Positions 1-58,476 of a stretch of DNA of 58,476 nucleotides are shown here, in pieces; within the stretch, counting starts at the first letter, position 1; the number at the start of each line of letters is the position of its first letter. The stretch is from the NCBI RefSeq assembly GCF_003217095.1, contig NZ_QJSR01000011.1, positions 1 to 58,476 of the forward strand. Direction: 5' to 3'. Source of the stretch: Rhizobium sp. PP-CC-3A-592. GTDB lineage: Bacteria; Pseudomonadota; Alphaproteobacteria; Rhizobiales; Rhizobiaceae. Below the pieces are notes generated by a model. The model did not search any database. It was not told where the DNA came from and was given only the letters and a program-made list of their open reading frames with translations. Position numbers and translations under genes: made by a program.

Positions 1-125
1 CAGACCTCGCAGGGTTGTTTGGCAAGATCGCCTGCCTTGACGGCTCGCTGCACGGCCAGGTGCGCATCGTACTTTGCCGGATTGGCCCGGCGCCAGTTTG
101 CCTGACGGGTATCGGTCTTCAGCAT
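1..125 (-). CDS. Partial small zinc-finger/HNH-like phage-type protein
   Basis: Only the first 41 codons are inside the window; the gene runs off the left edge. Read on the minus strand from the ATG at 125, it starts MLKTDTRQANWRRANPAKYD and continues into a Cys near the edge (KQPCEV). Small phage and plasmid proteins with this N-terminus usually continue into a Cys/His zinc-binding, HNH-like segment, so a short DNA-associated protein is likely. That continuation is not in the window, so the assignment rests on resemblance of the N-terminus alone. Confidence 0.5.
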   Translation of the reverse strand, partial: MLKTDTRQANWRRANPAKYDAHLAVQRAVKAGDLAKQPCEV

Positions 126-568
126 TTACTGGTTCATCCTTCAGCCGGCGACATGAACGGAAAAAATTCCGGTATGGCCTAGTCCTAGTGATACTGGCGC
201 AACACGATACCGGCAGAAGGTCAATTCCATCATGCCATGATGTTAGTCACAACCATTGCCAAGATTTTTGGGAACGGCTCAAGAATAAAATTCTAAGCGA
301 TAATTCTATAGAACGATGATCTCTGCCGTCACTGCGGTGGGCCGCATTGATCCTGTCACTATTTTTCTTCGCAAGAGTGGAGTTCAACTGCGAAACGAAA
401 GCATGCCGATTATCAGAACGCTCAATATTTGATGTTGATGTCCATGTTGCCTATGCCCGATGTTAACCTGATCATTTGGCAAGTCGCTCATTCGTTCGGT
501 GGCGCAACAGACCTTTGTCCCAGGTGATACGGCATCGCGGTAAAGGAGATCAACTCGAAGAGATTTTC
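126..568. other. Intergenic stretch with no supported gene
   Basis: This AT-rich stretch separates the partial left-edge gene from the brnTA region. Short open frames occur but have no recognisable protein pattern or convincing ribosome-binding site. The right end leads into the candidate brnTA operator repeats. Confidence 0.5.
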
Positions 569-610
569 GTGTACGTTTATTATTGCGGAAAGCTTAATTA
601 TCGTGTACGT
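569..610 (+). promoter_or_regulatory. Candidate brnTA promoter/operator with repeated CGTGTACGT
   Basis: The 9-base word CGTGTACGT occurs at 569-577 and again at 602-610. The copies are 33 bases apart start to start, about three helical turns, with an AT-rich stretch between them. They lie just upstream of the GTG at 626. BrnT/BrnA systems are known to autoregulate through binding of BrnA or the complex to promoter repeats, so these are reasonable operator candidates. Binding itself is inferred. Confidence 0.4.
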
Positions 611-625
611 AAATATAGGATCTTC

Positions 626-1177
626 GTGTGGGATGAGCCAAAACGCATAGCTAACTTGCAGAAACACGGTCTGGACTTTGCAGACGTGGCTGATTTTGAG
701 TGGGAGACAGCCTTTATCGAAGCCAGTCACACCAATCGCCTTAAAGCCATCGGCTACTTCCGGGACGGAACAGCCGTCGTTATTTTCGCCACGCTTGGTA
801 CCGAAGCCTCGTTGATCATCAGTTTTGTCCGGCAGGACGCAAGGAAAAGGAGTTTTCGGATGAGCACTGATTACCGCACAAAGGCGCAATTCGAGCCGAA
901 CAGAATGTATACCGAGGAAGACTGGAAGGCCATCGATAGCCCTCAACTTACGGATCAGGAGCTTTCGAACATGCGCCCAGCGAAAGAGGTCTTGCCGTCA
1001 TCTTTTTTTGAAGGCGTCAAAGCTGCGCGACGCGGCCCGGGACGTCCAAAGAGTGACGCGCCAAAAGAGCCTCTGACATTGCGCCTCGACGCAGACGTTA
1101 TCGAGGTGTTCAGGGGCAGAGGTGAGGATTGGCGCGCACAAATGAGCGAGGTGCTACGCAAAGCGGCGGGCCTTTGA
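626..1177 (+). CDS. BrnT toxin fused in frame to BrnA antitoxin
   Basis: The first part is a BrnT-family ribonuclease toxin: FVWDEPKRIANLQKHGLDFA, then a beta-strand section ending EASLIISFVRQ. The second part, from residue 79, is a BrnA-family antitoxin. I chose the GTG at 626 because AGGA lies 5 bases upstream and BrnT proteins normally begin at about this residue; the open frame reaches back to a TTG at 476. Normally brnT ends in its own stop just before or overlapping brnA. Here no stop separates them, and the expected BrnT tail looks altered (VRQDARKRSF). In the next frame a TGA at 861 overlaps the brnA ATG as ATGA, which suggests an indel near the end of brnT that removed the toxin stop. 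Either a true fusion or a damaged toxin is possible. Confidence 0.7.
   Translation: MWDEPKRIANLQKHGLDFADVADFEWETAFIEASHTNRLKAIGYFRDGTAVVIFATLGTEASLIISFVRQDARKRSFRMSTDYRTKAQFEPNRMYTEEDWKAIDSPQLTDQELSNMRPAKEVLPSSFFEGVKAARRGPGRPKSDAPKEPLTLRLDADVIEVFRGRGEDWRAQMSEVLRKAAGL
860..1177 (+). CDS. brnA: BrnA-family antitoxin (internal start)
   Basis: An internal ATG at 860 has a strong ribosome-binding site, AAGGAG, about 7 bases upstream, so free antitoxin is probably made whether or not the fused product is. The 105-residue protein begins MSTDYRTKAQFEPNR and has the usual BrnA order: YTEEDWKAIDSPQLTDQEL, a linker with RGPGRPK, then a C-terminal ribbon-helix-helix segment (EPLTLRLDADVIEVFRGRG ... RMNEALRKAAG-like ending). 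It should neutralise BrnT and bind its own promoter. Family assignment is firm; activity is inferred. Confidence 0.8.
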   Translation: MSTDYRTKAQFEPNRMYTEEDWKAIDSPQLTDQELSNMRPAKEVLPSSFFEGVKAARRGPGRPKSDAPKEPLTLRLDADVIEVFRGRGEDWRAQMSEVLRKAAGL

Positions 1178-2010
1178 AAACCGCTCAGATGATGCTTAGG
1201 TTTTGCGCTTGCCCGCTTCAGCCTTGCACTTCGCTCGGCGACAGTCATGATACATGGACTGTAATGTTCTTAGTTTGTGTTTCGTCGAAGCGTTTAACCG
1301 CGATGTAGGCGCCGATAGCTGACCCCAGTTGGACAGTAAGAACGAAAACGCATCGGGATTTTACTCGATAGCGTCTGGGGTCATCCTTCCGCGCCGAAAA
1401 GGGTCAAACTTGGAAGCCAGTTCACAAAACTGCAAGACGCGCGTTTGGACAGCCTATTGGCTGTGGGAAATTGGCCACAAACCGTTCTGACGGGGCATTT
1501 GCAGTTAACGGCATGCGCGAGATTTCGTTGGGTCGGCTGCTCCGCACGAATTTGATACTGGGCGTCGGGAGAGCCGACGCCATCCCAGGTTCGGTCCGGT
1601 CCGTGAGCACGAACGAAGTCCGCTTAATAAGCGTGAAGTCTCGTCGCTGTCAGCTGACCGTTTTTCGCGAGACTGGAATTCATTTGTGACCAATGGGTTA
1701 GCCGATTCAGATTTCGTAAGACCGTTTCGGTTTCGTGGAGACTGAACTGTCACGCGATTCAGATATGGTGAGACGCGCCCAAGTCATTAATTGTTAGACT
1801 GAGCGACAACAGGCTTCTCTGCACCAGTAGGTTGAATAAATAAATAAGATCAGAGCCATAGCAACGGTGGGCGGGCGTCTGCGGAGGATGGCGTTGCACA
1901 GGACCGCTTTGATGACGGCCGAGTCTCACGAATTCCAGTCAGTTGACATCCGCGGGTCGATTTCCGGTGTTCTGCTTGATGATCTGGACCATTCTGGCAT
2001 CATGCAAAAT
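1178..2010. other. Long non-coding stretch, probably decayed sequence
   Basis: More than 800 bases without a gene I can support. Open frames up to about 80 codons exist on both strands, but none has a recognisable motif, a good ribosome-binding site or family resemblance. The composition and position between a toxin-antitoxin module and a replicon-maintenance pair suggest old mobile or plasmid sequence. The right end leads into the inverted repeat at 2011. Confidence 0.4.
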
Positions 2011-2039
2011 ACGTCCGATAAGTCAACGTTATCGGACGT
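2011..2039. repeat. Perfect inverted repeat, 11-bp arms with 7-bp spacer
   Basis: ACGTCCGATAA at 2011-2021 is mirrored exactly by TTATCGGACGT at 2029-2039, with GTCAACG between. The repeat stops abruptly on both sides. The 11-7-11 geometry with inner ATAA/TTAT ends is that of Xer/dif-like and lox-like tyrosine-recombinase core sites. It lies 76 bases upstream of the DUF1403-scpB pair, so an operator for that pair is the main alternative. No T-run follows, so a terminator is unlikely. Confidence 0.7.
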
Positions 2040-2115
2040 GATTACACGGCGACAGTGTGTGCGGATTAAGAGGATTTCGATGGCGTGATCCGCACAACCG
2101 AGCTACGCTCCTGTC

Positions 2116-3069
2116 ATGATTTTGCGCAACATACCGGTCGCTTCTGCCACTGCCCCCGGCTTCATTCTGCCGTCATGGTCCGTATCACTGCGGCCTGTCG
2201 AGACGGAAAGTGACGCGGCCTTCTGCGCCGGCATCGCCCTGAAAACGCTGGACGATCTGGTTCGCAGCGAGCCGGTGTGGGCGGGCTGCTGGCGCGCGCG
2301 TCTGACCCTTCGATCCGCTGCTGCGGCCGTGCGCCTGACGGCGCGCACCGAGGGGGAAGCCGAGCTGCGGGATGCCATGCTGTTGTCGTCGGACGCCGGT
2401 GATCTCGGGCTGGCCGGAAACGTCTATTCCGCCTACAGGAAGCTCGGCGCCCGTAAAGGTCCTTTCAACACGGCGTTCCTCCAAGAGCTCGCCGCGTTGT
2501 CGTCGCTGCGCTGGGACGATCGCCTGGCCGGCGTGGTCGACCTGGTTGATGGCGCGCTGCAGTCGCCTCGATCCGCGCCCTTTGCCGCGGCCGATCTCGT
2601 CTCAGTCATTTATGCCGTTCGCCCGGATGCCGAACGCCTGGCCTGGGGGCTTGCCGACGGGTTGATGGCGCAGCGGCTCGGCTGGACACAGCCGGTGTTT
2701 CTCCTGATGGCGGAGCGCGGCGGACCGGCGTTCCGCACGCTGGGTGGCCGCGGGCGGGTGCGACCGGGCGAGCCGGGTTTTGCGCGTGCGGTGTGTCTGG
2801 CACTGGTGGACGGTGCGCGGGCCGCACTGCAAAGCGCAAGCGAGATCGATCGACGCGCCCGGCAGCTCGTGACGGTGGCGCCAAAATTGCGCACGAAAGG
2901 CGGGGTGGGCGTGATCCGGCGATTGCTGGATGAGGATGCGGTATTGGCGTCCGCTCCCGGCGCGGATCTCTCGCGCTGGGCCAGCCGGCGGATGTTCGAG
3001 CGGTTGGAGAATTCTGGTGCCGTGCGAGAACTTTCTGGTCGCAGCACGTTTCGGATCTACGGGCTGTGA
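2116..3069 (+). CDS. DUF1403 family protein
   Basis: This 317-residue protein matches the DUF1403 family seen mostly on rhizobial plasmids. Recognisable segments are AAFCAGIALKTLDDLVR and WRARLTLRSAAAAVRL near the N-terminus, APFAAADLVSVIYAVRPDAE in the middle, GGRGRVRPGEPGFARAVCLA, and the C-terminal VIRRLLDEDAV then WASRRMFERLE and ELSGRSTFRIYGL. The function of the family is unknown. It overlaps the next gene, a plasmid ScpB, by 4 bases (GTGA), so the two are translated together and probably act together in replicon maintenance or transcription control. The ribosome-binding site at 2116 is weak. Confidence 0.85.
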   Translation: MILRNIPVASATAPGFILPSWSVSLRPVETESDAAFCAGIALKTLDDLVRSEPVWAGCWRARLTLRSAAAAVRLTARTEGEAELRDAMLLSSDAGDLGLAGNVYSAYRKLGARKGPFNTAFLQELAALSSLRWDDRLAGVVDLVDGALQSPRSAPFAAADLVSVIYAVRPDAERLAWGLADGLMAQRLGWTQPVFLLMAERGGPAFRTLGGRGRVRPGEPGFARAVCLALVDGARAALQSASEIDRRARQLVTVAPKLRTKGGVGVIRRLLDEDAVLASAPGADLSRWASRRMFERLENSGAVRELSGRSTFRIYGL

Positions 3070-3758
3070 CGATGGCAGACTCGGGCACAGGGTCCCGCCG
3101 ACGCAGCGAAAAACTGAACGATGATCGCGCCTTCGACCGGGAGCTCGAGGACCTGCCAGCGGCGTTGCGGTGGCGGGAATGGATGATGCGGGTCGAGGCG
3201 GTGGTCTTTGCGTCCGCAGAGCCGGTGACGCGCGAAACGCTGGCACGCGTCGTCGGCAAGGACTGCGCCATCGATCTGCTGGTCGACGATCTGCGCGAGG
3301 AGCTGGTCGGGCGGCCCTATGAACTCGTCTCCGTGGCTGGCGGCTGGCAGCATCGCACCCGTAGCGTCTATGCCGATACCATTCGTGCATCGACGGTCGA
3401 GACGCGGTCACTGGCGGCGACGCTATCTCGCCAGGAGGCCGCCGTCCTGATGGCGATCGCCACGCTGCAGCCGGTCACCCGCGGCGAACTTTCAAAAGCC
3501 TTCGGCAAGGAGATCAGCCGGGACACCATTGCGAGCCTGCGCAGCGCCGGTTTGATTGCTTCTGGCCCGCGCAGCCCCACCCCCGGTGCGCCATACACCT
3601 ATGTCACCACCCGGCATTTCCTCTCGGCTTTCGGCATGGAGACACTGCAGGACCTGCCGGATGTCGAGATGCTGGAGGACGCCGGCCTGATGCAGCGCCG
3701 AGAGAGTGATGTCGCCCTACCGTTTGTGATTGGCGACAATGCGGACGAGGAGACTTAA
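3066..3758 (+). CDS. scpB: Plasmid-type ScpB, SMC-Scp complex subunit
   Basis: The 230-residue protein has the two winged-helix arrangement of ScpB: MMRVEAVVFASAEPVTRETLARVVG, then RPYELVSVAGGWQHRTR, then LSRQEAAVLMAIATLQPVTRGEL and a second winged helix ending YVTTRHFLSAFGMETLQDLP. Chromosomal ScpB is a kleisin-binding subunit of condensin, involved in chromosome organisation. This copy has no ScpA or Smc beside it, which is typical of the DUF1403-linked version on rhizobial plasmids. The start is a GTG overlapping the stop of DUF1403; an ATG at 3072 is an alternative. A role in plasmid stability is inferred. Confidence 0.85.
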   Translation: MTMADSGTGSRRRSEKLNDDRAFDRELEDLPAALRWREWMMRVEAVVFASAEPVTRETLARVVGKDCAIDLLVDDLREELVGRPYELVSVAGGWQHRTRSVYADTIRASTVETRSLAATLSRQEAAVLMAIATLQPVTRGELSKAFGKEISRDTIASLRSAGLIASGPRSPTPGAPYTYVTTRHFLSAFGMETLQDLPDVEMLEDAGLMQRRESDVALPFVIGDNADEET

Positions 3759-4505
3759 CGACCCGACAAGCTTATCGTCTCGCCAGGTGGACAAGTAGAT
3801 CAATGCGGCGTTCCCACTTGCGAACTGCTGCTCGATTCAGATGAGGCGATTGACTCGCTTGCTGCAGCGTTAAGCACTGTGGAGGATGGCCGTGGCTTTC
3901 TCGGAGGTTCGCAGGCGGGAATGTATCGACAAGACATTTCGGCTGCTGTCGGGCACGATGCGTGCGAGCCGGCTTGTCTTCTATTCCGTGGACGAAAGAA
4001 GAACCTCCACAATTTCGTCTACTCGCATGTGCCGTCCGATTTCCTTAGAGCCCGTCCAAGGATTAAAGGTTGAGTGATCGGGCCGTTGATGAATCCAATC
4101 GGGTGTCTAAAGCTTTAGTGGCGGCGCCGGAGGCAGTCGAGGTCATTGCCACCCGTGGCAATCCGAGGCCGGGACTACGGAGGCCGTGGCACGGGTCGCC
4201 GACCCGGCAGCCATCGCCAGATTGCACGACAAAATCGAGCAGGAGCAGAAGCTGAGAGAGCAGTGTCGTACGCAAGGCGATCCATCGCCCCGGGGGGCTT
4301 CCATCGTTGAAATACGGGACGGTCTGGTCGTTGATCGCCGGCACCCGGTGCCTTCGATATGTTTGGCTTGTTCGGCACGGGGCGGATCCGACGTCGTTCT
4401 TCCGACCTTCCGAGATAGGCTGCCCGGGCCTTTAGCGTGGCACCGGTGTCTGTCGGCCGGATTGCTCAATGAATTGGCCGCACTCGTGTGAGGATTCTCA
4501 CCAAC
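3759..4505. other. Non-coding stretch with possible regulator relic
   Basis: About 750 bases without an intact gene. Around 3810-4075 the plus strand reads LLLDSDEAIDSLAAALSTVE before the frame loses sense, faintly like the start of rhizobial LuxR-type regulators, so a decayed regulator is possible. Another open frame at 4186-4491 (ARVADPAAIARLHDKIEQEQ) has no family I recognise and poor start signals. I treat the stretch as degraded sequence. Confidence 0.35.
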
Positions 4506-4535
4506 GGCGCGTCTATCAGACGGAAAGGACGCGCC
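4506..4535 (-). terminator. Stem-loop downstream of the first LysR gene
   Basis: GGCGCGTC at 4506-4513 pairs perfectly with GACGCGCC at 4528-4535 around a 14-base loop, about 20 bases beyond the stop of the minus-strand LysR gene. The stem is strong but no U-run follows, so it may act as an RNA 3' end stabiliser or a Rho-assisted terminator rather than a classic intrinsic terminator. Confidence 0.35.
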
Positions 4536-4557
4536 ATCCCAGTCCTGGACCAGACAT

Positions 4558-5490
4558 TCAGATCAGGAGTTCGCAGTTAAGGCCCTTCTCCGTGTTCTCG
4601 CGGCAGAATGCGGCGATCATCTTGCGCAGGATGGCCTCGAACTGCACGACAAGGCGGGATACCGGGCGGTTTCGGGAGTATAGCATCGCGAACGTCAGCG
4701 GAACGGCGCGCTCATAGGCAATCGGCACGACAAGGCCCTGCGGATCGAAGGGAAGCACAAGCGGATGCGCAAAGGCGATGCCCATTCCGCACTGAACCAT
4801 GTGCAGCGAGGCAATCGACTGGTTCGTCGAGATCACCTGAAGATCGCCTGCCTCACTCTGTAGGCTCTCCCGAAGGACAAAGCCCGGCGTCGTTTGGGCA
4901 CCGTGTGCGATCACGGTTTCATTCTCAAGGTCGGCGGCGGTGATGACAGTGCGAGACGAGAGAGGGTGGCCCCTGGGGACGAGGCAGACCATAGACATGC
5001 GCATCAGCGGCTGGACGGCGACGCCAGCCTCGTCGAAGGGCAGGAAGGCAAAGCCGATGTCGCAATATTCCTGTCGCACCTGCCGCACGACGTCGGCCGC
5101 CGTGTAGACCTCAAGCCGCAGCCTCACCTGCGTGCGCTCAGCCCGGAAGACGTTCAGCGCCGTCGGCAGTATTCGGGCCGTGAAGGAGGGGACGGAGGCG
5201 ATGGCCAGCGATCCGGAGCGAGCATCCTTCATTTCCGCCGCCTTCCCCTTCAAAGAGGTCATCTGCGCGAATAGCCGCTCCACATCCGGCAGGACGGAAT
5301 TGGCTTCCACGGTCAGGCGCGTGCGGCCGTTCGACCGCACGAACAGGCTGAAGCCGAACTGCGCCTCCAGTTCTTTGAGCGTTTGGCTGACCGCAGGCTG
5401 CGAGATGCGCAGCAGCCGTGCCGTCTCCGTCACACTTTGCGTGCGGGCAAAGAGCCGAAAGGTCTCCAACTGCCGGAAGCCCAGGTTCAT
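4558..5490 (-). CDS. LysR-family transcriptional regulator
   Basis: A 310-residue LysR regulator. The N-terminal winged helix-turn-helix reads LETFRLFARTQSVTETARLL and RISQPAVSQTLKELEAQFG, followed by the linker helix and a periplasmic-binding-like effector domain. I chose the ATG at 5490 because AAGGA lies 8 bases upstream. The open frame extends hundreds of bases further upstream, but that part is only antisense to the transporter gene. It diverges from the dipeptide-type ABC operon and most likely controls it. It is a paralogue of the second LysR at 13352-14281: both share the SVTETARLLRI-QP-VSQ-LK-LE helix-turn-helix, suggesting duplication of one regulatory module. The ligand is unknown. 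Confidence 0.93.
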   Translation of the reverse strand: MNLGFRQLETFRLFARTQSVTETARLLRISQPAVSQTLKELEAQFGFSLFVRSNGRTRLTVEANSVLPDVERLFAQMTSLKGKAAEMKDARSGSLAIASVPSFTARILPTALNVFRAERTQVRLRLEVYTAADVVRQVRQEYCDIGFAFLPFDEAGVAVQPLMRMSMVCLVPRGHPLSSRTVITAADLENETVIAHGAQTTPGFVLRESLQSEAGDLQVISTNQSIASLHMVQCGMGIAFAHPLVLPFDPQGLVVPIAYERAVPLTFAMLYSRNRPVSRLVVQFEAILRKMIAAFCRENTEKGLNCELLI

Positions 5491-5496
5491 AATCAT

Positions 5497-5513
5497 TTCC
5501 TTATGGCGACATA
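5497..5513. promoter_or_regulatory. Candidate LysR box between divergent genes
   Basis: The short gap between the LysR gene and the ABC operon contains TTTCCTTATGG, then CATAG, with a TATG-GCGA-CATA dyad at 5502-5513. TTTCCTTATGG differs by one inserted T from the TTTCCTATGG at the second LysR promoter (14360-14369). It overlaps the leader of the LysR gene, which would fit negative autoregulation. Binding is inferred from sequence only. Confidence 0.4.
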
Positions 5514-5589
5514 GATGCTTTGTATTAGTTCTAATGGCGAAAGTCTGCAATTCTTGCCACAAGGCCGATTTGGCAGGATAGGACGAACA

Positions 5590-6432
5590 TTGGAAACGCT
5601 CTTCGACATCAGCGGGCTTGAGATAGACATCTCCATGAAAACCGGCGTTCTGCACGCGGTTCGCGGTGTATCTTTCTCGATTGGCAAGGCGCAAACGCTG
5701 TGCCTCGTGGGCGAATCGGGATCGGGGAAATCGCTGACGGCCCTCTCGATTCTCGGTCTGTTGCCGCAAGGCGCGACGCGCCGTGTCGAGCGCATGACGT
5801 TTCGCGGCGAGGATATGGCCGGATTGTCCGAGCGCGGCATGCAGGATCTGCGCGGTCGATCGATTAGCGTCATTTTCCAGGATCCGATGATGGCCTTTAA
5901 CCCGACGATGACGATCGGGCGTCAGTTGGAAGAGGTGTATCTCCGCCATATCGCGCGGGACCGGAAGGCCGCAACGGCAAAGGCGCTCGATCTCCTCGAG
6001 CGGGTAGGCGTGACACAGCCCGCGACCCGCATGAGGCAATATCCCCATCAGCTCTCCGGTGGCCTGCGCCAGCGCGCAATGATCGCCATGGCGCTGATGT
6101 GCGAGCCGGATCTGCTGATCGCCGACGAGCCGACGACCGCGCTCGACGTAACCATGCAGGCCCAGGTGCTAACGCTGCTGCGCTCCATCCAGGTCTCGGT
6201 CGGGATCTCGATCCTGTTCATCACGCACGATCTCGGCGTTGTCGCTGCCATCGCCGATACGGTCGCCGTGATGAAGGCGGGACAGATCATCGAAGTCGGT
6301 GACGTTCGCCAGGTCCTGAGGTCGCCGCGCGAGGCGTACACGAAAGCTCTCATCGACGCAGTCCCGAAAGTAACGCCGCTGCTGGCGCGAAAGGCCGCAG
6401 CCCTTGCAGTCGGGGAGCACGTCCATGGGTGA
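5590..6432 (+). CDS. Dipeptide/oligopeptide-type ABC importer, ATP-binding protein (DppD-like)
   Basis: A 280-residue ABC ATPase of the peptide/nickel uptake family. The Walker A GESGSGKS is at residues 41-48, the Q-loop at [12 protein letters not shown], the signature LSGGLRQR, Walker [13 protein letters not shown] and the H-loop ITHDLG. I prefer the TTG at 5590, with AGGA about 12 bases before it, because the family begins at about [11 protein letters not shown]; an ATG at 5515 is in frame but has no ribosome-binding site and lies in the divergent promoter. It is the first gene of a five-gene importer operon and overlaps the second ATPase by 8 bases. Substrate unknown; related systems move peptides, opines or other small amides. 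Confidence 0.92.
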
Positions 6433-7264
6433 GATGAAACGCGAGATTGCTATGGAAGCGGCTGTCGTCACCCGCGTGTTTCCGGTGAAGGGGCCGGACA
6501 AGGTCTTCACCGCCGTGGATGCCGTGAACCTCCGGCTCTACAGCAACGAAACGCTGGCCCTTGTGGGCGAGTCCGGATCCGGCAAGACGACGCTGTCGCG
6601 CATCATGCTCGGTCTTCTTCCGCCAACGACAGGCGACGTCCAGATCTTCGGCCGGGATATCTCGACCTATGGCCGGCTGGAGCGGGCACGCATGGTGCAG
6701 CCGGTTTTTCAGGATCCCTATGCTTCGCTCAATCCCCGCAAGCGGATTGCCGATATCATTGCCATGCCGCTCCTGGCTGCCGGACCCGTGCCAAAGGACG
6801 ATGTGCGTGACAAGGTTCTCGATCTTCTCCAGAAGGTGGATCTGCCCGCCGCCTTCGCCGAGCGGTTCCCGCACGAACTTTCTGGCGGCCAGCGCCAGCG
6901 CGTGGCGATTGCCAGGGCGCTGATCAACCGCCCGCGCATCCTCGTCTGCGACGAGCCGACCTCCGCTCTCGATGTCTCCGTCCAGGCGCAGATCCTGCAA
7001 CTTCTCAAGGATCTGAAGGCACAGCTCGGATTGTCCTATCTGATCGTCACGCACAATATCGGCGTCGTGACGGAACTCGCCGACCGGGTCGCCGTCATGT
7101 ATCGCGGCGGGATTGTGGAGGAGGGACGGGTCGATGACGTTCTGTCCGATCCCCGCGCCGACTATACGAGGCAGCTTCTGTCGGCTGTCCTGCCCGTCGA
7201 TCCCGATCTTGCCCGGCTGCCGACCGTGCCTCTGATGCCTCTTCCTTCCACGCAGACTTTCTAA
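6425..7264 (+). CDS. Dipeptide/oligopeptide-type ABC importer, second ATP-binding protein (DppF-like)
   Basis: The second ATPase of the pair, 279 residues. Walker A GESGSGKT is near residue 49, followed by [16 protein letters not shown] (Q-loop, a DppF/OppF hallmark), [33 protein letters not shown] and IVTHNIGVV. The ATG at 6425 has GGGGAG 8 bases upstream and overlaps the end of the first ATPase, so the two are translationally coupled. The two proteins would form a heterodimer on the cytoplasmic face of the permease pair encoded further downstream. Confidence 0.93.
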
Positions 7265-7281
7265 CGTCAGGAGAATACACC

Positions 7282-8802
7282 ATGGTCAACCCTTTGATGC
7301 GAGGTGTGCTTGCGATCGTTGCGGCCGGTCTTGTCTTGCTGCCTGTCACGGCTCTTGCCGGCAAGGACGATGACACGCTCGTTGCGGCCTTTCAGGCGAA
7401 GCTTCCAAGTCTCGATCGCTACCACGCGCCCGGCCGCGAAGGATTTTTGTTGGGCCTCCTTGCCTACGACGCACTGGTCTATCGCGATCCGAATACCTTC
7501 GAACTGAAGCCGCTGCTGGCAACGGCATGGCGGCAGGTCGATGACAAGACCTGGGAATTCGATCTGCGCTCCGGCGTGAAGTTTCACAATGGTGATCCGA
7601 TGACGGCCGAGGACGTGGCCTACAGCCTGTCCTATGCGGCCGATCCTGTGAACAAGGTGTTCAACCGCATGACCGGCGGATGGATCGAGCGCGTTGACGT
7701 GGTCGATCCCCTGAAGGTCCGTGTCGTCGGCAAGCAGGTGACACCGCTGGCGCTCGAATATCTGCTTCAGCTTCCGATCGAGCCAAAAGCATATCGCGAA
7801 GCCGTCGGCATTCAGGGCTTTGCTGAAAAGCCGGTCGGCACCGGCCCCTACAAGATCAGCGGTGGCAGCGGCAACGACGTGATCTTCACCCGCAACGACG
7901 ATTACTTCGAGGGTGGCGGCAAGTCCAAACCCGCGATCAAGACGCTGGTCTACCGGGCCATTCCCGACGTCAACACCCAGGTCGCCGAGCTCATTGGCGG
8001 CGGTATCGACTGGGCCTACTATATTCCGGTCGATCAGGCAGGGAAGCTGAAGATGATGCCTATGGTGGATGTCATCAATGCCGAAACCTTCCGGATCGGC
8101 TTCCTGACGCTGGACGCAGCCGGCCTTTCGAGCCCGGACAGCCCCTTGAAGGACCTGCGGGTGCGCCAGGCCATCGCACATGCGATCGACAGGGACGCGC
8201 TGGCCAAGACCCTCGTCGGCGGCGCGTCGAAGCCAATTGCTTCGGCATGCACGCCCTCCCAGTTCGGCTGTATCGCGGATGTGACGCAATACGGATATGA
8301 CGTCGAGAAGGCCAAGGCGCTGATGGCGCAGGCAGGCTTTGCCGACGGTTTCGATATCGATATCTACGGCTATCGCAGTCGTCCAGTCGCCGAAGCCATC
8401 ATCGGCTATCTGAATGCGATAGGGATCCGGGCGAATTTGCACTGGATGCAGTACTCCGCCGTCATCCAGCAGCGCCGCGATCACAAGACCCCGATCGTCA
8501 TCGACGACTTCGGTTCGGCTGGTATCAACGACGTCGGTGCCATCCTGCCGTTCTTCTTCGCGGAATCACCGGACGACCAGTCGCGCGATCCGGCGGTGAC
8601 GGCTGCGATCAGGGAGGCAGGGTCCACCGCGGATCCCGAACAGCGCAAGGCGCTCTATGCGAAGGCTCTCAAGCGCATCGCCGACGAGGCCTACTGGACG
8701 CCGATGTTCAGCATGCCGGTCAACTACGTGATGTCCAAGGATGTGGCGGTTCCCGTGCCGGCCGACGAGAACGTCGAGTTCTGGCGCGCCACCTGGAAAT
8801 AG
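7282..8802 (+). CDS. Family 5 extracellular solute-binding protein of the peptide-type importer
   Basis: A 506-residue periplasmic binding protein (SBP_bac_5). It has an N-terminal Sec signal peptide ending near residue 25 (LLPVTALAGKDD), then the family signature AYDALVYRD, LATAWRQVDDKTWEFDLRSG and KFHNGDPMTAEDVAYSLSYA. AGGAG lies 8 bases before the ATG. It should capture the substrate in the periplasm and hand it to the permeases encoded next. Family 5 proteins bind peptides, opines, nickel complexes and other ligands, so the substrate cannot be named. Confidence 0.93.
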   Translation: MVNPLMRGVLAIVAAGLVLLPVTALAGKDDDTLVAAFQAKLPSLDRYHAPGREGFLLGLLAYDALVYRDPNTFELKPLLATAWRQVDDKTWEFDLRSGVKFHNGDPMTAEDVAYSLSYAADPVNKVFNRMTGGWIERVDVVDPLKVRVVGKQVTPLALEYLLQLPIEPKAYREAVGIQGFAEKPVGTGPYKISGGSGNDVIFTRNDDYFEGGGKSKPAIKTLVYRAIPDVNTQVAELIGGGIDWAYYIPVDQAGKLKMMPMVDVINAETFRIGFLTLDAAGLSSPDSPLKDLRVRQAIAHAIDRDALAKTLVGGASKPIASACTPSQFGCIADVTQYGYDVEKAKALMAQAGFADGFDIDIYGYRSRPVAEAIIGYLNAIGIRANLHWMQYSAVIQQRRDHKTPIVIDDFGSAGINDVGAILPFFFAESPDDQSRDPAVTAAIREAGSTADPEQRKALYAKALKRIADEAYWTPMFSMPVNYVMSKDVAVPVPADENVEFWRATWK

Positions 8803-8816
8803 GTGCCATTCCTGCG

Positions 8817-8847
8817 CCGGTCACGGGGCGGAGGACGTTCCGACCGG
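8817..8847 (+). other. Possible stem-loop between binding-protein and permease genes
   Basis: CCGGTC at 8817-8822 can pair with GACCGG at 8842-8847 in the 73-base gap after the binding-protein gene. Such intercistronic stem-loops often raise the mRNA level of the binding-protein gene over that of the permeases. It is short, with no U-run, so this is only a possibility. Confidence 0.25.
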
Positions 8848-8875
8848 CCGAACGACGATAAGCGAGTGAACCACA

Positions 8876-9793
8876 ATGGCTTCTTATATTGCGCGCAGAC
8901 TGGGCCTTGCCGTTCTTGTCATGCTGACGATTTCGTTCCTCAGTTTCCTGATGCTGAAAATGTCCGGCGATCTTGCCATTTCGATGGCCGGGGAAGGCAG
9001 CGGGGCAGACTATGTCGAGTTTCTCCGCAAGACCTATGGCTGGGACAAGCCGCTGATCGTGCAATACTGGGACTGGCTGGTGAAGGCGCTTCAGGGCGAT
9101 ATCGGCACATCTTTTTACTACGGCAGCCCGGTGATGACACTGATCGTCGAGCGCATGCCGGCGACCCTGGCTCTCGGCGCCATGGCGATTGTCATGGCGC
9201 TCTGCACCGCCATTCCGCTGGGCATGGCGGCGGGCCGCTATCCTGGCCGGCTGATAGACAAAGTGGCCTTGCTGGTTGCACTTCTCGGCGTCTCCACACC
9301 GATCTTTTGGCTGAGCTTCCTGCTGATCCTCGTGCTCGGCCTGCAATTCGCCGTCCTGCCGATTTCCGGCGGCGGGTCGTTCCGGCACCTGATCATGCCG
9401 GCCATGGCGCTCGCCTTCTACTCCATGCCGGCGATCATCCGCATCTCGCGCGCAGGCATGATCGAGGTAATGCGCTCCGACTATATCCGCACCGCGCGCG
9501 CCAAGGGATTGCGGCCGCACCGGATCTATCTCGGCCACGCGCTCCGCAACACGCTTGTACCGGTGGTGGCGGTTGCCTCCGTCCAGTTCGGCTTCTTGCT
9601 CGGCGGTTCGGTGGTGGTTGAGAATATCTTCGCCATCCATGGCATCGGCTACCTCACCTGGGAAGCGATCAACCAGAACGACTATCCCGTCGTCCAGGCA
9701 GCCCTTCTTGCCGTGTCGTCCGCCTATGTGGTGCTGACCCTTCTTGCCGATATCGTCAATATGATGATCGACCCCCGCATCAGACTGGATTGA
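8876..9793 (+). CDS. Peptide-type ABC importer permease (DppB-like)
   Basis: A 305-residue inner-membrane permease with about six transmembrane segments. The first is RLGLAVLVMLTISFLSFLML, preceded by the ARRLG start typical of DppB proteins. The cytoplasmic EAA loop is visible as YIRTARAKGLRPHRIYLGHA and the C-terminus has VVVENIFAIHGIGYL. The domain order DWLVKALQGDIGTS matches the family. It forms the channel with the next gene product, 3 bases downstream. Confidence 0.94.
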   Translation: MASYIARRLGLAVLVMLTISFLSFLMLKMSGDLAISMAGEGSGADYVEFLRKTYGWDKPLIVQYWDWLVKALQGDIGTSFYYGSPVMTLIVERMPATLALGAMAIVMALCTAIPLGMAAGRYPGRLIDKVALLVALLGVSTPIFWLSFLLILVLGLQFAVLPISGGGSFRHLIMPAMALAFYSMPAIIRISRAGMIEVMRSDYIRTARAKGLRPHRIYLGHALRNTLVPVVAVASVQFGFLLGGSVVVENIFAIHGIGYLTWEAINQNDYPVVQAALLAVSSAYVVLTLLADIVNMMIDPRIRLD

Positions 9794-9796
9794 GCT

Positions 9797-10684
9797 ATGA
9801 CCATGCCCATTATCGAGGACACAGCGACGGCCCGTCTCTGGAAGCGTCCAAGGCTGCCCGTCGGACGCTTCGGACTGATCGTCGGCGCCGCGATCATTGC
9901 CGCCATTCTTTTTGTCGCTTTGCTTGCCCCCTGGATCGCGCCGCACTCGCCCTATGACCAGTCCCTGACGAACCGTTTGATCAAGCCGGTCTTCATGGAT
10001 GGCGGCAGTTGGAACCACGTTCTCGGCACCGACCATCTGGGCCGCGATTATCTGAGCCGCCTCATGTTCGGCGCGCGGCTGTCGCTGATGATCGGCTTCG
10101 GAACGATCCTTATGTCCGCGCTCGTCGGCATCGGTCTTGGCCTCGCCGCCGGATATTTCGGCGGGCGCGTCGATCTCGTGGTGATGTTCCTGCTCACGGT
10201 TCGCCTCAGCCTGCCGATCATGCTGGTGGCGATCTCGCTGGTCGGGCTTCTTGGAAACTCGCTCTTCCTCATGATGGTGATCCTTGCCTGCTTCCTGTGG
10301 GATCAGTTCCTCGTCGTCACGCGCTCCCTAACCATGCGTTTTCGCGATGCCGAATTCGTTCAGGCGGCGCGGGCGGCGGGCCTGTCGGATCGCAAGATCA
10401 TGATCTCGGAAATCCTGCCAAATCTCGTCAGCCCGCTCGTCGTCGTCGCGACGCTGGAAATGGCCCATGCCATTCTTCTCGAGGCTGCCCTTTCTTTCCT
10501 CGGCCTCGGCATACGCCCGCCGGACAGTTCCTGGGGTCTGATGATTGCGGAGGCCAAGGACTTCGTGTTCTTCGAGCCGTGGCTCGTCAACGTTCCCGGC
10601 CTGGCGATCTTCATCCTCGTCGCCGGCATCACGTTCCTCGGCGAGGGCCTGCGGTCACTTTACGCACCCGACGGCTCCCGCTGA
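9797..10684 (+). CDS. Peptide-type ABC importer permease (DppC-like)
   Basis: A 295-residue permease of the DppC group. A cytoplasmic N-terminus leads into a transmembrane segment (IVGAAIIAAILFVALLAPWI), then the conserved HVLGTDHLGRDYLSRLMFGA, then four to five more segments. The EAA loop reads FVQAARAAGLSDRKIMISEI and the C-terminus LEAALSFLGLGIRPPDSSWG. It completes the importer with two ATPases, one binding protein and two permeases. Confidence 0.94.
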   Translation: MTMPIIEDTATARLWKRPRLPVGRFGLIVGAAIIAAILFVALLAPWIAPHSPYDQSLTNRLIKPVFMDGGSWNHVLGTDHLGRDYLSRLMFGARLSLMIGFGTILMSALVGIGLGLAAGYFGGRVDLVVMFLLTVRLSLPIMLVAISLVGLLGNSLFLMMVILACFLWDQFLVVTRSLTMRFRDAEFVQAARAAGLSDRKIMISEILPNLVSPLVVVATLEMAHAILLEAALSFLGLGIRPPDSSWGLMIAEAKDFVFFEPWLVNVPGLAIFILVAGITFLGEGLRSLYAPDGSR

Positions 10685-10786
10685 AGCACGGTTCCGCCAG
10701 AAGAAGCATGCAAAGCGAAACGCATGGCTGCGCGGGGAAACGCGAATACATTCGACATCCCGTATTTTCAAATCCGGAAGAAAGAT

Positions 10787-11851
10787 ATGAACAACGCCCC
10801 GATGGGTCCGCTCGACCGCCGGCTGCTCCGGCGCGTGGCTGAAACGCTCCTTTTCGGTGTCGTGGGTGGAGGCGCCCTGCAGGCAACCGGCTTTCCGGCA
10901 GGCTGGCTCTGCGGTTCCATGGCCGGAGTCATGGCTGCAGCGCTCATGGGCCGCTTGCTGATCGTCCCCGACGGTCTTCGCGGTGGTGCCTTTATTCTGC
11001 TCGGTGCCTCCATGGGCACTGCCCTGACGCCAGAAACTGTCGAGAAGATGGAGACTTGGCCCGTCAGTATCGCCATGCTCATGCTTTCGGTCGCCGCGAC
11101 CATGATGGTCGGCACGCAGTATCTGATCCGGCAGCATGGCTGGGATGTCGCCTCCGCTCGGCTGAGCTCGGTTCCGGGCGCCCTGTCGGCCGTGCTGGCG
11201 ATTGCCAGCGACGTCAAGGGCGATACGGCGAGGATAACCATCAGCCAGACCCTCCGGCAGATCGTTCTCGTCTGCCTCGTGCCGGTTCTTCTTTATTTCG
11301 GCCCCGAGGCCGTATTGGTCGCAAGGCCGCCGGATGCAGATCTCGTCGATCTGGTCCTGATGCTGGCGGCAGGCAGTGCGGGCGGGCTCGTCTGCGCGCG
11401 GCTCGGGGTGCCGGGCGGGCTGCTCGTCGGTGCGCTTCTCGGCAGTGGAGGGTTGCATGCAGCAGGCGGTGTCGCCGGCGTTGTGCCACAGCCGCTGCTC
11501 GTCTTTTCCTATGTCGTCGTCGGTAGCGCCATCGGTTCACGGCTGCGCGGGACACGCATCTCGGTCATTGTCGCAACCTTGCGCCCGGCGCTTGGCAGCA
11601 TTGCCGCCGCCATCGGGATCGCCGCGCTCTTTGCCGGCGCGACCTCAGTCCTGACGGGACTGCCCTTCAACGAGGTCTGGCTAGCGTTTGCGCCCGGCGG
11701 CGTCGAGGCGATGACGATCCTCGCCTTCATTCTCAACCTCGACCCGAGTTTCGTCAGCGCCCATCACGTCATCCGGCTGATCGCCCTGATGCTGCTCAGT
11801 CCGCTCTGGACGATGGGCCTGCCGCGCATCGGCAGGCCCGACGAGGGTTGA
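10787..11851 (+). CDS. AbrB-family (AmoA-regulator-like) membrane protein
   Basis: A 354-residue, very hydrophobic protein of the AbrB membrane family, with two related halves of about five transmembrane helices each. Signs are FPAGWLCGSMAGVMAAALMG in the first half, LSSVPGALSAVLAIASD, and in the second half LLVGALLGSGG and LPFNEVWLAFAPGGVEAMT. The Pro-Gly pair SVPG and the APGGVEAM motif are typical. I chose the ATG at 10787 over the upstream in-frame ATG because GGAAGAAAG lies directly before it. Members are proposed transporters or regulators; none is well defined. It probably follows the importer in the same transcript and is convergent with the amidase. Confidence 0.85.
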   Translation: MNNAPMGPLDRRLLRRVAETLLFGVVGGGALQATGFPAGWLCGSMAGVMAAALMGRLLIVPDGLRGGAFILLGASMGTALTPETVEKMETWPVSIAMLMLSVAATMMVGTQYLIRQHGWDVASARLSSVPGALSAVLAIASDVKGDTARITISQTLRQIVLVCLVPVLLYFGPEAVLVARPPDADLVDLVLMLAAGSAGGLVCARLGVPGGLLVGALLGSGGLHAAGGVAGVVPQPLLVFSYVVVGSAIGSRLRGTRISVIVATLRPALGSIAAAIGIAALFAGATSVLTGLPFNEVWLAFAPGGVEAMTILAFILNLDPSFVSAHHVIRLIALMLLSPLWTMGLPRIGRPDEG

Positions 11852-11868
11852 TTTGTTCGCGTCGGACG

Positions 11869-13239
11869 TTAGACCTGCGGCCAGCGGTGAGCCCACGGGT
11901 ATGCATCCTCGTATTGGCGGGAAATCGTCAGCAGATCCCAGTCGGCGCCGAAGGGGGCGATGAGCTGGAAGCCGATTGGCAGGCCATCTTCGCCGGGGTC
12001 GCCCGGAATGCTGATCGCCGGCAGTCCCGCGGCGTTCACGAAGCCGGTAAAGGCGCGATGATAGGGCGGACCGAAGTCCTCGGCCTTCCAGGGCATGGCG
12101 CCTGCCGACGGCGTCATCACCAGATCGTAGGTCTCGAAATTGCGGGCCAGTTCGGCATAGAGCGCGCGGAACGCCATCAGCGCATCGACATAGTCGATTG
12201 CGCTCAATGATTGTCCCTTTTCGATCATTGGCGGATAGGCGGGGCCGATTTTGCCGGCCCAGTCCTTGTCCTTCAGAAGCCAGGCAAGGCCGGCAGCACC
12301 GACCACCGGCCAATGTTTTTCAAAGACGGCAACGTCGAAGGGTGCCGGGCCGGTATCCACGGTAAAGCCGAGGGCTTCGAGATTGCGGGCCGCCGCGGCG
12401 CAGGAGATCCTGACGGGCTCTTCCACCGGCATGTCGGCGAGCTGCGGAACGTAGAGGATCTTCAGCGCGGTCTTTGCTGGCCCCATGCCGCCCTTTTCGA
12501 AACCATAGGACAGGCGGTCATGCGGATGCGGTCCCTCGATCGCGGCGAACGCCATGGCCAGATCGTCGACGGTGCGGGCGAGCGGGCCGATGATCTCGAA
12601 ATCGTGCAGGATCGGCGGCAGGCCGTCGATGCGACCGACGCGGCCGGTGGAGGGCTTGAGCCCGACAAGTCCGTTATGCGCGGCCGGCCGGCGGATCGAA
12701 CCGCCGCCATCGGTGCCGAAGGCGATCGGCCCGATGCCTGACGCCGTCGCCGCAGCCGCGCCCCCGCTCGACGCGCCGCTGGTCAGCGCGGGGTTCCAGG
12801 GATTGCGCGTGGTGCCGAAGGCAAGAGTATGGACATTGCCGCGGCCGAGCGTGAATTCGGAAACGTTGGTTTTGCCGAGAATGACGGCGCCCTGCTGGCG
12901 CAACCGCGTGACCGGCAATTCGTCCCTGTCAGCAATGTCGTCGATATAGAGATGGCTGCCCCAGGCGCAGCGCAGGCCCTTGACGGGAATATTGTCCTTG
13001 ATCGTGATCGGAATGCCGTCGAAAGCGCCCAGCGGCGTTCCGGCTTCAAAGCGGGAATTGCTGTCGGCCGCCGCCTGCCGCGCACCGTCGGCATCGAGCG
13101 TCGCAAAGAGATTAAGAATTGGATCGACCGTCTCGTTCCGCATGAGAACGGCCTCCAGAACATCGCTGGGGCGCAGCGTTCCTGCCCGGTAGGCCTTGCC
13201 GAGCTGTGTTGCCGAGAGTTGCCAGAGAGGGGTATCCAT
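11869..13239 (-). CDS. Amidase signature family enzyme
   Basis: A 456-residue amidase of the amidase-signature (GatA-like) family. The catalytic Ser-cisSer-Lys set is present: Lys81 in PITIKDNIPVKG, Ser157 in TSGASSGGAAAA and the nucleophile Ser181 in FGTDGGGSIRRPA. The ATG at 13239 has AAGGA 8 bases upstream. It should hydrolyse a carboxamide to acid and ammonia in the cytoplasm; it is not a GatA because the partner GatB/GatC genes are absent. It lies on the same strand as the second LysR gene, 112 bases downstream of it, with a possible LysR-type box in the gap. It probably processes a substrate brought in by one of the flanking importers. Confidence 0.92.
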   Translation of the reverse strand: MDTPLWQLSATQLGKAYRAGTLRPSDVLEAVLMRNETVDPILNLFATLDADGARQAAADSNSRFEAGTPLGAFDGIPITIKDNIPVKGLRCAWGSHLYIDDIADRDELPVTRLRQQGAVILGKTNVSEFTLGRGNVHTLAFGTTRNPWNPALTSGASSGGAAAATASGIGPIAFGTDGGGSIRRPAAHNGLVGLKPSTGRVGRIDGLPPILHDFEIIGPLARTVDDLAMAFAAIEGPHPHDRLSYGFEKGGMGPAKTALKILYVPQLADMPVEEPVRISCAAAARNLEALGFTVDTGPAPFDVAVFEKHWPVVGAAGLAWLLKDKDWAGKIGPAYPPMIEKGQSLSAIDYVDALMAFRALYAELARNFETYDLVMTPSAGAMPWKAEDFGPPYHRAFTGFVNAAGLPAISIPGDPGEDGLPIGFQLIAPFGADWDLLTISRQYEDAYPWAHRWPQV

Positions 13240-13305
13240 CGTGCTTATCCTTGCGATGTCAATTTGGGTATCGGCTCGCAAGCTGTCCGAGGGCAGCAGG
13301 ATTGT

Positions 13306-13317
13306 CCAATAGGAAAC
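13306..13317 (-). promoter_or_regulatory. Candidate LysR box upstream of the amidase
   Basis: On the minus strand this reads TTTCCTATTGG, differing in one inserted base from the TTTCCTATGG found between the second LysR gene and its divergent operon. It lies about 70 bases upstream of the amidase ATG, a usual distance for an activator site. Inferred from pattern only. Confidence 0.35.
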
Positions 13318-13351
13318 CCGGATATCGGCATAGGCAAATGCCAATGCCGCT

Positions 13352-14281
13352 TCAGACGGCCTTCGACTGGATGCCCAGAGCCTCAAGCTCGCGGCTGAAG
13401 GTGCGCATCTGTTCGCGGACCTCGGACAGGAAGGTTTTGGCCAGGCTGGATAGACCAGGCTTGCGCAGGTAGATCGCAACCAGGGTGCGCCGGATTTCCG
13501 GCCGGAAGGCGGCGACCGCTATATCCTGCCGGTTGGGCGGAGTTAGCACCAACGGCAGAGTGATGGCGACGCCGAGCCCCTGCTTGACGAGATCTGCCGA
13601 GACGACGGCATGATTGGTGGTGAGGAAACGGCCGTCGTCGTCCGTCCGGTCGAAGGCAAGGCGAACATCGAATTCCTGGCGCACCTGCTGCCCGAAGAGA
13701 ATGAGGAAGTCGTCTTTGAGATCGTCGGGTGTTACCACCCGCGTTCCTGCAAGGCGATGCTTGGCTGGCAGCAGGCACACCATTTCCGTCGTCAGCATCG
13801 GACGAACCACCAGATCGGGCTGCTCTACCGGGAGGAAGGTGAACCCGATATCGGCAGACCGGTCGCAGACCTGCTTGATCACCTCGCGGCTCGAATAAGC
13901 TTCCAGCTTGATGCGTGTGCGGGGCGATACTGTGCGCACCTTGCTGATGGCCTGCGGGAGGATCCAGCCGGTCAATGGATGGACGGTGGCGATCGACAAC
14001 GTCGAATCATGCTCGCCCCGGAGCTTTGCCGCCCGCTCGCGCAGGATCCGCATGTGATCGAGCACGTCCTCCATGTCGTTCAGCAGCAGTTCGGCATTGG
14101 CCGACAGCTTCATTGGACCGTTGCCGCGAATGATCAGCTCCAGTCCGAGTTGGTTTTCCAGGTCCTTGAGCGCCTGGCTCACCGAGGGCTGCGTGATGCG
14201 GAGCAGCCGCGCTGTCTCCGTCACGCTCATCACGCGGGAAAATAGCCGGAAAACCTCGAGATGACGCAGATTAGGGTTCAT
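13352..14281 (-). CDS. LysR-family transcriptional regulator, paralogue of the first
   Basis: A 309-residue LysR protein. The helix-turn-helix region reads LEVFRLFSRVMSVTETARLL then RITQPSVSQALKDLENQLG, followed by a LysR substrate-binding domain. Residues across the N-terminus are shared with the LysR at 4558-5490, pointing to a common origin. The ATG at 14281 has CGGAG 5 bases before it; a GTG at 14287 is an alternative. It lies between the amidase (same strand) and the divergent amino-acid importer operon, so it probably controls both in answer to a shared substrate or intermediate. Confidence 0.93.
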   Translation of the reverse strand: MNPNLRHLEVFRLFSRVMSVTETARLLRITQPSVSQALKDLENQLGLELIIRGNGPMKLSANAELLLNDMEDVLDHMRILRERAAKLRGEHDSTLSIATVHPLTGWILPQAISKVRTVSPRTRIKLEAYSSREVIKQVCDRSADIGFTFLPVEQPDLVVRPMLTTEMVCLLPAKHRLAGTRVVTPDDLKDDFLILFGQQVRQEFDVRLAFDRTDDDGRFLTTNHAVVSADLVKQGLGVAITLPLVLTPPNRQDIAVAAFRPEIRRTLVAIYLRKPGLSSLAKTFLSEVREQMRTFSRELEALGIQSKAV

Positions 14282-14350
14282 GGACACTCCGGTTTATCGG
14301 GAGGGAGCAGGCGCCGCCCAGCTGCGCGCGCTCCATCACCTGGAGAAGAT

Positions 14351-14374
14351 CATAGGTATTTTCCTATGGAAATA
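14351..14374. promoter_or_regulatory. Candidate LysR operator, CATAGG-N6-CCTATG dyad
   Basis: In the 198-base divergent gap there is an exact dyad, CATAGG at 14351-14356 and CCTATG at 14363-14368. A second overlapping dyad, TTTCC-TAT-GGAAA, is at 14360-14372. LysR regulators usually bind interrupted dyads of this size near the divergent start. The same core is seen at the two other regulated promoters described here. Confidence 0.5.
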
Positions 14375-14479
14375 TAGAAGGAAAGAATTGGACCCGTCCC
14401 TCTCGCCCGGCTTCTATCGCAACCAATGAAGGCGCCCGCCAGGCGCCCGCGCCGAAAAGAACCACAGGGAACCGACGCC

Positions 14480-15277
14480 ATGACGCTTTACATGACGGGC
14501 CTTCATGCCCTTTGCATCACCGCAGCTCTGGGTACGGGGCCGGCATTTGCGCAGGACGCGGCCTACAAGACCAAGCTCGTCTCGCCAGGCACGATCACCA
14601 TTGCCACGACGGGCAACGCGCCGCCCATGACGACGATGGCGGCGGATGGAAGCCTTAGCGGTTTCGACGTCGAGCTTTGCGGCGCCGTTGCCAAGGGCCT
14701 CGGCCTCAAGGCGGAATTCGTCCGCGTCGATTTCGCGGCGACCATCCCCGGCCTCAAGAGCGGCCGCTTCGACATGATCTGCTCGGCCACCGCCCGCACG
14801 CCGCAGCGCCTCGCTTCCACCGACCTGTTCATGACAGACGCGACCATTCCGAACTTTTCGACCGTCCTCGTAAAGGCGGAAGATACCACGATCGCCAGCG
14901 TGAGCGACGTGAAGGGCAAGACTGTCGGCGCGGTGCGCGGCGGGCAGGAAACCAGACTGCTGGCGGATCTTTTCGGTGCCGAGGTGACGGTCAAGGCCTA
15001 TCCCGGTATTGCCGAAGAAATCCTCGATCTGAAGAACGGGCGGATCGACGCGGTGGCCATGAACTACGTGACCGCCACGCATCACGTGCATCTCGATCCC
15101 AGCCTCAAGGTTCTCACGCCAGGCTTTGCCAAGGACGGCGTCTCTCCATACGACCATGCGCTGATCGTCTCGCGCAACGAGCCCGAGCTTCTGGAGGCGG
15201 TGAATGCGCAGCTCGCCGCATTGAGAAGCGACGGCACCGTCGCTGCCCTCAGCAAGACATGGATCGGTAAAGACTGA
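14480..15277 (+). CDS. Family 3 periplasmic substrate-binding protein, amino-acid type
   Basis: A 265-residue binding protein of the polar-amino-acid ABC family. A signal peptide ends near ALGTGPAFAQDA, and the mature part has the classic ITIATTGNAPPMTTMAADGSL, GFDVELCGAVAKGLG, FVRVDFAATIPGLKSGRFDM and ATARTPQRL. The ATG at 14480 precedes the signal peptide directly; upstream in-frame codons would add a charged tail in front of it and look wrong. First gene of a seven- or eight-gene plus-strand operon; it should deliver a small amino-acid-like compound to the two permeases. Confidence 0.92.
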   Translation: MTLYMTGLHALCITAALGTGPAFAQDAAYKTKLVSPGTITIATTGNAPPMTTMAADGSLSGFDVELCGAVAKGLGLKAEFVRVDFAATIPGLKSGRFDMICSATARTPQRLASTDLFMTDATIPNFSTVLVKAEDTTIASVSDVKGKTVGAVRGGQETRLLADLFGAEVTVKAYPGIAEEILDLKNGRIDAVAMNYVTATHHVHLDPSLKVLTPGFAKDGVSPYDHALIVSRNEPELLEAVNAQLAALRSDGTVAALSKTWIGKD

Positions 15278-15306
15278 GGCCGAGGATCGGGCAAGGGGCT
15301 GCCGGC

Positions 15307-15954
15307 ATGGACATAACATTTCTCATCGAGCATTTGCCGACGCTCCTGCGGGCAACGCGCGTCACCGTCGAACTGACAGTGGCGACGCTGGTTCTCTCCA
15401 CGCTTCTTGCTCTCCCGCTTGCGGTCATCGGCATCGAGAAAACAAGCCGCGTCTCCCGCTGGCTGAACGTTTACGCCCTCCTGATGCGCTCCGTACCGAC
15501 GCTCATCGTCCTGTTCTTCCTCTATTTCGGGCTGGCGGAAGTCGGGCTCGTGCTTCCGGCCTTCGCAACGGCGCTTCTGGGTCTCACCATGTCGGCAACG
15601 GCTTATAACCTCGCGATCTTCCGGTCAGGCCTGATGTCCGTTCCTCGCGGTCAGATCGAGGCCGCCCGGGCCCTTGGTATTCCTGACTGGCGGATCTGGA
15701 CCTTCATCGTCTATCCCCAGGCAATGCCGGTTCTGCTGCCCATCTATCTGTCGAATGCGACGCTGGTCCTCAAGGGTACGTCCGTCGCCTCGATCATCAC
15801 GATCCCCGAACTAACCGCGACGGCCAACGAGATCGTGTCCCTGACCTACCGCCCTTTCGAGATCCTTCTCGGCTCTGCCGCCATCTATGTGGCTCTCGGC
15901 GGTCTTCTGTCGCTGGCGTCCAGATATGCGGAGCGGACATGGAGAACACGATGA
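15307..15954 (+). CDS. Amino-acid-type ABC importer permease (HisM/GltK-like)
   Basis: A 215-residue permease with about five transmembrane segments and the HisM-type start FLIEHLPTLLRATRVTVELT. The EAA loop reads QIEAARALGIPDWRIWTFIV. Its stop overlaps the start of the AroM-like gene as ATGA at 15951. With the second permease downstream it would form the heterodimeric channel of the importer. Confidence 0.92.
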   Translation: MDITFLIEHLPTLLRATRVTVELTVATLVLSTLLALPLAVIGIEKTSRVSRWLNVYALLMRSVPTLIVLFFLYFGLAEVGLVLPAFATALLGLTMSATAYNLAIFRSGLMSVPRGQIEAARALGIPDWRIWTFIVYPQAMPVLLPIYLSNATLVLKGTSVASIITIPELTATANEIVSLTYRPFEILLGSAAIYVALGGLLSLASRYAERTWRTR

Positions 15955-16724
15955 CGCCCACTGCTCCGGTCAAGCGGCCGCGGATCGGTTTCGTCAGCCT
16001 TGGACAGGGGCCGCGCCCCGATCTCGACGCCGTGCACCGACGCATACTGGCAGCGCTCAGTCTCGACGTCGATATCGTCTGGCGCCATTCACTCGATCAT
16101 CATGCCGAGGCCGTTGTGGCTCCTAGGCGGGCGGTCGATGGCATGCCCGCAATTTCCTCGAATATTCGCCAGCCGGGTACGACAGGTCCGCTGGGGGAAG
16201 GCTGGACGACGCGCTGGTTCGACCGTGACAGCTTCACTGCGCCGGTCCAGGCCTGCATCGACGATCTCGAGGCAACGGAAAACGTTGCACTGACCGTGGT
16301 CTGCGCGGCCGAGGAATTTCCCGATGGCGCCTTTCGCGCCCGTCGCCCCGTCGTCCTGCCGGCGCAGGCTCTCGCAGCCCATGCGCAGTGTGTGGCGCTT
16401 GCCAAGCCGGATGCCGTCATCGGTCTCCTGGTCTATGGCGACCGGCAGCGCCAGCAGCAGATCGACGGCTGGGCGGCAAAGCCATGGGCGCGACATCTTT
16501 CCTTCGTCTTCAGCGGAGCCGGCCGCGACCCGGCGAGGGCCGTTGCGGACCTCGCGCCGCATTCGCCGGATCTCGTCCTCGTCTGGGCCTATGGTGCGGC
16601 TTTGGGCAGTGCGGAGACGTTGCGCTCTGCACTCGGCGTGCCGGTTATTCTTGCCGCCACCGCATCCCTGTCGATGGCCGCGCATCTGATCGTCGCCCCG
16701 GCCTCGCAGGAGGTGCTCGAATGA
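15951..16724 (+). CDS. AroM-like protein
   Basis: About 257 residues, resembling the AroM family, itself related to the Asp/Glu racemase fold. Visible are RIGFVSLGQGPRPDLD near the N-terminus, a central VALTVVCAAEEFPDG stretch and a C-terminal PDLVLVWAYGAALGSAET. The biochemical role of AroM proteins is not established. I chose the ATG at 15951 because it forms an ATGA overlap with the previous permease; the ATG 12 bases earlier (15939) also has GGAG before it and cannot be excluded. Its place between two permease genes ties it to this importer. Confidence 0.7.
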   Translation: MTPTAPVKRPRIGFVSLGQGPRPDLDAVHRRILAALSLDVDIVWRHSLDHHAEAVVAPRRAVDGMPAISSNIRQPGTTGPLGEGWTTRWFDRDSFTAPVQACIDDLEATENVALTVVCAAEEFPDGAFRARRPVVLPAQALAAHAQCVALAKPDAVIGLLVYGDRQRQQQIDGWAAKPWARHLSFVFSGAGRDPARAVADLAPHSPDLVLVWAYGAALGSAETLRSALGVPVILAATASLSMAAHLIVAPASQEVLE

Positions 16725-17374
16725 TCGATATCGGCTCTCTGTACGCTCCGCTCCTCATCTTTCTAGGGGCCGTGGGTCAGGCGCTTCTGCTCCTTTTCGT
16801 CTCCGGCGTGATTGCCGCCCTGATCGGCGGGCTCCTGACGCTTGCCGACATCGCCGGCGGCCGCCTCGTCCGCATCCCTATCGGGATCTACAGCTGGCTT
16901 GCACAGACGACACCGCCGTTGATCCTGCTGTTTCTTGCCTTCTATGGCCCATCGGCGCTCGGCTGGTTCATCCGCCCGATGACCGCCGCCATCATCGCCT
17001 TCGCCTTCTTTGCCGCCGCCTACTACTACGAGATCTTTCGCGCCGCCTTCAATGGCGTGCCGCGCGACCAGTTCGAGGCGGCGCTGGCCCTTGGCATTCC
17101 GCCGCACCGTTTCGCGCTTCGGGTGGTCATTCCGCAGATGGCCCGGATCGCCGCCGGCCCCTTCATCGGCCGCACGACGGTGCTTTTCAAGGAAACCTCG
17201 CTCGCCTCCGCCATTTCGGTCGGCGAGATCATGAACGCCAGCAGTGGCTTCATCTATTCGGGCGCCAATCCGCTGACGATGATCGCTCTCGCCGGGATGA
17301 TTTACGCCACGATCAATCTTTCCATGCTCGCGCTCGAAAGCCGCCTTTCGGCAAGGTGTGGTGCGGCATGGTAA
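16721..17374 (+). CDS. Amino-acid-type ABC importer permease, second subunit
   Basis: A 217-residue permease of the polar-amino-acid family with about five transmembrane segments. The EAA loop reads QFEAALALGIPPHRFALRVV and is followed by KETSLASAISVGEIMNAS, a family hallmark. The ATG at 16721 overlaps the AroM-like stop as ATGA, so the longer upstream open frame can be ignored. Its stop lies within the start region of the ATPase gene. Confidence 0.92.
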   Translation: MIDIGSLYAPLLIFLGAVGQALLLLFVSGVIAALIGGLLTLADIAGGRLVRIPIGIYSWLAQTTPPLILLFLAFYGPSALGWFIRPMTAAIIAFAFFAAAYYYEIFRAAFNGVPRDQFEAALALGIPPHRFALRVVIPQMARIAAGPFIGRTTVLFKETSLASAISVGEIMNASSGFIYSGANPLTMIALAGMIYATINLSMLALESRLSARCGAAW

Positions 17375-18138
17375 CGCGCGCGAAACCCCGCGAGCCGGTG
17401 GCGGCCTTGTCGCCCCGCCTGATGGTGGAGATGCGCGGCGTCAGTCTGATCATCAATGGCAAGGCCATTCTCAACGCTGTCGATCTCGACGTGTGGGCCG
17501 GCCAGACGGTCGCCATCATCGGGCCGAGCGGCTCAGGCAAAACGACGCTCCTGCGCGCCATCAATCATTTGGCGCGCCCGAGCGCCGGTGAGATCCGGCT
17601 GGACGGGGACCGCATCGACCGGCAGGCCGCACGGCTGCGGGCGCAGCGCGCCGGGATCGGCATGGTTTTCCAGAATTTCAACCTGTTTCGCAACATGACG
17701 GCCCTCGAGAATGTCATGTTCGCCCCGGTCGCCACCGGCCGCGCCCGTGTCGCGGAGGCAGAGACGCGCGCGCGCAAACTGATCGCTCGCGTCGGCCTTT
17801 CGGACAAATGCGGATCATATCCCTCGGAGTTGTCGGGTGGCCAGCAGCAACGGATTGCGATTGCCCGCGCGCTGGCGATGGAGCCCAAGGTGATGCTGTT
17901 CGATGAGGCGACGTCCGCCCTGGATCCGGAGTTCGCCCGCGAGGTGCTGGACGTCATGTCCGACCTGTCCGCAAGCGGCATGACCATCGTCGCTGTAACA
18001 CACGAAATGGGTTTTGCCCGCAAGGTCGCCGACCGTATCGTGTTCATGGAGGCCGGATCGATCCTTGCCGACGGCACACCGGACGATCTCTTCTCCGAGG
18101 CAGCGCCCCTGCGTGTAAAACGCTTTCTGACTTCATGA
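17368..18138 (+). CDS. Amino-acid-type ABC importer ATP-binding protein
   Basis: A 256-residue ATPase of the GlnQ/HisP type. Walker A is GPSGSGKTT near residue 50, the Q-loop MVFQNFNLFRNMTALENV is characteristic of amino-acid importers, the signature is LSGGQQQRIAIARAL, Walker B VMLFDEATSALDPE and the H-loop VTHEMGFARKVADRI. The ATG at 17368 overlaps the permease stop by 7 bases. It completes the second importer. Confidence 0.93.
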   Translation: MVTRAKPREPVAALSPRLMVEMRGVSLIINGKAILNAVDLDVWAGQTVAIIGPSGSGKTTLLRAINHLARPSAGEIRLDGDRIDRQAARLRAQRAGIGMVFQNFNLFRNMTALENVMFAPVATGRARVAEAETRARKLIARVGLSDKCGSYPSELSGGQQQRIAIARALAMEPKVMLFDEATSALDPEFAREVLDVMSDLSASGMTIVAVTHEMGFARKVADRIVFMEAGSILADGTPDDLFSEAAPLRVKRFLTS

Positions 18139-18148
18139 AGGTATCTGC

Positions 18149-19513
18149 ATGACCATCGATCATCTTGTTCGCGGGACGCTCGTCCTGCCCGAAGGACCGC
18201 TGGAAGGCGGCTGGCTCGCAATGGCCGACGCCCGCATCGTGGCGATCGGCACGGGAGACGCGCCGGCGGCTGCAAGCGTGTTCGACGCGAGGGAGGGGCT
18301 TGTCCTTCCCGGTGTCATCGACGGGCAGACCCATGCCGGAAGCTATGGCGGTCTTTCGGGCCTGCGCTCCACCACGCGCTCGGCGGTCGCGGGCGGCGTG
18401 ACGACCATTGTCGACATGCCCTACGACAATCCGGCTCCCGTCCATACGAAGGAACGGCTTGATGAGAAGATCGCCGCCATCCGTGCGCATGCACACGGCA
18501 ATGTCGCGCTCTATGGAACCCTCATGCCAGGCCAGTCGGCGGGCGACCTGCAAGCGCTGATCGATGGGGGCGTGGTCGCATTCAAGATCTCGACCTTCGA
18601 GAGCAGCCCGACACGGTTTCCGCGCATTGCTGCCAGCCAGATGCTCGACATGTTCGAAGCGCTGGCTTCCAGCAACATTCCGCTCGGGGTACACAACGAG
18701 GATCAGGATATCGTCGCCGCTCGCATTCGCGCCGCGAAGACGGCAGGGCGGGAGGGCATTGCCGCGCATTCCGACAGCCGGCCACTTGCGGCCGAGCTTG
18801 CCGCGACCGCGCATTTCCTGGAACTGGGCGCTGCCGCCGGTGCTCATGCGCATATCGTCCACCTGAGCGCGGCGAGAGGCTTTGGCCTTGTTGAATCCTA
18901 TGCGCGCGAGGGCTTTCGCGCGACCGGAGAGTTGTGCGTCCATTATCTGTGGTTCGATCCCGTTGCCGATGGTGAAGAGCTTGGCGCGCGGATGAAGGTC
19001 AATCCGCCGATCCGCCCGCATATGATCGAGGCGCTTTGGCGGGAGGTCGCGGCCGGGCGCGTCGCCTTCATCAGTTCGGACCATTCGAGCTGGCCGATCG
19101 ACAACAAAAATACCCCGTCGATCTTTGATGCCGGCGCCGGTGTCCCCGGTCTCGAAACGCTTCTGCCGGCCTTCTTCACCGGCGCTGCGCGCCGCGGACT
19201 GGACGCCCCGTCCCTGACCGTTGCGCAGCTCTGCGAGCGGCCCGCACGCTTCTTCGGCCTCTGGCCGGAAAAGGGATCGCTCCGCGTCGGCGCGGATGCG
19301 GATATCGTCATTCTGTCCCGTCGGCCGCAGGTCTGGAATTCGGCCAATGCCCATGACGATCTGCACTGGAGCCCGTTCGATGGTCGGACATTCGATGTTC
19401 GCGTCGCGCGCACCTATGTCGGGGGAGCGCTTGCCTTTGACGGGACCGATATCACCAATCAGCCCGGCGACGGGCGCTATGTCGGGCGGGGTACGTCCGC
19501 CTGGTTTGCATGA
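18149..19513 (+). CDS. Dihydroorotase/allantoinase-like amidohydrolase
   Basis: A 454-residue cyclic amidohydrolase. The usual metal ligands are mostly present: the carboxylated-Lys candidate in VVAFKISTFES, His in LGVHNEDQDI, His in AHAHIVHLSAARG and Asp in FISSDHSSW. The N-terminal D-X-H-X-H motif instead reads DGQTH (GVIDGQTHAGSYGG), with Gln for the first His. As far as I recall, this variant marks a subfamily of dihydroorotase-like proteins, so it is probably natural. Canonical members open cyclic amides (hydantoins, dihydropyrimidines, allantoin). Here it lies just after an amino-acid importer and before a DapA-like gene, so it may open a cyclic amide that has been imported. Confidence 0.82.
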   Translation: MTIDHLVRGTLVLPEGPLEGGWLAMADARIVAIGTGDAPAAASVFDAREGLVLPGVIDGQTHAGSYGGLSGLRSTTRSAVAGGVTTIVDMPYDNPAPVHTKERLDEKIAAIRAHAHGNVALYGTLMPGQSAGDLQALIDGGVVAFKISTFESSPTRFPRIAASQMLDMFEALASSNIPLGVHNEDQDIVAARIRAAKTAGREGIAAHSDSRPLAAELAATAHFLELGAAAGAHAHIVHLSAARGFGLVESYAREGFRATGELCVHYLWFDPVADGEELGARMKVNPPIRPHMIEALWREVAAGRVAFISSDHSSWPIDNKNTPSIFDAGAGVPGLETLLPAFFTGAARRGLDAPSLTVAQLCERPARFFGLWPEKGSLRVGADADIVILSRRPQVWNSANAHDDLHWSPFDGRTFDVRVARTYVGGALAFDGTDITNQPGDGRYVGRGTSAWFA

Positions 19514-19532
19514 AGACAACGGAGAAAAGCAC

Positions 19533-20453
19533 ATGTCCCTTATCTCGCCGAAAACAAGCGGCGTGTTCGTCATCGCCGTAACGCCCTTCGACGAGGCGGG
19601 CGGCATTGATCGCGACAGCATTGCCACCATGGTGGATTTCTACTTCGACAAGGGCGCTGACGGCCTGACGATCCTCGGCATGATGGGCGAGGCGCCTAAG
19701 CTGACCCAAGCCGAATCGATCCTCGTCACGCGCGATACGCTGGCCCGAGCCGACGGCCGGCCGGTCGTCGTTGGCGTTTCGGCACCGGGCCTTGCCGCCG
19801 TCAGCGAGCTGACGAAGGCCGTTATGGATCTTGGCGCCGCCGGCGTCATGGTCGCGCCGCCCCACAACCTGAGAACCGACGACCAGATCATCGGCTATTA
19901 CCGCAGTGTGGTGGATGCGGTCGGTGCCGACGTCCCGCTGGTCCTACAGGACTTCCCTTTGGCGACCGGCGTCTCGATTGCGCCCCGGATCCTGGGAGCG
20001 ATCTTCGAGGCGCTGCCAAGTATCGTCATGCTAAAGCACGAGGACTGGCCGGGCCTCTCGAAGATCACCGAACTTCGGGAGGCGGAAAGCAGGGGCCGGC
20101 GACGGACGTCGATCCTGTGCGGAAATGGCGGCATGTTCCTGACCGAGGAAATGCGCCGGGGAGCCGATGGCGCCATGACCGGCTTTGCCTATCCCGAAAT
20201 GATGGTTGGCGTCTGCGCCTTGAACGCGCAGGGGCGGTTCGAGGCTGCGCAGGATCTCTTCGACGCTTACCTGCCACTGGCGCGCTACGAGCAGCAACCG
20301 GGGCTTGGCCTTGCCGTTCGCAAATATGTTCTGGCGCGCCGTGGCGCCATTGCAAGTGCCGACCAGCGCCGGCCCGGCGCCGTACTCGATGCGCGCGCCA
20401 TCGCAGATGTCGAAACGCTGATCGCGCGTCAGACGCGCAAACTGGAGATGTGA
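19533..20453 (+). CDS. DapA-family (dihydrodipicolinate synthase-like) aldolase or lyase
   Basis: A 306-residue protein of the DHDPS/N-acetylneuraminate lyase family with a TIM-barrel fold. The N-terminal GVFVIAVTPFDEAGGID and LTILGMMGEAPKLTQAE match the family start and phosphate-like loop. The Schiff-base lysine is present in IVMLKHEDWPG. The position of the conserved active-site Tyr is Gln (VPLVLQDFPLATG), seen in a subgroup of the family. The ATG at 19533 has GGAGAAAA before it; the longer upstream open frame is the shadow of the previous gene. It probably makes or breaks a C-C bond to pyruvate or a similar keto acid. Confidence 0.85.
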   Translation: MSLISPKTSGVFVIAVTPFDEAGGIDRDSIATMVDFYFDKGADGLTILGMMGEAPKLTQAESILVTRDTLARADGRPVVVGVSAPGLAAVSELTKAVMDLGAAGVMVAPPHNLRTDDQIIGYYRSVVDAVGADVPLVLQDFPLATGVSIAPRILGAIFEALPSIVMLKHEDWPGLSKITELREAESRGRRRTSILCGNGGMFLTEEMRRGADGAMTGFAYPEMMVGVCALNAQGRFEAAQDLFDAYLPLARYEQQPGLGLAVRKYVLARRGAIASADQRRPGAVLDARAIADVETLIARQTRKLEM

Positions 20454-20456
20454 ATT

Positions 20457-21215
20457 ATGGACTTCGGGATTTCGGGGAAGCGTGCGCTCGTGCTAGGTGC
20501 AAGCCGTGGGTTGGGAGCGGCGATTGCCGCCGGATTGGCAGCGGAAGGCGTGACCGTACTCGCCGCTGCCCGCAGCATCGACGCGATGGCGCAGTGCGAT
20601 CGTATCCGGCCTTTGAAGGTCGATCTGGCCGACGTGGCCTCCGTTGCGGCCCTCATCGAGACCGTCAAGGCTGAGGGTGGCGTCGATATTCTCGTCAACA
20701 ACGGCGGAGGTCCGGTACCCGGCCCCGCGCTCGGCCAGAGCGCGCAAGGCTGGAGCACTGCCTTTTCGAGCATGGCGGTGGCACTGTTCACGATCACGGA
20801 CGGTCTGATCGGCGGCATGATCGAGGCCGGCTGGGGCAGGGTTATCACCATCGGATCGTCCGGCATCGCTCAGCCCATTCCTAATCTGGCGATATCGAAC
20901 GGTGTGCGCAGTGCGGTTTCCGGTTGGTCGAAGACGCTTGCTGGGGAGGTCGCCCGCCATGGCGTTACCGTCAACATGATTCTGCCCGGCCGGATCGATA
21001 CCGATCGCGTCCGGTCGCTCGACGCTTCACGCGCCGAACGCACCGGCATATCCGTGGCAGATGTCCAGTCTTCCTCCAGAACCGAGATCCCGGCCGGTCG
21101 CTACGGAACGCCAGAGGAGTTCGCAGCCGTTGCGACATTCCTTGCCAGCCGCCAGGCCAGTTACATCACCGGCTCGGCAATCCGGGTAGACGGCGGAATG
21201 ATCAAGGGCTTGTAA
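20457..21215 (+). CDS. SDR-fold protein lacking the YxxxK catalytic motif
   Basis: A 252-residue short-chain dehydrogenase/reductase fold. The cofactor loop LVLGASRGLGAAIA, VDLADVA and DILVNNGGGP are normal. Where the catalytic Tyr-X-X-X-Lys should be, the sequence reads NLAISNGVRSAV, so Leu replaces Tyr and Asn replaces Lys; the preceding Ser region (TIGSSGIAQP) remains. The C-terminus ITGSAIRVDGGMIKGL is typical. Proteins with this L-x-x-x-N pattern form a known-looking subgroup of FabG-like SDRs, so it is unlikely to be a sequencing error. Whether it is an active reductase is unclear. It is 3 bases after the DapA-family gene and ends the operon. Confidence 0.85.
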   Translation: MDFGISGKRALVLGASRGLGAAIAAGLAAEGVTVLAAARSIDAMAQCDRIRPLKVDLADVASVAALIETVKAEGGVDILVNNGGGPVPGPALGQSAQGWSTAFSSMAVALFTITDGLIGGMIEAGWGRVITIGSSGIAQPIPNLAISNGVRSAVSGWSKTLAGEVARHGVTVNMILPGRIDTDRVRSLDASRAERTGISVADVQSSSRTEIPAGRYGTPEEFAAVATFLASRQASYITGSAIRVDGGMIKGL

Positions 21216-21289
21216 GGTTCGTGCAAAGATTATTGCCGTCGCTTTTCAGCATCGCGGCCGGATCAATTTAACCTGAGCGTCACCGGCCG

Positions 21290-21580
21290 GCGCGGCGAGC
21301 CCGTTAGCCACGGGTCCATCCTTACCTGGCGCAGCATGTTTTTTGGAATCGCCGGACCTTCCCGCCGCACGCAGCCTGGCGTCACGTCGAAGGTCGGCAA
21401 ATGGATCGGGAGGCGCTGGAGCGCGCCGGTACTTTTGGCAAGGATATCCGGTCTCTGAAGCCCGACATCGTCATCGACATGATTTGCTTCACAAAACCCA
21501 GCGCTGAAATGCTGGTTAAAGCGCTGTCTGGTCAAGGCGTGAATTTACGCCAGATGCCCAATTACTTTGTCAGCCTATAG
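21290..21580 (+). pseudogene. Relic of an NAD-dependent epimerase/dehydratase
   Basis: The frame ending at the TAG at 21580 reads WRHVEGRQMDREALERAGTF, then GKDIRSLKPDIVIDMICFT and EMLVKALSGQ. This is the segment of NAD-dependent epimerase/dehydratase proteins that follows the nucleotide-binding loop (W-V-DR-E-GTFG-I-L-D-VID-ICF). Upstream, the N-terminal nucleotide-binding loop is not recognisable, and downstream the frame ends abruptly. Only about 60 residues survive, so it cannot be functional. Confidence 0.6.
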
Positions 21581-21702
21581 CTCTGGGGTGGACCCCGCAT
21601 CGTCATCTGTGGCTTGCAGGAGCAGAGGCCCGTCACCCGGTTAACGCCTGCCGTGCGTCAGTCGATATCGATTATCGCCCGCAGCGCGCAGGCTGCTGAG
21701 AG

Positions 21703-21767
21703 ATAGCACGATCATGATAACATGGAACCGACGTTATAGCGCGAGCCGCACAGCCTGATAGTTTGCC
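21703..21767. repeat. 65-base element similar to 31568-31632 (copy 1)
   Basis: This segment aligns without gaps to 31568-31632 at roughly 70 percent by eye. The best blocks are ATAGCACGA-CATGA, GTTATAGCGC and GCCTGATA. It lies upstream of the peroxiredoxin. The second copy covers the end of an araC gene and the DNA after it, so this copy may be the relic of a similar araC 3' end, or both may carry a shared regulatory element. Confidence 0.45.
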
Positions 21768-21851
21768 CAAATAGATTGGCATCAATAGCCAGGTCTTCAG
21801 CGTCCACAAATACGCAAGAGCGGTTCGCCACGGCCCGAATGGAGTAACAAT

Positions 21852-22511
21852 ATGAGCCTGCGCATAAACGACATGGCACCCGATTTTTTAGCCGATACCT
21901 CTCAAGGTCCGATATCCTTTCACCAATGGATCGGCGAGCACTGGGCCGTTCTTTTTTCCCACCCTAAGAACTTTACCCCGGTCTGCACGACTGAACTGGG
22001 AGCCATGGCAGGGCTTCAAGGTGATTTTCGCAGACGTGGAGTGAAGATCATTGGTATTTCAGTTGATCCTGTTGAAAGTCACGCGAAATGGAAGGAAGAC
22101 ATTAAGACCGCGACCGGCTTCGACGTGGGCTATCCCTTGATCGGGGACAAGGATCTCAACATTGCGAAGCTTTACGACATGCTCCCGTCTGATGTTGGCA
22201 TTAGTTCAGATGGTCGCACGCCCGCTGACAACGCAACAGTACGCTCAGTGTTTCTCATCGGCCCGGACAAGAGGATCAAGCTGATACTCGCCTACCCAAT
22301 GACCACGGGCAGAAACTTCGACGAAATTCTCCGGTCAATCGACTCGGTTCAGCTTACAGCGAAGTACCAAGTAGCAACCCCTGCGAATTGGCGACCTGGC
22401 CAAGATGTCATCATAACTGCCGCGGTCTCCGACCAAGAAGCGGTGCAGCGCTTCGGCTCATTCGAAACCGTTTTGCCTTATCTTAGGACAACAAAGCAGC
22501 CGAAAGATTGA
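21852..22511 (+). CDS. 1-Cys peroxiredoxin (Prx6 type)
   Basis: A 219-residue peroxiredoxin. The catalytic loop FTPVCTTELG has the peroxidatic Cys45, and the later part (GYPLIGDKDLNIAKLYDML and the long C-terminal region ending VLPYLRTTKQ) is that of the Prx6/1-Cys group, which reduces hydrogen peroxide or lipid peroxides in the cytoplasm. Length and the NFTPVCTTE signature fit. Its neighbour downstream is a persulfide-dioxygenase-like hydrolase, so the two may form a small thiol and peroxide defence set, although about 300 bases separate them. Confidence 0.93.
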   Translation: MSLRINDMAPDFLADTSQGPISFHQWIGEHWAVLFSHPKNFTPVCTTELGAMAGLQGDFRRRGVKIIGISVDPVESHAKWKEDIKTATGFDVGYPLIGDKDLNIAKLYDMLPSDVGISSDGRTPADNATVRSVFLIGPDKRIKLILAYPMTTGRNFDEILRSIDSVQLTAKYQVATPANWRPGQDVIITAAVSDQEAVQRFGSFETVLPYLRTTKQPKD

Positions 22512-22817
22512 TTTTGTGGCATACCAGCGTTGGGGGCCGCGCCGATTGCAGGCGGGTCTTCGACACCGAACTAGATTTTCCTAATCTTCGCCGATCTCTT
22601 GCCTATCAGGCAGTGGATCTGGCTGATGACGAAAAACCGAAACCACCCTTCACTCGACTGATATCAATGTTCCGCTATTGAAGGAGAATTTCCGGCTTAG
22701 TTCTCGATACGGTGAAGCAATTTAACAAGCACGACATGTCTTTCAAGGCAAACTATGAGGTCGATCCAAGCGGAGAAATTTCTCTCTGTGCTTGCTAGGT
22801 CGCAAAGGTAGAGAGCT
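22512..22817. other. Intergenic, possible coding relic
   Basis: About 300 bases between the peroxiredoxin and the MBL hydrolase. A short plus-strand frame ends DTVKQFNKHDMSFKANYEVD before a stop at about 22797, which looks like the tail of a lost gene, but I cannot name the family. No other structure is seen. Confidence 0.3.
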
Positions 22818-23696
22818 ATGGCACAGCCAGAAATCGCCGGATTTTATGATTGCCGTACAGGCAGCATCCAGTATGTTGTGGCATGCCCTAGCACGCGCAA
22901 ATGCGCTATCATCGATCCAGTGCTAGATTTTGACGAAGGGTCAGGCTCGACACAGACGACCAATGCAAATCTCCTCCTCGACTATGTCGAGAGCCAGAAT
23001 TTTGAGCTTGTGTGGATTCTTGATACCCATCCACACGCGGATCATTTCTCGGCCGCGAGTTACCTCCGGTCACGGACTGGCGTGCCGATTGCAATTGGCG
23101 AGCATGTCCGTCTGGTTCAGGAAATCTGGCAGGAAATCTATGACTGCGCGGATATTGTCTGCGACGGGTCGCAGTGGGATCGGTTGTTTCGCGATGGCGA
23201 CAGCTTCAAAATTGGCGATCTGACGGCGCGCGTCATGCACTCGCCGGGGCACACTCTAGCATCAGTCACCTACGTTATTGGAGATGCTGCCTTCATTCAC
23301 GATACAATGTTTATGCCAGACAGCGGTTCGGCTCGCGCCGACTTCCCCGGCGGAAGTGCCCTCGCGCTATGGCAGTCAATTCAGAGTATCCTGAGCCTGC
23401 CGGATGAGACACGCTTGTTCATCGGTCACGACTACCGTCCTGGAGGCCGCGAAGCCGCCTGGGCGACGTCGGTCACAGAGCAAAAGAGAACGAATGTCCA
23501 CCTCGTTGATCAGTCACGAGAGGAGTTCATCCGCCTCCGCGAAGCCCGCGACAAAACATTGCCGATGCCGAAGCTGATCCTGCAAGCACTGCAGGTAAAC
23601 ATACGCGCTGGCGCGCTGCCGGACGTCGAGCAGAATGGACGACGGTATTTGAAGATCCCTCTTGATACATTTCCCGGATCAGCTTGGAGTTCGTAA
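22818..23696 (+). CDS. MBL-fold hydrolase, Blh/persulfide-dioxygenase-like
   Basis: A 292-residue metallo-beta-lactamase-fold protein. The metal motif is THPHADHF (His71, His73, Asp75, His76), with His in SPGHTLAS, Asp in FIHDTMFMPDSGSARADF and His in LFIGHDYRP. The DFPGG and THPHADHFSAASYL pattern match the Blh/ETHE1-like group, which oxidises glutathione persulfide and protects from hydrogen sulfide in rhizobia and Xylella. A BigR-type repressor or sulfurtransferase partner is not visible. The start ATG has a weak AGAG ribosome-binding site. Confidence 0.88.
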   Translation: MAQPEIAGFYDCRTGSIQYVVACPSTRKCAIIDPVLDFDEGSGSTQTTNANLLLDYVESQNFELVWILDTHPHADHFSAASYLRSRTGVPIAIGEHVRLVQEIWQEIYDCADIVCDGSQWDRLFRDGDSFKIGDLTARVMHSPGHTLASVTYVIGDAAFIHDTMFMPDSGSARADFPGGSALALWQSIQSILSLPDETRLFIGHDYRPGGREAAWATSVTEQKRTNVHLVDQSREEFIRLREARDKTLPMPKLILQALQVNIRAGALPDVEQNGRRYLKIPLDTFPGSAWSS

Positions 23697-23950
23697 ATTT
23701 ACCGGTGCTGCCGCGCAGCACGTTCCACGGGCAATTGCGTCGAGATCGCTGATTGGATGGATGCGCATTCCATCTGATCAGCGGCGGTTTGTCGATCGTT
23801 GTGACACCACTATCGATGTATGGCATTGGATACCCAAACCGCTTCGCAACTGCCGCCCGCTGCGCAAACGCCACCTTCGACTGGGTTCGGGAATGTGCAT
23901 GCTCTGCTCTTGTGTTGAGCCGTTGAAACCGGTGAGACCCGTCTATTGCC

Positions 23951-24937
23951 TTAAGACCACGTTTGCTCTTTCGTCATGCTCTCTACGGCGCGCAGGACGA
24001 TGTTACACAGCCACATGTGAGCCGGGTCATGATCGTTGCGACTATGCCATACCCCTCGGAACGTTGAGCTTGCCACCTGATAGGGCGGAAGAGCCATCTC
24101 AAAATCTCCGTCGGCCACAAGAAGGCGCGCAAGCGAGCAGGGGAGAATACTGAGTAAGGTTGTGCCTTTCATCAACGACGGTATTGCCAACGAGTGTGGG
24201 ACGGTTGTGCGATAGCGCGGGGCCGCTCCGATGGCGCCAAGGGCGTCTTGAAGCGCGTTCCGGTCGAACATCTCTGACTGTCGTGCGAGGCCGCGCTCAA
24301 GAATGAAGCCGTCGACAGCACCCTCTTCCTGCCCTCCGACAGAGACGGTTAGCAACGGGTATGTTGCCATGTCCTGTAACGTCAGCTTTCGCCGCGCGGC
24401 TGGATGGCCCTTATGCATGACGATCAGGTCGCCTTCGGTCATGAGAGTAAAGAACCTAAAATGCGCAGGCACCTGCTGAAAAATGCCCAGCGCCAGGTCG
24501 ATCCGGCCAACATCTATCTGCTCTGCCAAATCCAGCCGGGTTGAAGGACGTATAACCAGATGAATTCCCGGCGCCTCGTCCGCCAAGAGCTTGCTTAGTT
24601 GCGCAACGATGACCGCCGTCAGGTGGTCATTCGCGGCAACTACGAATTTCCGGATCGAAGTAGAAGGGTCGAAGTCGTCCACGCCAAGGGTCGCCGAAAT
24701 CTTGTGCAGCGAGCTGCGAAGATCTCCTGCCATGGCATTAGCCCGAGCTGTAGGAATCATTCCGTTAGCGGTACGCACGAACAATTCGTCGCCGACGATA
24801 TTCCGCAGTCGGGTCAACGCATGGCTAACTGCGGAAGAACTCAGGTTTAGCCGCCGTCCTGCACGTAGCAGGTTGCGATCCTCGAACACTGCGTCGAAGA
24901 CCTTGATCAGGTTGAGATCGATCCGTCCGATCGCCAT
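23951..24937 (-). CDS. LysR-family regulator (NodD-like group)
   Basis: A 328-residue LysR protein. The N-terminus RIDLNLIKVFDAVFEDRNLL and LSSSAVSHALTRLRNIVGDE form the helix-turn-helix of the group with the D-L-N-L-x-x-F start, and the C-terminal half is the effector domain (FVVAANDHLTAVIVAQL through WHSRNDHDPAHMWL). I chose the ATG at 24937; the in-frame TTG at 24949 is weaker. It diverges from the exported alpha/beta hydrolase gene, with 152 bases between, so it probably controls that gene and perhaps the reductase after it. Confidence 0.92.
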   Translation of the reverse strand: MAIGRIDLNLIKVFDAVFEDRNLLRAGRRLNLSSSAVSHALTRLRNIVGDELFVRTANGMIPTARANAMAGDLRSSLHKISATLGVDDFDPSTSIRKFVVAANDHLTAVIVAQLSKLLADEAPGIHLVIRPSTRLDLAEQIDVGRIDLALGIFQQVPAHFRFFTLMTEGDLIVMHKGHPAARRKLTLQDMATYPLLTVSVGGQEEGAVDGFILERGLARQSEMFDRNALQDALGAIGAAPRYRTTVPHSLAIPSLMKGTTLLSILPCSLARLLVADGDFEMALPPYQVASSTFRGVWHSRNDHDPAHMWLCNIVLRAVESMTKEQTWS

Positions 24938-25089
24938 GGCAGCCCCCAAACTGAATTTGATGCATCAGTACCATGAAGAGCTATCGTTTCCGCTGCACTT
25001 AAATCCGTGAGAGACCTGGCAAGCAATAAAGAGTCACCCTTTAACCTGATGCATCCGACGCAGCGTCCTGCGGGATGCCGGAGCGCGCC

Positions 25090-25851
25090 ATGACCCTGTC
25101 CAAACTCATTCTGACCACCATCTGCGCCACTGCCATGACTGGACCTGCCACGGCCAATCCGGTCGTGGGCAATCCTGCCCGCAACATCGTGTTGGTGCAC
25201 GGCGCCTTCGCCGATGGCTCTGGATGGAAGCCGGTTGCTGATCTGCTTCGTGCCGATGGCTATACAGTCAGTATCGTTCAGCAACCCATGACGTCCGTTG
25301 TCGACGACGTGGCCGCCACCAAGCGAACCCTCGATATGCAGTCTGGTCCCACGGTTCTCGTCGGCCATAGCTACGGAGGTGCTGTCATCACTGAGGCAGG
25401 GCATCATCCGAACGTGGCAAGCCTGGTGTTCGTCGCAGCCTTTGCGCCTGATGCCGGCGAGGTTCTTGGCGCAGTATCCGGCGCCACCCCGCCCGCGGCT
25501 CACAGTATTTCTCCTACCATAGATGGTTATCTGCTGGTCGATGCTGCGCAGTTCCCGGCTGACTTTGCCGCTGACCTGCCTTTGCCGATGGCAGAATTCA
25601 TGGCGATTTCGCAGATGCCGATCAACAGCAAAATCTGGGGGACGCCGATCGGTGCTCCCGCCTGGAGGGGCAAGCCCAGCTTTGCCATCGTCGCTACCGA
25701 AGATCGGATGATCAATCCGGAGCTGCAACGTACCATGTATCAGCGGGCAGGATCAAAAGTCACCGAGATTGATGCCAGCCATTCTGTCTTCCTGTCGCAG
25801 CCGCGGGCAGTTGCCGATGTGATCCGAGAAGCAGCCGCATCTCCGAAATAA
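25090..25851 (+). CDS. Exported alpha/beta hydrolase
   Basis: A 253-residue alpha/beta hydrolase with an N-terminal signal peptide (LILTTICATAMTGPATANP). The oxyanion segment is VLVHGAFADGSGW, the nucleophile elbow GHSYGG carries Ser94, and the C-terminal His is in IDASHSVFLSQP. This matches small esterase-like proteins often under LysR control. The ATG at 25090 has GGAG 7 bases before it. It is divergent from the LysR at 23951. Substrate unknown; it would act in the periplasm. Confidence 0.88.
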   Translation: MTLSKLILTTICATAMTGPATANPVVGNPARNIVLVHGAFADGSGWKPVADLLRADGYTVSIVQQPMTSVVDDVAATKRTLDMQSGPTVLVGHSYGGAVITEAGHHPNVASLVFVAAFAPDAGEVLGAVSGATPPAAHSISPTIDGYLLVDAAQFPADFAADLPLPMAEFMAISQMPINSKIWGTPIGAPAWRGKPSFAIVATEDRMINPELQRTMYQRAGSKVTEIDASHSVFLSQPRAVADVIREAAASPK

Positions 25852-25986
25852 ATGTGACATTTGAGTGCACACGACTACGGAGCCCGAGCTTTCTCGGTAA
25901 GAGGGTCCCTTGGATTCTACCAATCGGCGGGCGCTGGTATGCCAGCTGCTACGCCAACAAAATCTGACCATTTGTTAGGAAAAACT

Positions 25987-26634
25987 ATGAAGATCGGAAT
26001 CATTGGAGCAGGCTTTATCGCTCGTGCTGTGACCGCAGTCGCCATGAAATCAGGGCATGAGGTCATGGTGTCAAACAGTCGCGGCCCCGACACCTTGTTC
26101 AGCCTTACCGGCACGACTGGTTGCAAGGCAGGAACCCCAGCTGAGGCTGCGACCTTTGGCGACCTCGTGGTGATCGCTATCCCGCTGAAAGCCTATCAGG
26201 CTATCCCCGTCACAGAGTTAGTCGGCAAGATTGTCTTAGATGCCAATAACTACTATCCGGTCCGGGATGGACACATCGTGGAACTGGATCGTGACCGACT
26301 GACAAGTAGCGAACTTCTTGCGCAACATTTGCCCAAATCCCGGATAGTCAAGGCCTTCAACGCAATCGTTGCTGCGGATATTGAGAAGGATGGTCGACCT
26401 GCAGGAGCGGCAGACCGCCGCGCGCTGCCGATCGCCGGTGATGACCAGACAGCGAAGCGGATCGTGAGTGAGCTCTTCGAGGAAATCGGCTTCGATGTTG
26501 TAGATGCTGGGCCTTTGAAGGAGGGTTACCGCTTCCAGCCTGACACTCCCGCCTATTGTGTTACCCTTGATGAGGTAGGCTTGCGCGAGGCGCTTAGCAG
26601 CACTCAGCCCGGAACTTCAAAGACATCGCGTTGA
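25987..26634 (+). CDS. NADPH-dependent F420-reductase-like oxidoreductase
   Basis: A 215-residue Rossmann-fold protein: MKIGIIGAGFIARAVTAVAM with a GxGxxA nucleotide loop, SNSRGPDTL for the NADP phosphate, then VVIAIPLKAYQAIP and VLDANNYYPVRDG. It belongs to the NADP oxidoreductase group that includes F420H2:NADP reductase and 6-phosphogluconate dehydrogenase-like domains. The last ten or so residues (STQPGTSKTSR) do not match the family end and overlap the start of an IS21 istB relic, so the natural C-terminus has probably been replaced after a mobile-element event. Confidence 0.82.
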   Translation: MKIGIIGAGFIARAVTAVAMKSGHEVMVSNSRGPDTLFSLTGTTGCKAGTPAEAATFGDLVVIAIPLKAYQAIPVTELVGKIVLDANNYYPVRDGHIVELDRDRLTSSELLAQHLPKSRIVKAFNAIVAADIEKDGRPAGAADRRALPIAGDDQTAKRIVSELFEEIGFDVVDAGPLKEGYRFQPDTPAYCVTLDEVGLREALSSTQPGTSKTSR

Positions 26635-26950
26635 TGAGCTGTTTACTAATGTCGCTCTGGGTCATGGCGATGGTCTTTACGCCAGATTGCAATGCACTCT
26701 CGACCATGTCCAGCCTCTAAATTCTCGACGACTGGGTGCTGAAACCACTCAACGAGCAAGCCCGTCATGATAGTCTTGAATCCTAGAAGATCGTGACGGA
26801 CACCACTCCACAATTATCCCCAGCCACCGTCTGATGTCAGCCTGGCATGATTTTGCAGGCCATTCTACTTACGCTGAGGCCATCCTCGACCGCCTCGTCC
26901 GCAACGCACAGCATTGACCTATCCGGCGATCACTTGCGGCGAAATCCGCC
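26610..26950 (+). pseudogene. IS21-family istB relic
   Basis: Reading with frameshifts, the plus strand shows the C-terminal part of the IstB ATPase: VDELFTNVALGHGDGLYARL, then DDWVLKPLNEQARHD, followed by the degraded equivalent of TSQLPVDKWHEMIGDPTLAD and ILDRLV-NAH in other frames. At least two frameshifts and several stops are present. No istA or inverted repeats are visible, so only a fragment of the element remains. Confidence 0.75.
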
Positions 26951-27175
26951 GCGGAAACCTCATTCCAAATCACAGTAACCTGAGAGCGATTGAGATAAGC
27001 TGTCGCCCAAAAGCATTACCAATTTAGCACTTTCCTGCAAACGAGGTTCCAGTGTGAAAGCGTTGGGAAAATCATCGTGCGACAAGAGTTACGTCGTGAA
27101 AGGTATTCGCGGCTGCAGTGGAAGCTAAGCTTCTGTCAAGCAACTGAGCGCCATTAGTTCGCGCGAGGAGCCTAC
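26951..27175. other. Intergenic, no gene seen
   Basis: A gap between the istB relic and the aldehyde dehydrogenase gene. No coding pattern is recognisable. It should hold the promoter for the downstream gene pair. Confidence 0.4.
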
Positions 27176-28642
27176 ATGTTCAGCCCTGAACACAATCTTT
27201 CATCCAGTATACGAAATAAATTCTTCGTCGATGGAGAGTGGGTCTCGAGCGGGTCAAACCGGCGAGTCGCCCTCGTCAATCCCGCGACGGAGGTCGTCCA
27301 TATTGAGTTACCGCTGGCCGACGATAAAACCATTGACAACGCGGTCGCCGCTGCAAGGCACGCCTTCGATCACGGTCCCTGGCCCCGAATGCCAGCAAAG
27401 GTGCGAGCAGACTACATTCAACGGCTGGCAGATGCTCTTGATGACCGTGTCCAACTTATGGCAGAACTTTGGACTTTTCAGGTCGGCGCCCCAATTTCTT
27501 TGACATCTGCTCTTGCCCACGTTGGGGTGAGGCGAATTGGCTACTATGCTAATCTTGCCCGGGAATATGCGTTTGAGGAAACCCGTCCAACTGAGCGCGG
27601 AACTGCCAGGATCAGACGCGAAGCAGTTGGCGTTGCCGTCCTGATCGTCCCATGGAATGCTACCTTTCCAATCCTCGCGCAAAAGCTCGGTGCGGCTTTG
27701 GCCGCTGGATGCACGTGCATTGTCAAATCTTCACCGGAAAGCCCGCTTGACGCCTTGGTCTTTGCTGAATGCGCTGAAATTGCTGGTTTTCCGCCTGGCG
27801 TGATCAACGTGGTCACCGCCGATCGCGACGAAAGCATCCGTCTGGTTGAGTCGAAAGACATCGATAAGATCAGCTTTACCGGAAGCTTCGCTGCCGGATC
27901 CCAAATTGCTGCCACAGCAGCCGCAAAGATGAACCGGTTCACGATGGAACTCGGAGGGAAGTCTGCGGCTATTCTGCTGGAAGACGCGGATCTTGACGCG
28001 GTTCTTCCTATCTTGAGCCCGCTGTCGATGCCATTTTCCGGACAATTCTGTTTTGCGCAATCGCGCATCATCGTGCCGTTTTCCCGCAAGGATGAAGTCG
28101 TCGCTAGATTTTCGGATACCGCCCGCAGTCTTGCGGTAGGCGATCCTTGGTGCAGGACCACGCAGATCGGTCCAGTCCTCAACAAAAGGCAACAGGATCG
28201 GATCGAGGGCTTCATCCAGTCAGGCATTGATCAAGGTGCGCGCATGGCCGTCGGCGAGATACGCGGCGATGTGCCCAAGCGCGGCTTCTACGTCAATCCG
28301 ACCGTCTTCGACGATGTCACACCCGACATGGCGATTGCGCGAGAAGAGATCTTCGGACCGGTCGTGACAATCCAGGGCTATGAGACGACCGAACAGGCCA
28401 TCTCCCTGGCAAACGACACAGATCTTGGGCTGAGCGGCATGGTGTTCAGCCAAAACGTGGAGCTGGCTTATGATGTGGCCTGCCAAATTCGCACAGGACA
28501 GGTCGGCATAAACGGGCTCGACCAGTCCCCTGCGCTCCCATTTGGCGGCTACAAAATGTCCGGCGCCGGGCGTGAGGGCGGCCCGGAAGGCCTTGAGGCG
28601 TTTCTCGAAACGAAAGCGATCATGATGCCAGCAGCAGGATGA
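27176..28642 (+). CDS. NAD(P)-dependent aldehyde dehydrogenase
   Basis: A 488-residue aldehyde dehydrogenase. The catalytic residues are visible: Asn161 in IVPWNATFP, Glu258 in MELGGKSAAI and the nucleophile Cys292 in SGQFCFAQSR. The cofactor loop SFTGSFAAGSQ is slightly unusual (GSFAAG rather than GSTxxG). C-terminal LPFGGYKMSGAGREGG is typical. GAGG lies just before the ATG. It is next to a GMC-family oxidoreductase, so an alcohol-to-aldehyde-to-acid route is a natural reading. Confidence 0.94.
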   Translation: MFSPEHNLSSSIRNKFFVDGEWVSSGSNRRVALVNPATEVVHIELPLADDKTIDNAVAAARHAFDHGPWPRMPAKVRADYIQRLADALDDRVQLMAELWTFQVGAPISLTSALAHVGVRRIGYYANLAREYAFEETRPTERGTARIRREAVGVAVLIVPWNATFPILAQKLGAALAAGCTCIVKSSPESPLDALVFAECAEIAGFPPGVINVVTADRDESIRLVESKDIDKISFTGSFAAGSQIAATAAAKMNRFTMELGGKSAAILLEDADLDAVLPILSPLSMPFSGQFCFAQSRIIVPFSRKDEVVARFSDTARSLAVGDPWCRTTQIGPVLNKRQQDRIEGFIQSGIDQGARMAVGEIRGDVPKRGFYVNPTVFDDVTPDMAIAREEIFGPVVTIQGYETTEQAISLANDTDLGLSGMVFSQNVELAYDVACQIRTGQVGINGLDQSPALPFGGYKMSGAGREGGPEGLEAFLETKAIMMPAAG

Positions 28643-28787
28643 CGCTGAAGACGATACCGCGACCCGTAGTCGAATAGCGGCATTCATCGTTTTTTTGATC
28701 GCCACCGGGAGGAGCCACTTGAGGCTCTCACGGATGCTTGTGGCTGCTCGCTCTCCACCGAAAATTCCAACAGACTTCGAGGTTCAC

Positions 28788-30419
28788 ATGCCTAACAATG
28801 GTATTGCAGCCAGCAGCGAGTTACGCCCTGCTGATGATTTCGCTCGTCAGGTCAGCGAAAATCAGGACAGACTGAAGCGCGAACTGGCTTCGCATTACGA
28901 CTATATCGTTTGCGGATCAGGCTCCTCCGGCTCCGTTGTCGCCCGACGCCTTTCCGACAATCCTGATGTGTCGGTTTTGCTGCTGGAAGCGGGCGGCTCC
29001 GATGCGGATGCCGCCGTGACCGAGCCGGGGATCTGGTTCACCAATCTCGGCAGCGAGCGTGATTGGCAGTTCGTCGCCGAACCCAATCCGCACGTCAACG
29101 ATCGCTCCCTGCCGCTCTCAATGGGCAAGGTTCTCGGCGGAGGATCCAGCATCAATGTGATGATCTGGGCCCGGGGCCACGAAACGGACTGGGACTATTT
29201 CGCAAAGGAAGCTGAGGACGATGCCTGGAACTACAGGTCCGTCCTCGACATCTATCGCCGGATCGAGGACTGGGCCGGCGAGCCGGATCAGCGCCGCGGT
29301 GTGGGCGGGCTAGTGTTCGTCCAACCGTCGTCTGAACCGCATTCGATCGCAAACGCCATGCTCGATGCGGCCGCGTCGTGTGGCATTTCGAGTTTTGCCG
29401 ACCAGAACGGACGGATGATGGAAGGCGCCGGAGGGGCGGCCCTGGCCAATGTCCGGATCCGGGACGGGAAGCGCCTTTCGATTTTCCGCTCCTATGTCTA
29501 TCCGGTGATGGCACGGTCCAACCTGACTGTCCTCTGCCATGCTCATGTCAACCGGATCCTCTTCGACGGGCACCGCGCGACCGGGGTCGAGATCGATTTC
29601 GAGGGCGAGATCCTGACGATCTCAGCCAGGAGGGAGACCATCCTATCTCTTGGCGCGATCAACACACCGAAAGTCCTGATGCAATCCGGGATCGGGCCGG
29701 CAGAACACCTGGCCGAGCATGGTATCCCGCTGGTGCGGGACCTGCCGGGCATCGGGCAGAACTTCCAGGATCATATCATGGTGGCGGGGCTGGTCTGGGA
29801 AGCCGCAGAGGAAATCGTGCCGCGCAACAATCTTGGGGAAGCGACATTCTTCTGGAGCAGCGAGCCGGATTTGCCGGAGCCCGATATTCAGGCATTCATC
29901 GTTGAAATACCCATCACCACGCCGGAAGCAAACGCCCGATTTAACCCGACAGCAAATTGCTGGTCGATCCTACCAGGGCTGACGCGACCGAAAAGCCGAG
30001 GTCAGATTACGATCACGGGCCCGAACCCGAGCGATCCGGTTCGGATCGAGGCAAACGCGCTGTCGCACCCGGATGATCTGAAGGCGCTGGTGCTCGGCGT
30101 TCAGATCTCGCGTGAGATCGGCAATGCGGCGGCACTCAGTCGATTTGCAAAACGGGAAGTGATGCCCGGGGCGATGGGTGCGGCGGACTTGGAGGATTTC
30201 GTGCGCAGTACCGCATCCACGGTCTGGCATCAGTCCTGCACGGCAAAGATGGGCACGGACGCACTGGCGGTGGTCGATGCCAAGCTCAAAGTCTACGGAA
30301 TAGACGGGCTTCGTATTGCCGACGCCTCCATAATGCCGCGCGTGACGACCGGAAACACTATGGCCCCTTGCGTGATCATCGGCGAGAGGATGGCGGAAAT
30401 TCTGGCCGCTGAAATGTAG
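28788..30419 (+). CDS. GMC-family FAD oxidoreductase (choline/alcohol dehydrogenase-like)
   Basis: A 543-residue GMC flavoprotein. The dinucleotide motif YDYIVCGSGSSGSVVARRLS and LLLEAGG bind FAD, and MGKVLGGGSSINVMIWARGH is the first GMC signature. SLGAINTPKVLMQSGIG is the second signature. The catalytic pair is visible as His in STVWHQSCTAKMG and Asn in VTTGNTMAPCVIIGERMAE. The ATG at 28788 follows GAGG; the longer upstream frame is not needed. It probably oxidises an alcohol to the aldehyde, which the dehydrogenase encoded upstream would convert to an acid. Confidence 0.93.
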   Translation: MPNNGIAASSELRPADDFARQVSENQDRLKRELASHYDYIVCGSGSSGSVVARRLSDNPDVSVLLLEAGGSDADAAVTEPGIWFTNLGSERDWQFVAEPNPHVNDRSLPLSMGKVLGGGSSINVMIWARGHETDWDYFAKEAEDDAWNYRSVLDIYRRIEDWAGEPDQRRGVGGLVFVQPSSEPHSIANAMLDAAASCGISSFADQNGRMMEGAGGAALANVRIRDGKRLSIFRSYVYPVMARSNLTVLCHAHVNRILFDGHRATGVEIDFEGEILTISARRETILSLGAINTPKVLMQSGIGPAEHLAEHGIPLVRDLPGIGQNFQDHIMVAGLVWEAAEEIVPRNNLGEATFFWSSEPDLPEPDIQAFIVEIPITTPEANARFNPTANCWSILPGLTRPKSRGQITITGPNPSDPVRIEANALSHPDDLKALVLGVQISREIGNAAALSRFAKREVMPGAMGAADLEDFVRSTASTVWHQSCTAKMGTDALAVVDAKLKVYGIDGLRIADASIMPRVTTGNTMAPCVIIGERMAEILAAEM

Positions 30420-30681
30420 TCGTATCGAACATCCCGCACGTCTGTTTTGGTCATGAACTTGTCCGCGTTCGGCTTGCAGGAGCGCGGACAAAATCCGCGA
30501 TCGTCGATCAGTATCCGTGTTCAAATCACACCGTCGTTCACAGGCAATATAACAGTCGATAGTGTCACTACTCAGAAAAGCCTGAATAGCAGAGCACCTT
30601 ATGGTTGAAAGATCTTGGCTTCGCGCTTGAGTGGTGTTTCGTTCGCCTCTCGATGCAACACGACCCGGAAAGGGCCCTTAG

Positions 30682-31590
30682 ATGAGTGGCAGCAAGAAGT
30701 CAGCTGACAAGCTGGATGTCCTCCTCAGTGGCACGAGTGCCGATGGCCTGCCCGATGCCGGACCGAAGTGGCACGGGCTGACCATCGACAGGCGATGGAG
30801 CGATACGTTCCGGAAGCGAGAAGAGGTTATCCTCGATCACCATCATATACTGGTGTGGGAAAACGAACCCTCCGTCTGGGAATTCAAACTTTCATCGGGA
30901 CAATTTGCGAGACATGTCAAGAAAGCAGGCAGCCTTTCGGTCGGGCCGGCCGGAGTCCAGCCCGAAGTACGAGCGCATACGCCATTCAGTATGATTGCCT
31001 GCCTGATCGATCCACGTGTGGTTGCCCAAGTGGCGGAGGAAGCTGATTTGCCTCCACCGAACGAATTCCACGAGCACCTCGGGGGACACGATCCGGCACT
31101 GTCGCAACTTGTCGCGCTGTCGGCAAGCGAAGCCGTGGATGGTGGTGCTTCGGGAACGCTCTACGCCGACTCATTGTCGATGGCCATTTTCAGCCGCTTT
31201 ATCAAGCTGGCTCATGACGTTCCCATCAGCCAAACCCAACATGAGCCGCATCTGTCAAAGCCTCGGCTTCGCCGTGTCCTCGATCTGATCGCCAGCGACT
31301 TTTCCGAAAATCTCAGCCTCGAAAAGCTGTCTGCGGAAAGTGGATATAGCCGGGCGCATTTCCTTCGGATGTTTCGCAGTGCGACCGGCAAAACACCCCA
31401 TCGCTATCTGCAGGACGTCCGTCTGGAGCATGCCAGGCAACAGCTGCTCTCGGCATCCATGTCGATCACCGAGATTGCCCACTCTTCAGGGTTTGCAAGC
31501 CATGCGCACATGACCAAACTGTTCCATGAGAAATTCGGTGTGCCGCCGAGCGTTTATCGCGCATCGAATAGCACGAGCATGACAGGGTGA
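30682..31590 (+). CDS. AraC-family transcriptional regulator
   Basis: A 302-residue AraC/XylS regulator. The C-terminal double helix-turn-helix reads LEKLSAESGYSRAHFLRMF, the linker KTPHRYLQDVRLEHARQQL, then SITEIAHSSGFASHAHMTKL and the closing FGVPPSVYR. The N-terminal 190 residues form a ligand or dimer domain of the kind found in AraC proteins that sense small aromatics or alcohols. It is downstream of the ALDH and GMC genes on the same strand, separated by about 260 bases with no other gene, and may control them. Confidence 0.93.
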   Translation: MSGSKKSADKLDVLLSGTSADGLPDAGPKWHGLTIDRRWSDTFRKREEVILDHHHILVWENEPSVWEFKLSSGQFARHVKKAGSLSVGPAGVQPEVRAHTPFSMIACLIDPRVVAQVAEEADLPPPNEFHEHLGGHDPALSQLVALSASEAVDGGASGTLYADSLSMAIFSRFIKLAHDVPISQTQHEPHLSKPRLRRVLDLIASDFSENLSLEKLSAESGYSRAHFLRMFRSATGKTPHRYLQDVRLEHARQQLLSASMSITEIAHSSGFASHAHMTKLFHEKFGVPPSVYRASNSTSMTG

Positions 31591-31632
31591 CACCGGTGTT
31601 ATAGCGCCAAGCGCCTGGCCTGATATGTTGCG
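31568..31632. repeat. 65-base element similar to 21703-21767 (copy 2)
   Basis: This copy spans the last codons of the AraC gene (to 31590) and the DNA after it, including the palindrome ACACCGGTGT at 31590-31599. It matches the copy upstream of the peroxiredoxin at about 70 percent by eye. Confidence 0.45.
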
Positions 31633-31745
31633 GCCAAGAGAACGGCGTTCTTTTCCAGTGATCTAACGATCTCGGTTCCTCAACGATCGGGACCCGACAT
31701 TGGAATAGGGAAAGCCCGTCTCCTTCCCAAAAAGGAGAGCACAAG

Positions 31746-32027
31746 ATGCTTGTATCCCTCACGCAGACATTGCCTGAGAGGCGGCCTCATGCCGCCCACA
31801 CGATCCCCGATATGATCGGGCGGTTCACCCGCCGCATCTGGCGGCGCTATAATCGTTGGAACAGCAATAGGCTCGCACTGCAGTCGCTCTGCGCCCTCGA
31901 CGACAGAATGCTGAAGGATATCGGGATTACCCGATCTATGCTGAATTTTTCGATAGCTCAGGGTGCGAGCCAGGCGACCTGCGCGCTACAGAAGCATGCT
32001 CGTGGACAATATGGTTACGAGGTCTGA
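31746..32027 (+). CDS. DUF1127 domain small protein
   Basis: A 93-residue basic protein with the DUF1127 motif, RIWRRYNRWNSNRLALQSLC followed by ALDDRMLKDIGITRSML. DUF1127 proteins are common in alphaproteobacteria, where several small Arg-rich members affect small-RNA or phosphate and stress responses; the role of this one is not known. AAAAAGGAGAG lies before the ATG. The short unstructured tail after the motif (QGASQATCALQKHARGQYG) is unusual. Confidence 0.88.
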   Translation: MLVSLTQTLPERRPHAAHTIPDMIGRFTRRIWRRYNRWNSNRLALQSLCALDDRMLKDIGITRSMLNFSIAQGASQATCALQKHARGQYGYEV

Positions 32028-32196
32028 AACTCAGGCTCCGACCTCGTTACACGGCTTGTAGATCTCGCGATCTCACAGGTTCGCCCGCGTATCAGCGGCC
32101 AGATCTGACCGTCCCTGAACCGATATCATCACCTCAACGGAAAACGTCGCGTTTGCGCGACCTCAATTCGGCCAGCCGGTCGAAGAACGGAATACC

Positions 32197-32712
32197 ATGC
32201 TCGATTCCAAGCACACGGCGGGAGCGATCAATATCCTCGGTCACCGCATCGAATTCAAGACGGGGTTTCTATCCGATTCCGGATCCTACTGCATGGGCAC
32301 ATCGATCATTCCTGCAGGCGTGGTCGTGCCACTGCACAGCCATCCCGACAGAGAAACACTCTATATCACTTCCGGCCTCCTGGAGGTTTTCAACGGAGCA
32401 GAGTGGCGAACGATCGGTGCTGGGGACATTTTCGATGTTATGGCTAACGAAAGACATGCCTTCCGGAACACCTCCATTCACCAGGTATCCGGTGTCCTTG
32501 TTACGACCACGTCACTGGCATCCTTCTTTGCAAGTGTCGGGCGCCCGGTTCCCGCGGATGCACCCGGCCCGGCGGATCTCCATGCCTTCGTTGCCGCTGC
32601 TTCCGAACACGGGATCTGGTTAGGTACTGAACACGAGAATGCTGCAATCGGCATTTCGATACTCGCACAGATGGCGCCCAGGATGAAGCGTCCCGCAAAC
32701 CTCATGCATTGA
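32197..32712 (+). CDS. Cupin-domain protein
   Basis: A 171-residue single-domain cupin. The first cupin motif is visible as VVVPLHSHPDRETLYITSG, with His and Glu metal ligands, and the second as DIFDVMANERHAFRN. Such proteins bind a metal and act as small dioxygenases, isomerases or sensors; the substrate cannot be told. Its neighbours are an alpha/beta hydrolase and an SDR on the same strand, which together suggest a small catabolic set. Confidence 0.85.
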   Translation: MLDSKHTAGAINILGHRIEFKTGFLSDSGSYCMGTSIIPAGVVVPLHSHPDRETLYITSGLLEVFNGAEWRTIGAGDIFDVMANERHAFRNTSIHQVSGVLVTTTSLASFFASVGRPVPADAPGPADLHAFVAAASEHGIWLGTEHENAAIGISILAQMAPRMKRPANLMH

Positions 32713-32854
32713 GCGATGGCGGCCGATCCCCGCGACGTCGCGCTTCAGCCGGCGTCTTAGATCGAGGCGTCTCGGCAATTCGCCTGCCTTAAGGCGCCTT
32801 CGAGCCGATCGGTCTATCGCGAGACATCCCCTCTTAATCTTAAAGGAACTCATC

Positions 32855-33730
32855 TTGGTGACCAAAAACCCTCATCCGCAGCCCTCACGGACGCCGGCAC
32901 GTTATGACGCCCGCCACATCGATGACGATGGAGCCGACATTTCCTACAGTGTCGATGGTGTCGGGCCAGCACTCGTCCTCGTGCATGGAACGGCTCTAAA
33001 CGCACAAACGAATTGGGCAGACCTTGTCGAGCCGCTCTCGCAAATCCGGACCGTGATACGTCCAAATTATTCCGGATCGGGGAGCACCACCGACACCGGC
33101 GGAGAACTGACGGTGGCCAGGCTTGCGACCCAGGTCGTCTCGGCAGCCAAGGCTGCAAACGCGATCCCCTTTGATCTGGTCGGGTTTTCACTCGGCGCTG
33201 CGGTGGCCGTCCACATTGCCGCCCATCATCCGGAGACGGTGCGCTCGCTCGTGCTTGTCGGCGGTTTGCTGACCTCCGAAGATCCGCGAATGCAGCTCCA
33301 GCTTCGCCTTTGGCAAGGGTTGATTGGAGATGATCCAGCAGCGCTTGCCAAGATCATCGTACTGACGGGTTTCAGTCAGTCGTTCCTGGCGTCGCTCAAC
33401 GAGACAACACTGGCGGGGATGGTCGACACGATTTCGACCGAAACCGACTGGATCGGAATGGCGCGCCAAGTCGCATTGGCGCTCGTTCTGGACGTGCGTG
33501 CCGAGGCAATGCGCGTCCAAACGCCGACACTCAGCATCGGCCTGTCGCAGGACCAGATCGCTCCCCCGCATCTCGCAGAAGCTCTGGCAAAGCGGATTCC
33601 AGGTGCTTCCTTCGCTCAAGTGGACACTGGGCACCTGGGCCCCTTGGAAAAGCCAGCTGAACTGGAACTTCTAATTACCAAGTTCCTCCAACAGCAGATG
33701 CCGGCTCGCGCAGCCGACCAGTCAAGTTGA
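32855..33730 (+). CDS. Alpha/beta hydrolase
   Basis: A 291-residue alpha/beta hydrolase without signal peptide. The oxyanion segment is LVLVHGTALNAQTNW, the nucleophile elbow GFSLGAA, and the C-terminal His is in VDTGHLGPLEKP. The start is a TTG at 32855 with AAAGGA 7 bases before it; the GTG directly after (32858) is an alternative. It may cleave an ester or a C-C bond. Confidence 0.88.
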   Translation: MVTKNPHPQPSRTPARYDARHIDDDGADISYSVDGVGPALVLVHGTALNAQTNWADLVEPLSQIRTVIRPNYSGSGSTTDTGGELTVARLATQVVSAAKAANAIPFDLVGFSLGAAVAVHIAAHHPETVRSLVLVGGLLTSEDPRMQLQLRLWQGLIGDDPAALAKIIVLTGFSQSFLASLNETTLAGMVDTISTETDWIGMARQVALALVLDVRAEAMRVQTPTLSIGLSQDQIAPPHLAEALAKRIPGASFAQVDTGHLGPLEKPAELELLITKFLQQQMPARAADQSS

Positions 33731-33793
33731 CGGATCCTCGTCGAGCCCACACTCGGCGAGGCCATTAATCTCCAAGACAGAGGTAGGAATATC

Positions 33794-34543
33794 ATGTTGA
33801 AACTAAAAGATAAGATAGCCGTCATCACGGGTGGAGGCAGTGGAATAGGTCTCGCCACAGCGCAGCGCTTTGTCGCCGAGGGCGCTACCGTCATCATTAC
33901 AGGTCGACGGCAGGATGCGATTGAACAGGCCATCGCCACAATAGGTGGAAACATCGAAGGACTATGCGGCGACATCGCAAACCTTGCAGATATCGATCGT
34001 TTGCACACCGAGGTCAGGGATCGCCACGGGCGGATCGACGTGCTTTTCGCCAACGCAGGGGCGGGGCAAGTGACACCGTTTGCCGAAGTTACCGAAGAGG
34101 ACTTCGACAAGACGGTCGATACCAACTTCAAGGGTACGTTCTTCACGATCCAGAAGCTTCTTCCTCTGATGCCTGATGCAGCGTCGATCATCATCAATGT
34201 TTCCATGGTGACCGGGAAAGGCACCGCCGGATTCAGCACCTACGCCGCCAGCAAGGCGGCCATCCGTTCTCTCGCTCGAACTCTCACGACCGAACTCAAG
34301 GAGCGAAAGATCAGGGTCAACGCCGTCAGCCCAGGCACTTTTGTCACGCCACTGGTCGCCGCCGCCTTCCCGACCAAGAAAGCCCTGGATGCTTTCGTGT
34401 CTGATCGAGCAACCACGATACCGCTCGGTCGTGTTGGCGAAACTGAAGAAGTGGCCGCTGCAGTGCTCTTCTTAGCGTCGTCGGAAAGCAGCTACATCAC
34501 AGGAACGGAACTGGCCATCGATGGCGGGGTTTCACAGATTTAG
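33794..34543 (+). CDS. Short-chain dehydrogenase/reductase
   Basis: A 249-residue canonical SDR. The cofactor loop is AVITGGGSGIGLATA, the NAG motif is ANAGAG, and the catalytic set is Ser in NVSMVTGKG and Tyr-X-X-X-Lys in FSTYAASKAAIR. The end TGTELAIDGGVSQI is typical. Unlike the SDR at 20457 it retains all catalytic residues. It probably reduces or oxidises an alcohol or keto group with NAD(P). Confidence 0.92.
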   Translation: MLKLKDKIAVITGGGSGIGLATAQRFVAEGATVIITGRRQDAIEQAIATIGGNIEGLCGDIANLADIDRLHTEVRDRHGRIDVLFANAGAGQVTPFAEVTEEDFDKTVDTNFKGTFFTIQKLLPLMPDAASIIINVSMVTGKGTAGFSTYAASKAAIRSLARTLTTELKERKIRVNAVSPGTFVTPLVAAAFPTKKALDAFVSDRATTIPLGRVGETEEVAAAVLFLASSESSYITGTELAIDGGVSQI

Positions 34544-35250
34544 GCGCTGCGTCCGTGGGGTGGAAAGACCTCCGCGCTCTGTTGCAAGCTTCTTTTTCTG
34601 GGCTGTAGCACGGCGAGGGGGCTGCTAACGCTCAAAGAACTGGAAGAACGCACTACCGTTAGTAGCCTAGACTCCACTGGCGCTTTCGGCCAAGAGATCA
34701 GCATCATGAGGCTCGCGATAAACTCCGAAGGCTTGATCGAACGGATCGACGCAGACCTGAAGTGGAGGACCCTGTAGCTGACGTCGGACCTTGCAGCGAG
34801 TGGGTAAGATTGTTCGGCCCGATCCGCCCGTGACACTGATCCTTCAGCTATGCTGCGGATAACCTCTTCTGAGTTGCTGGCACCCGATCTGCCCGTCTGC
34901 GGACGGCCCGTTTCGGTCAGTTAATCGGAGCAAAGCTACCATTCGCTTCAGAGTGTTTAGATCGGATAGCTCTCGAAATCACAGGGTCACCCGTTCGTAA
35001 CCGGTCAAGGCGTGACCGCGCTGAAATGTAAAGTCCAATAGACAGCGTCCTATATCTGGAGGTTGCCGTGAGTGGCGCTTTGGCAGCCGCTCTGAAGTGC
35101 AGATTGCCAGATCCTAACACCCGCTGCAGCCGGCACAATGCCACAGCCGCAGGTGAAGGATGACTGTAACGAGCTCTGGATACTCTTAAGGATCCTGGAT
35201 AAGGTGGCAGACAGCCCAGCAGGAGATCCTGCGGGCGTAGGGAGAGGTAC
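34544..35250. other. Long gap before the Hxs cluster
   Basis: About 700 bases without a gene I can support. A plus-strand stretch around 34625-34780 reads LTLKELEERTTVSSLDSTGA then NSEGLIERIDADLKWRTL and could be the tail of a lost gene, but no family is clear. Near 35265 a short run looks like a tRNA D-arm by chance (see rejected items). The final 200 bases should contain the promoter for the Hxs region. Confidence 0.4.
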
Positions 35251-36381
35251 TTGCTACGTATCGGGAGTAGCTCAGCGGCTTGGAAGGTAAGCGCCTGCTT
35301 AGCGATGCTTGCTTTTTGCATGACAGCAGTCGAGCGCTCAAGCGCGCAGACGATTGAAGGACTTTCGATAGGCGAACCGCTTGCTGCCGAAAACGGAACC
35401 AAAGTGGCTGGACCGATATCAGTCGCCGCAAGGTCGCTTGGCGCAATGGAGAAAGGCGTAAAGCTTTCAGCCACGGTACTGCCCGGATCCCATGAGATCC
35501 TCCGGCTCGATGTAAAATGGCAAGAGCGCCCTGTTGGTGTCCCCGCCTATTTTGCGGACTTCAAGTTCGGCGTCACAACGCTTTCCGCCATCAGCAGCCG
35601 ATTCGGAAGCAAAGGGCTGCTAAATGCGAAGGTTCCACCAGTTCAGGCTAATCAAGGTTACCTGAGTTTTGTAAGCAGTTACGAGGTCAAGAACAGCAAG
35701 CTGATTGTCTCGTTCACCACCAGAGTGGACAAGGCCGCGTTGGCATATTTTCGCAATATCCAAGCTAACGACCTCTACGACCAAGTGGCAGACGTCGCAG
35801 TTCTTACCTCGATTTCGCTGGCCAACCGTGACGAATTCGCGGAAAGGGCCGGGCCGGCTGTCGCCGATGTCGGCTATAAGCCTATTGAATGGGTCGCATC
35901 GTCGGCTGACGCTGTCCCTAAGCGCATTCCTAACCTCTCAAGGGTAAAGCTCTCTCAACTCCCGGTTGCCAGGATTTACACAGGGCCAAATAATGCGCCC
36001 GATTTGACCGGACGTGCGTCTATTTTTCAGACGTTCGCCTCAAGATTATCCGAGCGCATGGCAGATGGTCCGGATTACGCCGGAGAATATGCGATCGTGC
36101 GTGTGCCCTGCGGCCGAGATTGCGTCGATGTTTTCGCAGGCAACGTCCGGACTGGAGAGGTTTTTCGCTTCCCGCTTGCAGCACAACGAGTACCTGCGCT
36201 AAAGCTTCAGTTCTCGCTAAAAAGCCGCATGATGGTCACACAGTGGCGAGAAACTGTTTCACAGGCTTGCGTCGTACAGATCTTCGATTTCGAAAATGAC
36301 GAATGGATCGAGCTTTTCAAGCATACGATCGGATCATCGTCGCTTTGCGCCAAATCGTTGAAAGCTAATCTTCAACCTTAG
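35251..36381 (+). CDS. Exported protein of unknown function next to the Hxs cluster
   Basis: A 376-residue protein with a signal peptide (VSACLAMLAFCMTAVERSSA then QTIEGLSIGEPL). I recognise no domain. The mature part has two portions: about residues 35-210 (KVAGPISVAARSLGAMEKG ... YFRNIQANDLYDQV) and a C-terminal portion with three Cys (VRVPCGRDCVDVFAGNVRTG, VSQACVVQIFDFENDEW) resembling periplasmic proteins with beta-sandwich composition. The start is TTG with GGAGAGG before it. It lies 76 bases upstream of hxsD on the same strand and may belong to the same export or surface function. Confidence 0.7.
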   Translation: MLRIGSSSAAWKVSACLAMLAFCMTAVERSSAQTIEGLSIGEPLAAENGTKVAGPISVAARSLGAMEKGVKLSATVLPGSHEILRLDVKWQERPVGVPAYFADFKFGVTTLSAISSRFGSKGLLNAKVPPVQANQGYLSFVSSYEVKNSKLIVSFTTRVDKAALAYFRNIQANDLYDQVADVAVLTSISLANRDEFAERAGPAVADVGYKPIEWVASSADAVPKRIPNLSRVKLSQLPVARIYTGPNNAPDLTGRASIFQTFASRLSERMADGPDYAGEYAIVRVPCGRDCVDVFAGNVRTGEVFRFPLAAQRVPALKLQFSLKSRMMVTQWRETVSQACVVQIFDFENDEWIELFKHTIGSSSLCAKSLKANLQP

Positions 36382-36418
36382 GCTAGCTAACTGCGTTTAA
36401 CGGTTGTGGAACCTAAAG

Positions 36419-36446
36419 CCCGCCCGTATGCTCCTGTTGAGGCGGG
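36419..36446 (+). promoter_or_regulatory. Stem-loop over the hxsD ribosome-binding site
   Basis: CCCGCC at 36419-36424 can pair with GGCGGG at 36441-36446 around a 16-base loop. The right arm runs into the GGGAG ribosome-binding site of hxsD, so the stem would hide it. It also ends in AGTTTT, so a weak terminator for the gene before it is a second reading. Confidence 0.4.
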
Positions 36447-36457
36447 AGTTTTGCTAC

Positions 36458-36730
36458 ATGAGCATACTATACCAATCGTCCACGGCGCTGCATTCACGGC
36501 TGCTCCCGTACGTCGCAGACACCATTACGCGGTTCAGCTATCTCCATCCGACCGTGGAGGTTTTGTTCGACGGGGAGAGCCTGAGGATATTGGGGCCTGA
36601 CAGTGGTGACACTGATCTCTTCCGTGAATTGATGTTCTGTCTGTATCGCGAGAAGGTTCTCGCACAAACCTTGCCGCTGCGGCGGATGCTCATCGAAGGC
36701 GTAACCGGACGTGACCGTCGTTCCGTTTAA
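36458..36730 (+). CDS. hxsD: His-Xaa-Ser system protein HxsD
   Basis: A 90-residue protein whose size and place directly before two radical SAM genes match HxsD, the small partner of the Hxs system. The sequence (ITRFSYLHPTVEVLFDGESL then LFRELMFCLYREKVLAQTLP) resembles the small precursor-recognition partners that go with radical SAM peptide maturases; its biochemical role is not known. The ATG at 36458 has GGGAG 9 bases upstream; the open frame to 36404 is an unneeded extension. The end overlaps hxsB by 20 bases. Confidence 0.8.
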   Translation: MSILYQSSTALHSRLLPYVADTITRFSYLHPTVEVLFDGESLRILGPDSGDTDLFRELMFCLYREKVLAQTLPLRRMLIEGVTGRDRRSV

Positions 36731-38120
36731 GTTTCGCAAGGCCGTAAACGGCCAGATCCTATTTACCGACGACGGCGGCCGGTTTTTCCGGTCGAGCGAA
36801 GCGTTCCTCGAACGGTATGTCTATGAGGCGCTGGAAGACCAAGACCTCGCTTTTCTGGAGGTAAACGGGTTCTCATACACTGATGAACAGGATCTTGCTT
36901 ATGCCGGCTTTGCCTATGCGTTTGCGAGCCGCCTGTATCTGCCGCGTCAGCTCGATTATATTATTCTCGTCCCAACTCTGAGGTGCAACCTGGCCTGCAG
37001 CTACTGCCAGGTATCACGTGTCAATGAGGCCACGCCTGGCTTCGACTGGACAGACGAGACCCTTGTGAGCGTTCTCCATTTCCTTTCCGGCCTTCAGACC
37101 CGAACAATAAAGGTCGAATTCCAAGGTGGCGAACCGCTGCTTCGACTCGACCTACTCTTGGCCGTTCGCGACTTTTGCAACGCGACGTTTGAGGTCTGTG
37201 AGTTCGTTGTCTGCACCAACCTTCAGGTCGTTTCTCCGGAAGCATGGGCATTCCTCGCGCTTCCAGATGTCTCCGTAAGCACATCGCTTGACGGAAGCAA
37301 AGAGGCACACCTAAACCAACGCACCTCGACCGTTTCCGCCACCAATCGCTTTTTCGAAAACCTGATGCACGCCACCTCGCACCTCGGTGAGGGAAAAGTG
37401 TCCGCGCTGCCGACCATCGACCCGCGGCACGCTCCTTCGCCTCGGTCAGTGATCGAGATGTATGCGTCCTTCAACATGCGGTCGATCTATATCCGGCCGG
37501 TAAACTTCCAGGGTTTCGCGCGCAAGAGGTTCGACGCCCTTGCTACCACAAAGGCATGGATACGCTATTACTCGGAATTCCTCGATGCGGCGATCGTTCA
37601 CAATTGGGAGGCTGTCGACCACGTCGAGGAGTATTATTTCGTGCATTGCCTGCGGCGGGTTCTCCGCGCTGGTCACGACGGCCATGTTGATCTGCGTAAC
37701 CCAAATATCCTAGGCAGCGGCTATCTCGTCATAGACCATGACGGTCGCGTTTACCCAACCGACGAGGCCCGCATGGTGACACGCGTCGGCCAGATGGATT
37801 TGTCCGTTGGTCACATAGCGTCCGGGATCGACCAGTCTAAGGTCGATGCGCTAAATGAGGAAGCGAGCAACAACTTCCATCCAGATTGCGTTCACTGCGT
37901 GTACCAGCCTTTTTGTGGCGTTGATCTCATCGACGATTTGTCGAGATACGGGCGGATTGACCTGCCGAAACATCAGACAGACTTCTGCCAGCGGCACATG
38001 GCGATCTTCGACAAGGTGTTCGAGTTGCTCTATTCGGAGGATCCTAGAGTCCAGAAATCCCTGGCAATGTGGGCTGGCTCCCAGAGCATCGATCCTCTGC
38101 TCGTGAAGGCACACGCATGA
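36711..38120 (+). CDS. hxsB: His-Xaa-Ser system radical SAM maturase HxsB
   Basis: A 469-residue radical SAM protein. The 4Fe-4S motif C-X3-C-X2-C is at Cys92, Cys96 and Cys99 (LRCNLACSYCQVSR). EFQGGEPLLR is the SAM-binding Gly-Gly-Glu motif. A C-terminal SPASM-like Cys cluster is visible as CVHCVYQPFCGVD and later CQRH. The start is a GTG overlapping hxsD. HxsB and HxsC are thought to modify the His-X-Ser repeats of HxsA; the chemistry is not established. Its stop overlaps hxsC as ATGA. Confidence 0.9.
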   Translation: MTVVPFKFRKAVNGQILFTDDGGRFFRSSEAFLERYVYEALEDQDLAFLEVNGFSYTDEQDLAYAGFAYAFASRLYLPRQLDYIILVPTLRCNLACSYCQVSRVNEATPGFDWTDETLVSVLHFLSGLQTRTIKVEFQGGEPLLRLDLLLAVRDFCNATFEVCEFVVCTNLQVVSPEAWAFLALPDVSVSTSLDGSKEAHLNQRTSTVSATNRFFENLMHATSHLGEGKVSALPTIDPRHAPSPRSVIEMYASFNMRSIYIRPVNFQGFARKRFDALATTKAWIRYYSEFLDAAIVHNWEAVDHVEEYYFVHCLRRVLRAGHDGHVDLRNPNILGSGYLVIDHDGRVYPTDEARMVTRVGQMDLSVGHIASGIDQSKVDALNEEASNNFHPDCVHCVYQPFCGVDLIDDLSRYGRIDLPKHQTDFCQRHMAIFDKVFELLYSEDPRVQKSLAMWAGSQSIDPLLVKAHA

Positions 38121-39205
38121 TCAACCTCCGCGTCGCCGTCGAGGCGCCACCGATCCTAGAACCGCTCGTGGTGAGGCTCCTGGCACACGAACCAACAATC
38201 CGGACGGATAACGACGCGGTTCTCCTGTTCGAGGAAGACGACAGGCTGGAGTATGATCTCCAAGGGTTCTCGTTAGTCGTCCACGCCCCCTCATCCAACA
38301 ACATCGACGGGGATGTTCTGCTGATCGTGCCTGGACAGCCGAGCGCCCATCGGCTGATCCGTGCGTCCTCCAAGCACAATACGCTCCTCGTGACGGAACG
38401 CTGCGACCAGCTCTGCGTCATGTGCTCGCAGCCGCCTAAATCGTACCACACGGATCTCTTCGATCAGTTTGCAACTGCGGCTCTGCTGGCGCCGGAAAAG
38501 GCTATGATCGGCATATCGGGGGGCGAGCCACTTCTCTACAAGTCCCGGCTGCTTGAGATGCTGGGAAGGGTTGTCGAAGCAAGGCCCGATCTCACATTCC
38601 ATATTTTGACCAACGGACAGCACCTCTCCGCAGCGGATGTACCAGCAATCGCCGAGCTTGGGCCGGAGCGAATTCTGTGGGGTGTGCCGATTTACGCTGT
38701 CGATGCCGCGGTTCACGATAGTATCGTCGGCAAGAGCGGAGCGTTCGCCAAGCTCACAGAAGGATTGACGGTTCTCATGAGGGCCGGCGCCTCGGTTGAG
38801 CTTCGCACCGTCGTGCTGCGCCAGAACTGGGATCAATTGCCGACTCTCGCCGACTTCATCAGCTCTCGTCTCAGCTTTAGCTCGGTTTGGGCGATAATGC
38901 AGCTGGAGCCGATCGGCTACGGCCGCATGAATTGGAGGAAGTCGTTCCAGGACACTTCAGAAGACTTCAGCAATGTTGCACGCGCTATTGATATCAGCAT
39001 GGCCCGTGGCCAGTCGGTGTCTCTCTACAACTTCCCCCTTTGCTCAGTCCCGCATGAGTACCAACGTCACGCTCCTTCGACCATTTCAGATTGGAAACGG
39101 AAGTACCTAGACTTTTGTGACGGCTGCTCTTCGCGTCAAGCTTGTGGTGGGTTTTTCGAGTGGTATAAGCATGGTGAGGGGTTTGCACGTTTGGGGGGAA
39201 CATGA
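38117..39205 (+). CDS. hxsC: His-Xaa-Ser system radical SAM maturase HxsC
   Basis: A 362-residue radical SAM protein with the C-X3-C-X2-C motif at Cys96, Cys100 and Cys103 (TERCDQLCVMCSQPP), ISGGEPLLY for SAM binding, and C-terminal Cys residues (FCDGCSSRQACGGFF) that probably bind an auxiliary cluster. The ATG at 38117 overlaps hxsB as ATGA; its own stop overlaps hxsA as ATGA at 39202. Two different radical SAM enzymes for one small substrate suggests two successive modifications. Confidence 0.9.
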   Translation: MINLRVAVEAPPILEPLVVRLLAHEPTIRTDNDAVLLFEEDDRLEYDLQGFSLVVHAPSSNNIDGDVLLIVPGQPSAHRLIRASSKHNTLLVTERCDQLCVMCSQPPKSYHTDLFDQFATAALLAPEKAMIGISGGEPLLYKSRLLEMLGRVVEARPDLTFHILTNGQHLSAADVPAIAELGPERILWGVPIYAVDAAVHDSIVGKSGAFAKLTEGLTVLMRAGASVELRTVVLRQNWDQLPTLADFISSRLSFSSVWAIMQLEPIGYGRMNWRKSFQDTSEDFSNVARAIDISMARGQSVSLYNFPLCSVPHEYQRHAPSTISDWKRKYLDFCDGCSSRQACGGFFEWYKHGEGFARLGGT

Positions 39206-39837
39206 AGGCGCGCATATTCTTGGTACCGTCGCTTCTTGCGGCGGGGTTCTTTCCGTCAAAGGCATCGGCGATGCCGCTTCCTGAGGGCGTAGGACCGAAA
39301 GATCATGGTCCGTCGATCCTTGAAAAGCTCAAGCTCAAGCACGTCTTCACATTGGCCGGACACCGATCGCACAGCTCGCATAGGTCGCACAGCTCACACT
39401 CCAGCCACAGGTCCAGCAGCGGCGGTGGATATACGACACGCTCGTACAGCTCACCGACGTATTCTGCGCCGACCCCGGACTACTCCCCGCCCGCTCCTTC
39501 TGTGTCTCCACCGGCATCTGTCGCTCCCGTTTATCCCTCGGCGCCAGTGGTTCCGAGGGCACTGTCGTCCTATCCGGCGGCCATCGATCCCGCACAGCCT
39601 TCAGATATTCAGGCCCCATTAAAGACGCTTCCAGGCAATACCGACAAGTTCAGGCGCATCGTAATGCAGGTCCAAACTGCGCTCACTGCCTATGGCTACT
39701 ACACCGGCGCGATCGATGGCAGGGTCGGGCCCGCTTGTAAGACGGCGATTTCGTCCATGCAGACCGATTACAATCTAAAGGTGACAGGTACCATAACGCC
39801 GGAAGTGCTCAATGCCTTCGCGATCGTCGCAAACTGA
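39202..39837 (+). CDS. hxsA: HxsA: exported His-Xaa-Ser repeat protein with peptidoglycan-binding domain
   Basis: A 211-residue protein, the probable substrate of HxsB and HxsC. A signal peptide (FLVPSLLAAGFFPSKASA) is followed at residues 54-71 by six consecutive His-X-Ser triplets (HRS HSS HRS HSS HSS HRS). A Ser/Tyr/Pro-rich linker leads to a C-terminal peptidoglycan-binding domain (VQTALTAYGYYTGAIDGRVG, AISSMQTDYNLKVTGTITPE). It would be exported and anchored at the cell wall after modification in the cytoplasm. The number and spacing of repeats is directly visible; the modification is inferred from the family. Confidence 0.92.
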   Translation: MKARIFLVPSLLAAGFFPSKASAMPLPEGVGPKDHGPSILEKLKLKHVFTLAGHRSHSSHRSHSSHSSHRSSSGGGYTTRSYSSPTYSAPTPDYSPPAPSVSPPASVAPVYPSAPVVPRALSSYPAAIDPAQPSDIQAPLKTLPGNTDKFRRIVMQVQTALTAYGYYTGAIDGRVGPACKTAISSMQTDYNLKVTGTITPEVLNAFAIVAN

Positions 39838-39921
39838 GATGGGCGGCCGACCCCATGCGTTTTCTGGTTGGCGATCCAGACCGAACGCTTTGGTGACATC
39901 ATCGGTGTTGGTTTTTCATTC

Positions 39922-40866
39922 ATGACACGCGTTCAGCTGATCAAGCCGTCGATTTCGGCGGGCGAGCTCATAGCATCGATCAAGCGGATGCAAGGCCCCG
40001 GTTCTGCGCCAGATCCGGCCTTGCTTATGCCCAATACGGGCTCACTAACTGTATCGGGCGCGGGCCGTACGGCGCGCGCGGCACGACGATGGACCATTTT
40101 CGCCGGACTGGTGTCGACCTCCACTGGCATCTATCTCGCATCCGAGGTTCATGGGTTTTGGGGTTCAGTACTGTGCGTCATCGCGGCGTTCATGACGCTT
40201 CGGGCATGGACGCGACGGTCTGTTTTCAAGCAGGAACTCGCTGAGGCTCGTTCCGCGTGGGAAAAAGAAGTTGCGAGCTGGTTGGATCGGGGGAGCCCTG
40301 CGCTATTCGACAGGCGGAAAAGCGAACTGCTCGAAACCGCTGTCGCCTACAACGAGTTGCCGGTGCGCGAGCACCGAAAACTCGTAAGTCTCGATCAGGA
40401 GAAGCGCCGGAGCCAGCTCGAGCGATATCTTCAGCAGAAGTTGATCAGCGGCGCGGATATAAAGGGCGTAGGTTCCGGGCGCGTACAAAAGCTGGCTTCA
40501 CACGGAATCGTCACGGCATGGGACCTTCACCAGAGACAGGTAACGCACGTCTCCGGGATTGGGCCATCCCTTGCAGAGGAGCTGCAGCGGTGGTCACGCG
40601 AGGTGGAGCGTACTTTCACTTTTGATGAAACTGCTCCTACCGATCACACCGCTATCCAGCGCGTCAAGACTGAGTTTGGCATCCAACGGGACCAACTGGA
40701 ACGCGAGCTTGCGAAAGGACAAGAAGAGCTGCAGAGATTTTGCGAAGAAGCCACAATGTTGAGAGCTCAGGCTCCCCAGCCCATGGTCTCCGCCTTCATA
40801 CGGCTGAAACAGGTCGAGACCGATATCAGCTACATTAAGGGTCGCGATGTCCGCACCTTACCGTGA
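39922..40866 (+). CDS. Membrane protein with helix-hairpin-helix domain
   Basis: A 314-residue protein with two transmembrane segments (about 57-73, WTIFAGLVSTSTGIYLA, and 77-95) and a helix-hairpin-helix pair (IKGVGSGRVQKLASHGIVTA and VTHVSGIGPSLAEELQRWS), then a long helical tail. This layout resembles the region that follows the kinase domain in bacterial protein kinases with helix-hairpin-helix motifs, but no kinase domain is present. Nothing in the Hxs core requires it, so this is probably an additional partner. The ATG at 39922 is weakly supported; an in-frame TTG at 39868 is an alternative. Confidence 0.7.
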   Translation: MTRVQLIKPSISAGELIASIKRMQGPGSAPDPALLMPNTGSLTVSGAGRTARAARRWTIFAGLVSTSTGIYLASEVHGFWGSVLCVIAAFMTLRAWTRRSVFKQELAEARSAWEKEVASWLDRGSPALFDRRKSELLETAVAYNELPVREHRKLVSLDQEKRRSQLERYLQQKLISGADIKGVGSGRVQKLASHGIVTAWDLHQRQVTHVSGIGPSLAEELQRWSREVERTFTFDETAPTDHTAIQRVKTEFGIQRDQLERELAKGQEELQRFCEEATMLRAQAPQPMVSAFIRLKQVETDISYIKGRDVRTLP

Positions 40867-41491
40867 CTTCTGGATCATTGTCGGACTGACGGTCGGCGCT
40901 GTCGTGTTGGCGAGCGCTTCGTCGAAAGTTACGAGGCAGGCGGTGAGACCGAGTCAACAAGCTTCCACGCCGTCGGATCCTCCGGAAGCGAGGCAAACAA
41001 ATACCAATGCGGACACGCCGGCCGTTACCCGCAACACTCCAGTTCCCGAGATGCAGATCACGGCGGTGGAAGCTACAGTCGGCGATAAGGTTTTGCTTCC
41101 AGTCCGGGACATTGACCCTGATGTCCGCTTGGCGTTCGACACGGCCGTGAGCATATTGCTTGCCGAGCCCGATACGATCAACGGAGAAGAGCTTGGAGAT
41201 ACCAGAAACGGGTCATATTTAAGAACGCCAGAAGAGCTAGGAGCTCCAACCGCTCCAGTGTCGATTGAATCGCCGCCGACAGACGACTCTTTAGCGAGAA
41301 CAGGCGTCACCACGACGAACGTGAACGTGCGGGAAGGGCCGGCTGCTAAGTACCTCCTCGTATCAACGCTACCCGTTGGGGCGAAGGTGGCAATTCTGGA
41401 GGAGGAGGCAGGATGGCTGCACGTCCTAGAGGCAGGAACGGGTCGAAAGGGCTGGGTGAACGGCCGCTTCGTCACTGACGTCATCAACTAA
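40847..41491 (+). CDS. Membrane-anchored SH3b-domain protein
   Basis: A 214-residue protein with an N-terminal transmembrane anchor (FWIIVGLTVGAVVLASASS), a low-complexity linker rich in Thr, Pro and Asn (PSDPPEARQTNTNADTPAVT) and a C-terminal bacterial SH3 domain (VNVREGPAAKYLLVSTLPVG ... GWLHVLEAGTGRKGWVNGRF). SH3b domains bind cell-wall peptides or act in signalling at the envelope. It overlaps the helix-hairpin-helix gene by 20 bases and ends the Hxs-linked operon, a second cell-wall-type protein beside HxsA. Confidence 0.85.
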   Translation: MSAPYRDFWIIVGLTVGAVVLASASSKVTRQAVRPSQQASTPSDPPEARQTNTNADTPAVTRNTPVPEMQITAVEATVGDKVLLPVRDIDPDVRLAFDTAVSILLAEPDTINGEELGDTRNGSYLRTPEELGAPTAPVSIESPPTDDSLARTGVTTTNVNVREGPAAKYLLVSTLPVGAKVAILEEEAGWLHVLEAGTGRKGWVNGRFVTDVIN

Positions 41492-41781
41492 GGAACCGGC
41501 ACCAACCTACATAAAGACCGATGCCAAATTCTAGGGCTACTGTTGCAGAGCGACATACCGAGATGAGCCGGCTCTTCTGTACACAACTCCCGATCCACGA
41601 GCTACGAACTGCACCACGGTACCGTGCGAAGCGGCAACCGGCATTCAACCGCCGTTGAGGTCCTTTACGTTCATATTCTGATCCAGCTGTTTTATACCTT
41701 CTTGAGTGGTCGGTGCGCTACAACGTAGTGAGCTCTTGTTCGATACCCCTCAAGGCGAAGTTTAACTCCTCGAATAACATT
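41492..41781. other. Convergent gap between Hxs operon and defence island
   Basis: About 290 bases between the plus-strand SH3b gene and the end of the minus-strand abortive-infection-like gene. I see no gene, no strong stem-loop and no repeat. Confidence 0.4.
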
Positions 41782-42630
41782 TTAACGATCGTCGCCAATT
41801 TGTCCTTGGGGAGCTATAGGCTTTTTACTTGGCGTCACATCCCGACCGAGAAAGGTTGATGGTGGATAGTGATCCTGCAGGATCCGGCGACCGAATTCCT
41901 CCGGTAAATATTTTGCGATCCGGAACTCAACAAGTAGTTCTTTGAAGCTGCCAGACACTGCGGAAAGTCCATTGTAGCAGCAAAGAGCGACCTCATGACT
42001 CGTCAGCTGGCTGCGCAGAAGGTTTCCGTATCTGTGTTTTTCTTCCAGCTCTAGTTTCAGATCGTTCTTTATCGTCGAAAGTATCGTGTAGAGCAAGCGA
42101 TAGTAAGGTGCGAATGTACTCTCGTATCGGTCATGACAGTTCGTAACATAGATCTCTGCCAGTCTACTGGAAGAAACACGTCCGGCATGCAGCTCTTCAA
42201 CTTCCGCCCAATATCTGATCTCAAACTGCGCGCGTTTGAATGCCTCTGGACCGGTGACAAGTTCGTCATAGTTTTTTTCTTTCGTCCGAGTGCCTCCATC
42301 ATATCCGTCAGTGTATCTGAACTCTACGTCTTCCCGGGCCTCGCGCAAAAGTCGTAGCAATTCATAAAATGTCCTTTCGAACCGCTGGAGGTGTTGATCT
42401 TGTGCAGCTTCGTCAATCTGGTTTTGCTGCTGATGGAGGGTAAAAAGAACAGCGACGAATGCCAGAGCGGAGAACAAGGCGTTCAAGCCACCGAAGGCAT
42501 CCCCCCATTGTCCAATACGATCCGGCGCCCACTCCAACCCAAGAAGTGGAAAAATTGCTGGAGACAGAGCCCAAAGGAGCCAGAGAATGCTCGCGATAAC
42601 AGCCACTCCGTACAAATATTTTCGGCGCAT
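41782..42630 (-). CDS. Putative phage abortive-infection membrane protein
   Basis: A 282-residue protein with two N-terminal transmembrane segments (YGVAVIASILWLLWALSPAI and NALFSALAFVAVLFTLHQQQ) and a helical cytoplasmic part. It shows the family signature QRFERTFYELLRLLREARED, a conserved Tyr/Asp region around FAPYYRLLYTILSTIKNDL, and HEVALCCYNGL. This matches putative phage abortive-infection (Abi) membrane proteins. GAGG lies 9 bases before the ATG. It is the last gene of the minus-strand defence cluster, separated from the NERD gene by about 200 bases with a stem-loop, so it may be a separate unit. Confidence 0.8.
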   Translation of the reverse strand: MRRKYLYGVAVIASILWLLWALSPAIFPLLGLEWAPDRIGQWGDAFGGLNALFSALAFVAVLFTLHQQQNQIDEAAQDQHLQRFERTFYELLRLLREAREDVEFRYTDGYDGGTRTKEKNYDELVTGPEAFKRAQFEIRYWAEVEELHAGRVSSSRLAEIYVTNCHDRYESTFAPYYRLLYTILSTIKNDLKLELEEKHRYGNLLRSQLTSHEVALCCYNGLSAVSGSFKELLVEFRIAKYLPEEFGRRILQDHYPPSTFLGRDVTPSKKPIAPQGQIGDDR

Positions 42631-42770
42631 GCGGACGTACCTCTGAGCAAATATAACTAGCTGCCGGTCGACAGCTCTATTGTGGACAGGTTGCCTATAA
42701 TCGGCTCAGGCTTCTCCACTATCGCCGATCGAACGCCGAACCGTGGATTCCCCCCCGGCTCGTAAATCAT

Positions 42771-42802
42771 GCCCCTCCGTCCGGCTTCACCGGTGAGGGG
42801 GC
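42771..42802 (-). terminator. Strong stem-loop downstream of the NERD-helicase gene
   Basis: GCCCCTC at 42771-42777 pairs with GAGGGGGC at 42795-42802, and an inner CCGG pair strengthens the stem. It lies 27 bases past the stop of the minus-strand NERD-helicase gene, before the Abi-like gene. A TTTT follows only on the plus-strand side, so as a terminator for the minus strand it is not canonical. Confidence 0.4.
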
Positions 42803-42828
42803 GGGCTGCTTTTGGAGGATGCGCCCAC

Positions 42829-44496
42829 TCATTCCTCGATCGTTATGCCGAAACGCCTGAGGTCGTCTTCGGTGCCTGCCACCTCCAGAAGCAGATTTGC
42901 CCGGCTGGTAGCGACGTAGACAAGCTCCGGTTCAAGAATATCTTCGATTCCCAACACGAAGACACAAGGGCGGGAGAGGCCTTTGAATCGTCGCACGGTG
43001 TCAAAGACAATCCGCTCAGGATGGAAACTGTCTGCCCGGCAGGTTTCAAGACCTGCAATGCGAAACAGTCCTGACTCCACATCGCTAGCTCTGCCTGTCA
43101 AAACGGCAATCTGCCCAGGTGTTGCCTGTCCGGAACGCACGAGCTGGAGCACTCGCTCGCTCACACGAGCTATTGCCAGATCCGGTCTTTTGACCTTGAT
43201 TATGCCGACTGCTTCACCTTCAGGTCCCGCGGCGCGGCTCGATTTGCCCAGGTACCACTTCGACATCAGAATGTGAATTTTACGCGTATTGCGAAGGTTC
43301 CGTGTAAGTGAAATTCCCGATTGGGGCAACGCGCGGATGAAGCTGTCGTCCTGAGCGAAAAGTCTTTGGTTGTCGTCGTAAAAAACATAGAATTCACTAT
43401 CGGGGACATCACGCAGGCAAAGTCGAAGGGCATTCAGCCAACTGTCGCGAAAGTCCTGTCCCTCATCCACAATGATTGTATCGAACCCGAGTTCGGGACT
43501 CTCCATGACGGCTTCAATCAGCGCTTCCGGCAACAGTGTATTAAAGTATTCCGGGCCGACATTTTTCGGAAGTGACGTTCCTGACTGTTCAGCAAGTGCA
43601 CGGCAGATCGAGTGAAAACTTGCGACCACCAGGTTAGAGCGATCCGTGCAAACTTCTTTGAGGTAGTTGGCCAAAGGAGCATTGAAGCATGTCAAAAGTG
43701 TCCGTCGACCGGCTGCGGATGACCGGAGAGCCTTCTCAATGGCCAAAACAGTTTTTCCACTTCCCGCGCCGCCGGAAATTGTCATCTCGCGATTGTCTTC
43801 AAGTGAATCCAGAAGCCACGCTTGCTCGGCTGTAAGCCGCTCGATCATCAGAGCGTCCTCTGCGAGGCTTGTACCAATGTGGGCGCGCAGCTCAAAGTGG
43901 CCGGTGACAAGTTCATCAAGCGCCTGCATGCCGTCAAGGCCAAGCGGTTGCTCCCGTACGTCTCCGCCATCTTTCATGCGGTCGACAAGCCACTTTCCCA
44001 GAGTATCCATGTCATCGCCAAATGCTATGATCTCCAGCGGGCCATCCGGTCCAAGTGCGCGCGCCGGTTTGGCGCTGCCCGGAAGAACTGCGGCATGGCG
44101 GGCCCGGATAAATCGTTTCCCTAACCGCCTGTTATCATTCAGCCGTTTCAGAAAATGATGCTTGCTGCTCTTTGCCTGAGCTATGGGATTCTTGATCTTG
44201 AACCGAAAACCGTCCCTGTCTGTACTCAGCCACTGCTCATCCTCTTTTCGGCAGCTGACACGCCCTCCTTTAACTTCGATAAAGAGCAGCCCGTGCTGTG
44301 CGTGAGCCAGAATAAAGTCTGCCTCCCCATCATACTCGGCGCCGTCATCATCGGCCTGATGCCAGGACCGCGAATAATAACAGACATAGTCGTCGGGAAC
44401 CTTGTCCCTGATGCGATCGTAGACACGCACTTCCGAAGAACGCTTCGGATCATTCAGCACATTTGGCGGCAAAATTTTGGGATGCATGCGAGCCAT
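42829..44496 (-). CDS. NERD nuclease fused to a UvrD-like helicase
   Basis: A 555-residue two-domain protein. The N-terminal 160 residues form a NERD/PD-(D/E)XK nuclease-like domain with Asp60, Glu74 and Lys76 (GEADFILAHAQHG, FIEVKGG). The rest is an SF1 helicase: Walker A SGGAGSGKTVLA, Walker B DTIIVDEGQDF and the closing LVYVATSRANLLLEV. The domains are in the order seen in several defence-linked proteins. It starts one base after the DrmB stop, so it is in the same transcript. It probably cuts or unwinds foreign DNA; which activity matters is inferred. Confidence 0.88.
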   Translation of the reverse strand: MARMHPKILPPNVLNDPKRSSEVRVYDRIRDKVPDDYVCYYSRSWHQADDDGAEYDGEADFILAHAQHGLLFIEVKGGRVSCRKEDEQWLSTDRDGFRFKIKNPIAQAKSSKHHFLKRLNDNRRLGKRFIRARHAAVLPGSAKPARALGPDGPLEIIAFGDDMDTLGKWLVDRMKDGGDVREQPLGLDGMQALDELVTGHFELRAHIGTSLAEDALMIERLTAEQAWLLDSLEDNREMTISGGAGSGKTVLAIEKALRSSAAGRRTLLTCFNAPLANYLKEVCTDRSNLVVASFHSICRALAEQSGTSLPKNVGPEYFNTLLPEALIEAVMESPELGFDTIIVDEGQDFRDSWLNALRLCLRDVPDSEFYVFYDDNQRLFAQDDSFIRALPQSGISLTRNLRNTRKIHILMSKWYLGKSSRAAGPEGEAVGIIKVKRPDLAIARVSERVLQLVRSGQATPGQIAVLTGRASDVESGLFRIAGLETCRADSFHPERIVFDTVRRFKGLSRPCVFVLGIEDILEPELVYVATSRANLLLEVAGTEDDLRRFGITIEE

Positions 44497-44497
44497 T

Positions 44498-46324
44498 TCA
44501 GTTCCCGTTTTCCAGAAGTTTGCGGAAGAAGCCGAGGGAGGGGTTCTGCGGTGTGCCTACAAGCATACCGCGGTCGAGATGCCGGTTGAAATGCTCGCAT
44601 GAAGTCTCCGGAACAAACGTGCAGCAGTGACATGCCGCAGAGCCGGATCCTTCTGACAAGGATAAAATGCCGGTGCTGCAAAGTGGATCGGAGGAGCACC
44701 ACTCCATCTCGTGAAGTGCAGCAATGAGGATCGGCGCCAGCTCGTCTGCCCGACCCTTGCGCGAAAGGCCACCCAGCGTCCCGTCAGAATCCGGAGCCGA
44801 CGTGTAGAGCAGGAATCCGCACATGCCGTTCTCCCCCGTCGATACATAAAGGCGTTCACGAATGGATGCGGTCGAATATCCGCTGTCCAGAGAAAGGCGC
44901 TCGGCTAAAGCATGCGCTGTGGTATGGACCAGGAGAAATCGAGGTGAAATATCCATGGGGAAGGGCCGCTCCGATCCGTTGTGTTCTTCCCAGGATCTTT
45001 TGGCTGCGGCATGTGCAACCGCGGCACGAGTTTTGACCGCCTCGTCATTCTCCCACTCTCTGACGCTGTCTGACGCGAAATTGATGAAGATGCCTTCTCC
45101 TCTGACCTCGATTGCGGGAAGCCAGTTAAGTTTCTCCCGCGATAAAGGTGCGATCCTGGCGTTGCGATCTTCAGATTCTACCGGGCTCAGGCGTGTGAAC
45201 CCCCTTAGCGCGCGCACCTCTCGCAGCCTGTCAACCGACACAAGATTCGAGAGAAAGTGCTGAAGTTGGACGGGTATCTTCTGAGGGCTGATTTTGAACT
45301 CTGGAAATTCCTCGTCACGCGGACTGCCGGAGCAAAGCATCATGTGCTCGTTCAGCCGAAGGTCAGCCGAATCGCTCGCCAGCACAGTGAGAAGGGCCTT
45401 GATCCTGGCGGTGAGTTGATCCGCTGTCACAGATTGATCGGGCCAGATCGGATGTATTCGCTGTCGCACATAGCGAGGCAACTGTTCAGGGTCGTCGAGT
45501 TCCGTTAAATCTCCCCAGAACTCTTCCAGCTGCTCACGGAAAGAACCCCCGAAAGGAGGTACATCGAGTGCAGATGCAATAACCGGAAAGTAAGCGTTGG
45601 ACGCGCCTCTTTGTATGGCGACCGGTTCGTTTGTACATTCGCAACCTTCGCTCTTCAGCCAGGGCTGAAGCCCATCACAGCGGATCTTCATGGTCTTGAG
45701 GATTCCGGGGCTCAGTGCGCCGTCAAGATCTCTTTCCGCCATGCACTCTGTGCAGTGTACCCTCAGGCCTTTCAGACCAGATCCTTCACCTTTGAGTTTC
45801 AGGGGCTTCTTGCGTGTGCAGCCCTCTGAATGCCGCGGCCAGGACAGCCACGGAAAATCCTGAAGATGTCCATCGAGGCAGGTAACGACAAATCTGACAG
45901 GGACCACAAATACGCTCTTCGCACGTCTACCCCGACCCGTGCTGCAGACAGGGCAGAAAAGTTCTGGCTTATCGGTCTCGTTGCCCCACGAGCGGCTGCG
46001 CTGCAGCAAGTCGCATTTCGGGCATACATGCCAGTCGGGAAATCTGTAGGCCGGTAGCAGGCGGTCACGTTTGATGTTGCCGAAGCTCTCCTGTCCCACG
46101 GGAGGGAGCCTGAACCCGCGAACACCCAGTCGAGATTGGAGTGGCTCATGGACAATGCGCTGGTCGTTCAGCAATCCTTGTCTTGCCGAAAGCTGATCCC
46201 ACGCTTCCAGTCCCGCGGCAACGACCGAAAGCGGCGCTCCGGTGTCGCCACGGAAGTCAATAATGGCGCCGGGACCGTTACCTGACAGAACCTGGCTACG
46301 CCGTATCTTTCCGATCGGTTTCAT
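44498..46324 (-). CDS. drmB: DrmB, DUF1998-family DISARM protein
   Basis: A 608-residue DrmB-like protein. Zinc-binding Cys pairs are visible near the N-terminus (WHVCPKCDLLQRS, LFCPVC) and in the C-terminal DUF1998 region (CSSDPLC, ACHCCTFVPETSCEHFNRHL). It starts MKPIGKIRRSQVLSGNGPGA, a typical DrmB opening. DrmA and DrmB form the core of DISARM and sense or handle unmodified foreign DNA. Its ATG overlaps the drmA stop as ATGA. Confidence 0.88.
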   Translation of the reverse strand: MKPIGKIRRSQVLSGNGPGAIIDFRGDTGAPLSVVAAGLEAWDQLSARQGLLNDQRIVHEPLQSRLGVRGFRLPPVGQESFGNIKRDRLLPAYRFPDWHVCPKCDLLQRSRSWGNETDKPELFCPVCSTGRGRRAKSVFVVPVRFVVTCLDGHLQDFPWLSWPRHSEGCTRKKPLKLKGEGSGLKGLRVHCTECMAERDLDGALSPGILKTMKIRCDGLQPWLKSEGCECTNEPVAIQRGASNAYFPVIASALDVPPFGGSFREQLEEFWGDLTELDDPEQLPRYVRQRIHPIWPDQSVTADQLTARIKALLTVLASDSADLRLNEHMMLCSGSPRDEEFPEFKISPQKIPVQLQHFLSNLVSVDRLREVRALRGFTRLSPVESEDRNARIAPLSREKLNWLPAIEVRGEGIFINFASDSVREWENDEAVKTRAAVAHAAAKRSWEEHNGSERPFPMDISPRFLLVHTTAHALAERLSLDSGYSTASIRERLYVSTGENGMCGFLLYTSAPDSDGTLGGLSRKGRADELAPILIAALHEMEWCSSDPLCSTGILSLSEGSGSAACHCCTFVPETSCEHFNRHLDRGMLVGTPQNPSLGFFRKLLENGN

Positions 46325-49300
46325 CGTTTTTCCTCTCTGCTGCGCGGATGCTCCAGCAAAACGAACGGGGTGGATGCCTCAACGGAGCGAAGGCTGTTCG
46401 GTGTCGGCTTCTGGCCTTTATATCGGCCCCTGTTGCCGCGAGCCGCCGCAGTTTCGGCCGACGTAAGCAAAGCGACGTCGAAGTCACTCCAGTAAGTCTT
46501 CAGGCCCTGGAAATCGAACCAGCCATCCAGAAAATCATTGAGCTGCTTTCTCGCTGACACGGCTTCACCGGGATCAATTCTTTCCACGCGTTGAACAATG
46601 CGTTCAAGGAGAGCTTCAGCCTCGTTCTGGTGATCCTCGATCGCTCCTGGATTAGCCATTCCTGCGATCAGATGGCGGACAAGTGCGACAAACGGTGCAT
46701 GCAGCGCCCTGTCCCTTGCACGGGGAGCGAAGGGCGTGACACTTGTTGCTTCGACTTCCCGATACAGGCTCCCGTGCCAGCTGCCAAATGTCTCGTACCG
46801 GCTCCGGTCCCGTGACTTCGCAGCGTTGAACAGGGTGACGACCAGCCCGGGCCAGCGCTTGTCTCGCCCGACACGGCTTGTAGCCTGAATGTATTCGGCG
46901 ATCGTTTTTGGTTGTCCATTGACGAGCATCAGGCCGAGGCGTGAAACGTCCATACCGACGGATATCATGTTGCTCGCCAGTACGATGTCTACGTGTTCCT
47001 CATGCCGCCAACTACGCTCAAGGTTCTTGAGATATTTTGGAATTTCGATTGATCTGACCCTGCTGGTGAGCTCAATCTGATTGTCGATCAGGCGTTCGCT
47101 CTCACCTGATCGACGACCGGCGTAATCCCCGATACTGCGGGTGACGTCGTCCCGCATAAGTACGAGGGCGCCACCCAGCTCACGCAGGGAGTTGAAGTAA
47201 TTGATGAGCGTCCAGTACCCATCGCGAACCTGATCAGGAATTCCCTGATCAGTTGCAGCCTGCAGGAGGGAGGCTGAAACGGCCTGCTGGGTGAATTTTG
47301 CAGACCGACCGACTGTGCTGATACCGACATAACGTCGTCCGGGAAGGGATTTGTCCTCAACAGCAAAGCCCGAGTCACTATAGTCCAGACCGGGAGGCGG
47401 GAACTGGAATGACGACCTGTCGAAAAGGGCGCGTATCTGCTGGGAGGCCCGCCTGATCGTCGCCGTTGAACCTATCACTTTCGCACGATGCCCCTCTGAC
47501 GTACGGCAGAGTTCGTCAACCGCGGTCTCGTAGAGGCCGGCAAGGCTTCCCAACGGGCCTGAAATCAGATGAAGTTCGTCCTGGATGATGAGATCCGGTG
47601 GAGAGGCGGATGTTCCGATCCCGAAGAGCCTGCCGGTTTCCTGATTGCGGGTAATCTGCGCATACTTGTCGACTGTTCCGATCACCAGCGTTGGCTGGCG
47701 ATTATAGACATCTTCATCAACGGTCCAGACCGGAAGTCGGTCCATACCGGAGGAGACAATGCATTTTGAGGTCAGGCATCGCACCTCCACACATCTGCGA
47801 TCGGGAGCGATCCTCCAGTCAAGAGTTTCACGGCAGCATGGGCAAGCGCGAAGTTGTGCCGGGGAGTTCTCGCTTTCTGACGAAAGCGCCACCTCTGCGT
47901 CCTTGACGAAATTCGGAGTGGCACCCTGACCTACCCACAGGCCGAGCGAAATCGGAGCGTCGGATGCAAAATATGAAGGATGCTGCGCAGCGCCGGATTC
48001 TGCCAGGTTCTTCCGGATCAATTCGCAGGCGATGATGAGTGCCGCGGCCCGCTCGAACTGCTGTATCGTGAGAAGGCGAAGCGTGTATCGCATAAAGGTT
48101 GTAACACCCCCACCCGCGGGGTCACCTGACGCCCGAAGCCTTCGAAGGAAGATAGTGAAAGCTGTCAGCAGGAGATATGCTTCTGTTTTGCCACCGCCGG
48201 TGGGAAACCACAGGAGATCCATAGTGTCGCGATCGTCATCGTCAGGTCGGGCGATCGAAGAAATACAAAGAAGGGCAAAGCCCAGCTGGAACGGCCGCCA
48301 TATCAATCCGGACGAGCTGGCATCGGGGCGCCAGGAGTATTGCAGCGCCATTGCGGCATTCGCCATCCTGAACGCTTCCAGAGCATTCCTGTCAGTCTGA
48401 ACAAGCTCGATACCGGCCCGCATACGGGCTTCTGCCGCGCGGCAGGTGCGGACGTGCAGGTCACCTTGTCCAGTGAGATTTGCAGGCAGGTCGCTGACCT
48501 GTTTTTCAGCATCCGTTATCCAGTTGCTATAGGCATCAACGAATGTCGTCAGTCCTGTTACCAGATTTTCCTGCCCTGTTCCTGCCAGATGGGACGCAGA
48601 GAGAATGTCCCTTGCAGCACCGGTGTGGAAATTGCTGGCACCGCTCGCGCTGACGACATGAACCGTGGCTTCGGGAAACCAACTGCTCGCGACCCAACCG
48701 ACAGTTTCCTCAAGTGGCGCGTCCCATATTGCCGAGCAAGTATGGCCTACCGCCCATTGCTTTGTCCCACGATAGAGCAAAGCTGAGCTCGCCTTGTCCT
48801 CGTCGTTCTCGCTGGATGCTCCTGCGGGCGCGGGTTTAGGCACAAAGCGGCAATCGGCTTCACAGAACACCGTTATTTCCACTTGAAAAAGCGCTGCCTT
48901 TTCGTTTGCAGACCGGCTTGTCTTCTCCGCGGCGCCCGCGTCGTTGCTGATGGCCAGCGTTACGAGCATCACAGATTGCCATTGCGCGATCCGGGCGTGC
49001 AGTGTCACTCCGGGCTGCCCCTTGTCCGCCAAGGGTATTCCGGGGAAGCCCGGTTGCGACGCAGCAATTAGGTCGAGAAGGACCTCCGCGGATCTGGGGT
49101 CTCGCTTCCAGCTCTGGCTTTTACGACCTCCTGCCTGACTGTCAGCCTCTTCAGATTCGTGCTCTAGGTAGCGGGCACCCTCAACTCTTACCCTCAGGAT
49201 GGGATTTCCATCCACCGGCTCCACTGCAAATGAAAGGCCGGCTGTGCTGGGACGAAATGTAGACGCGGCCTTGACGCCGTCCAGTGCAGTCCCGTTGACT

Positions 49301-49482
49301 TCGGAATCCTCGCTATCGGCCGCCTCGTCGTCCTCTTCGGCTGGGATTACCGTCCTCGGCGGAAACAGGATACCCGTGAGGTACCGATCAGTGGGCCGGT
49401 CGGATATCACTTCTTCGGGTGATTCCGGCCCCATAAGATCCACTTTCATCCGCTCAATCAAAGTGTCTCGCACATCGGACAT
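46321..49482 (-). CDS. drmA: DrmA, DISARM-type helicase
   Basis: A 1053-residue helicase. Walker A is LLWFPTGGGKTEAYL, the DEXH box DELHLISGPLGSLAGLYE, motif III GSTATIRRASQQI and motif VI QATSRVGRDKRWPGLVV with MISVGMDVSRLGLMLVNGQP before it, the DrmA pattern. The N-terminal 400 residues hold an unassigned region (VDLMGPESPEEVI onward). I chose the ATG at 49482 because GAGGAGG lies 8 bases upstream; the longer frame to 49521 adds nothing. It would translocate on DNA in a complex with DrmB. A SNF2-type DrmD, DrmC or a methyltransferase is not next to it. Confidence 0.9.
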   Translation of the reverse strand: MSDVRDTLIERMKVDLMGPESPEEVISDRPTDRYLTGILFPPRTVIPAEEDDEAADSEDSEVNGTALDGVKAASTFRPSTAGLSFAVEPVDGNPILRVRVEGARYLEHESEEADSQAGGRKSQSWKRDPRSAEVLLDLIAASQPGFPGIPLADKGQPGVTLHARIAQWQSVMLVTLAISNDAGAAEKTSRSANEKAALFQVEITVFCEADCRFVPKPAPAGASSENDEDKASSALLYRGTKQWAVGHTCSAIWDAPLEETVGWVASSWFPEATVHVVSASGASNFHTGAARDILSASHLAGTGQENLVTGLTTFVDAYSNWITDAEKQVSDLPANLTGQGDLHVRTCRAAEARMRAGIELVQTDRNALEAFRMANAAMALQYSWRPDASSSGLIWRPFQLGFALLCISSIARPDDDDRDTMDLLWFPTGGGKTEAYLLLTAFTIFLRRLRASGDPAGGGVTTFMRYTLRLLTIQQFERAAALIIACELIRKNLAESGAAQHPSYFASDAPISLGLWVGQGATPNFVKDAEVALSSESENSPAQLRACPCCRETLDWRIAPDRRCVEVRCLTSKCIVSSGMDRLPVWTVDEDVYNRQPTLVIGTVDKYAQITRNQETGRLFGIGTSASPPDLIIQDELHLISGPLGSLAGLYETAVDELCRTSEGHRAKVIGSTATIRRASQQIRALFDRSSFQFPPPGLDYSDSGFAVEDKSLPGRRYVGISTVGRSAKFTQQAVSASLLQAATDQGIPDQVRDGYWTLINYFNSLRELGGALVLMRDDVTRSIGDYAGRRSGESERLIDNQIELTSRVRSIEIPKYLKNLERSWRHEEHVDIVLASNMISVGMDVSRLGLMLVNGQPKTIAEYIQATSRVGRDKRWPGLVVTLFNAAKSRDRSRYETFGSWHGSLYREVEATSVTPFAPRARDRALHAPFVALVRHLIAGMANPGAIEDHQNEAEALLERIVQRVERIDPGEAVSARKQLNDFLDGWFDFQGLKTYWSDFDVALLTSAETAAARGNRGRYKGQKPTPNSLRSVEASTPFVLLEHPRSREEKR

Positions 49483-49501
49483 AATTGTAGCCTCCTCGTA
49501 C

Positions 49502-51889
49502 TTATCGTGGAATTCTGGCAAAACCGCCCAGCAAGGGCATCAGCGCCAGGGATGGCGGCCTTGTCGCTGATCCCTTCACCACGACAGTTGTAGCCCCTGT
49601 GACTGAAACGCCCGACAATACCGGCAGCTCAGACCCCTCTGGAGCGTGGATTATCTCCCGTAATACATCCGTAAATTGCTTTCCGAGAATGCCGATAGGC
49701 TTTTCATCACCGGGCAGACGAATCATCAACTGGTCGGCGCCGGATGGGACTGCCTCGGCTGTCGAAACGGAGGTCGCCGCGCGCCAGACGGCGTCGATCA
49801 TTTCTTGCGCGGAGCTAAAGCAGTCGAAACTGCTAAACCTGGTCCAGTCGATCAGGTCTCCCTCAAGTCCGATTTCCATCTCGCGATAGTCTCGCCGTGC
49901 TCGCCAGTGACGTTCGGGTGTGCCGGCTGTGTAAAAACTGCCGTGAGGCGCCCAGCCGGTCCGAAGCTCATCGCTGGCACGTGTGGCTGCAACATAGAGG
50001 GTACGTGCCTCCTCAGACCAATTGACGCCTTCTTTCCGGCGTTCAGCATTCATGAGTATGAGGACGCGATCTGACTGCCGCCCCTTGATAGCGTGGATAG
50101 TCGAGAGAAGGGGCCCGGACGTGCCCTCGTGATCACTGATGAGGTCTGATGGCGGATTTTCGAGTCCCTCGGCAATCCGACCAACGGCAACCTCGCTGCT
50201 GCCTGCTCCATCAAGGTCCCGCAAAATCTCCCAGCATTCGTCGGGAGTTCGGGAAATCGAGGTTCGGTAACCATCAAACAGCTGGCCGAAGGCTTCTCTG
50301 GTCAGTCTCGTGTCCGGATCCAATCCACCAAGGCAGACACCAATCCATGGCTCAATCCGCAACGGCCTGTCACTGAGGCGAATGCGGAACGGTCTCCTCT
50401 TCATACGCATCGCTTCAGCGACTTCCAGCAGACTGGAGCGGTATCGAGTAAGGATGAAACCGCGGGTGGTCGATGGATGTCCGGTGAAATCACGGATTCC
50501 TGTTTCCGACGCGCTCGCATCGATAAGATCACGGAGCTCGAAATATTCGTCTCGTGTTACTGGATCTTTATCCCGGAGAAAATCGCGGGCGGATCGGAAA
50601 AGCAAGCGAAGGCTGTCTGTTCTGGCGCGGTGGTCCCGGGTTATCTGCATAGGACGGAATTGCGGTAGCCTTTGGACTTGTTGAAGGAGTGTGTCATTTT
50701 CGCTTCCGGGACTCTGGTATCCATAGATCGCTTGGGCGAAATCGCCGAATACGGTGATGCCGCACGCCGGGTGGACCTCACTGATCAGCGCCTCACAAAA
50801 CGTCCTGCGGGATCCGACGAGGTCTTGGGCCTCATCGATGATGACGTGTTCGAGTGCATCAACCAGATTGATCACTAGAGGATCGCGTGTCCGCAGAAGT
50901 CTCGTCGCAGCCTGGATAGTTGCTTCATGGCTGCCAGCCGTTTTTGCTCCGGCTGCGAGGACAATGCGTGCCGCATATGAATCAAAAGTATGCAACTGTA
51001 CCATGGCGACGCCCGGAGCGGACGAAAGGCGCTCCTTGATTCTCTCCCCCAGTTCCGCAACGGCAATGCGGGTAAAACTCAGCAGGACAATCCGGGAGGG
51101 CGCCGCTCCGTCCTCGACCAGCCGCACCACACGTTCGGCTGCAGTATTTGTCTTTCCGGCACCCGGCCCGGCTTCCACGACGATACGCTCACCACCGCCC
51201 ACCGCTGCCACAAGCTGCTGCTCCAGGTCCGGAACGATTTCGCTGCCTGCTTGATCGTCATACGGAACCCCTAACCAGTCCCTCAGAAAGGCAGCATTGT
51301 CGTTTCCGATTGACCATGACCCCGACCGGGGATCGAAGCTCCCGCAGAGAGAGAGTATAATCGCCGCATTAGCCGGGATCCCGTCGCTGGACGAGTGTTG
51401 GCCATTCGCATGCAGGAAACGAGGCGCGAGCAATTCTGTTGTGCTTCGCCACGCTTCCAGTAGATCGAGAAGTGTCCCGGTAGGCTGTCCTGGGACAGTC
51501 GGGAAAAGCTCATCAGGGCCGCGATCGATAGTCTGGCCATGGTCGCCAAGGCCTATAACCCTGCCATCGGGGAGTGCGATGCGCCGGAATGGGACGGCGA
51601 CAAGGACCGCTTCGCCATGCACCATGCCGCTACCGATATCCCCGGTGTCGGAAAGAATATCGATAACCGAATCGATCACTGGTCGGCCTGCCGCAAGATC
51701 CTTCTTGGCGAGAAAACCAGAAATCCATTCGCGGACAGAATATCTGCTCACCCCACGCCGGGTCCCGACCATGGTACGGATTAGATCGGCAACGACGCCA
51801 CGATCCAGCTCGTCGTCCCGATAAATCCTCAATAATCTCGCTGGCGAATATGTTTCTGATTTCAATGGCTTTACTCGACAACTACACAT
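49502..51889 (-). CDS. UvrD/REP-type helicase with an N-terminal extension
   Basis: A 795-residue SF1 helicase. Walker A reads VEAGPGAGKTNTAAERV, Walker B HVIIDEAQDL, then FGDFAQAIYGYQ, STIHAIKGRQSDRVLI and LYVAATRASDEL, which give the full UvrD set. The first 230 residues are an extension with no clear domain (NAAFLRDWLGVPYDD near its end). The C-terminal 170 residues after the helicase are also unassigned. It is the first gene of the drmA-drmB transcript, ending 19 bases before drmA, so it probably works with them. The ribosome-binding site is weak. The start could be later. Confidence 0.87.
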   Translation of the reverse strand: MCSCRVKPLKSETYSPARLLRIYRDDELDRGVVADLIRTMVGTRRGVSRYSVREWISGFLAKKDLAAGRPVIDSVIDILSDTGDIGSGMVHGEAVLVAVPFRRIALPDGRVIGLGDHGQTIDRGPDELFPTVPGQPTGTLLDLLEAWRSTTELLAPRFLHANGQHSSSDGIPANAAIILSLCGSFDPRSGSWSIGNDNAAFLRDWLGVPYDDQAGSEIVPDLEQQLVAAVGGGERIVVEAGPGAGKTNTAAERVVRLVEDGAAPSRIVLLSFTRIAVAELGERIKERLSSAPGVAMVQLHTFDSYAARIVLAAGAKTAGSHEATIQAATRLLRTRDPLVINLVDALEHVIIDEAQDLVGSRRTFCEALISEVHPACGITVFGDFAQAIYGYQSPGSENDTLLQQVQRLPQFRPMQITRDHRARTDSLRLLFRSARDFLRDKDPVTRDEYFELRDLIDASASETGIRDFTGHPSTTRGFILTRYRSSLLEVAEAMRMKRRPFRIRLSDRPLRIEPWIGVCLGGLDPDTRLTREAFGQLFDGYRTSISRTPDECWEILRDLDGAGSSEVAVGRIAEGLENPPSDLISDHEGTSGPLLSTIHAIKGRQSDRVLILMNAERRKEGVNWSEEARTLYVAATRASDELRTGWAPHGSFYTAGTPERHWRARRDYREMEIGLEGDLIDWTRFSSFDCFSSAQEMIDAVWRAATSVSTAEAVPSGADQLMIRLPGDEKPIGILGKQFTDVLREIIHAPEGSELPVLSGVSVTGATTVVVKGSATRPPSLALMPLLGGFARIPR

Positions 51890-51897
51890 TGCAAGGA

Positions 51898-51909
51898 TTG
51901 GATGTCCAA
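51898..51909. promoter_or_regulatory. Dyad TTGGA-TG-TCCAA between divergent defence operons
   Basis: A perfect 12-base dyad lies in the 100-base divergent gap, nearer the UvrD-like gene. This is the only obvious candidate operator in the gap that could couple the two operons. No regulator gene is nearby. Confidence 0.3.
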
Positions 51910-51989
51910 GTGATTCGCGTCAATGCGATTTCAATCGGGAGATGAACAAATGTCTCTCTGTGCCAGTCTGATGTCGTTGGAAGCTTTCT

Positions 51990-54953
51990 ATGCCGGTATC
52001 TATGCACTTGAAGGATTGTCATCAGGCGTTGGGCGATCGATTCCAACAACTTGCGTCCGCCCGCTCAGGCCTACCGGTTTTCGCAATCGAGCACGGCCTC
52101 GAGCCTGCGGCTCTCGCAGTGATCCGTCGGCAGGTTGCCAGGCAGCTGGAAATCGATGGGGATCTGGGTGGCGTAAGCTGGGGTATCTGCTACCTTCCCC
52201 TCATCATTATCGCTTCCGAGGTGGGATACAGATATCGGGGAACCGGGACTGATTTCTGGCCATTGCTTGCCCAAGACCTCAATCTTGATTCCAGATCGGT
52301 GTCCCCGGTCCATCTTTCGCGTCTCTTCGACTTGTCCCACCGGACATTTGGTCTGGCCCGACCCGGAGACAGCGCATGGGAACAGCATTTCCCCCACATC
52401 GCGTGGCCGATAGGAAACGCGGCAGTTCCACTGGAGGTGCAAGGACCTCTCGCACACGCCCTGAGGGCTGCTGTGCGCGCCGGCGTTTCTTATGACAACA
52501 AGGACAGCCTCCTCAATTACATCCGCAATGTAGCGTCGGGACAGTCAGGCCGCAGGTTTGAGAACTGGTTGCAGCGAAGTGATCTGTCGGGGGAGGTGAT
52601 GACACGATTGCTCGATCCTGCGGCGGACGGCTGGCTTACCGAAACATTCGTCCGGCGGGTAGATTCGGACGTTCGTCGGGATGTTGAGTCGCGTCGGGCT
52701 ATTGGCGAGGCAAGGCGATTGACCTCGCGGCGATCCGGACGGCAGGCCGATATACCAGGTTCGAGATTTTTGATTTTTCTCGACGCCGACCTCGTCACCA
52801 GGATTTCAGTGCGCGGGCCAGTCCTGACTGCTGACCTCCGTGATCAGGTGATTGCGACCCTGCGGACCCAAAGAGATGTCCTTGGTAGCACTACGTCCCC
52901 GGAGATCATCCAGCTTCGGCTTTTTCTGGCAGGTGGCGAGCTGGATCTAGGCACGACTTCCCAATGGCCCGAGGCGCCGCTGCGCCGTGGCGACGGCATC
53001 ACGGTTACGTCGTCCCAAGCAGCACAGTTCCTTGAGAGTCTGCAGCCCGCGGAAACAGAATTCTTCCGGATGGAAGCTGACGGGCGATCAGCACTTGCAC
53101 TCCTGCCCGGTGAACAGGTCGCGCAGAACTCAAACGTCGTGAGGATTAAAAGCGAAGGCGAGGGTTTGTCGGTTATCCAGAGGCTCGACGCATCCTTGGC
53201 CAGAGACGTCGAGATCCTGCGAAAGCACGGTTACCCGGTCCGCGACGGCCGTTTGTTGACGTTATCCGGGTTGCCGATGCCAGGCACCGGCGGAAAGTTT
53301 GCAACAGATTTTCCGGTATTGGCGGTGGTGGGATTTGATGGAGCGGCGCTGGTACTTGATCAGATAACGGCTGCGCAGGGCCACCTAAAAATCGCTGGAT
53401 GCGACTGGGCGATATTCAAGCCCGGAGCCGGCGAGCATACTATAGGACCGCAGGGTTACGATGTTGCCTCGCACGTACCGTTCGAGATGGTCGATCCGCC
53501 TGACATTGAAGCGGCAAGTGTGTCGATCCACCCGGTGGGTGCTACGCTGACCGACTTCGTGGAAGGAACGATGGAAATCCGGATCAGGGCGCCTCTGCCG
53601 CTTGAGAACGTTCGTGTCCAGATCAGACTGGTCATGGCGGGTGAAGAGGATCTTGTTACCGAAAGCACTGTAGACCGGCTGCCCGCCCATCTTGCCGGAC
53701 GCACGCCATTGCTGCAGGTCCTGAAGACGTCCCTCGCAAAGCGAGGGCTAGCAGCGTCGGCGGCGGCCCGGCTGCAGGTCACTGTGAAAGGACTGGTGGC
53801 GGAACAGTTCACGCTTCTGCCCAGACCGCAACTTTTCGTCTACGATGAGCGTCGCCGGTCATGGACCGCCGGGCAGGGCAATGAATCGGAACTTGCCTCC
53901 CGGGTGGCGACGCTCTCAAATCTCCTGCCTGCAAAATCGACTGCCCCGAGTGCCGAATGTACCCTTGTTCTCCCTGACAGCGACGCTTGGGGAGCCCTTG
54001 GTGCTGGTCGGGTCGTGCGTGAGAGTACTCACTTTCGCCTCGGGCAAGGTACAATTGAGCAGCCTTCACCTCCATCCACAGTAAGGGAGGCTCTTTCAAG
54101 AGATGGCGTTCCCGGTCTGAACGAAATGACAGGCGCCTATCTGGCATGGCGCCTGGCAGCGGGCGCTGATCCAATTGCGAACTGGCAACAGCATAAAGGT
54201 GCTGACAGCCTCGAGGCTGGTCTGGTAGCTCTTCTTTGCGGGGACAACTGGCGCCGAAACGAGGACGGCCTGAACCTTTCAGTCCTTTCGCCGTCCGGTG
54301 CATTCCGTATCAGTGCGCAACGTTTCGGGCTGTTGTCCGGCGACGGTCTGCCACCGGTCGTCCGCTCCGTTGATGCAGACTATCTGGCAAGACGGATCGC
54401 ATTCCGGCTCCATCAGACAGTTCCGGATCATGCGACCGCTTTGGCTGAATGGACTGAGGACCTCGGCGGCGAGCTCGATCTGGCTGTGATCGAGGCATAC
54501 GAGGATCTGCGGAGTCATATGCTGCAGGAAGGCCGCGACACATTCGAGGAGGTCGATATGCAACGGCCGGCAAGCAGGTGGTTGCGCGCACTCGAGGGCG
54601 CGCGGGATATCCCTCATCTGGCCATGTTCCGACGGTTTATCCTTCCGGAAGGCAGATGGCAGGCGCTTTCCGCCTTCCCCTATGAAATAACAACCGAGGA
54701 CGACATCGTTGATCTGCTCGACAGATACCATGTTGACGCTTTCCGTCGACAGGGTCTGCGCTGGATCGGACGACCGGAATTGCGTGCAATGCTCGAACTG
54801 TGGATCTCACCACGTGCCCTGCTCGAGGCGGGGGAATGGCAGCGATACCTGGCAAAGAGCCTTTCTGACATCCAGACCGCGAGAGCGGTGCGTTACGCCG
54901 CACTAAGGCGAAAGCTGTCGCGGCTGGATTTTCCTGAAGAAAGCCTGGCGTGA
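51990..54953 (+). CDS. Unassigned 987-residue protein of the defence island
   Basis: I cannot place this protein in a family. It starts MPVSMHLKDCHQALGDRFQQ after GGAAG and shows no Walker, nuclease or methyltransferase motif. The N-terminal third is helical (VSYDNKDSLLNYIRNVASGQ). The middle is beta-rich with hydrophobic strands (SRFLIFLDADLVTRISVRGP; PVLAVVGFDGAALVLDQITA), suggesting barrel or beta-sandwich domains. The C-terminal third is helical with Trp-rich stretches (ELRAMLELWISPRALLEAGE). Its stop overlaps the start of the SNF2 helicase gene. Tight linkage makes it a likely structural or recognition partner of the helicase. Confidence 0.75.
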   Translation: MPVSMHLKDCHQALGDRFQQLASARSGLPVFAIEHGLEPAALAVIRRQVARQLEIDGDLGGVSWGICYLPLIIIASEVGYRYRGTGTDFWPLLAQDLNLDSRSVSPVHLSRLFDLSHRTFGLARPGDSAWEQHFPHIAWPIGNAAVPLEVQGPLAHALRAAVRAGVSYDNKDSLLNYIRNVASGQSGRRFENWLQRSDLSGEVMTRLLDPAADGWLTETFVRRVDSDVRRDVESRRAIGEARRLTSRRSGRQADIPGSRFLIFLDADLVTRISVRGPVLTADLRDQVIATLRTQRDVLGSTTSPEIIQLRLFLAGGELDLGTTSQWPEAPLRRGDGITVTSSQAAQFLESLQPAETEFFRMEADGRSALALLPGEQVAQNSNVVRIKSEGEGLSVIQRLDASLARDVEILRKHGYPVRDGRLLTLSGLPMPGTGGKFATDFPVLAVVGFDGAALVLDQITAAQGHLKIAGCDWAIFKPGAGEHTIGPQGYDVASHVPFEMVDPPDIEAASVSIHPVGATLTDFVEGTMEIRIRAPLPLENVRVQIRLVMAGEEDLVTESTVDRLPAHLAGRTPLLQVLKTSLAKRGLAASAAARLQVTVKGLVAEQFTLLPRPQLFVYDERRRSWTAGQGNESELASRVATLSNLLPAKSTAPSAECTLVLPDSDAWGALGAGRVVRESTHFRLGQGTIEQPSPPSTVREALSRDGVPGLNEMTGAYLAWRLAAGADPIANWQQHKGADSLEAGLVALLCGDNWRRNEDGLNLSVLSPSGAFRISAQRFGLLSGDGLPPVVRSVDADYLARRIAFRLHQTVPDHATALAEWTEDLGGELDLAVIEAYEDLRSHMLQEGRDTFEEVDMQRPASRWLRALEGARDIPHLAMFRRFILPEGRWQALSAFPYEITTEDDIVDLLDRYHVDAFRRQGLRWIGRPELRAMLELWISPRALLEAGEWQRYLAKSLSDIQTARAVRYAALRRKLSRLDFPEESLA

Positions 54954-57871
54954 TGGATCACTACCTGCGTTTTGTAAATTGCATTCAGGCGCTGAGGCGT
55001 CGAACAGAGGCGATGACGATCGCGATGGGAGGAGCGCTGGGTGTTGCCGCTGACCCGCTCCCTCACCAACTTGCGACCGTGCGGCGTGTGCTCTTCGACA
55101 CGGACGTCCGGCATCTTCTTTCTGACGAGGTGGGACTTGGCAAGACTGTCCAAGCCTTGATGATCATCAATGCCCTCAGATGGCAACATCCGAAGCATCG
55201 CACACTTATTATTGCACCTGATAATCTGCTCGCACAATGGCAGGAGGAATGTTGGATTCGCGGCCACGTAATGCCTGCGCTGGCGGGTGTTGCGTCGGAT
55301 GAGGATGCGGAAAAGACCCCTGTTTTGCTGGCCAGACCCCGTGATCTTGTTCGACGTCAGGGCGAGGCGGAACGAACTGTGGAGCTCGATAGCAGTAGGT
55401 TTGATCTGCTTGTCGTCGACGAGCCCCAGACCATGCCGCGGGAAATTGTGCAGACGATTTCTCAGGCTGCTGACAGTTTCCGCCAGGTTCTTGTCCTCTC
55501 TGCAACTCCGAGACTCGGCGATGCAGTCTGGCGTGATCTCATCATGCGCATGGTCGAGCCGGCGGCGGCATTCAGGGCGCGCTTCGAGGATCGCGATATC
55601 GCAGAGGTACTGGCTGATCGTGAGATTCAGGCGCACTCCGAGAAGCAAGCGGATACTTCCGGAAAATATCTACAGTTCGCGGCGACACGAAGAGTTGTAA
55701 GGAATGGCAGGGATGGCTGGGGGGCTTACCTTCCGGTAAGACGGAACACGGAGATCAAGATCCAGCCGCTTGCGGCGGAGCGTGAACGTCATTCGATTGC
55801 TGCAGAATTGCTCCGAAATATTGAGCGCAGTGCAGATATGCAAGGTCGCCCCTGGACTTCTGTGCGCTCTTTGCAAAGAAGTGCGAGGGGGGCGAGGGAC
55901 GTTCTGGCTGAAATCGCCGGCCAGGGTGGAGAACTGGCTGAAAAGGCCGAGCACGCTCGCGCCGCATCACTTGAAGATCCCGGTGACAGCAGACTGGAAG
56001 CGCTGCTGGATCTTTTGTCAGAAGAGTGGGAAAAAGACGCGACCCAAGCCCTCATCATTGTTTGTGGAGACAATCCTACAATCGACATGCTGAGAACTGC
56101 ATTGCCGCGATACTTCCCTGATCTGGCGGATAGCATCGGAATTCTTAGGCGGCCGGCCACCGCGGAAATTGAGGCCGTTACCAATCTGCGCGAGGTCCAG
56201 GAAACACTTGCGCCCTTTCTGGAAGGCACTGCCCGGCTGCTACTGGTTGGCGACTGGGTACAGGCGGGGCTCAACCTGCATCACGCGGCGAGTCGGATCG
56301 TCTTCTATTCGATGCCATGGGAAATGGAGAGTATCGATCAGCTGATTGGTCGTGTTGACCGCTTGGGATCGGTATCCGGGCGTGAGAGGCGTCAACGTCA
56401 GGTTCGTATATGGCGTCTTGTCCATGATGGCGCCCAGGAGGCGGCCATCGCTGACGTTGCGTCGCGGCTGGGGGTCTTCGATGCGCCATTGCCGCCGCTT
56501 TCCGACGAGGAACGTAACGGCGTGTATCAATTGCTGTCACAAGCTGCCATCTCCGGTGCTGCGCCCGACGGGCTCGCCAAGATAAATCCTGAGGGCACCG
56601 GACTTTTTACATCCCTTCGGGATCTGGATCCGTTTACCTCGCAGAATGCGATTGCCCATTTTGAATCTTGGCAAAAACTGCCTGTTGTTCAACCGGCAAT
56701 GCTGAAGCGAAAGGATCAGGGGCAAATTGAAACCTCTCAGGGTGCGATGCGCTCTTGGCTGGAAACAATTACCAGATCAGGCGATTTCGAAGTTGGCAGC
56801 AAGCCGGACAGACAGGACCCCGATTTCTGGTTCGGCACGCTATGGTATTATCGCACAGCAGGGATAGGCCGCCCAAGCTACATACCTTTCACGCTTCCCG
56901 GGACGGGAGCCGAAAACTGGATGTCAGATCACCAGCCCTACATCATCGACCGTGCTCGAATCCCAACCCCACCGCGAAAAACGGTGGTAACAGATTCCGG
57001 GGAAGATTCCGGGCGCCCGCTCCATTTCCTTGATCATGGCAGCATCCTTCACGATACCTTGGTCGAAGGATACATTTCGGAAGGCCGCAAAACGTTCGGG
57101 CAGACTCAACCCGTTCTTCATTCAACGGTGACACTGCCTGAAGGGCATCCATCAAAAGGGCAACCACCGACAATAGTGACCGTTGCAGACTTTGATCCGT
57201 TTCCTGATGAAATGCTTCCACAACTCTGGTCTTCTGCCGCCAGAGAAATTCTCGCTAGTGCTGTCTCAGATGTTCAGCGCATTGGATTGGGTGCTGATCG
57301 ATTGTCACTACAATCTATGGCGCGCGCTGTTCAGCGCTGGGTTCGTTTACATGTACCAGCACAACTTTGCAGGATGGCGTCATCCGAAACCGGTGGAAAA
57401 TGGGCAGATGTCCCCGCAGAGAAGATCGACGAAATCCTAGGCCCGTTGGTTTTTGGTCCCAAAATCCTGTGCGCCAAGGGTAGGACACCAGTCCGGCCTG
57501 TCTTGCGGTCCGACGTTGTGAGCGCGGTAAGGCGGAATCAGGCTGAAATGATGGCTAACCGGATCCGGGAGCTAGATAACAGCGCGCGAGCCTCGATTTC
57601 TCCGCTTGTTGCCACAATGCGTTCAAGACTTGCTTTTCATTGGATTGAAGAGTCCCGAAACCGCGAGCTGGCACTTGAACGGAGAAAAAGTGCCGCGGAT
57701 TCCGGACAACTTCGGCTTGGCCAGATTGGTGCGCTGGAACGCTCTCTAGAAATGTCGCGGCTGTGCGGCAAGGAGAGCGCGCATATTCTTGAAAACTACA
57801 TTGTAACAAAACGCACTCCTGATCTCATAAAGCCTTTGAGCATCGTGCTTGCGTTCGCCGAGCTGTCTTGA
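54953..57871 (+). CDS. SNF2/RapA-like helicase with DEPQ motif
   Basis: A 972-residue SF2 helicase of the SNF2/HepA type. Motif I DEVGLGKT is at residues 59-66, motif Ia LIIAPDNLLAQWQEE, motif II DEPQ at 155-158 (usually DEAH or DEAQ), motif III LVLSATPRLGD, and motifs V-VI GLNLHHAASRIVFYSMPWEM then QLIGRVDRLGS. About 400 C-terminal residues have no recognised domain. The ATG at 54953 overlaps the stop of the previous gene (TGATG); the GTG at 54950 is an alternative. It resembles DrmD-like helicases of DISARM class I, but linkage and partner differ. Confidence 0.88.
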   Translation: MDHYLRFVNCIQALRRRTEAMTIAMGGALGVAADPLPHQLATVRRVLFDTDVRHLLSDEVGLGKTVQALMIINALRWQHPKHRTLIIAPDNLLAQWQEECWIRGHVMPALAGVASDEDAEKTPVLLARPRDLVRRQGEAERTVELDSSRFDLLVVDEPQTMPREIVQTISQAADSFRQVLVLSATPRLGDAVWRDLIMRMVEPAAAFRARFEDRDIAEVLADREIQAHSEKQADTSGKYLQFAATRRVVRNGRDGWGAYLPVRRNTEIKIQPLAAERERHSIAAELLRNIERSADMQGRPWTSVRSLQRSARGARDVLAEIAGQGGELAEKAEHARAASLEDPGDSRLEALLDLLSEEWEKDATQALIIVCGDNPTIDMLRTALPRYFPDLADSIGILRRPATAEIEAVTNLREVQETLAPFLEGTARLLLVGDWVQAGLNLHHAASRIVFYSMPWEMESIDQLIGRVDRLGSVSGRERRQRQVRIWRLVHDGAQEAAIADVASRLGVFDAPLPPLSDEERNGVYQLLSQAAISGAAPDGLAKINPEGTGLFTSLRDLDPFTSQNAIAHFESWQKLPVVQPAMLKRKDQGQIETSQGAMRSWLETITRSGDFEVGSKPDRQDPDFWFGTLWYYRTAGIGRPSYIPFTLPGTGAENWMSDHQPYIIDRARIPTPPRKTVVTDSGEDSGRPLHFLDHGSILHDTLVEGYISEGRKTFGQTQPVLHSTVTLPEGHPSKGQPPTIVTVADFDPFPDEMLPQLWSSAAREILASAVSDVQRIGLGADRLSLQSMARAVQRWVRLHVPAQLCRMASSETGGKWADVPAEKIDEILGPLVFGPKILCAKGRTPVRPVLRSDVVSAVRRNQAEMMANRIRELDNSARASISPLVATMRSRLAFHWIEESRNRELALERRKSAADSGQLRLGQIGALERSLEMSRLCGKESAHILENYIVTKRTPDLIKPLSIVLAFAELS

Positions 57872-57968
57872 ACGCGACAGGCCCGGCCCGAAGACTATAG
57901 CCCGCAGTTGAACCCAGGTGCCTGTATCTGCCTGCAAGTGCCGGAGACAAACAGAGGATCGGAAGTGA

Positions 57969-58196
57969 ATGACTACGCCGCGAGCTTGGAGTTTTCTGGT
58001 TGTCGAGGGGACTAGGCAGTATGGTGGGAATGATGGCTACAATGACAGCCCAAGTGAAACCTACCATTATGACACTGATGTGGCGAACCACCTGCAGGTC
58101 GCGGAGGGGGATGTCGCCATAATTCGAACCCGGGACCATGTGAAAGGGGTAGCGGTTATCGAGCAAATCGTCACTGGCGAGGGGAGGAAGGAAAGA
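57969..58196 (+). pseudogene. N-terminal fragment of an HNH-endonuclease-type protein, cut by an IS element
   Basis: The frame begins MTTPRAWSFLVVEGTRQYGG after GGAAG and reads YHYDTDVANHLQVAEGDVAI, typical of the N-terminal domain before HNH nuclease or zinc-finger domains in restriction-like proteins. After about residue 75 (QIVTGEGRKERR) the sequence becomes the left end of an IS256-family element; the last 30 residues to the stop at 58289 are IS-derived. The effector domain is missing, so the gene is probably inactive. Confidence 0.65.
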
Positions 58197-58476
58197 CGGG
58201 AGTGTCAGGAATTTCGTGTACGGGCGTGCATAATGGGTACGAAGGAGATCACCCATGGCACGACGGAAAGAGCCTGTTATTTCGGATAGCATTCTGGACC
58301 AATTATTGGCCGGTTCTGATGCGAAGACAGCTTTCGAGAGCAACGGGCTTCTCGATCAGTTGAAGAAAGCCCTGGCGGAAAGGGCTTTGAACGCAGAGAT
58401 GGATCATCATCTCTCTGGCGAAGCGACTGCCGGCAACAGCCGCAATGGCTACGGCCGCAAGACGGTACTGACGGAT
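58197..58476 (+). mobile_element. Left end of an IS256-family insertion sequence
   Basis: The left end lies near 58190-58200, judged by where the interrupted gene loses its pattern and where GAGTGTCAGGAATTTCGTGT begins, which resembles left ends of rhizobial IS256 elements. The transposase follows. The right end and target duplication are outside the window. Confidence 0.7.
58255..58476 (+). CDS. IS256-family transposase (partial)
   Basis: The first 74 codons of a Mutator-type transposase: MARRKEPVISDSILDQLLAG, then DAKTAFESNGLLDQLKKALA, ERALNAEMDHHLSGE and NSRNGYGRKTVLTD, the usual IS256 N-terminus with the HLSGE and NSRNGY motifs. AAGGAG lies 8 bases before the ATG. The DDE catalytic domain is beyond the right edge. 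Confidence 0.93.
   Translation, partial: MARRKEPVISDSILDQLLAGSDAKTAFESNGLLDQLKKALAERALNAEMDHHLSGEATAGNSRNGYGRKTVLTD

What the first reader, a model, noticed from the sequence alone, without database searches (positions are those of the whole stretch)
41782..58290. DrmA-DrmB core with non-standard partners: a candidate new defence system
Two divergent operons surround a DISARM-like drmA-drmB pair. The minus strand adds a UvrD-type helicase with a long extension and a NERD-nuclease/helicase fusion. The plus strand adds an unassigned 987-residue protein, a SNF2 helicase and a nuclease-like fragment. DISARM as established needs a DNA methyltransferase (class I or II) and usually drmC; none is seen here. 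Five nucleic-acid enzymes in one block without a methylase suggests a different way of telling self from foreign DNA. Similar DrmAB-containing variants may have been described, so novelty is not certain.
Basis: partly seen in the sequence, partly recalled or inferred. Interest (0 to 1): 0.85.

Follow-up and report, generated by a model that had tools for sequence, protein, structure and literature searches.

The report
DISARM-like six-gene defence system with Druantia-like parts
A conserved six-gene bacterial cluster, predicted to block phages, combines the core motor of one known defence family with parts related to another; it usually sits beside a DNA-cytosine methylase, so the methylase thought to be missing lay just past the point where the sequence happened to end.

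Summary
The gene cluster is real. Two tight divergent operons encode NERD-helicase, DrmB, DrmA and UvrD (minus strand) and a 987-residue protein (P6) plus a SNF2 ATPase (plus strand). A P6-profile scan gave 29 loci: P6 is followed by SNF2 in all 29, DrmA-DrmB are present in 24, NERD in 14 of those.

The inference 'no methylase' fails. The window is a whole contig that stops inside an insertion sequence. Contig C20 of the same genome carries the other side (same 8-bp flank) and, about 4 kb on, a C5-cytosine methyltransferase, Vsr and an EcoRII-type enzyme. A C5 methyltransferase lies within about 6 kb in 19 of 24 checkable loci, against 0.3 expected under uniform placement. No DrmC nearby in 14 genomes.

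DrmA forms a clade apart from class 1 DISARM; class 2 was not sampled. P6 is homologous to a protein of Druantia type I-like loci, and the UvrD extension resembles DruD. Best reading: an unnamed DISARM-like class in which cytosine methylation from an exchangeable neighbouring cassette probably spares self DNA and NERD cuts. A new variant of a known kind; no function was tested.

The parts
42829..44496 (-). NERD-nuclease / SF1 helicase fusion, 555 aa (probable effector nuclease)
   Evidence: Pfam NERD 3e-8; PADLOC RTasNERD-Hel 1e-59 and C3a187 'NERD+UvrD' 1e-31; ExK motif in 19 of 19 NERD homologues of at least 480 aa from loci with P6 of at least 800 aa, type B included
44498..46324 (-). DrmB, 608 aa (DUF1998/MZB partner of DrmA)
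   Evidence: PADLOC DrmB 2e-84, Pfam MZB 8e-8, NCBIfam DrmB_fam 485 bits against cut-off 240; PDB 7s9v chain B 9e-84
46321..49482 (-). DrmA, about 1053 aa from the likely ATG at 49482 (the listed TTG ORF reaches 49521)
   Evidence: PADLOC DrmA 1e-209; PDB 7s9v chain A 2e-143; Walker A and QDE(L/F)H in 26 of 26 homologues examined; the M at 49482 is invariant in 5 aligned
49502..51889 (-). UvrD/GajB-like SF1 helicase, 795 aa, with about 220-aa DruD-like N-terminal extension
   Evidence: Pfam UvrD 3e-23; Foldseek to UvrD-DNA structures 6e-16 on an AlphaFold2 model, pLDDT 83.5; N-terminal profile against the DruD-like profile of type B loci hhalign 97.1%, E 6e-11
51890..51989 (.). 100-bp divergent intergenic region between the two operons (probable shared promoter region)
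   Evidence: gene coordinates; inference
51990..54953 (+). P6, 987-aa protein of unknown fold: helical N and C parts, beta-rich middle
   Evidence: no family match; AlphaFold2 pLDDT 82.7, pTM 0.51; homologous to the 932-960-aa protein of Druantia type I-like loci, hhalign E 1.7e-38
54950..57871 (+). SNF2/RapA-like ATPase, 973 aa (DpdE/BrxH/DrmD-like), overlapping P6 by 4 bp
   Evidence: Pfam SNF2 1e-10; PADLOC DpdE 5e-29, BrxH 9e-25, DrmD 2e-17; follows P6 in 29 of 29 loci
57969..58196 (+). N-terminal part of an IS-interrupted nuclease gene (HNH_2 part on contig C20); not conserved with the system
   Evidence: no homologue of either part in the other annotated loci
58197..58476 (+). Left end of an IS (33-bp terminal repeat, start of a Mutator-type transposase at 58255), cut by the contig end
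   Evidence: Pfam Transposase_mut 1.6e-5

Best explanation
This is an anti-phage system of the DISARM-like (DrmAB) branch of YprA helicases, a class not individually named in what I could search. Inferred mechanism: DrmA-DrmB is a translocating helicase held inactive until it loads on DNA ends or single-stranded DNA of an invader, and 5-methylcytosine in host DNA damps it. The mark is supplied by a C5 methyltransferase encoded in an exchangeable neighbouring cassette (EcoRII type, MvaI type, MORC-like type, or a DrmMII-like methyltransferase, mostly with Vsr). UvrD, whose extension resembles Druantia DruD, and the SNF2 ATPase extend unwinding and remodelling, P6 acts as scaffold or sensor, and the NERD domain cuts the unwound DNA. 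Shown here: gene content, conservation, motif conservation, homologies, linkage to the C5 methyltransferase. Inferred: phage defence, methylation sensing, nuclease action, and the roles of P6, UvrD and SNF2.
For: Conserved divergent order. DrmA and DrmB align with the solved DrmAB complex 7s9v, for which Bravo et al. report a trigger loop, 5'-overhang loading and reduced ATPase on 5mC DNA (PMC9142583, passages). C5 methyltransferase within about 6 kb in 19 of 24 checkable type-A loci against 0.32 expected, 17 of 22 against 0.15 without plasmid records, in five kinds of cassette. One of them (L019, the Amorphus locus L025) has PADLOC DrmMII as best match, 275 bits. The P6-less relatives L085, L086 and L069 also carry C5 methyltransferase and Vsr beside UvrD-DrmA-DrmB-NERD. 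Motifs kept: DrmA Walker A and DExH 26 of 26, UvrD DEAQD 27 of 27, NERD ExK 19 of 19, DrmB cysteine pattern 25 of 25.
Against: No function was tested. Five of 24 checkable loci have no C5 methyltransferase within 6 kb (L028, L029, L041, L043, L049). Four searched loci that pair P6-SNF2 with DruE have none adjacent. The methyltransferase is outside the two core operons in the loci seen and often belongs to a complete R-M cassette that could act alone. Adenine methyltransferases were not searched for by profile, so a preference for C5 over other methylation is not tested; L028 has a type I HsdR gene about 2 kb from SNF2, and L086 what I read as a type III R-M pair. Nine of the 24 DrmA loci lack NERD, so it cannot be the only effector. 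The DrmA residue proposed as methylation sensor lies beyond the region that aligned. My strict patterns failed in part: SNF2 Walker A 22 of 30, UvrD Walker A 23 of 27 and motif VI 15 of 27, NERD D motif 17 of 19.
Confidence: 0.6

Rival explanations
1. The six genes tell self from foreign by DNA structure alone; the neighbouring C5 methyltransferases belong to independent restriction-modification systems that merely share defence islands.
For: The methyltransferases sit in different, apparently self-sufficient cassettes on either side, one resembling the MORC-SNF2-EcoRII-like operons of Iyer et al. (PMC2292703, passages); 5 of 24 loci lack one nearby; type B loci 0 of 4. DrmAB of Serratia already selects by DNA structure (PMC9142583, passages).
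Against: Linkage is about 60-fold over a uniform-position expectation, and DrmAB ATPase is reported to fall on 5mC DNA. A uniform expectation overstates the excess because defence genes cluster.
Confidence: 0.3
2. It is a Druantia system with DrmAB in place of DruE.
For: P6 is homologous to the 932-960-aa protein between DruA and DruD in Druantia I-like loci; UvrD extension resembles DruD; in type B loci P6-SNF2-NERD occur with DruE and DruD-like genes.
Against: No DruE or DruA homologue in the 24 DrmA loci; DrmA and DrmB belong to the DISARM families.
Confidence: 0.15
3. A DNA repair or plasmid-maintenance helicase cluster, not a defence system.
For: Several helicase and nuclease proteins; homologues on large rhizobial plasmids.
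Against: Sporadic distribution (P6 family in 6 of 151 relatives, the window's own genome included, three of the six being Druantia-like loci), recurrent company of R-M genes, DrmAB core.
Confidence: 0.05

Closest known systems
DISARM class 1 and class 2
   Same: DrmA and DrmB; a SNF2 ATPase distantly like DrmD; C5 methyltransferase nearby (DrmMII-like in some loci); a Microvirga class 1 locus also starts with a cytosine methyltransferase and vsr
   Different: No DrmC, no DrmMI; DrmE not seen among the PADLOC matches shown; adds UvrD, NERD-helicase and P6; DrmA clade separate from class 1 (class 2 not sampled); methyltransferase outside the core operons
Druantia type I
   Same: P6 homologue and DruD-like domain; YprA-family motor
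   Different: Motor is split DrmA/DrmB, not DruE; no DruA; UvrD, NERD and SNF2 added
ARMADA type II (Bell et al. 2025 preprint, PMC12458937; outline, parts 1-3 of 8 and passages seen)
   Same: YprA motor plus SNF2/RapA-like helicase plus GajB/UvrD-like helicase
   Different: Methyltransferase is C5 and outside the operons, not PglX-like; UvrD extension is DruD-like, RelE-like not seen; motor is the DISARM type; P6 and NERD are additional
UvrD-DrmA-DrmB-NERD with C5 methyltransferase and vsr but no P6 (Rhizobium rhizogenes L085, Shinella L086, G539 L069)
   Same: Same four-gene core in the same DrmA clade; C5 methyltransferase adjacent
   Different: No P6-SNF2; in L085 one co-directional array with an ATPase-like protein and a DUF2357/PD-(D/E)XK protein

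Membership tests
DISARM | DrmA helicase | tested here: met
   PADLOC 1e-209, PDB 7s9v_A 2e-143; NCBIfam DrmAS 918.9 bits, just under the 950 cut-off
DISARM | DrmB (DUF1998) | tested here: met
   NCBIfam 485 bits over cut-off 240; PDB 7s9v_B 9e-84
DISARM | DrmC phospholipase-D-like protein | tested here: not met
   PF13091 searched in 14 genomes (of the 33 handles given): matches in 13, none within about 10 kb of the system; no DrmC homologue in the fetched stretches with P6
DISARM | DNA methyltransferase as part of the system | tested here: inconclusive
   C5 methyltransferase within about 6 kb in 19 of 24 checkable loci, but outside the core operons
DISARM class 1 | DrmD and DrmMI | tested here: not met
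   SNF2 gives 60.6 bits to PADLOC DrmD and 72 against a 610 cut-off in NCBIfam; no DrmMI homologue in the 27 P6-bearing DrmA loci
DISARM class 2 | DrmE with DrmMII | tested here: inconclusive
   DrmMII-like enzyme in some loci; no DrmE among the PADLOC matches shown, but lists for UvrD and SNF2 were capped at 25 of 43 and 25 of 34
Druantia type I | DruE fused YprA helicase | tested here: not met
   No DruE1 match at E 1e-100 in the own genome; motor is split DrmA/DrmB; no DruE homologue in the 24 DrmA loci
Druantia type I | DruD | tested here: inconclusive
   Only as a domain of UvrD: hhalign 97.1% to type B DruD-like (itself 91.2% to Druantia-locus DruD), 70% directly; three controls 0.1-0.2%
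ARMADA | PglX-like methyltransferase in the operon | tested here: not met
   No methyltransferase match among the core genes; P6 has no match to any family
ARMADA | BrxA-like insert and C-terminal Vsr nuclease in the YprA protein | not tested
   DrmA and DrmB structures were not predicted

The most novel reading that the evidence does not exclude
A DISARM-Druantia chimera that does not own its self-mark: DrmAB with Druantia-related sensor parts (P6, DruD-like domain) reads cytosine methylation deposited by whichever C5 methyltransferase cassette has been captured next to it, and so acts as a second layer that fires on unmethylated or newly replicated invader DNA that escaped the R-M enzyme.
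Probability: 0.3. Interest if true: 0.72.

Novelty: new variant of a known kind. Interest (0 to 1): 0.52.

Why it matters
It gives a defined, recurrent gene set to what may be one of the 'uncharacterized DISARM-like' classes that Bell et al. (PMC12458937, figure legend passage) mention without describing in the text I saw. It links DISARM and Druantia through shared partner proteins rather than only through the motor. It makes an open question testable, namely what DrmAB uses as self-mark, because five kinds of C5-methyltransferase cassette occur beside the same motor.

Tried and rejected
Rejected: 'no methylase in the island' (contig break inside an IS). Rejected: the 57969-58289 ORF as a system nuclease (interrupted by the IS; no homologue of either part in the other annotated loci). 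Rejected: P6 as an enzyme of known fold. No Pfam, PADLOC or NCBIfam match for the window protein, no PDB sequence match, and no Foldseek match at E 0.001 or better in PDB or BFVD; the best hits are weak Ig/FN3-like beta domains. No P6 relative in phage records at E 1e-5.

Led nowhere: DruE1 in 299 phylum genomes at E 1e-100 gave 0, and a distant DNA search of E. coli genomes gave none, so canonical DruB and DruC could not be fetched or compared. The VIA-align library was not available. Ofir et al. (PMC5739279) is not held, so the CCWGG statement rests on a passage of a review (PMC11676413). No confirmed class 2 DISARM locus was put in the DrmA tree. Adenine methyltransferases were not searched for by profile.

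In print: searches with DrmA/DrmB/UvrD/NERD, DISARM/Druantia combinations, DISARM-like and class III wordings, DISARM/Vsr/Dcm and DrmA/DrmB/SNF2/Rhizobium listed no paper whose title or shown abstract start describes this gene set. Seen: outline, parts 1-3 of 8 and passages of PMC12458937; passages only of PMC9142583, PMC11676413, PMC10270631, PMC11090510, PMC7251935 and PMC2292703; no supplements.

Full report
What is there. The window is a complete contig (C11, 58,476 bp) of a 5.1-Mb genome in 27 contigs. On the minus strand lie NERD-helicase, DrmB, DrmA and UvrD with overlaps or gaps of at most about 20 bases; 100 bp away on the plus strand starts P6 (987 aa), which SNF2 overlaps by 4 bp. 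Family searches support every label except P6, which has no match. DrmA and DrmB align with chains A and B of the solved DISARM complex 7s9v. The alignment begins at residue 136 of chain A, so the EVE-like N-terminal domain described for class 1 DrmA (PMC12458937) has no aligned counterpart here. The place of the trigger loop (176-232 in Serratia) is shorter here but still acidic (my reading).

It recurs. A profile of P6 found 29 loci in the genome collection. P6 is followed by SNF2 in 29 of 29. DrmA, DrmB and UvrD are present in 24; one more (L031) has UvrD but no DrmA before the contig ends about 2.4 kb away, one is cut by a contig end (L032), and three carry DruE instead (L048, L050, L051). 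Of the 24, 14 have NERD, 7 have instead a SNF2-plus-144-aa block, L041 and L049 have neither NERD nor that block (L049 has a SNF2b-like piece and a 341-aa gene of no clear family), and L034 is cut. Rhizobium plasmids (76% in P6) and Azospirillum carry the same order; the Azospirillum SNF2 runs across the record start. Among 151 relatives of the window's genome 6 have the P6 family, the window included, and three of the six are Druantia-like loci.

The methylase. The window ends inside an insertion sequence: a 33-bp terminal repeat at 58197-58229 and the start of a Mutator-type transposase (the name IS256 family is recalled). The IS-end pattern, with up to 2 mismatches, occurs four times in the genome, on C10, C11, C20 and C23. 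Of these only C11 and C20 share the flanking 8 bp, one on each side, as a target duplication would. Past the IS, C20 carries the HNH_2 part of the interrupted gene and then dcm (3931-5217), vsr and an EcoRII-C enzyme. So the window's island has a C5 methyltransferase about 4 kb beyond SNF2, not counting the IS. The contig order is inferred, not read through.

Linkage. PF00145 was searched in 32 genomes or records behind the loci; L039 was not held. Of 28 type-A loci (L031, without DrmA, counted in), four are cut by contig ends too close to judge (L032, L034, L035, L037). Of the remaining 24, 19 have a C5 methyltransferase within about 6 kb and 5 do not (L028; L029 and L043 at about 23 kb; L041; L049). 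With gene counts entered by hand, 0.32 would be expected, or 0.15 against 17 of 22 without the two plasmid records; this assumes uniform placement, and clustering of defence genes would raise it. The four searched type B loci have none adjacent. Adenine methyltransferases were not searched for by profile.

Cassettes. The 19 comprise EcoRII type (window, L031, L036, L046), MvaI/BcnI type (Rhizobium, L027, L033), a dcm-vsr-GHKL ATPase-HNH-SNF2-EcoRII-N operon (L038, L040, L042, L044, L045, L047), a second methyltransferase subfamily with vsr seen in three of five (L023, L024, L025, L026, L030), and a dcm set with an ATPase-like protein (weak AAA matches), a DUF2357 protein and vsr (Azospirillum). 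The GHKL operon resembles the MORC operons of Iyer et al. (PMC2292703, passages). One enzyme of the second subfamily, 542 aa, has PADLOC DrmMII as its best match. EcoRII and MvaI recognise CCWGG and BcnI CCSGG (recalled); a review states that DISARM modifies CCWGG (PMC11676413, passage). Specificity of the enzymes here was not tested.

Place in the family. A tree of 49 DrmA sequences puts 27 P6-bearing rows and 3 P6-less UvrD rows in one clade (SH-aLRT 99), apart from 9 class 1 DISARM rows (100) and 6 NERD-only rows (97); three distant rows lie outside, and the Tsukamurella row L088 (UvrD, no P6) falls with class 1 and NERD-only at weak support (80) (quick method, several long branches; class labels rest on a DrmMI homologue nearby; no class 2 row). 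Paracoccus JM45 (L035) has a window-like P6-SNF2 next to a Shinella-like DrmA, which points to module exchange. DrmA at E 1e-20 is rare: 9 of 385 class genomes and 15 of 398 phylum genomes, the window's own genome in both.

Druantia link. In type B loci P6-SNF2 face DruD-like, NERD and DruE genes. The UvrD extension matches the type B DruD-like profile (97.1%, E 6e-11) and more weakly the Druantia DruD (70%, E 4e-5); the two DruD profiles match each other (91.2%, E 1e-6); three control comparisons gave 0.1-0.2%. These profiles are shallow. How X relates to canonical DruB and DruC could not be tested.

Structure. AlphaFold2 gives P6 a helical N part (1-250), a beta-rich middle (259-640) and a helical C part (700-977), pLDDT 82.7 but pTM 0.51. 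No fold match reached E 0.001. UvrD matches UvrD/Rep helicases and has an added N-terminal helix-and-strand domain ('winged-helix-like' would be my reading of the secondary structure).

Verdict. The best reading is an unnamed DISARM-like class with Druantia-related partners and an exchangeable C5-methyltransferase neighbour. Defence activity, methylation sensing and the role of every subunit remain inferred.

Noticed in passing
window 41782-42630: putAbiC-type gene (Pfam 1e-16) directly beside the NERD end; no homologue in the other annotated loci.
   Followed up: partly
window 36711-41488: Two adjacent radical-SAM genes followed by a peptidoglycan-binding protein, an unmatched 332-aa ORF and an SH3-domain protein; a possible peptide-modification cluster.
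   Followed up: partly
window 1-149 and L052 10790-10937: The left end of the window matches the right end of contig C20 in inverted orientation (92.6%), so another repeat probably flanks C20.
   Followed up: no
L035 380-9861: Paracoccus JM45 carries two UvrD genes and a DrmAB from another subclade beside a window-like P6-SNF2: a natural chimera.
   Followed up: partly
L067, L068, L070, L071, L079, L081: Another recurrent DrmAB group with a NERD-helicase-like gene; a C5 methyltransferase lies in 5 of the 6 fetched stretches and a large unassigned protein in several; no UvrD or P6 homologue found.
   Followed up: partly
L088 9795-26456: Tsukamurella plasmid: cytosine methyltransferase, 464-aa protein, UvrD, DrmA, DrmB, SNF2 and a large 'restriction endonuclease subunit M' in one array, perhaps the actinobacterial counterpart.
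   Followed up: no
L014 7968-20266: Decayed Druantia I-like locus in Sinorhizobium medicae with IS21 and IS3 elements within it.
   Followed up: no
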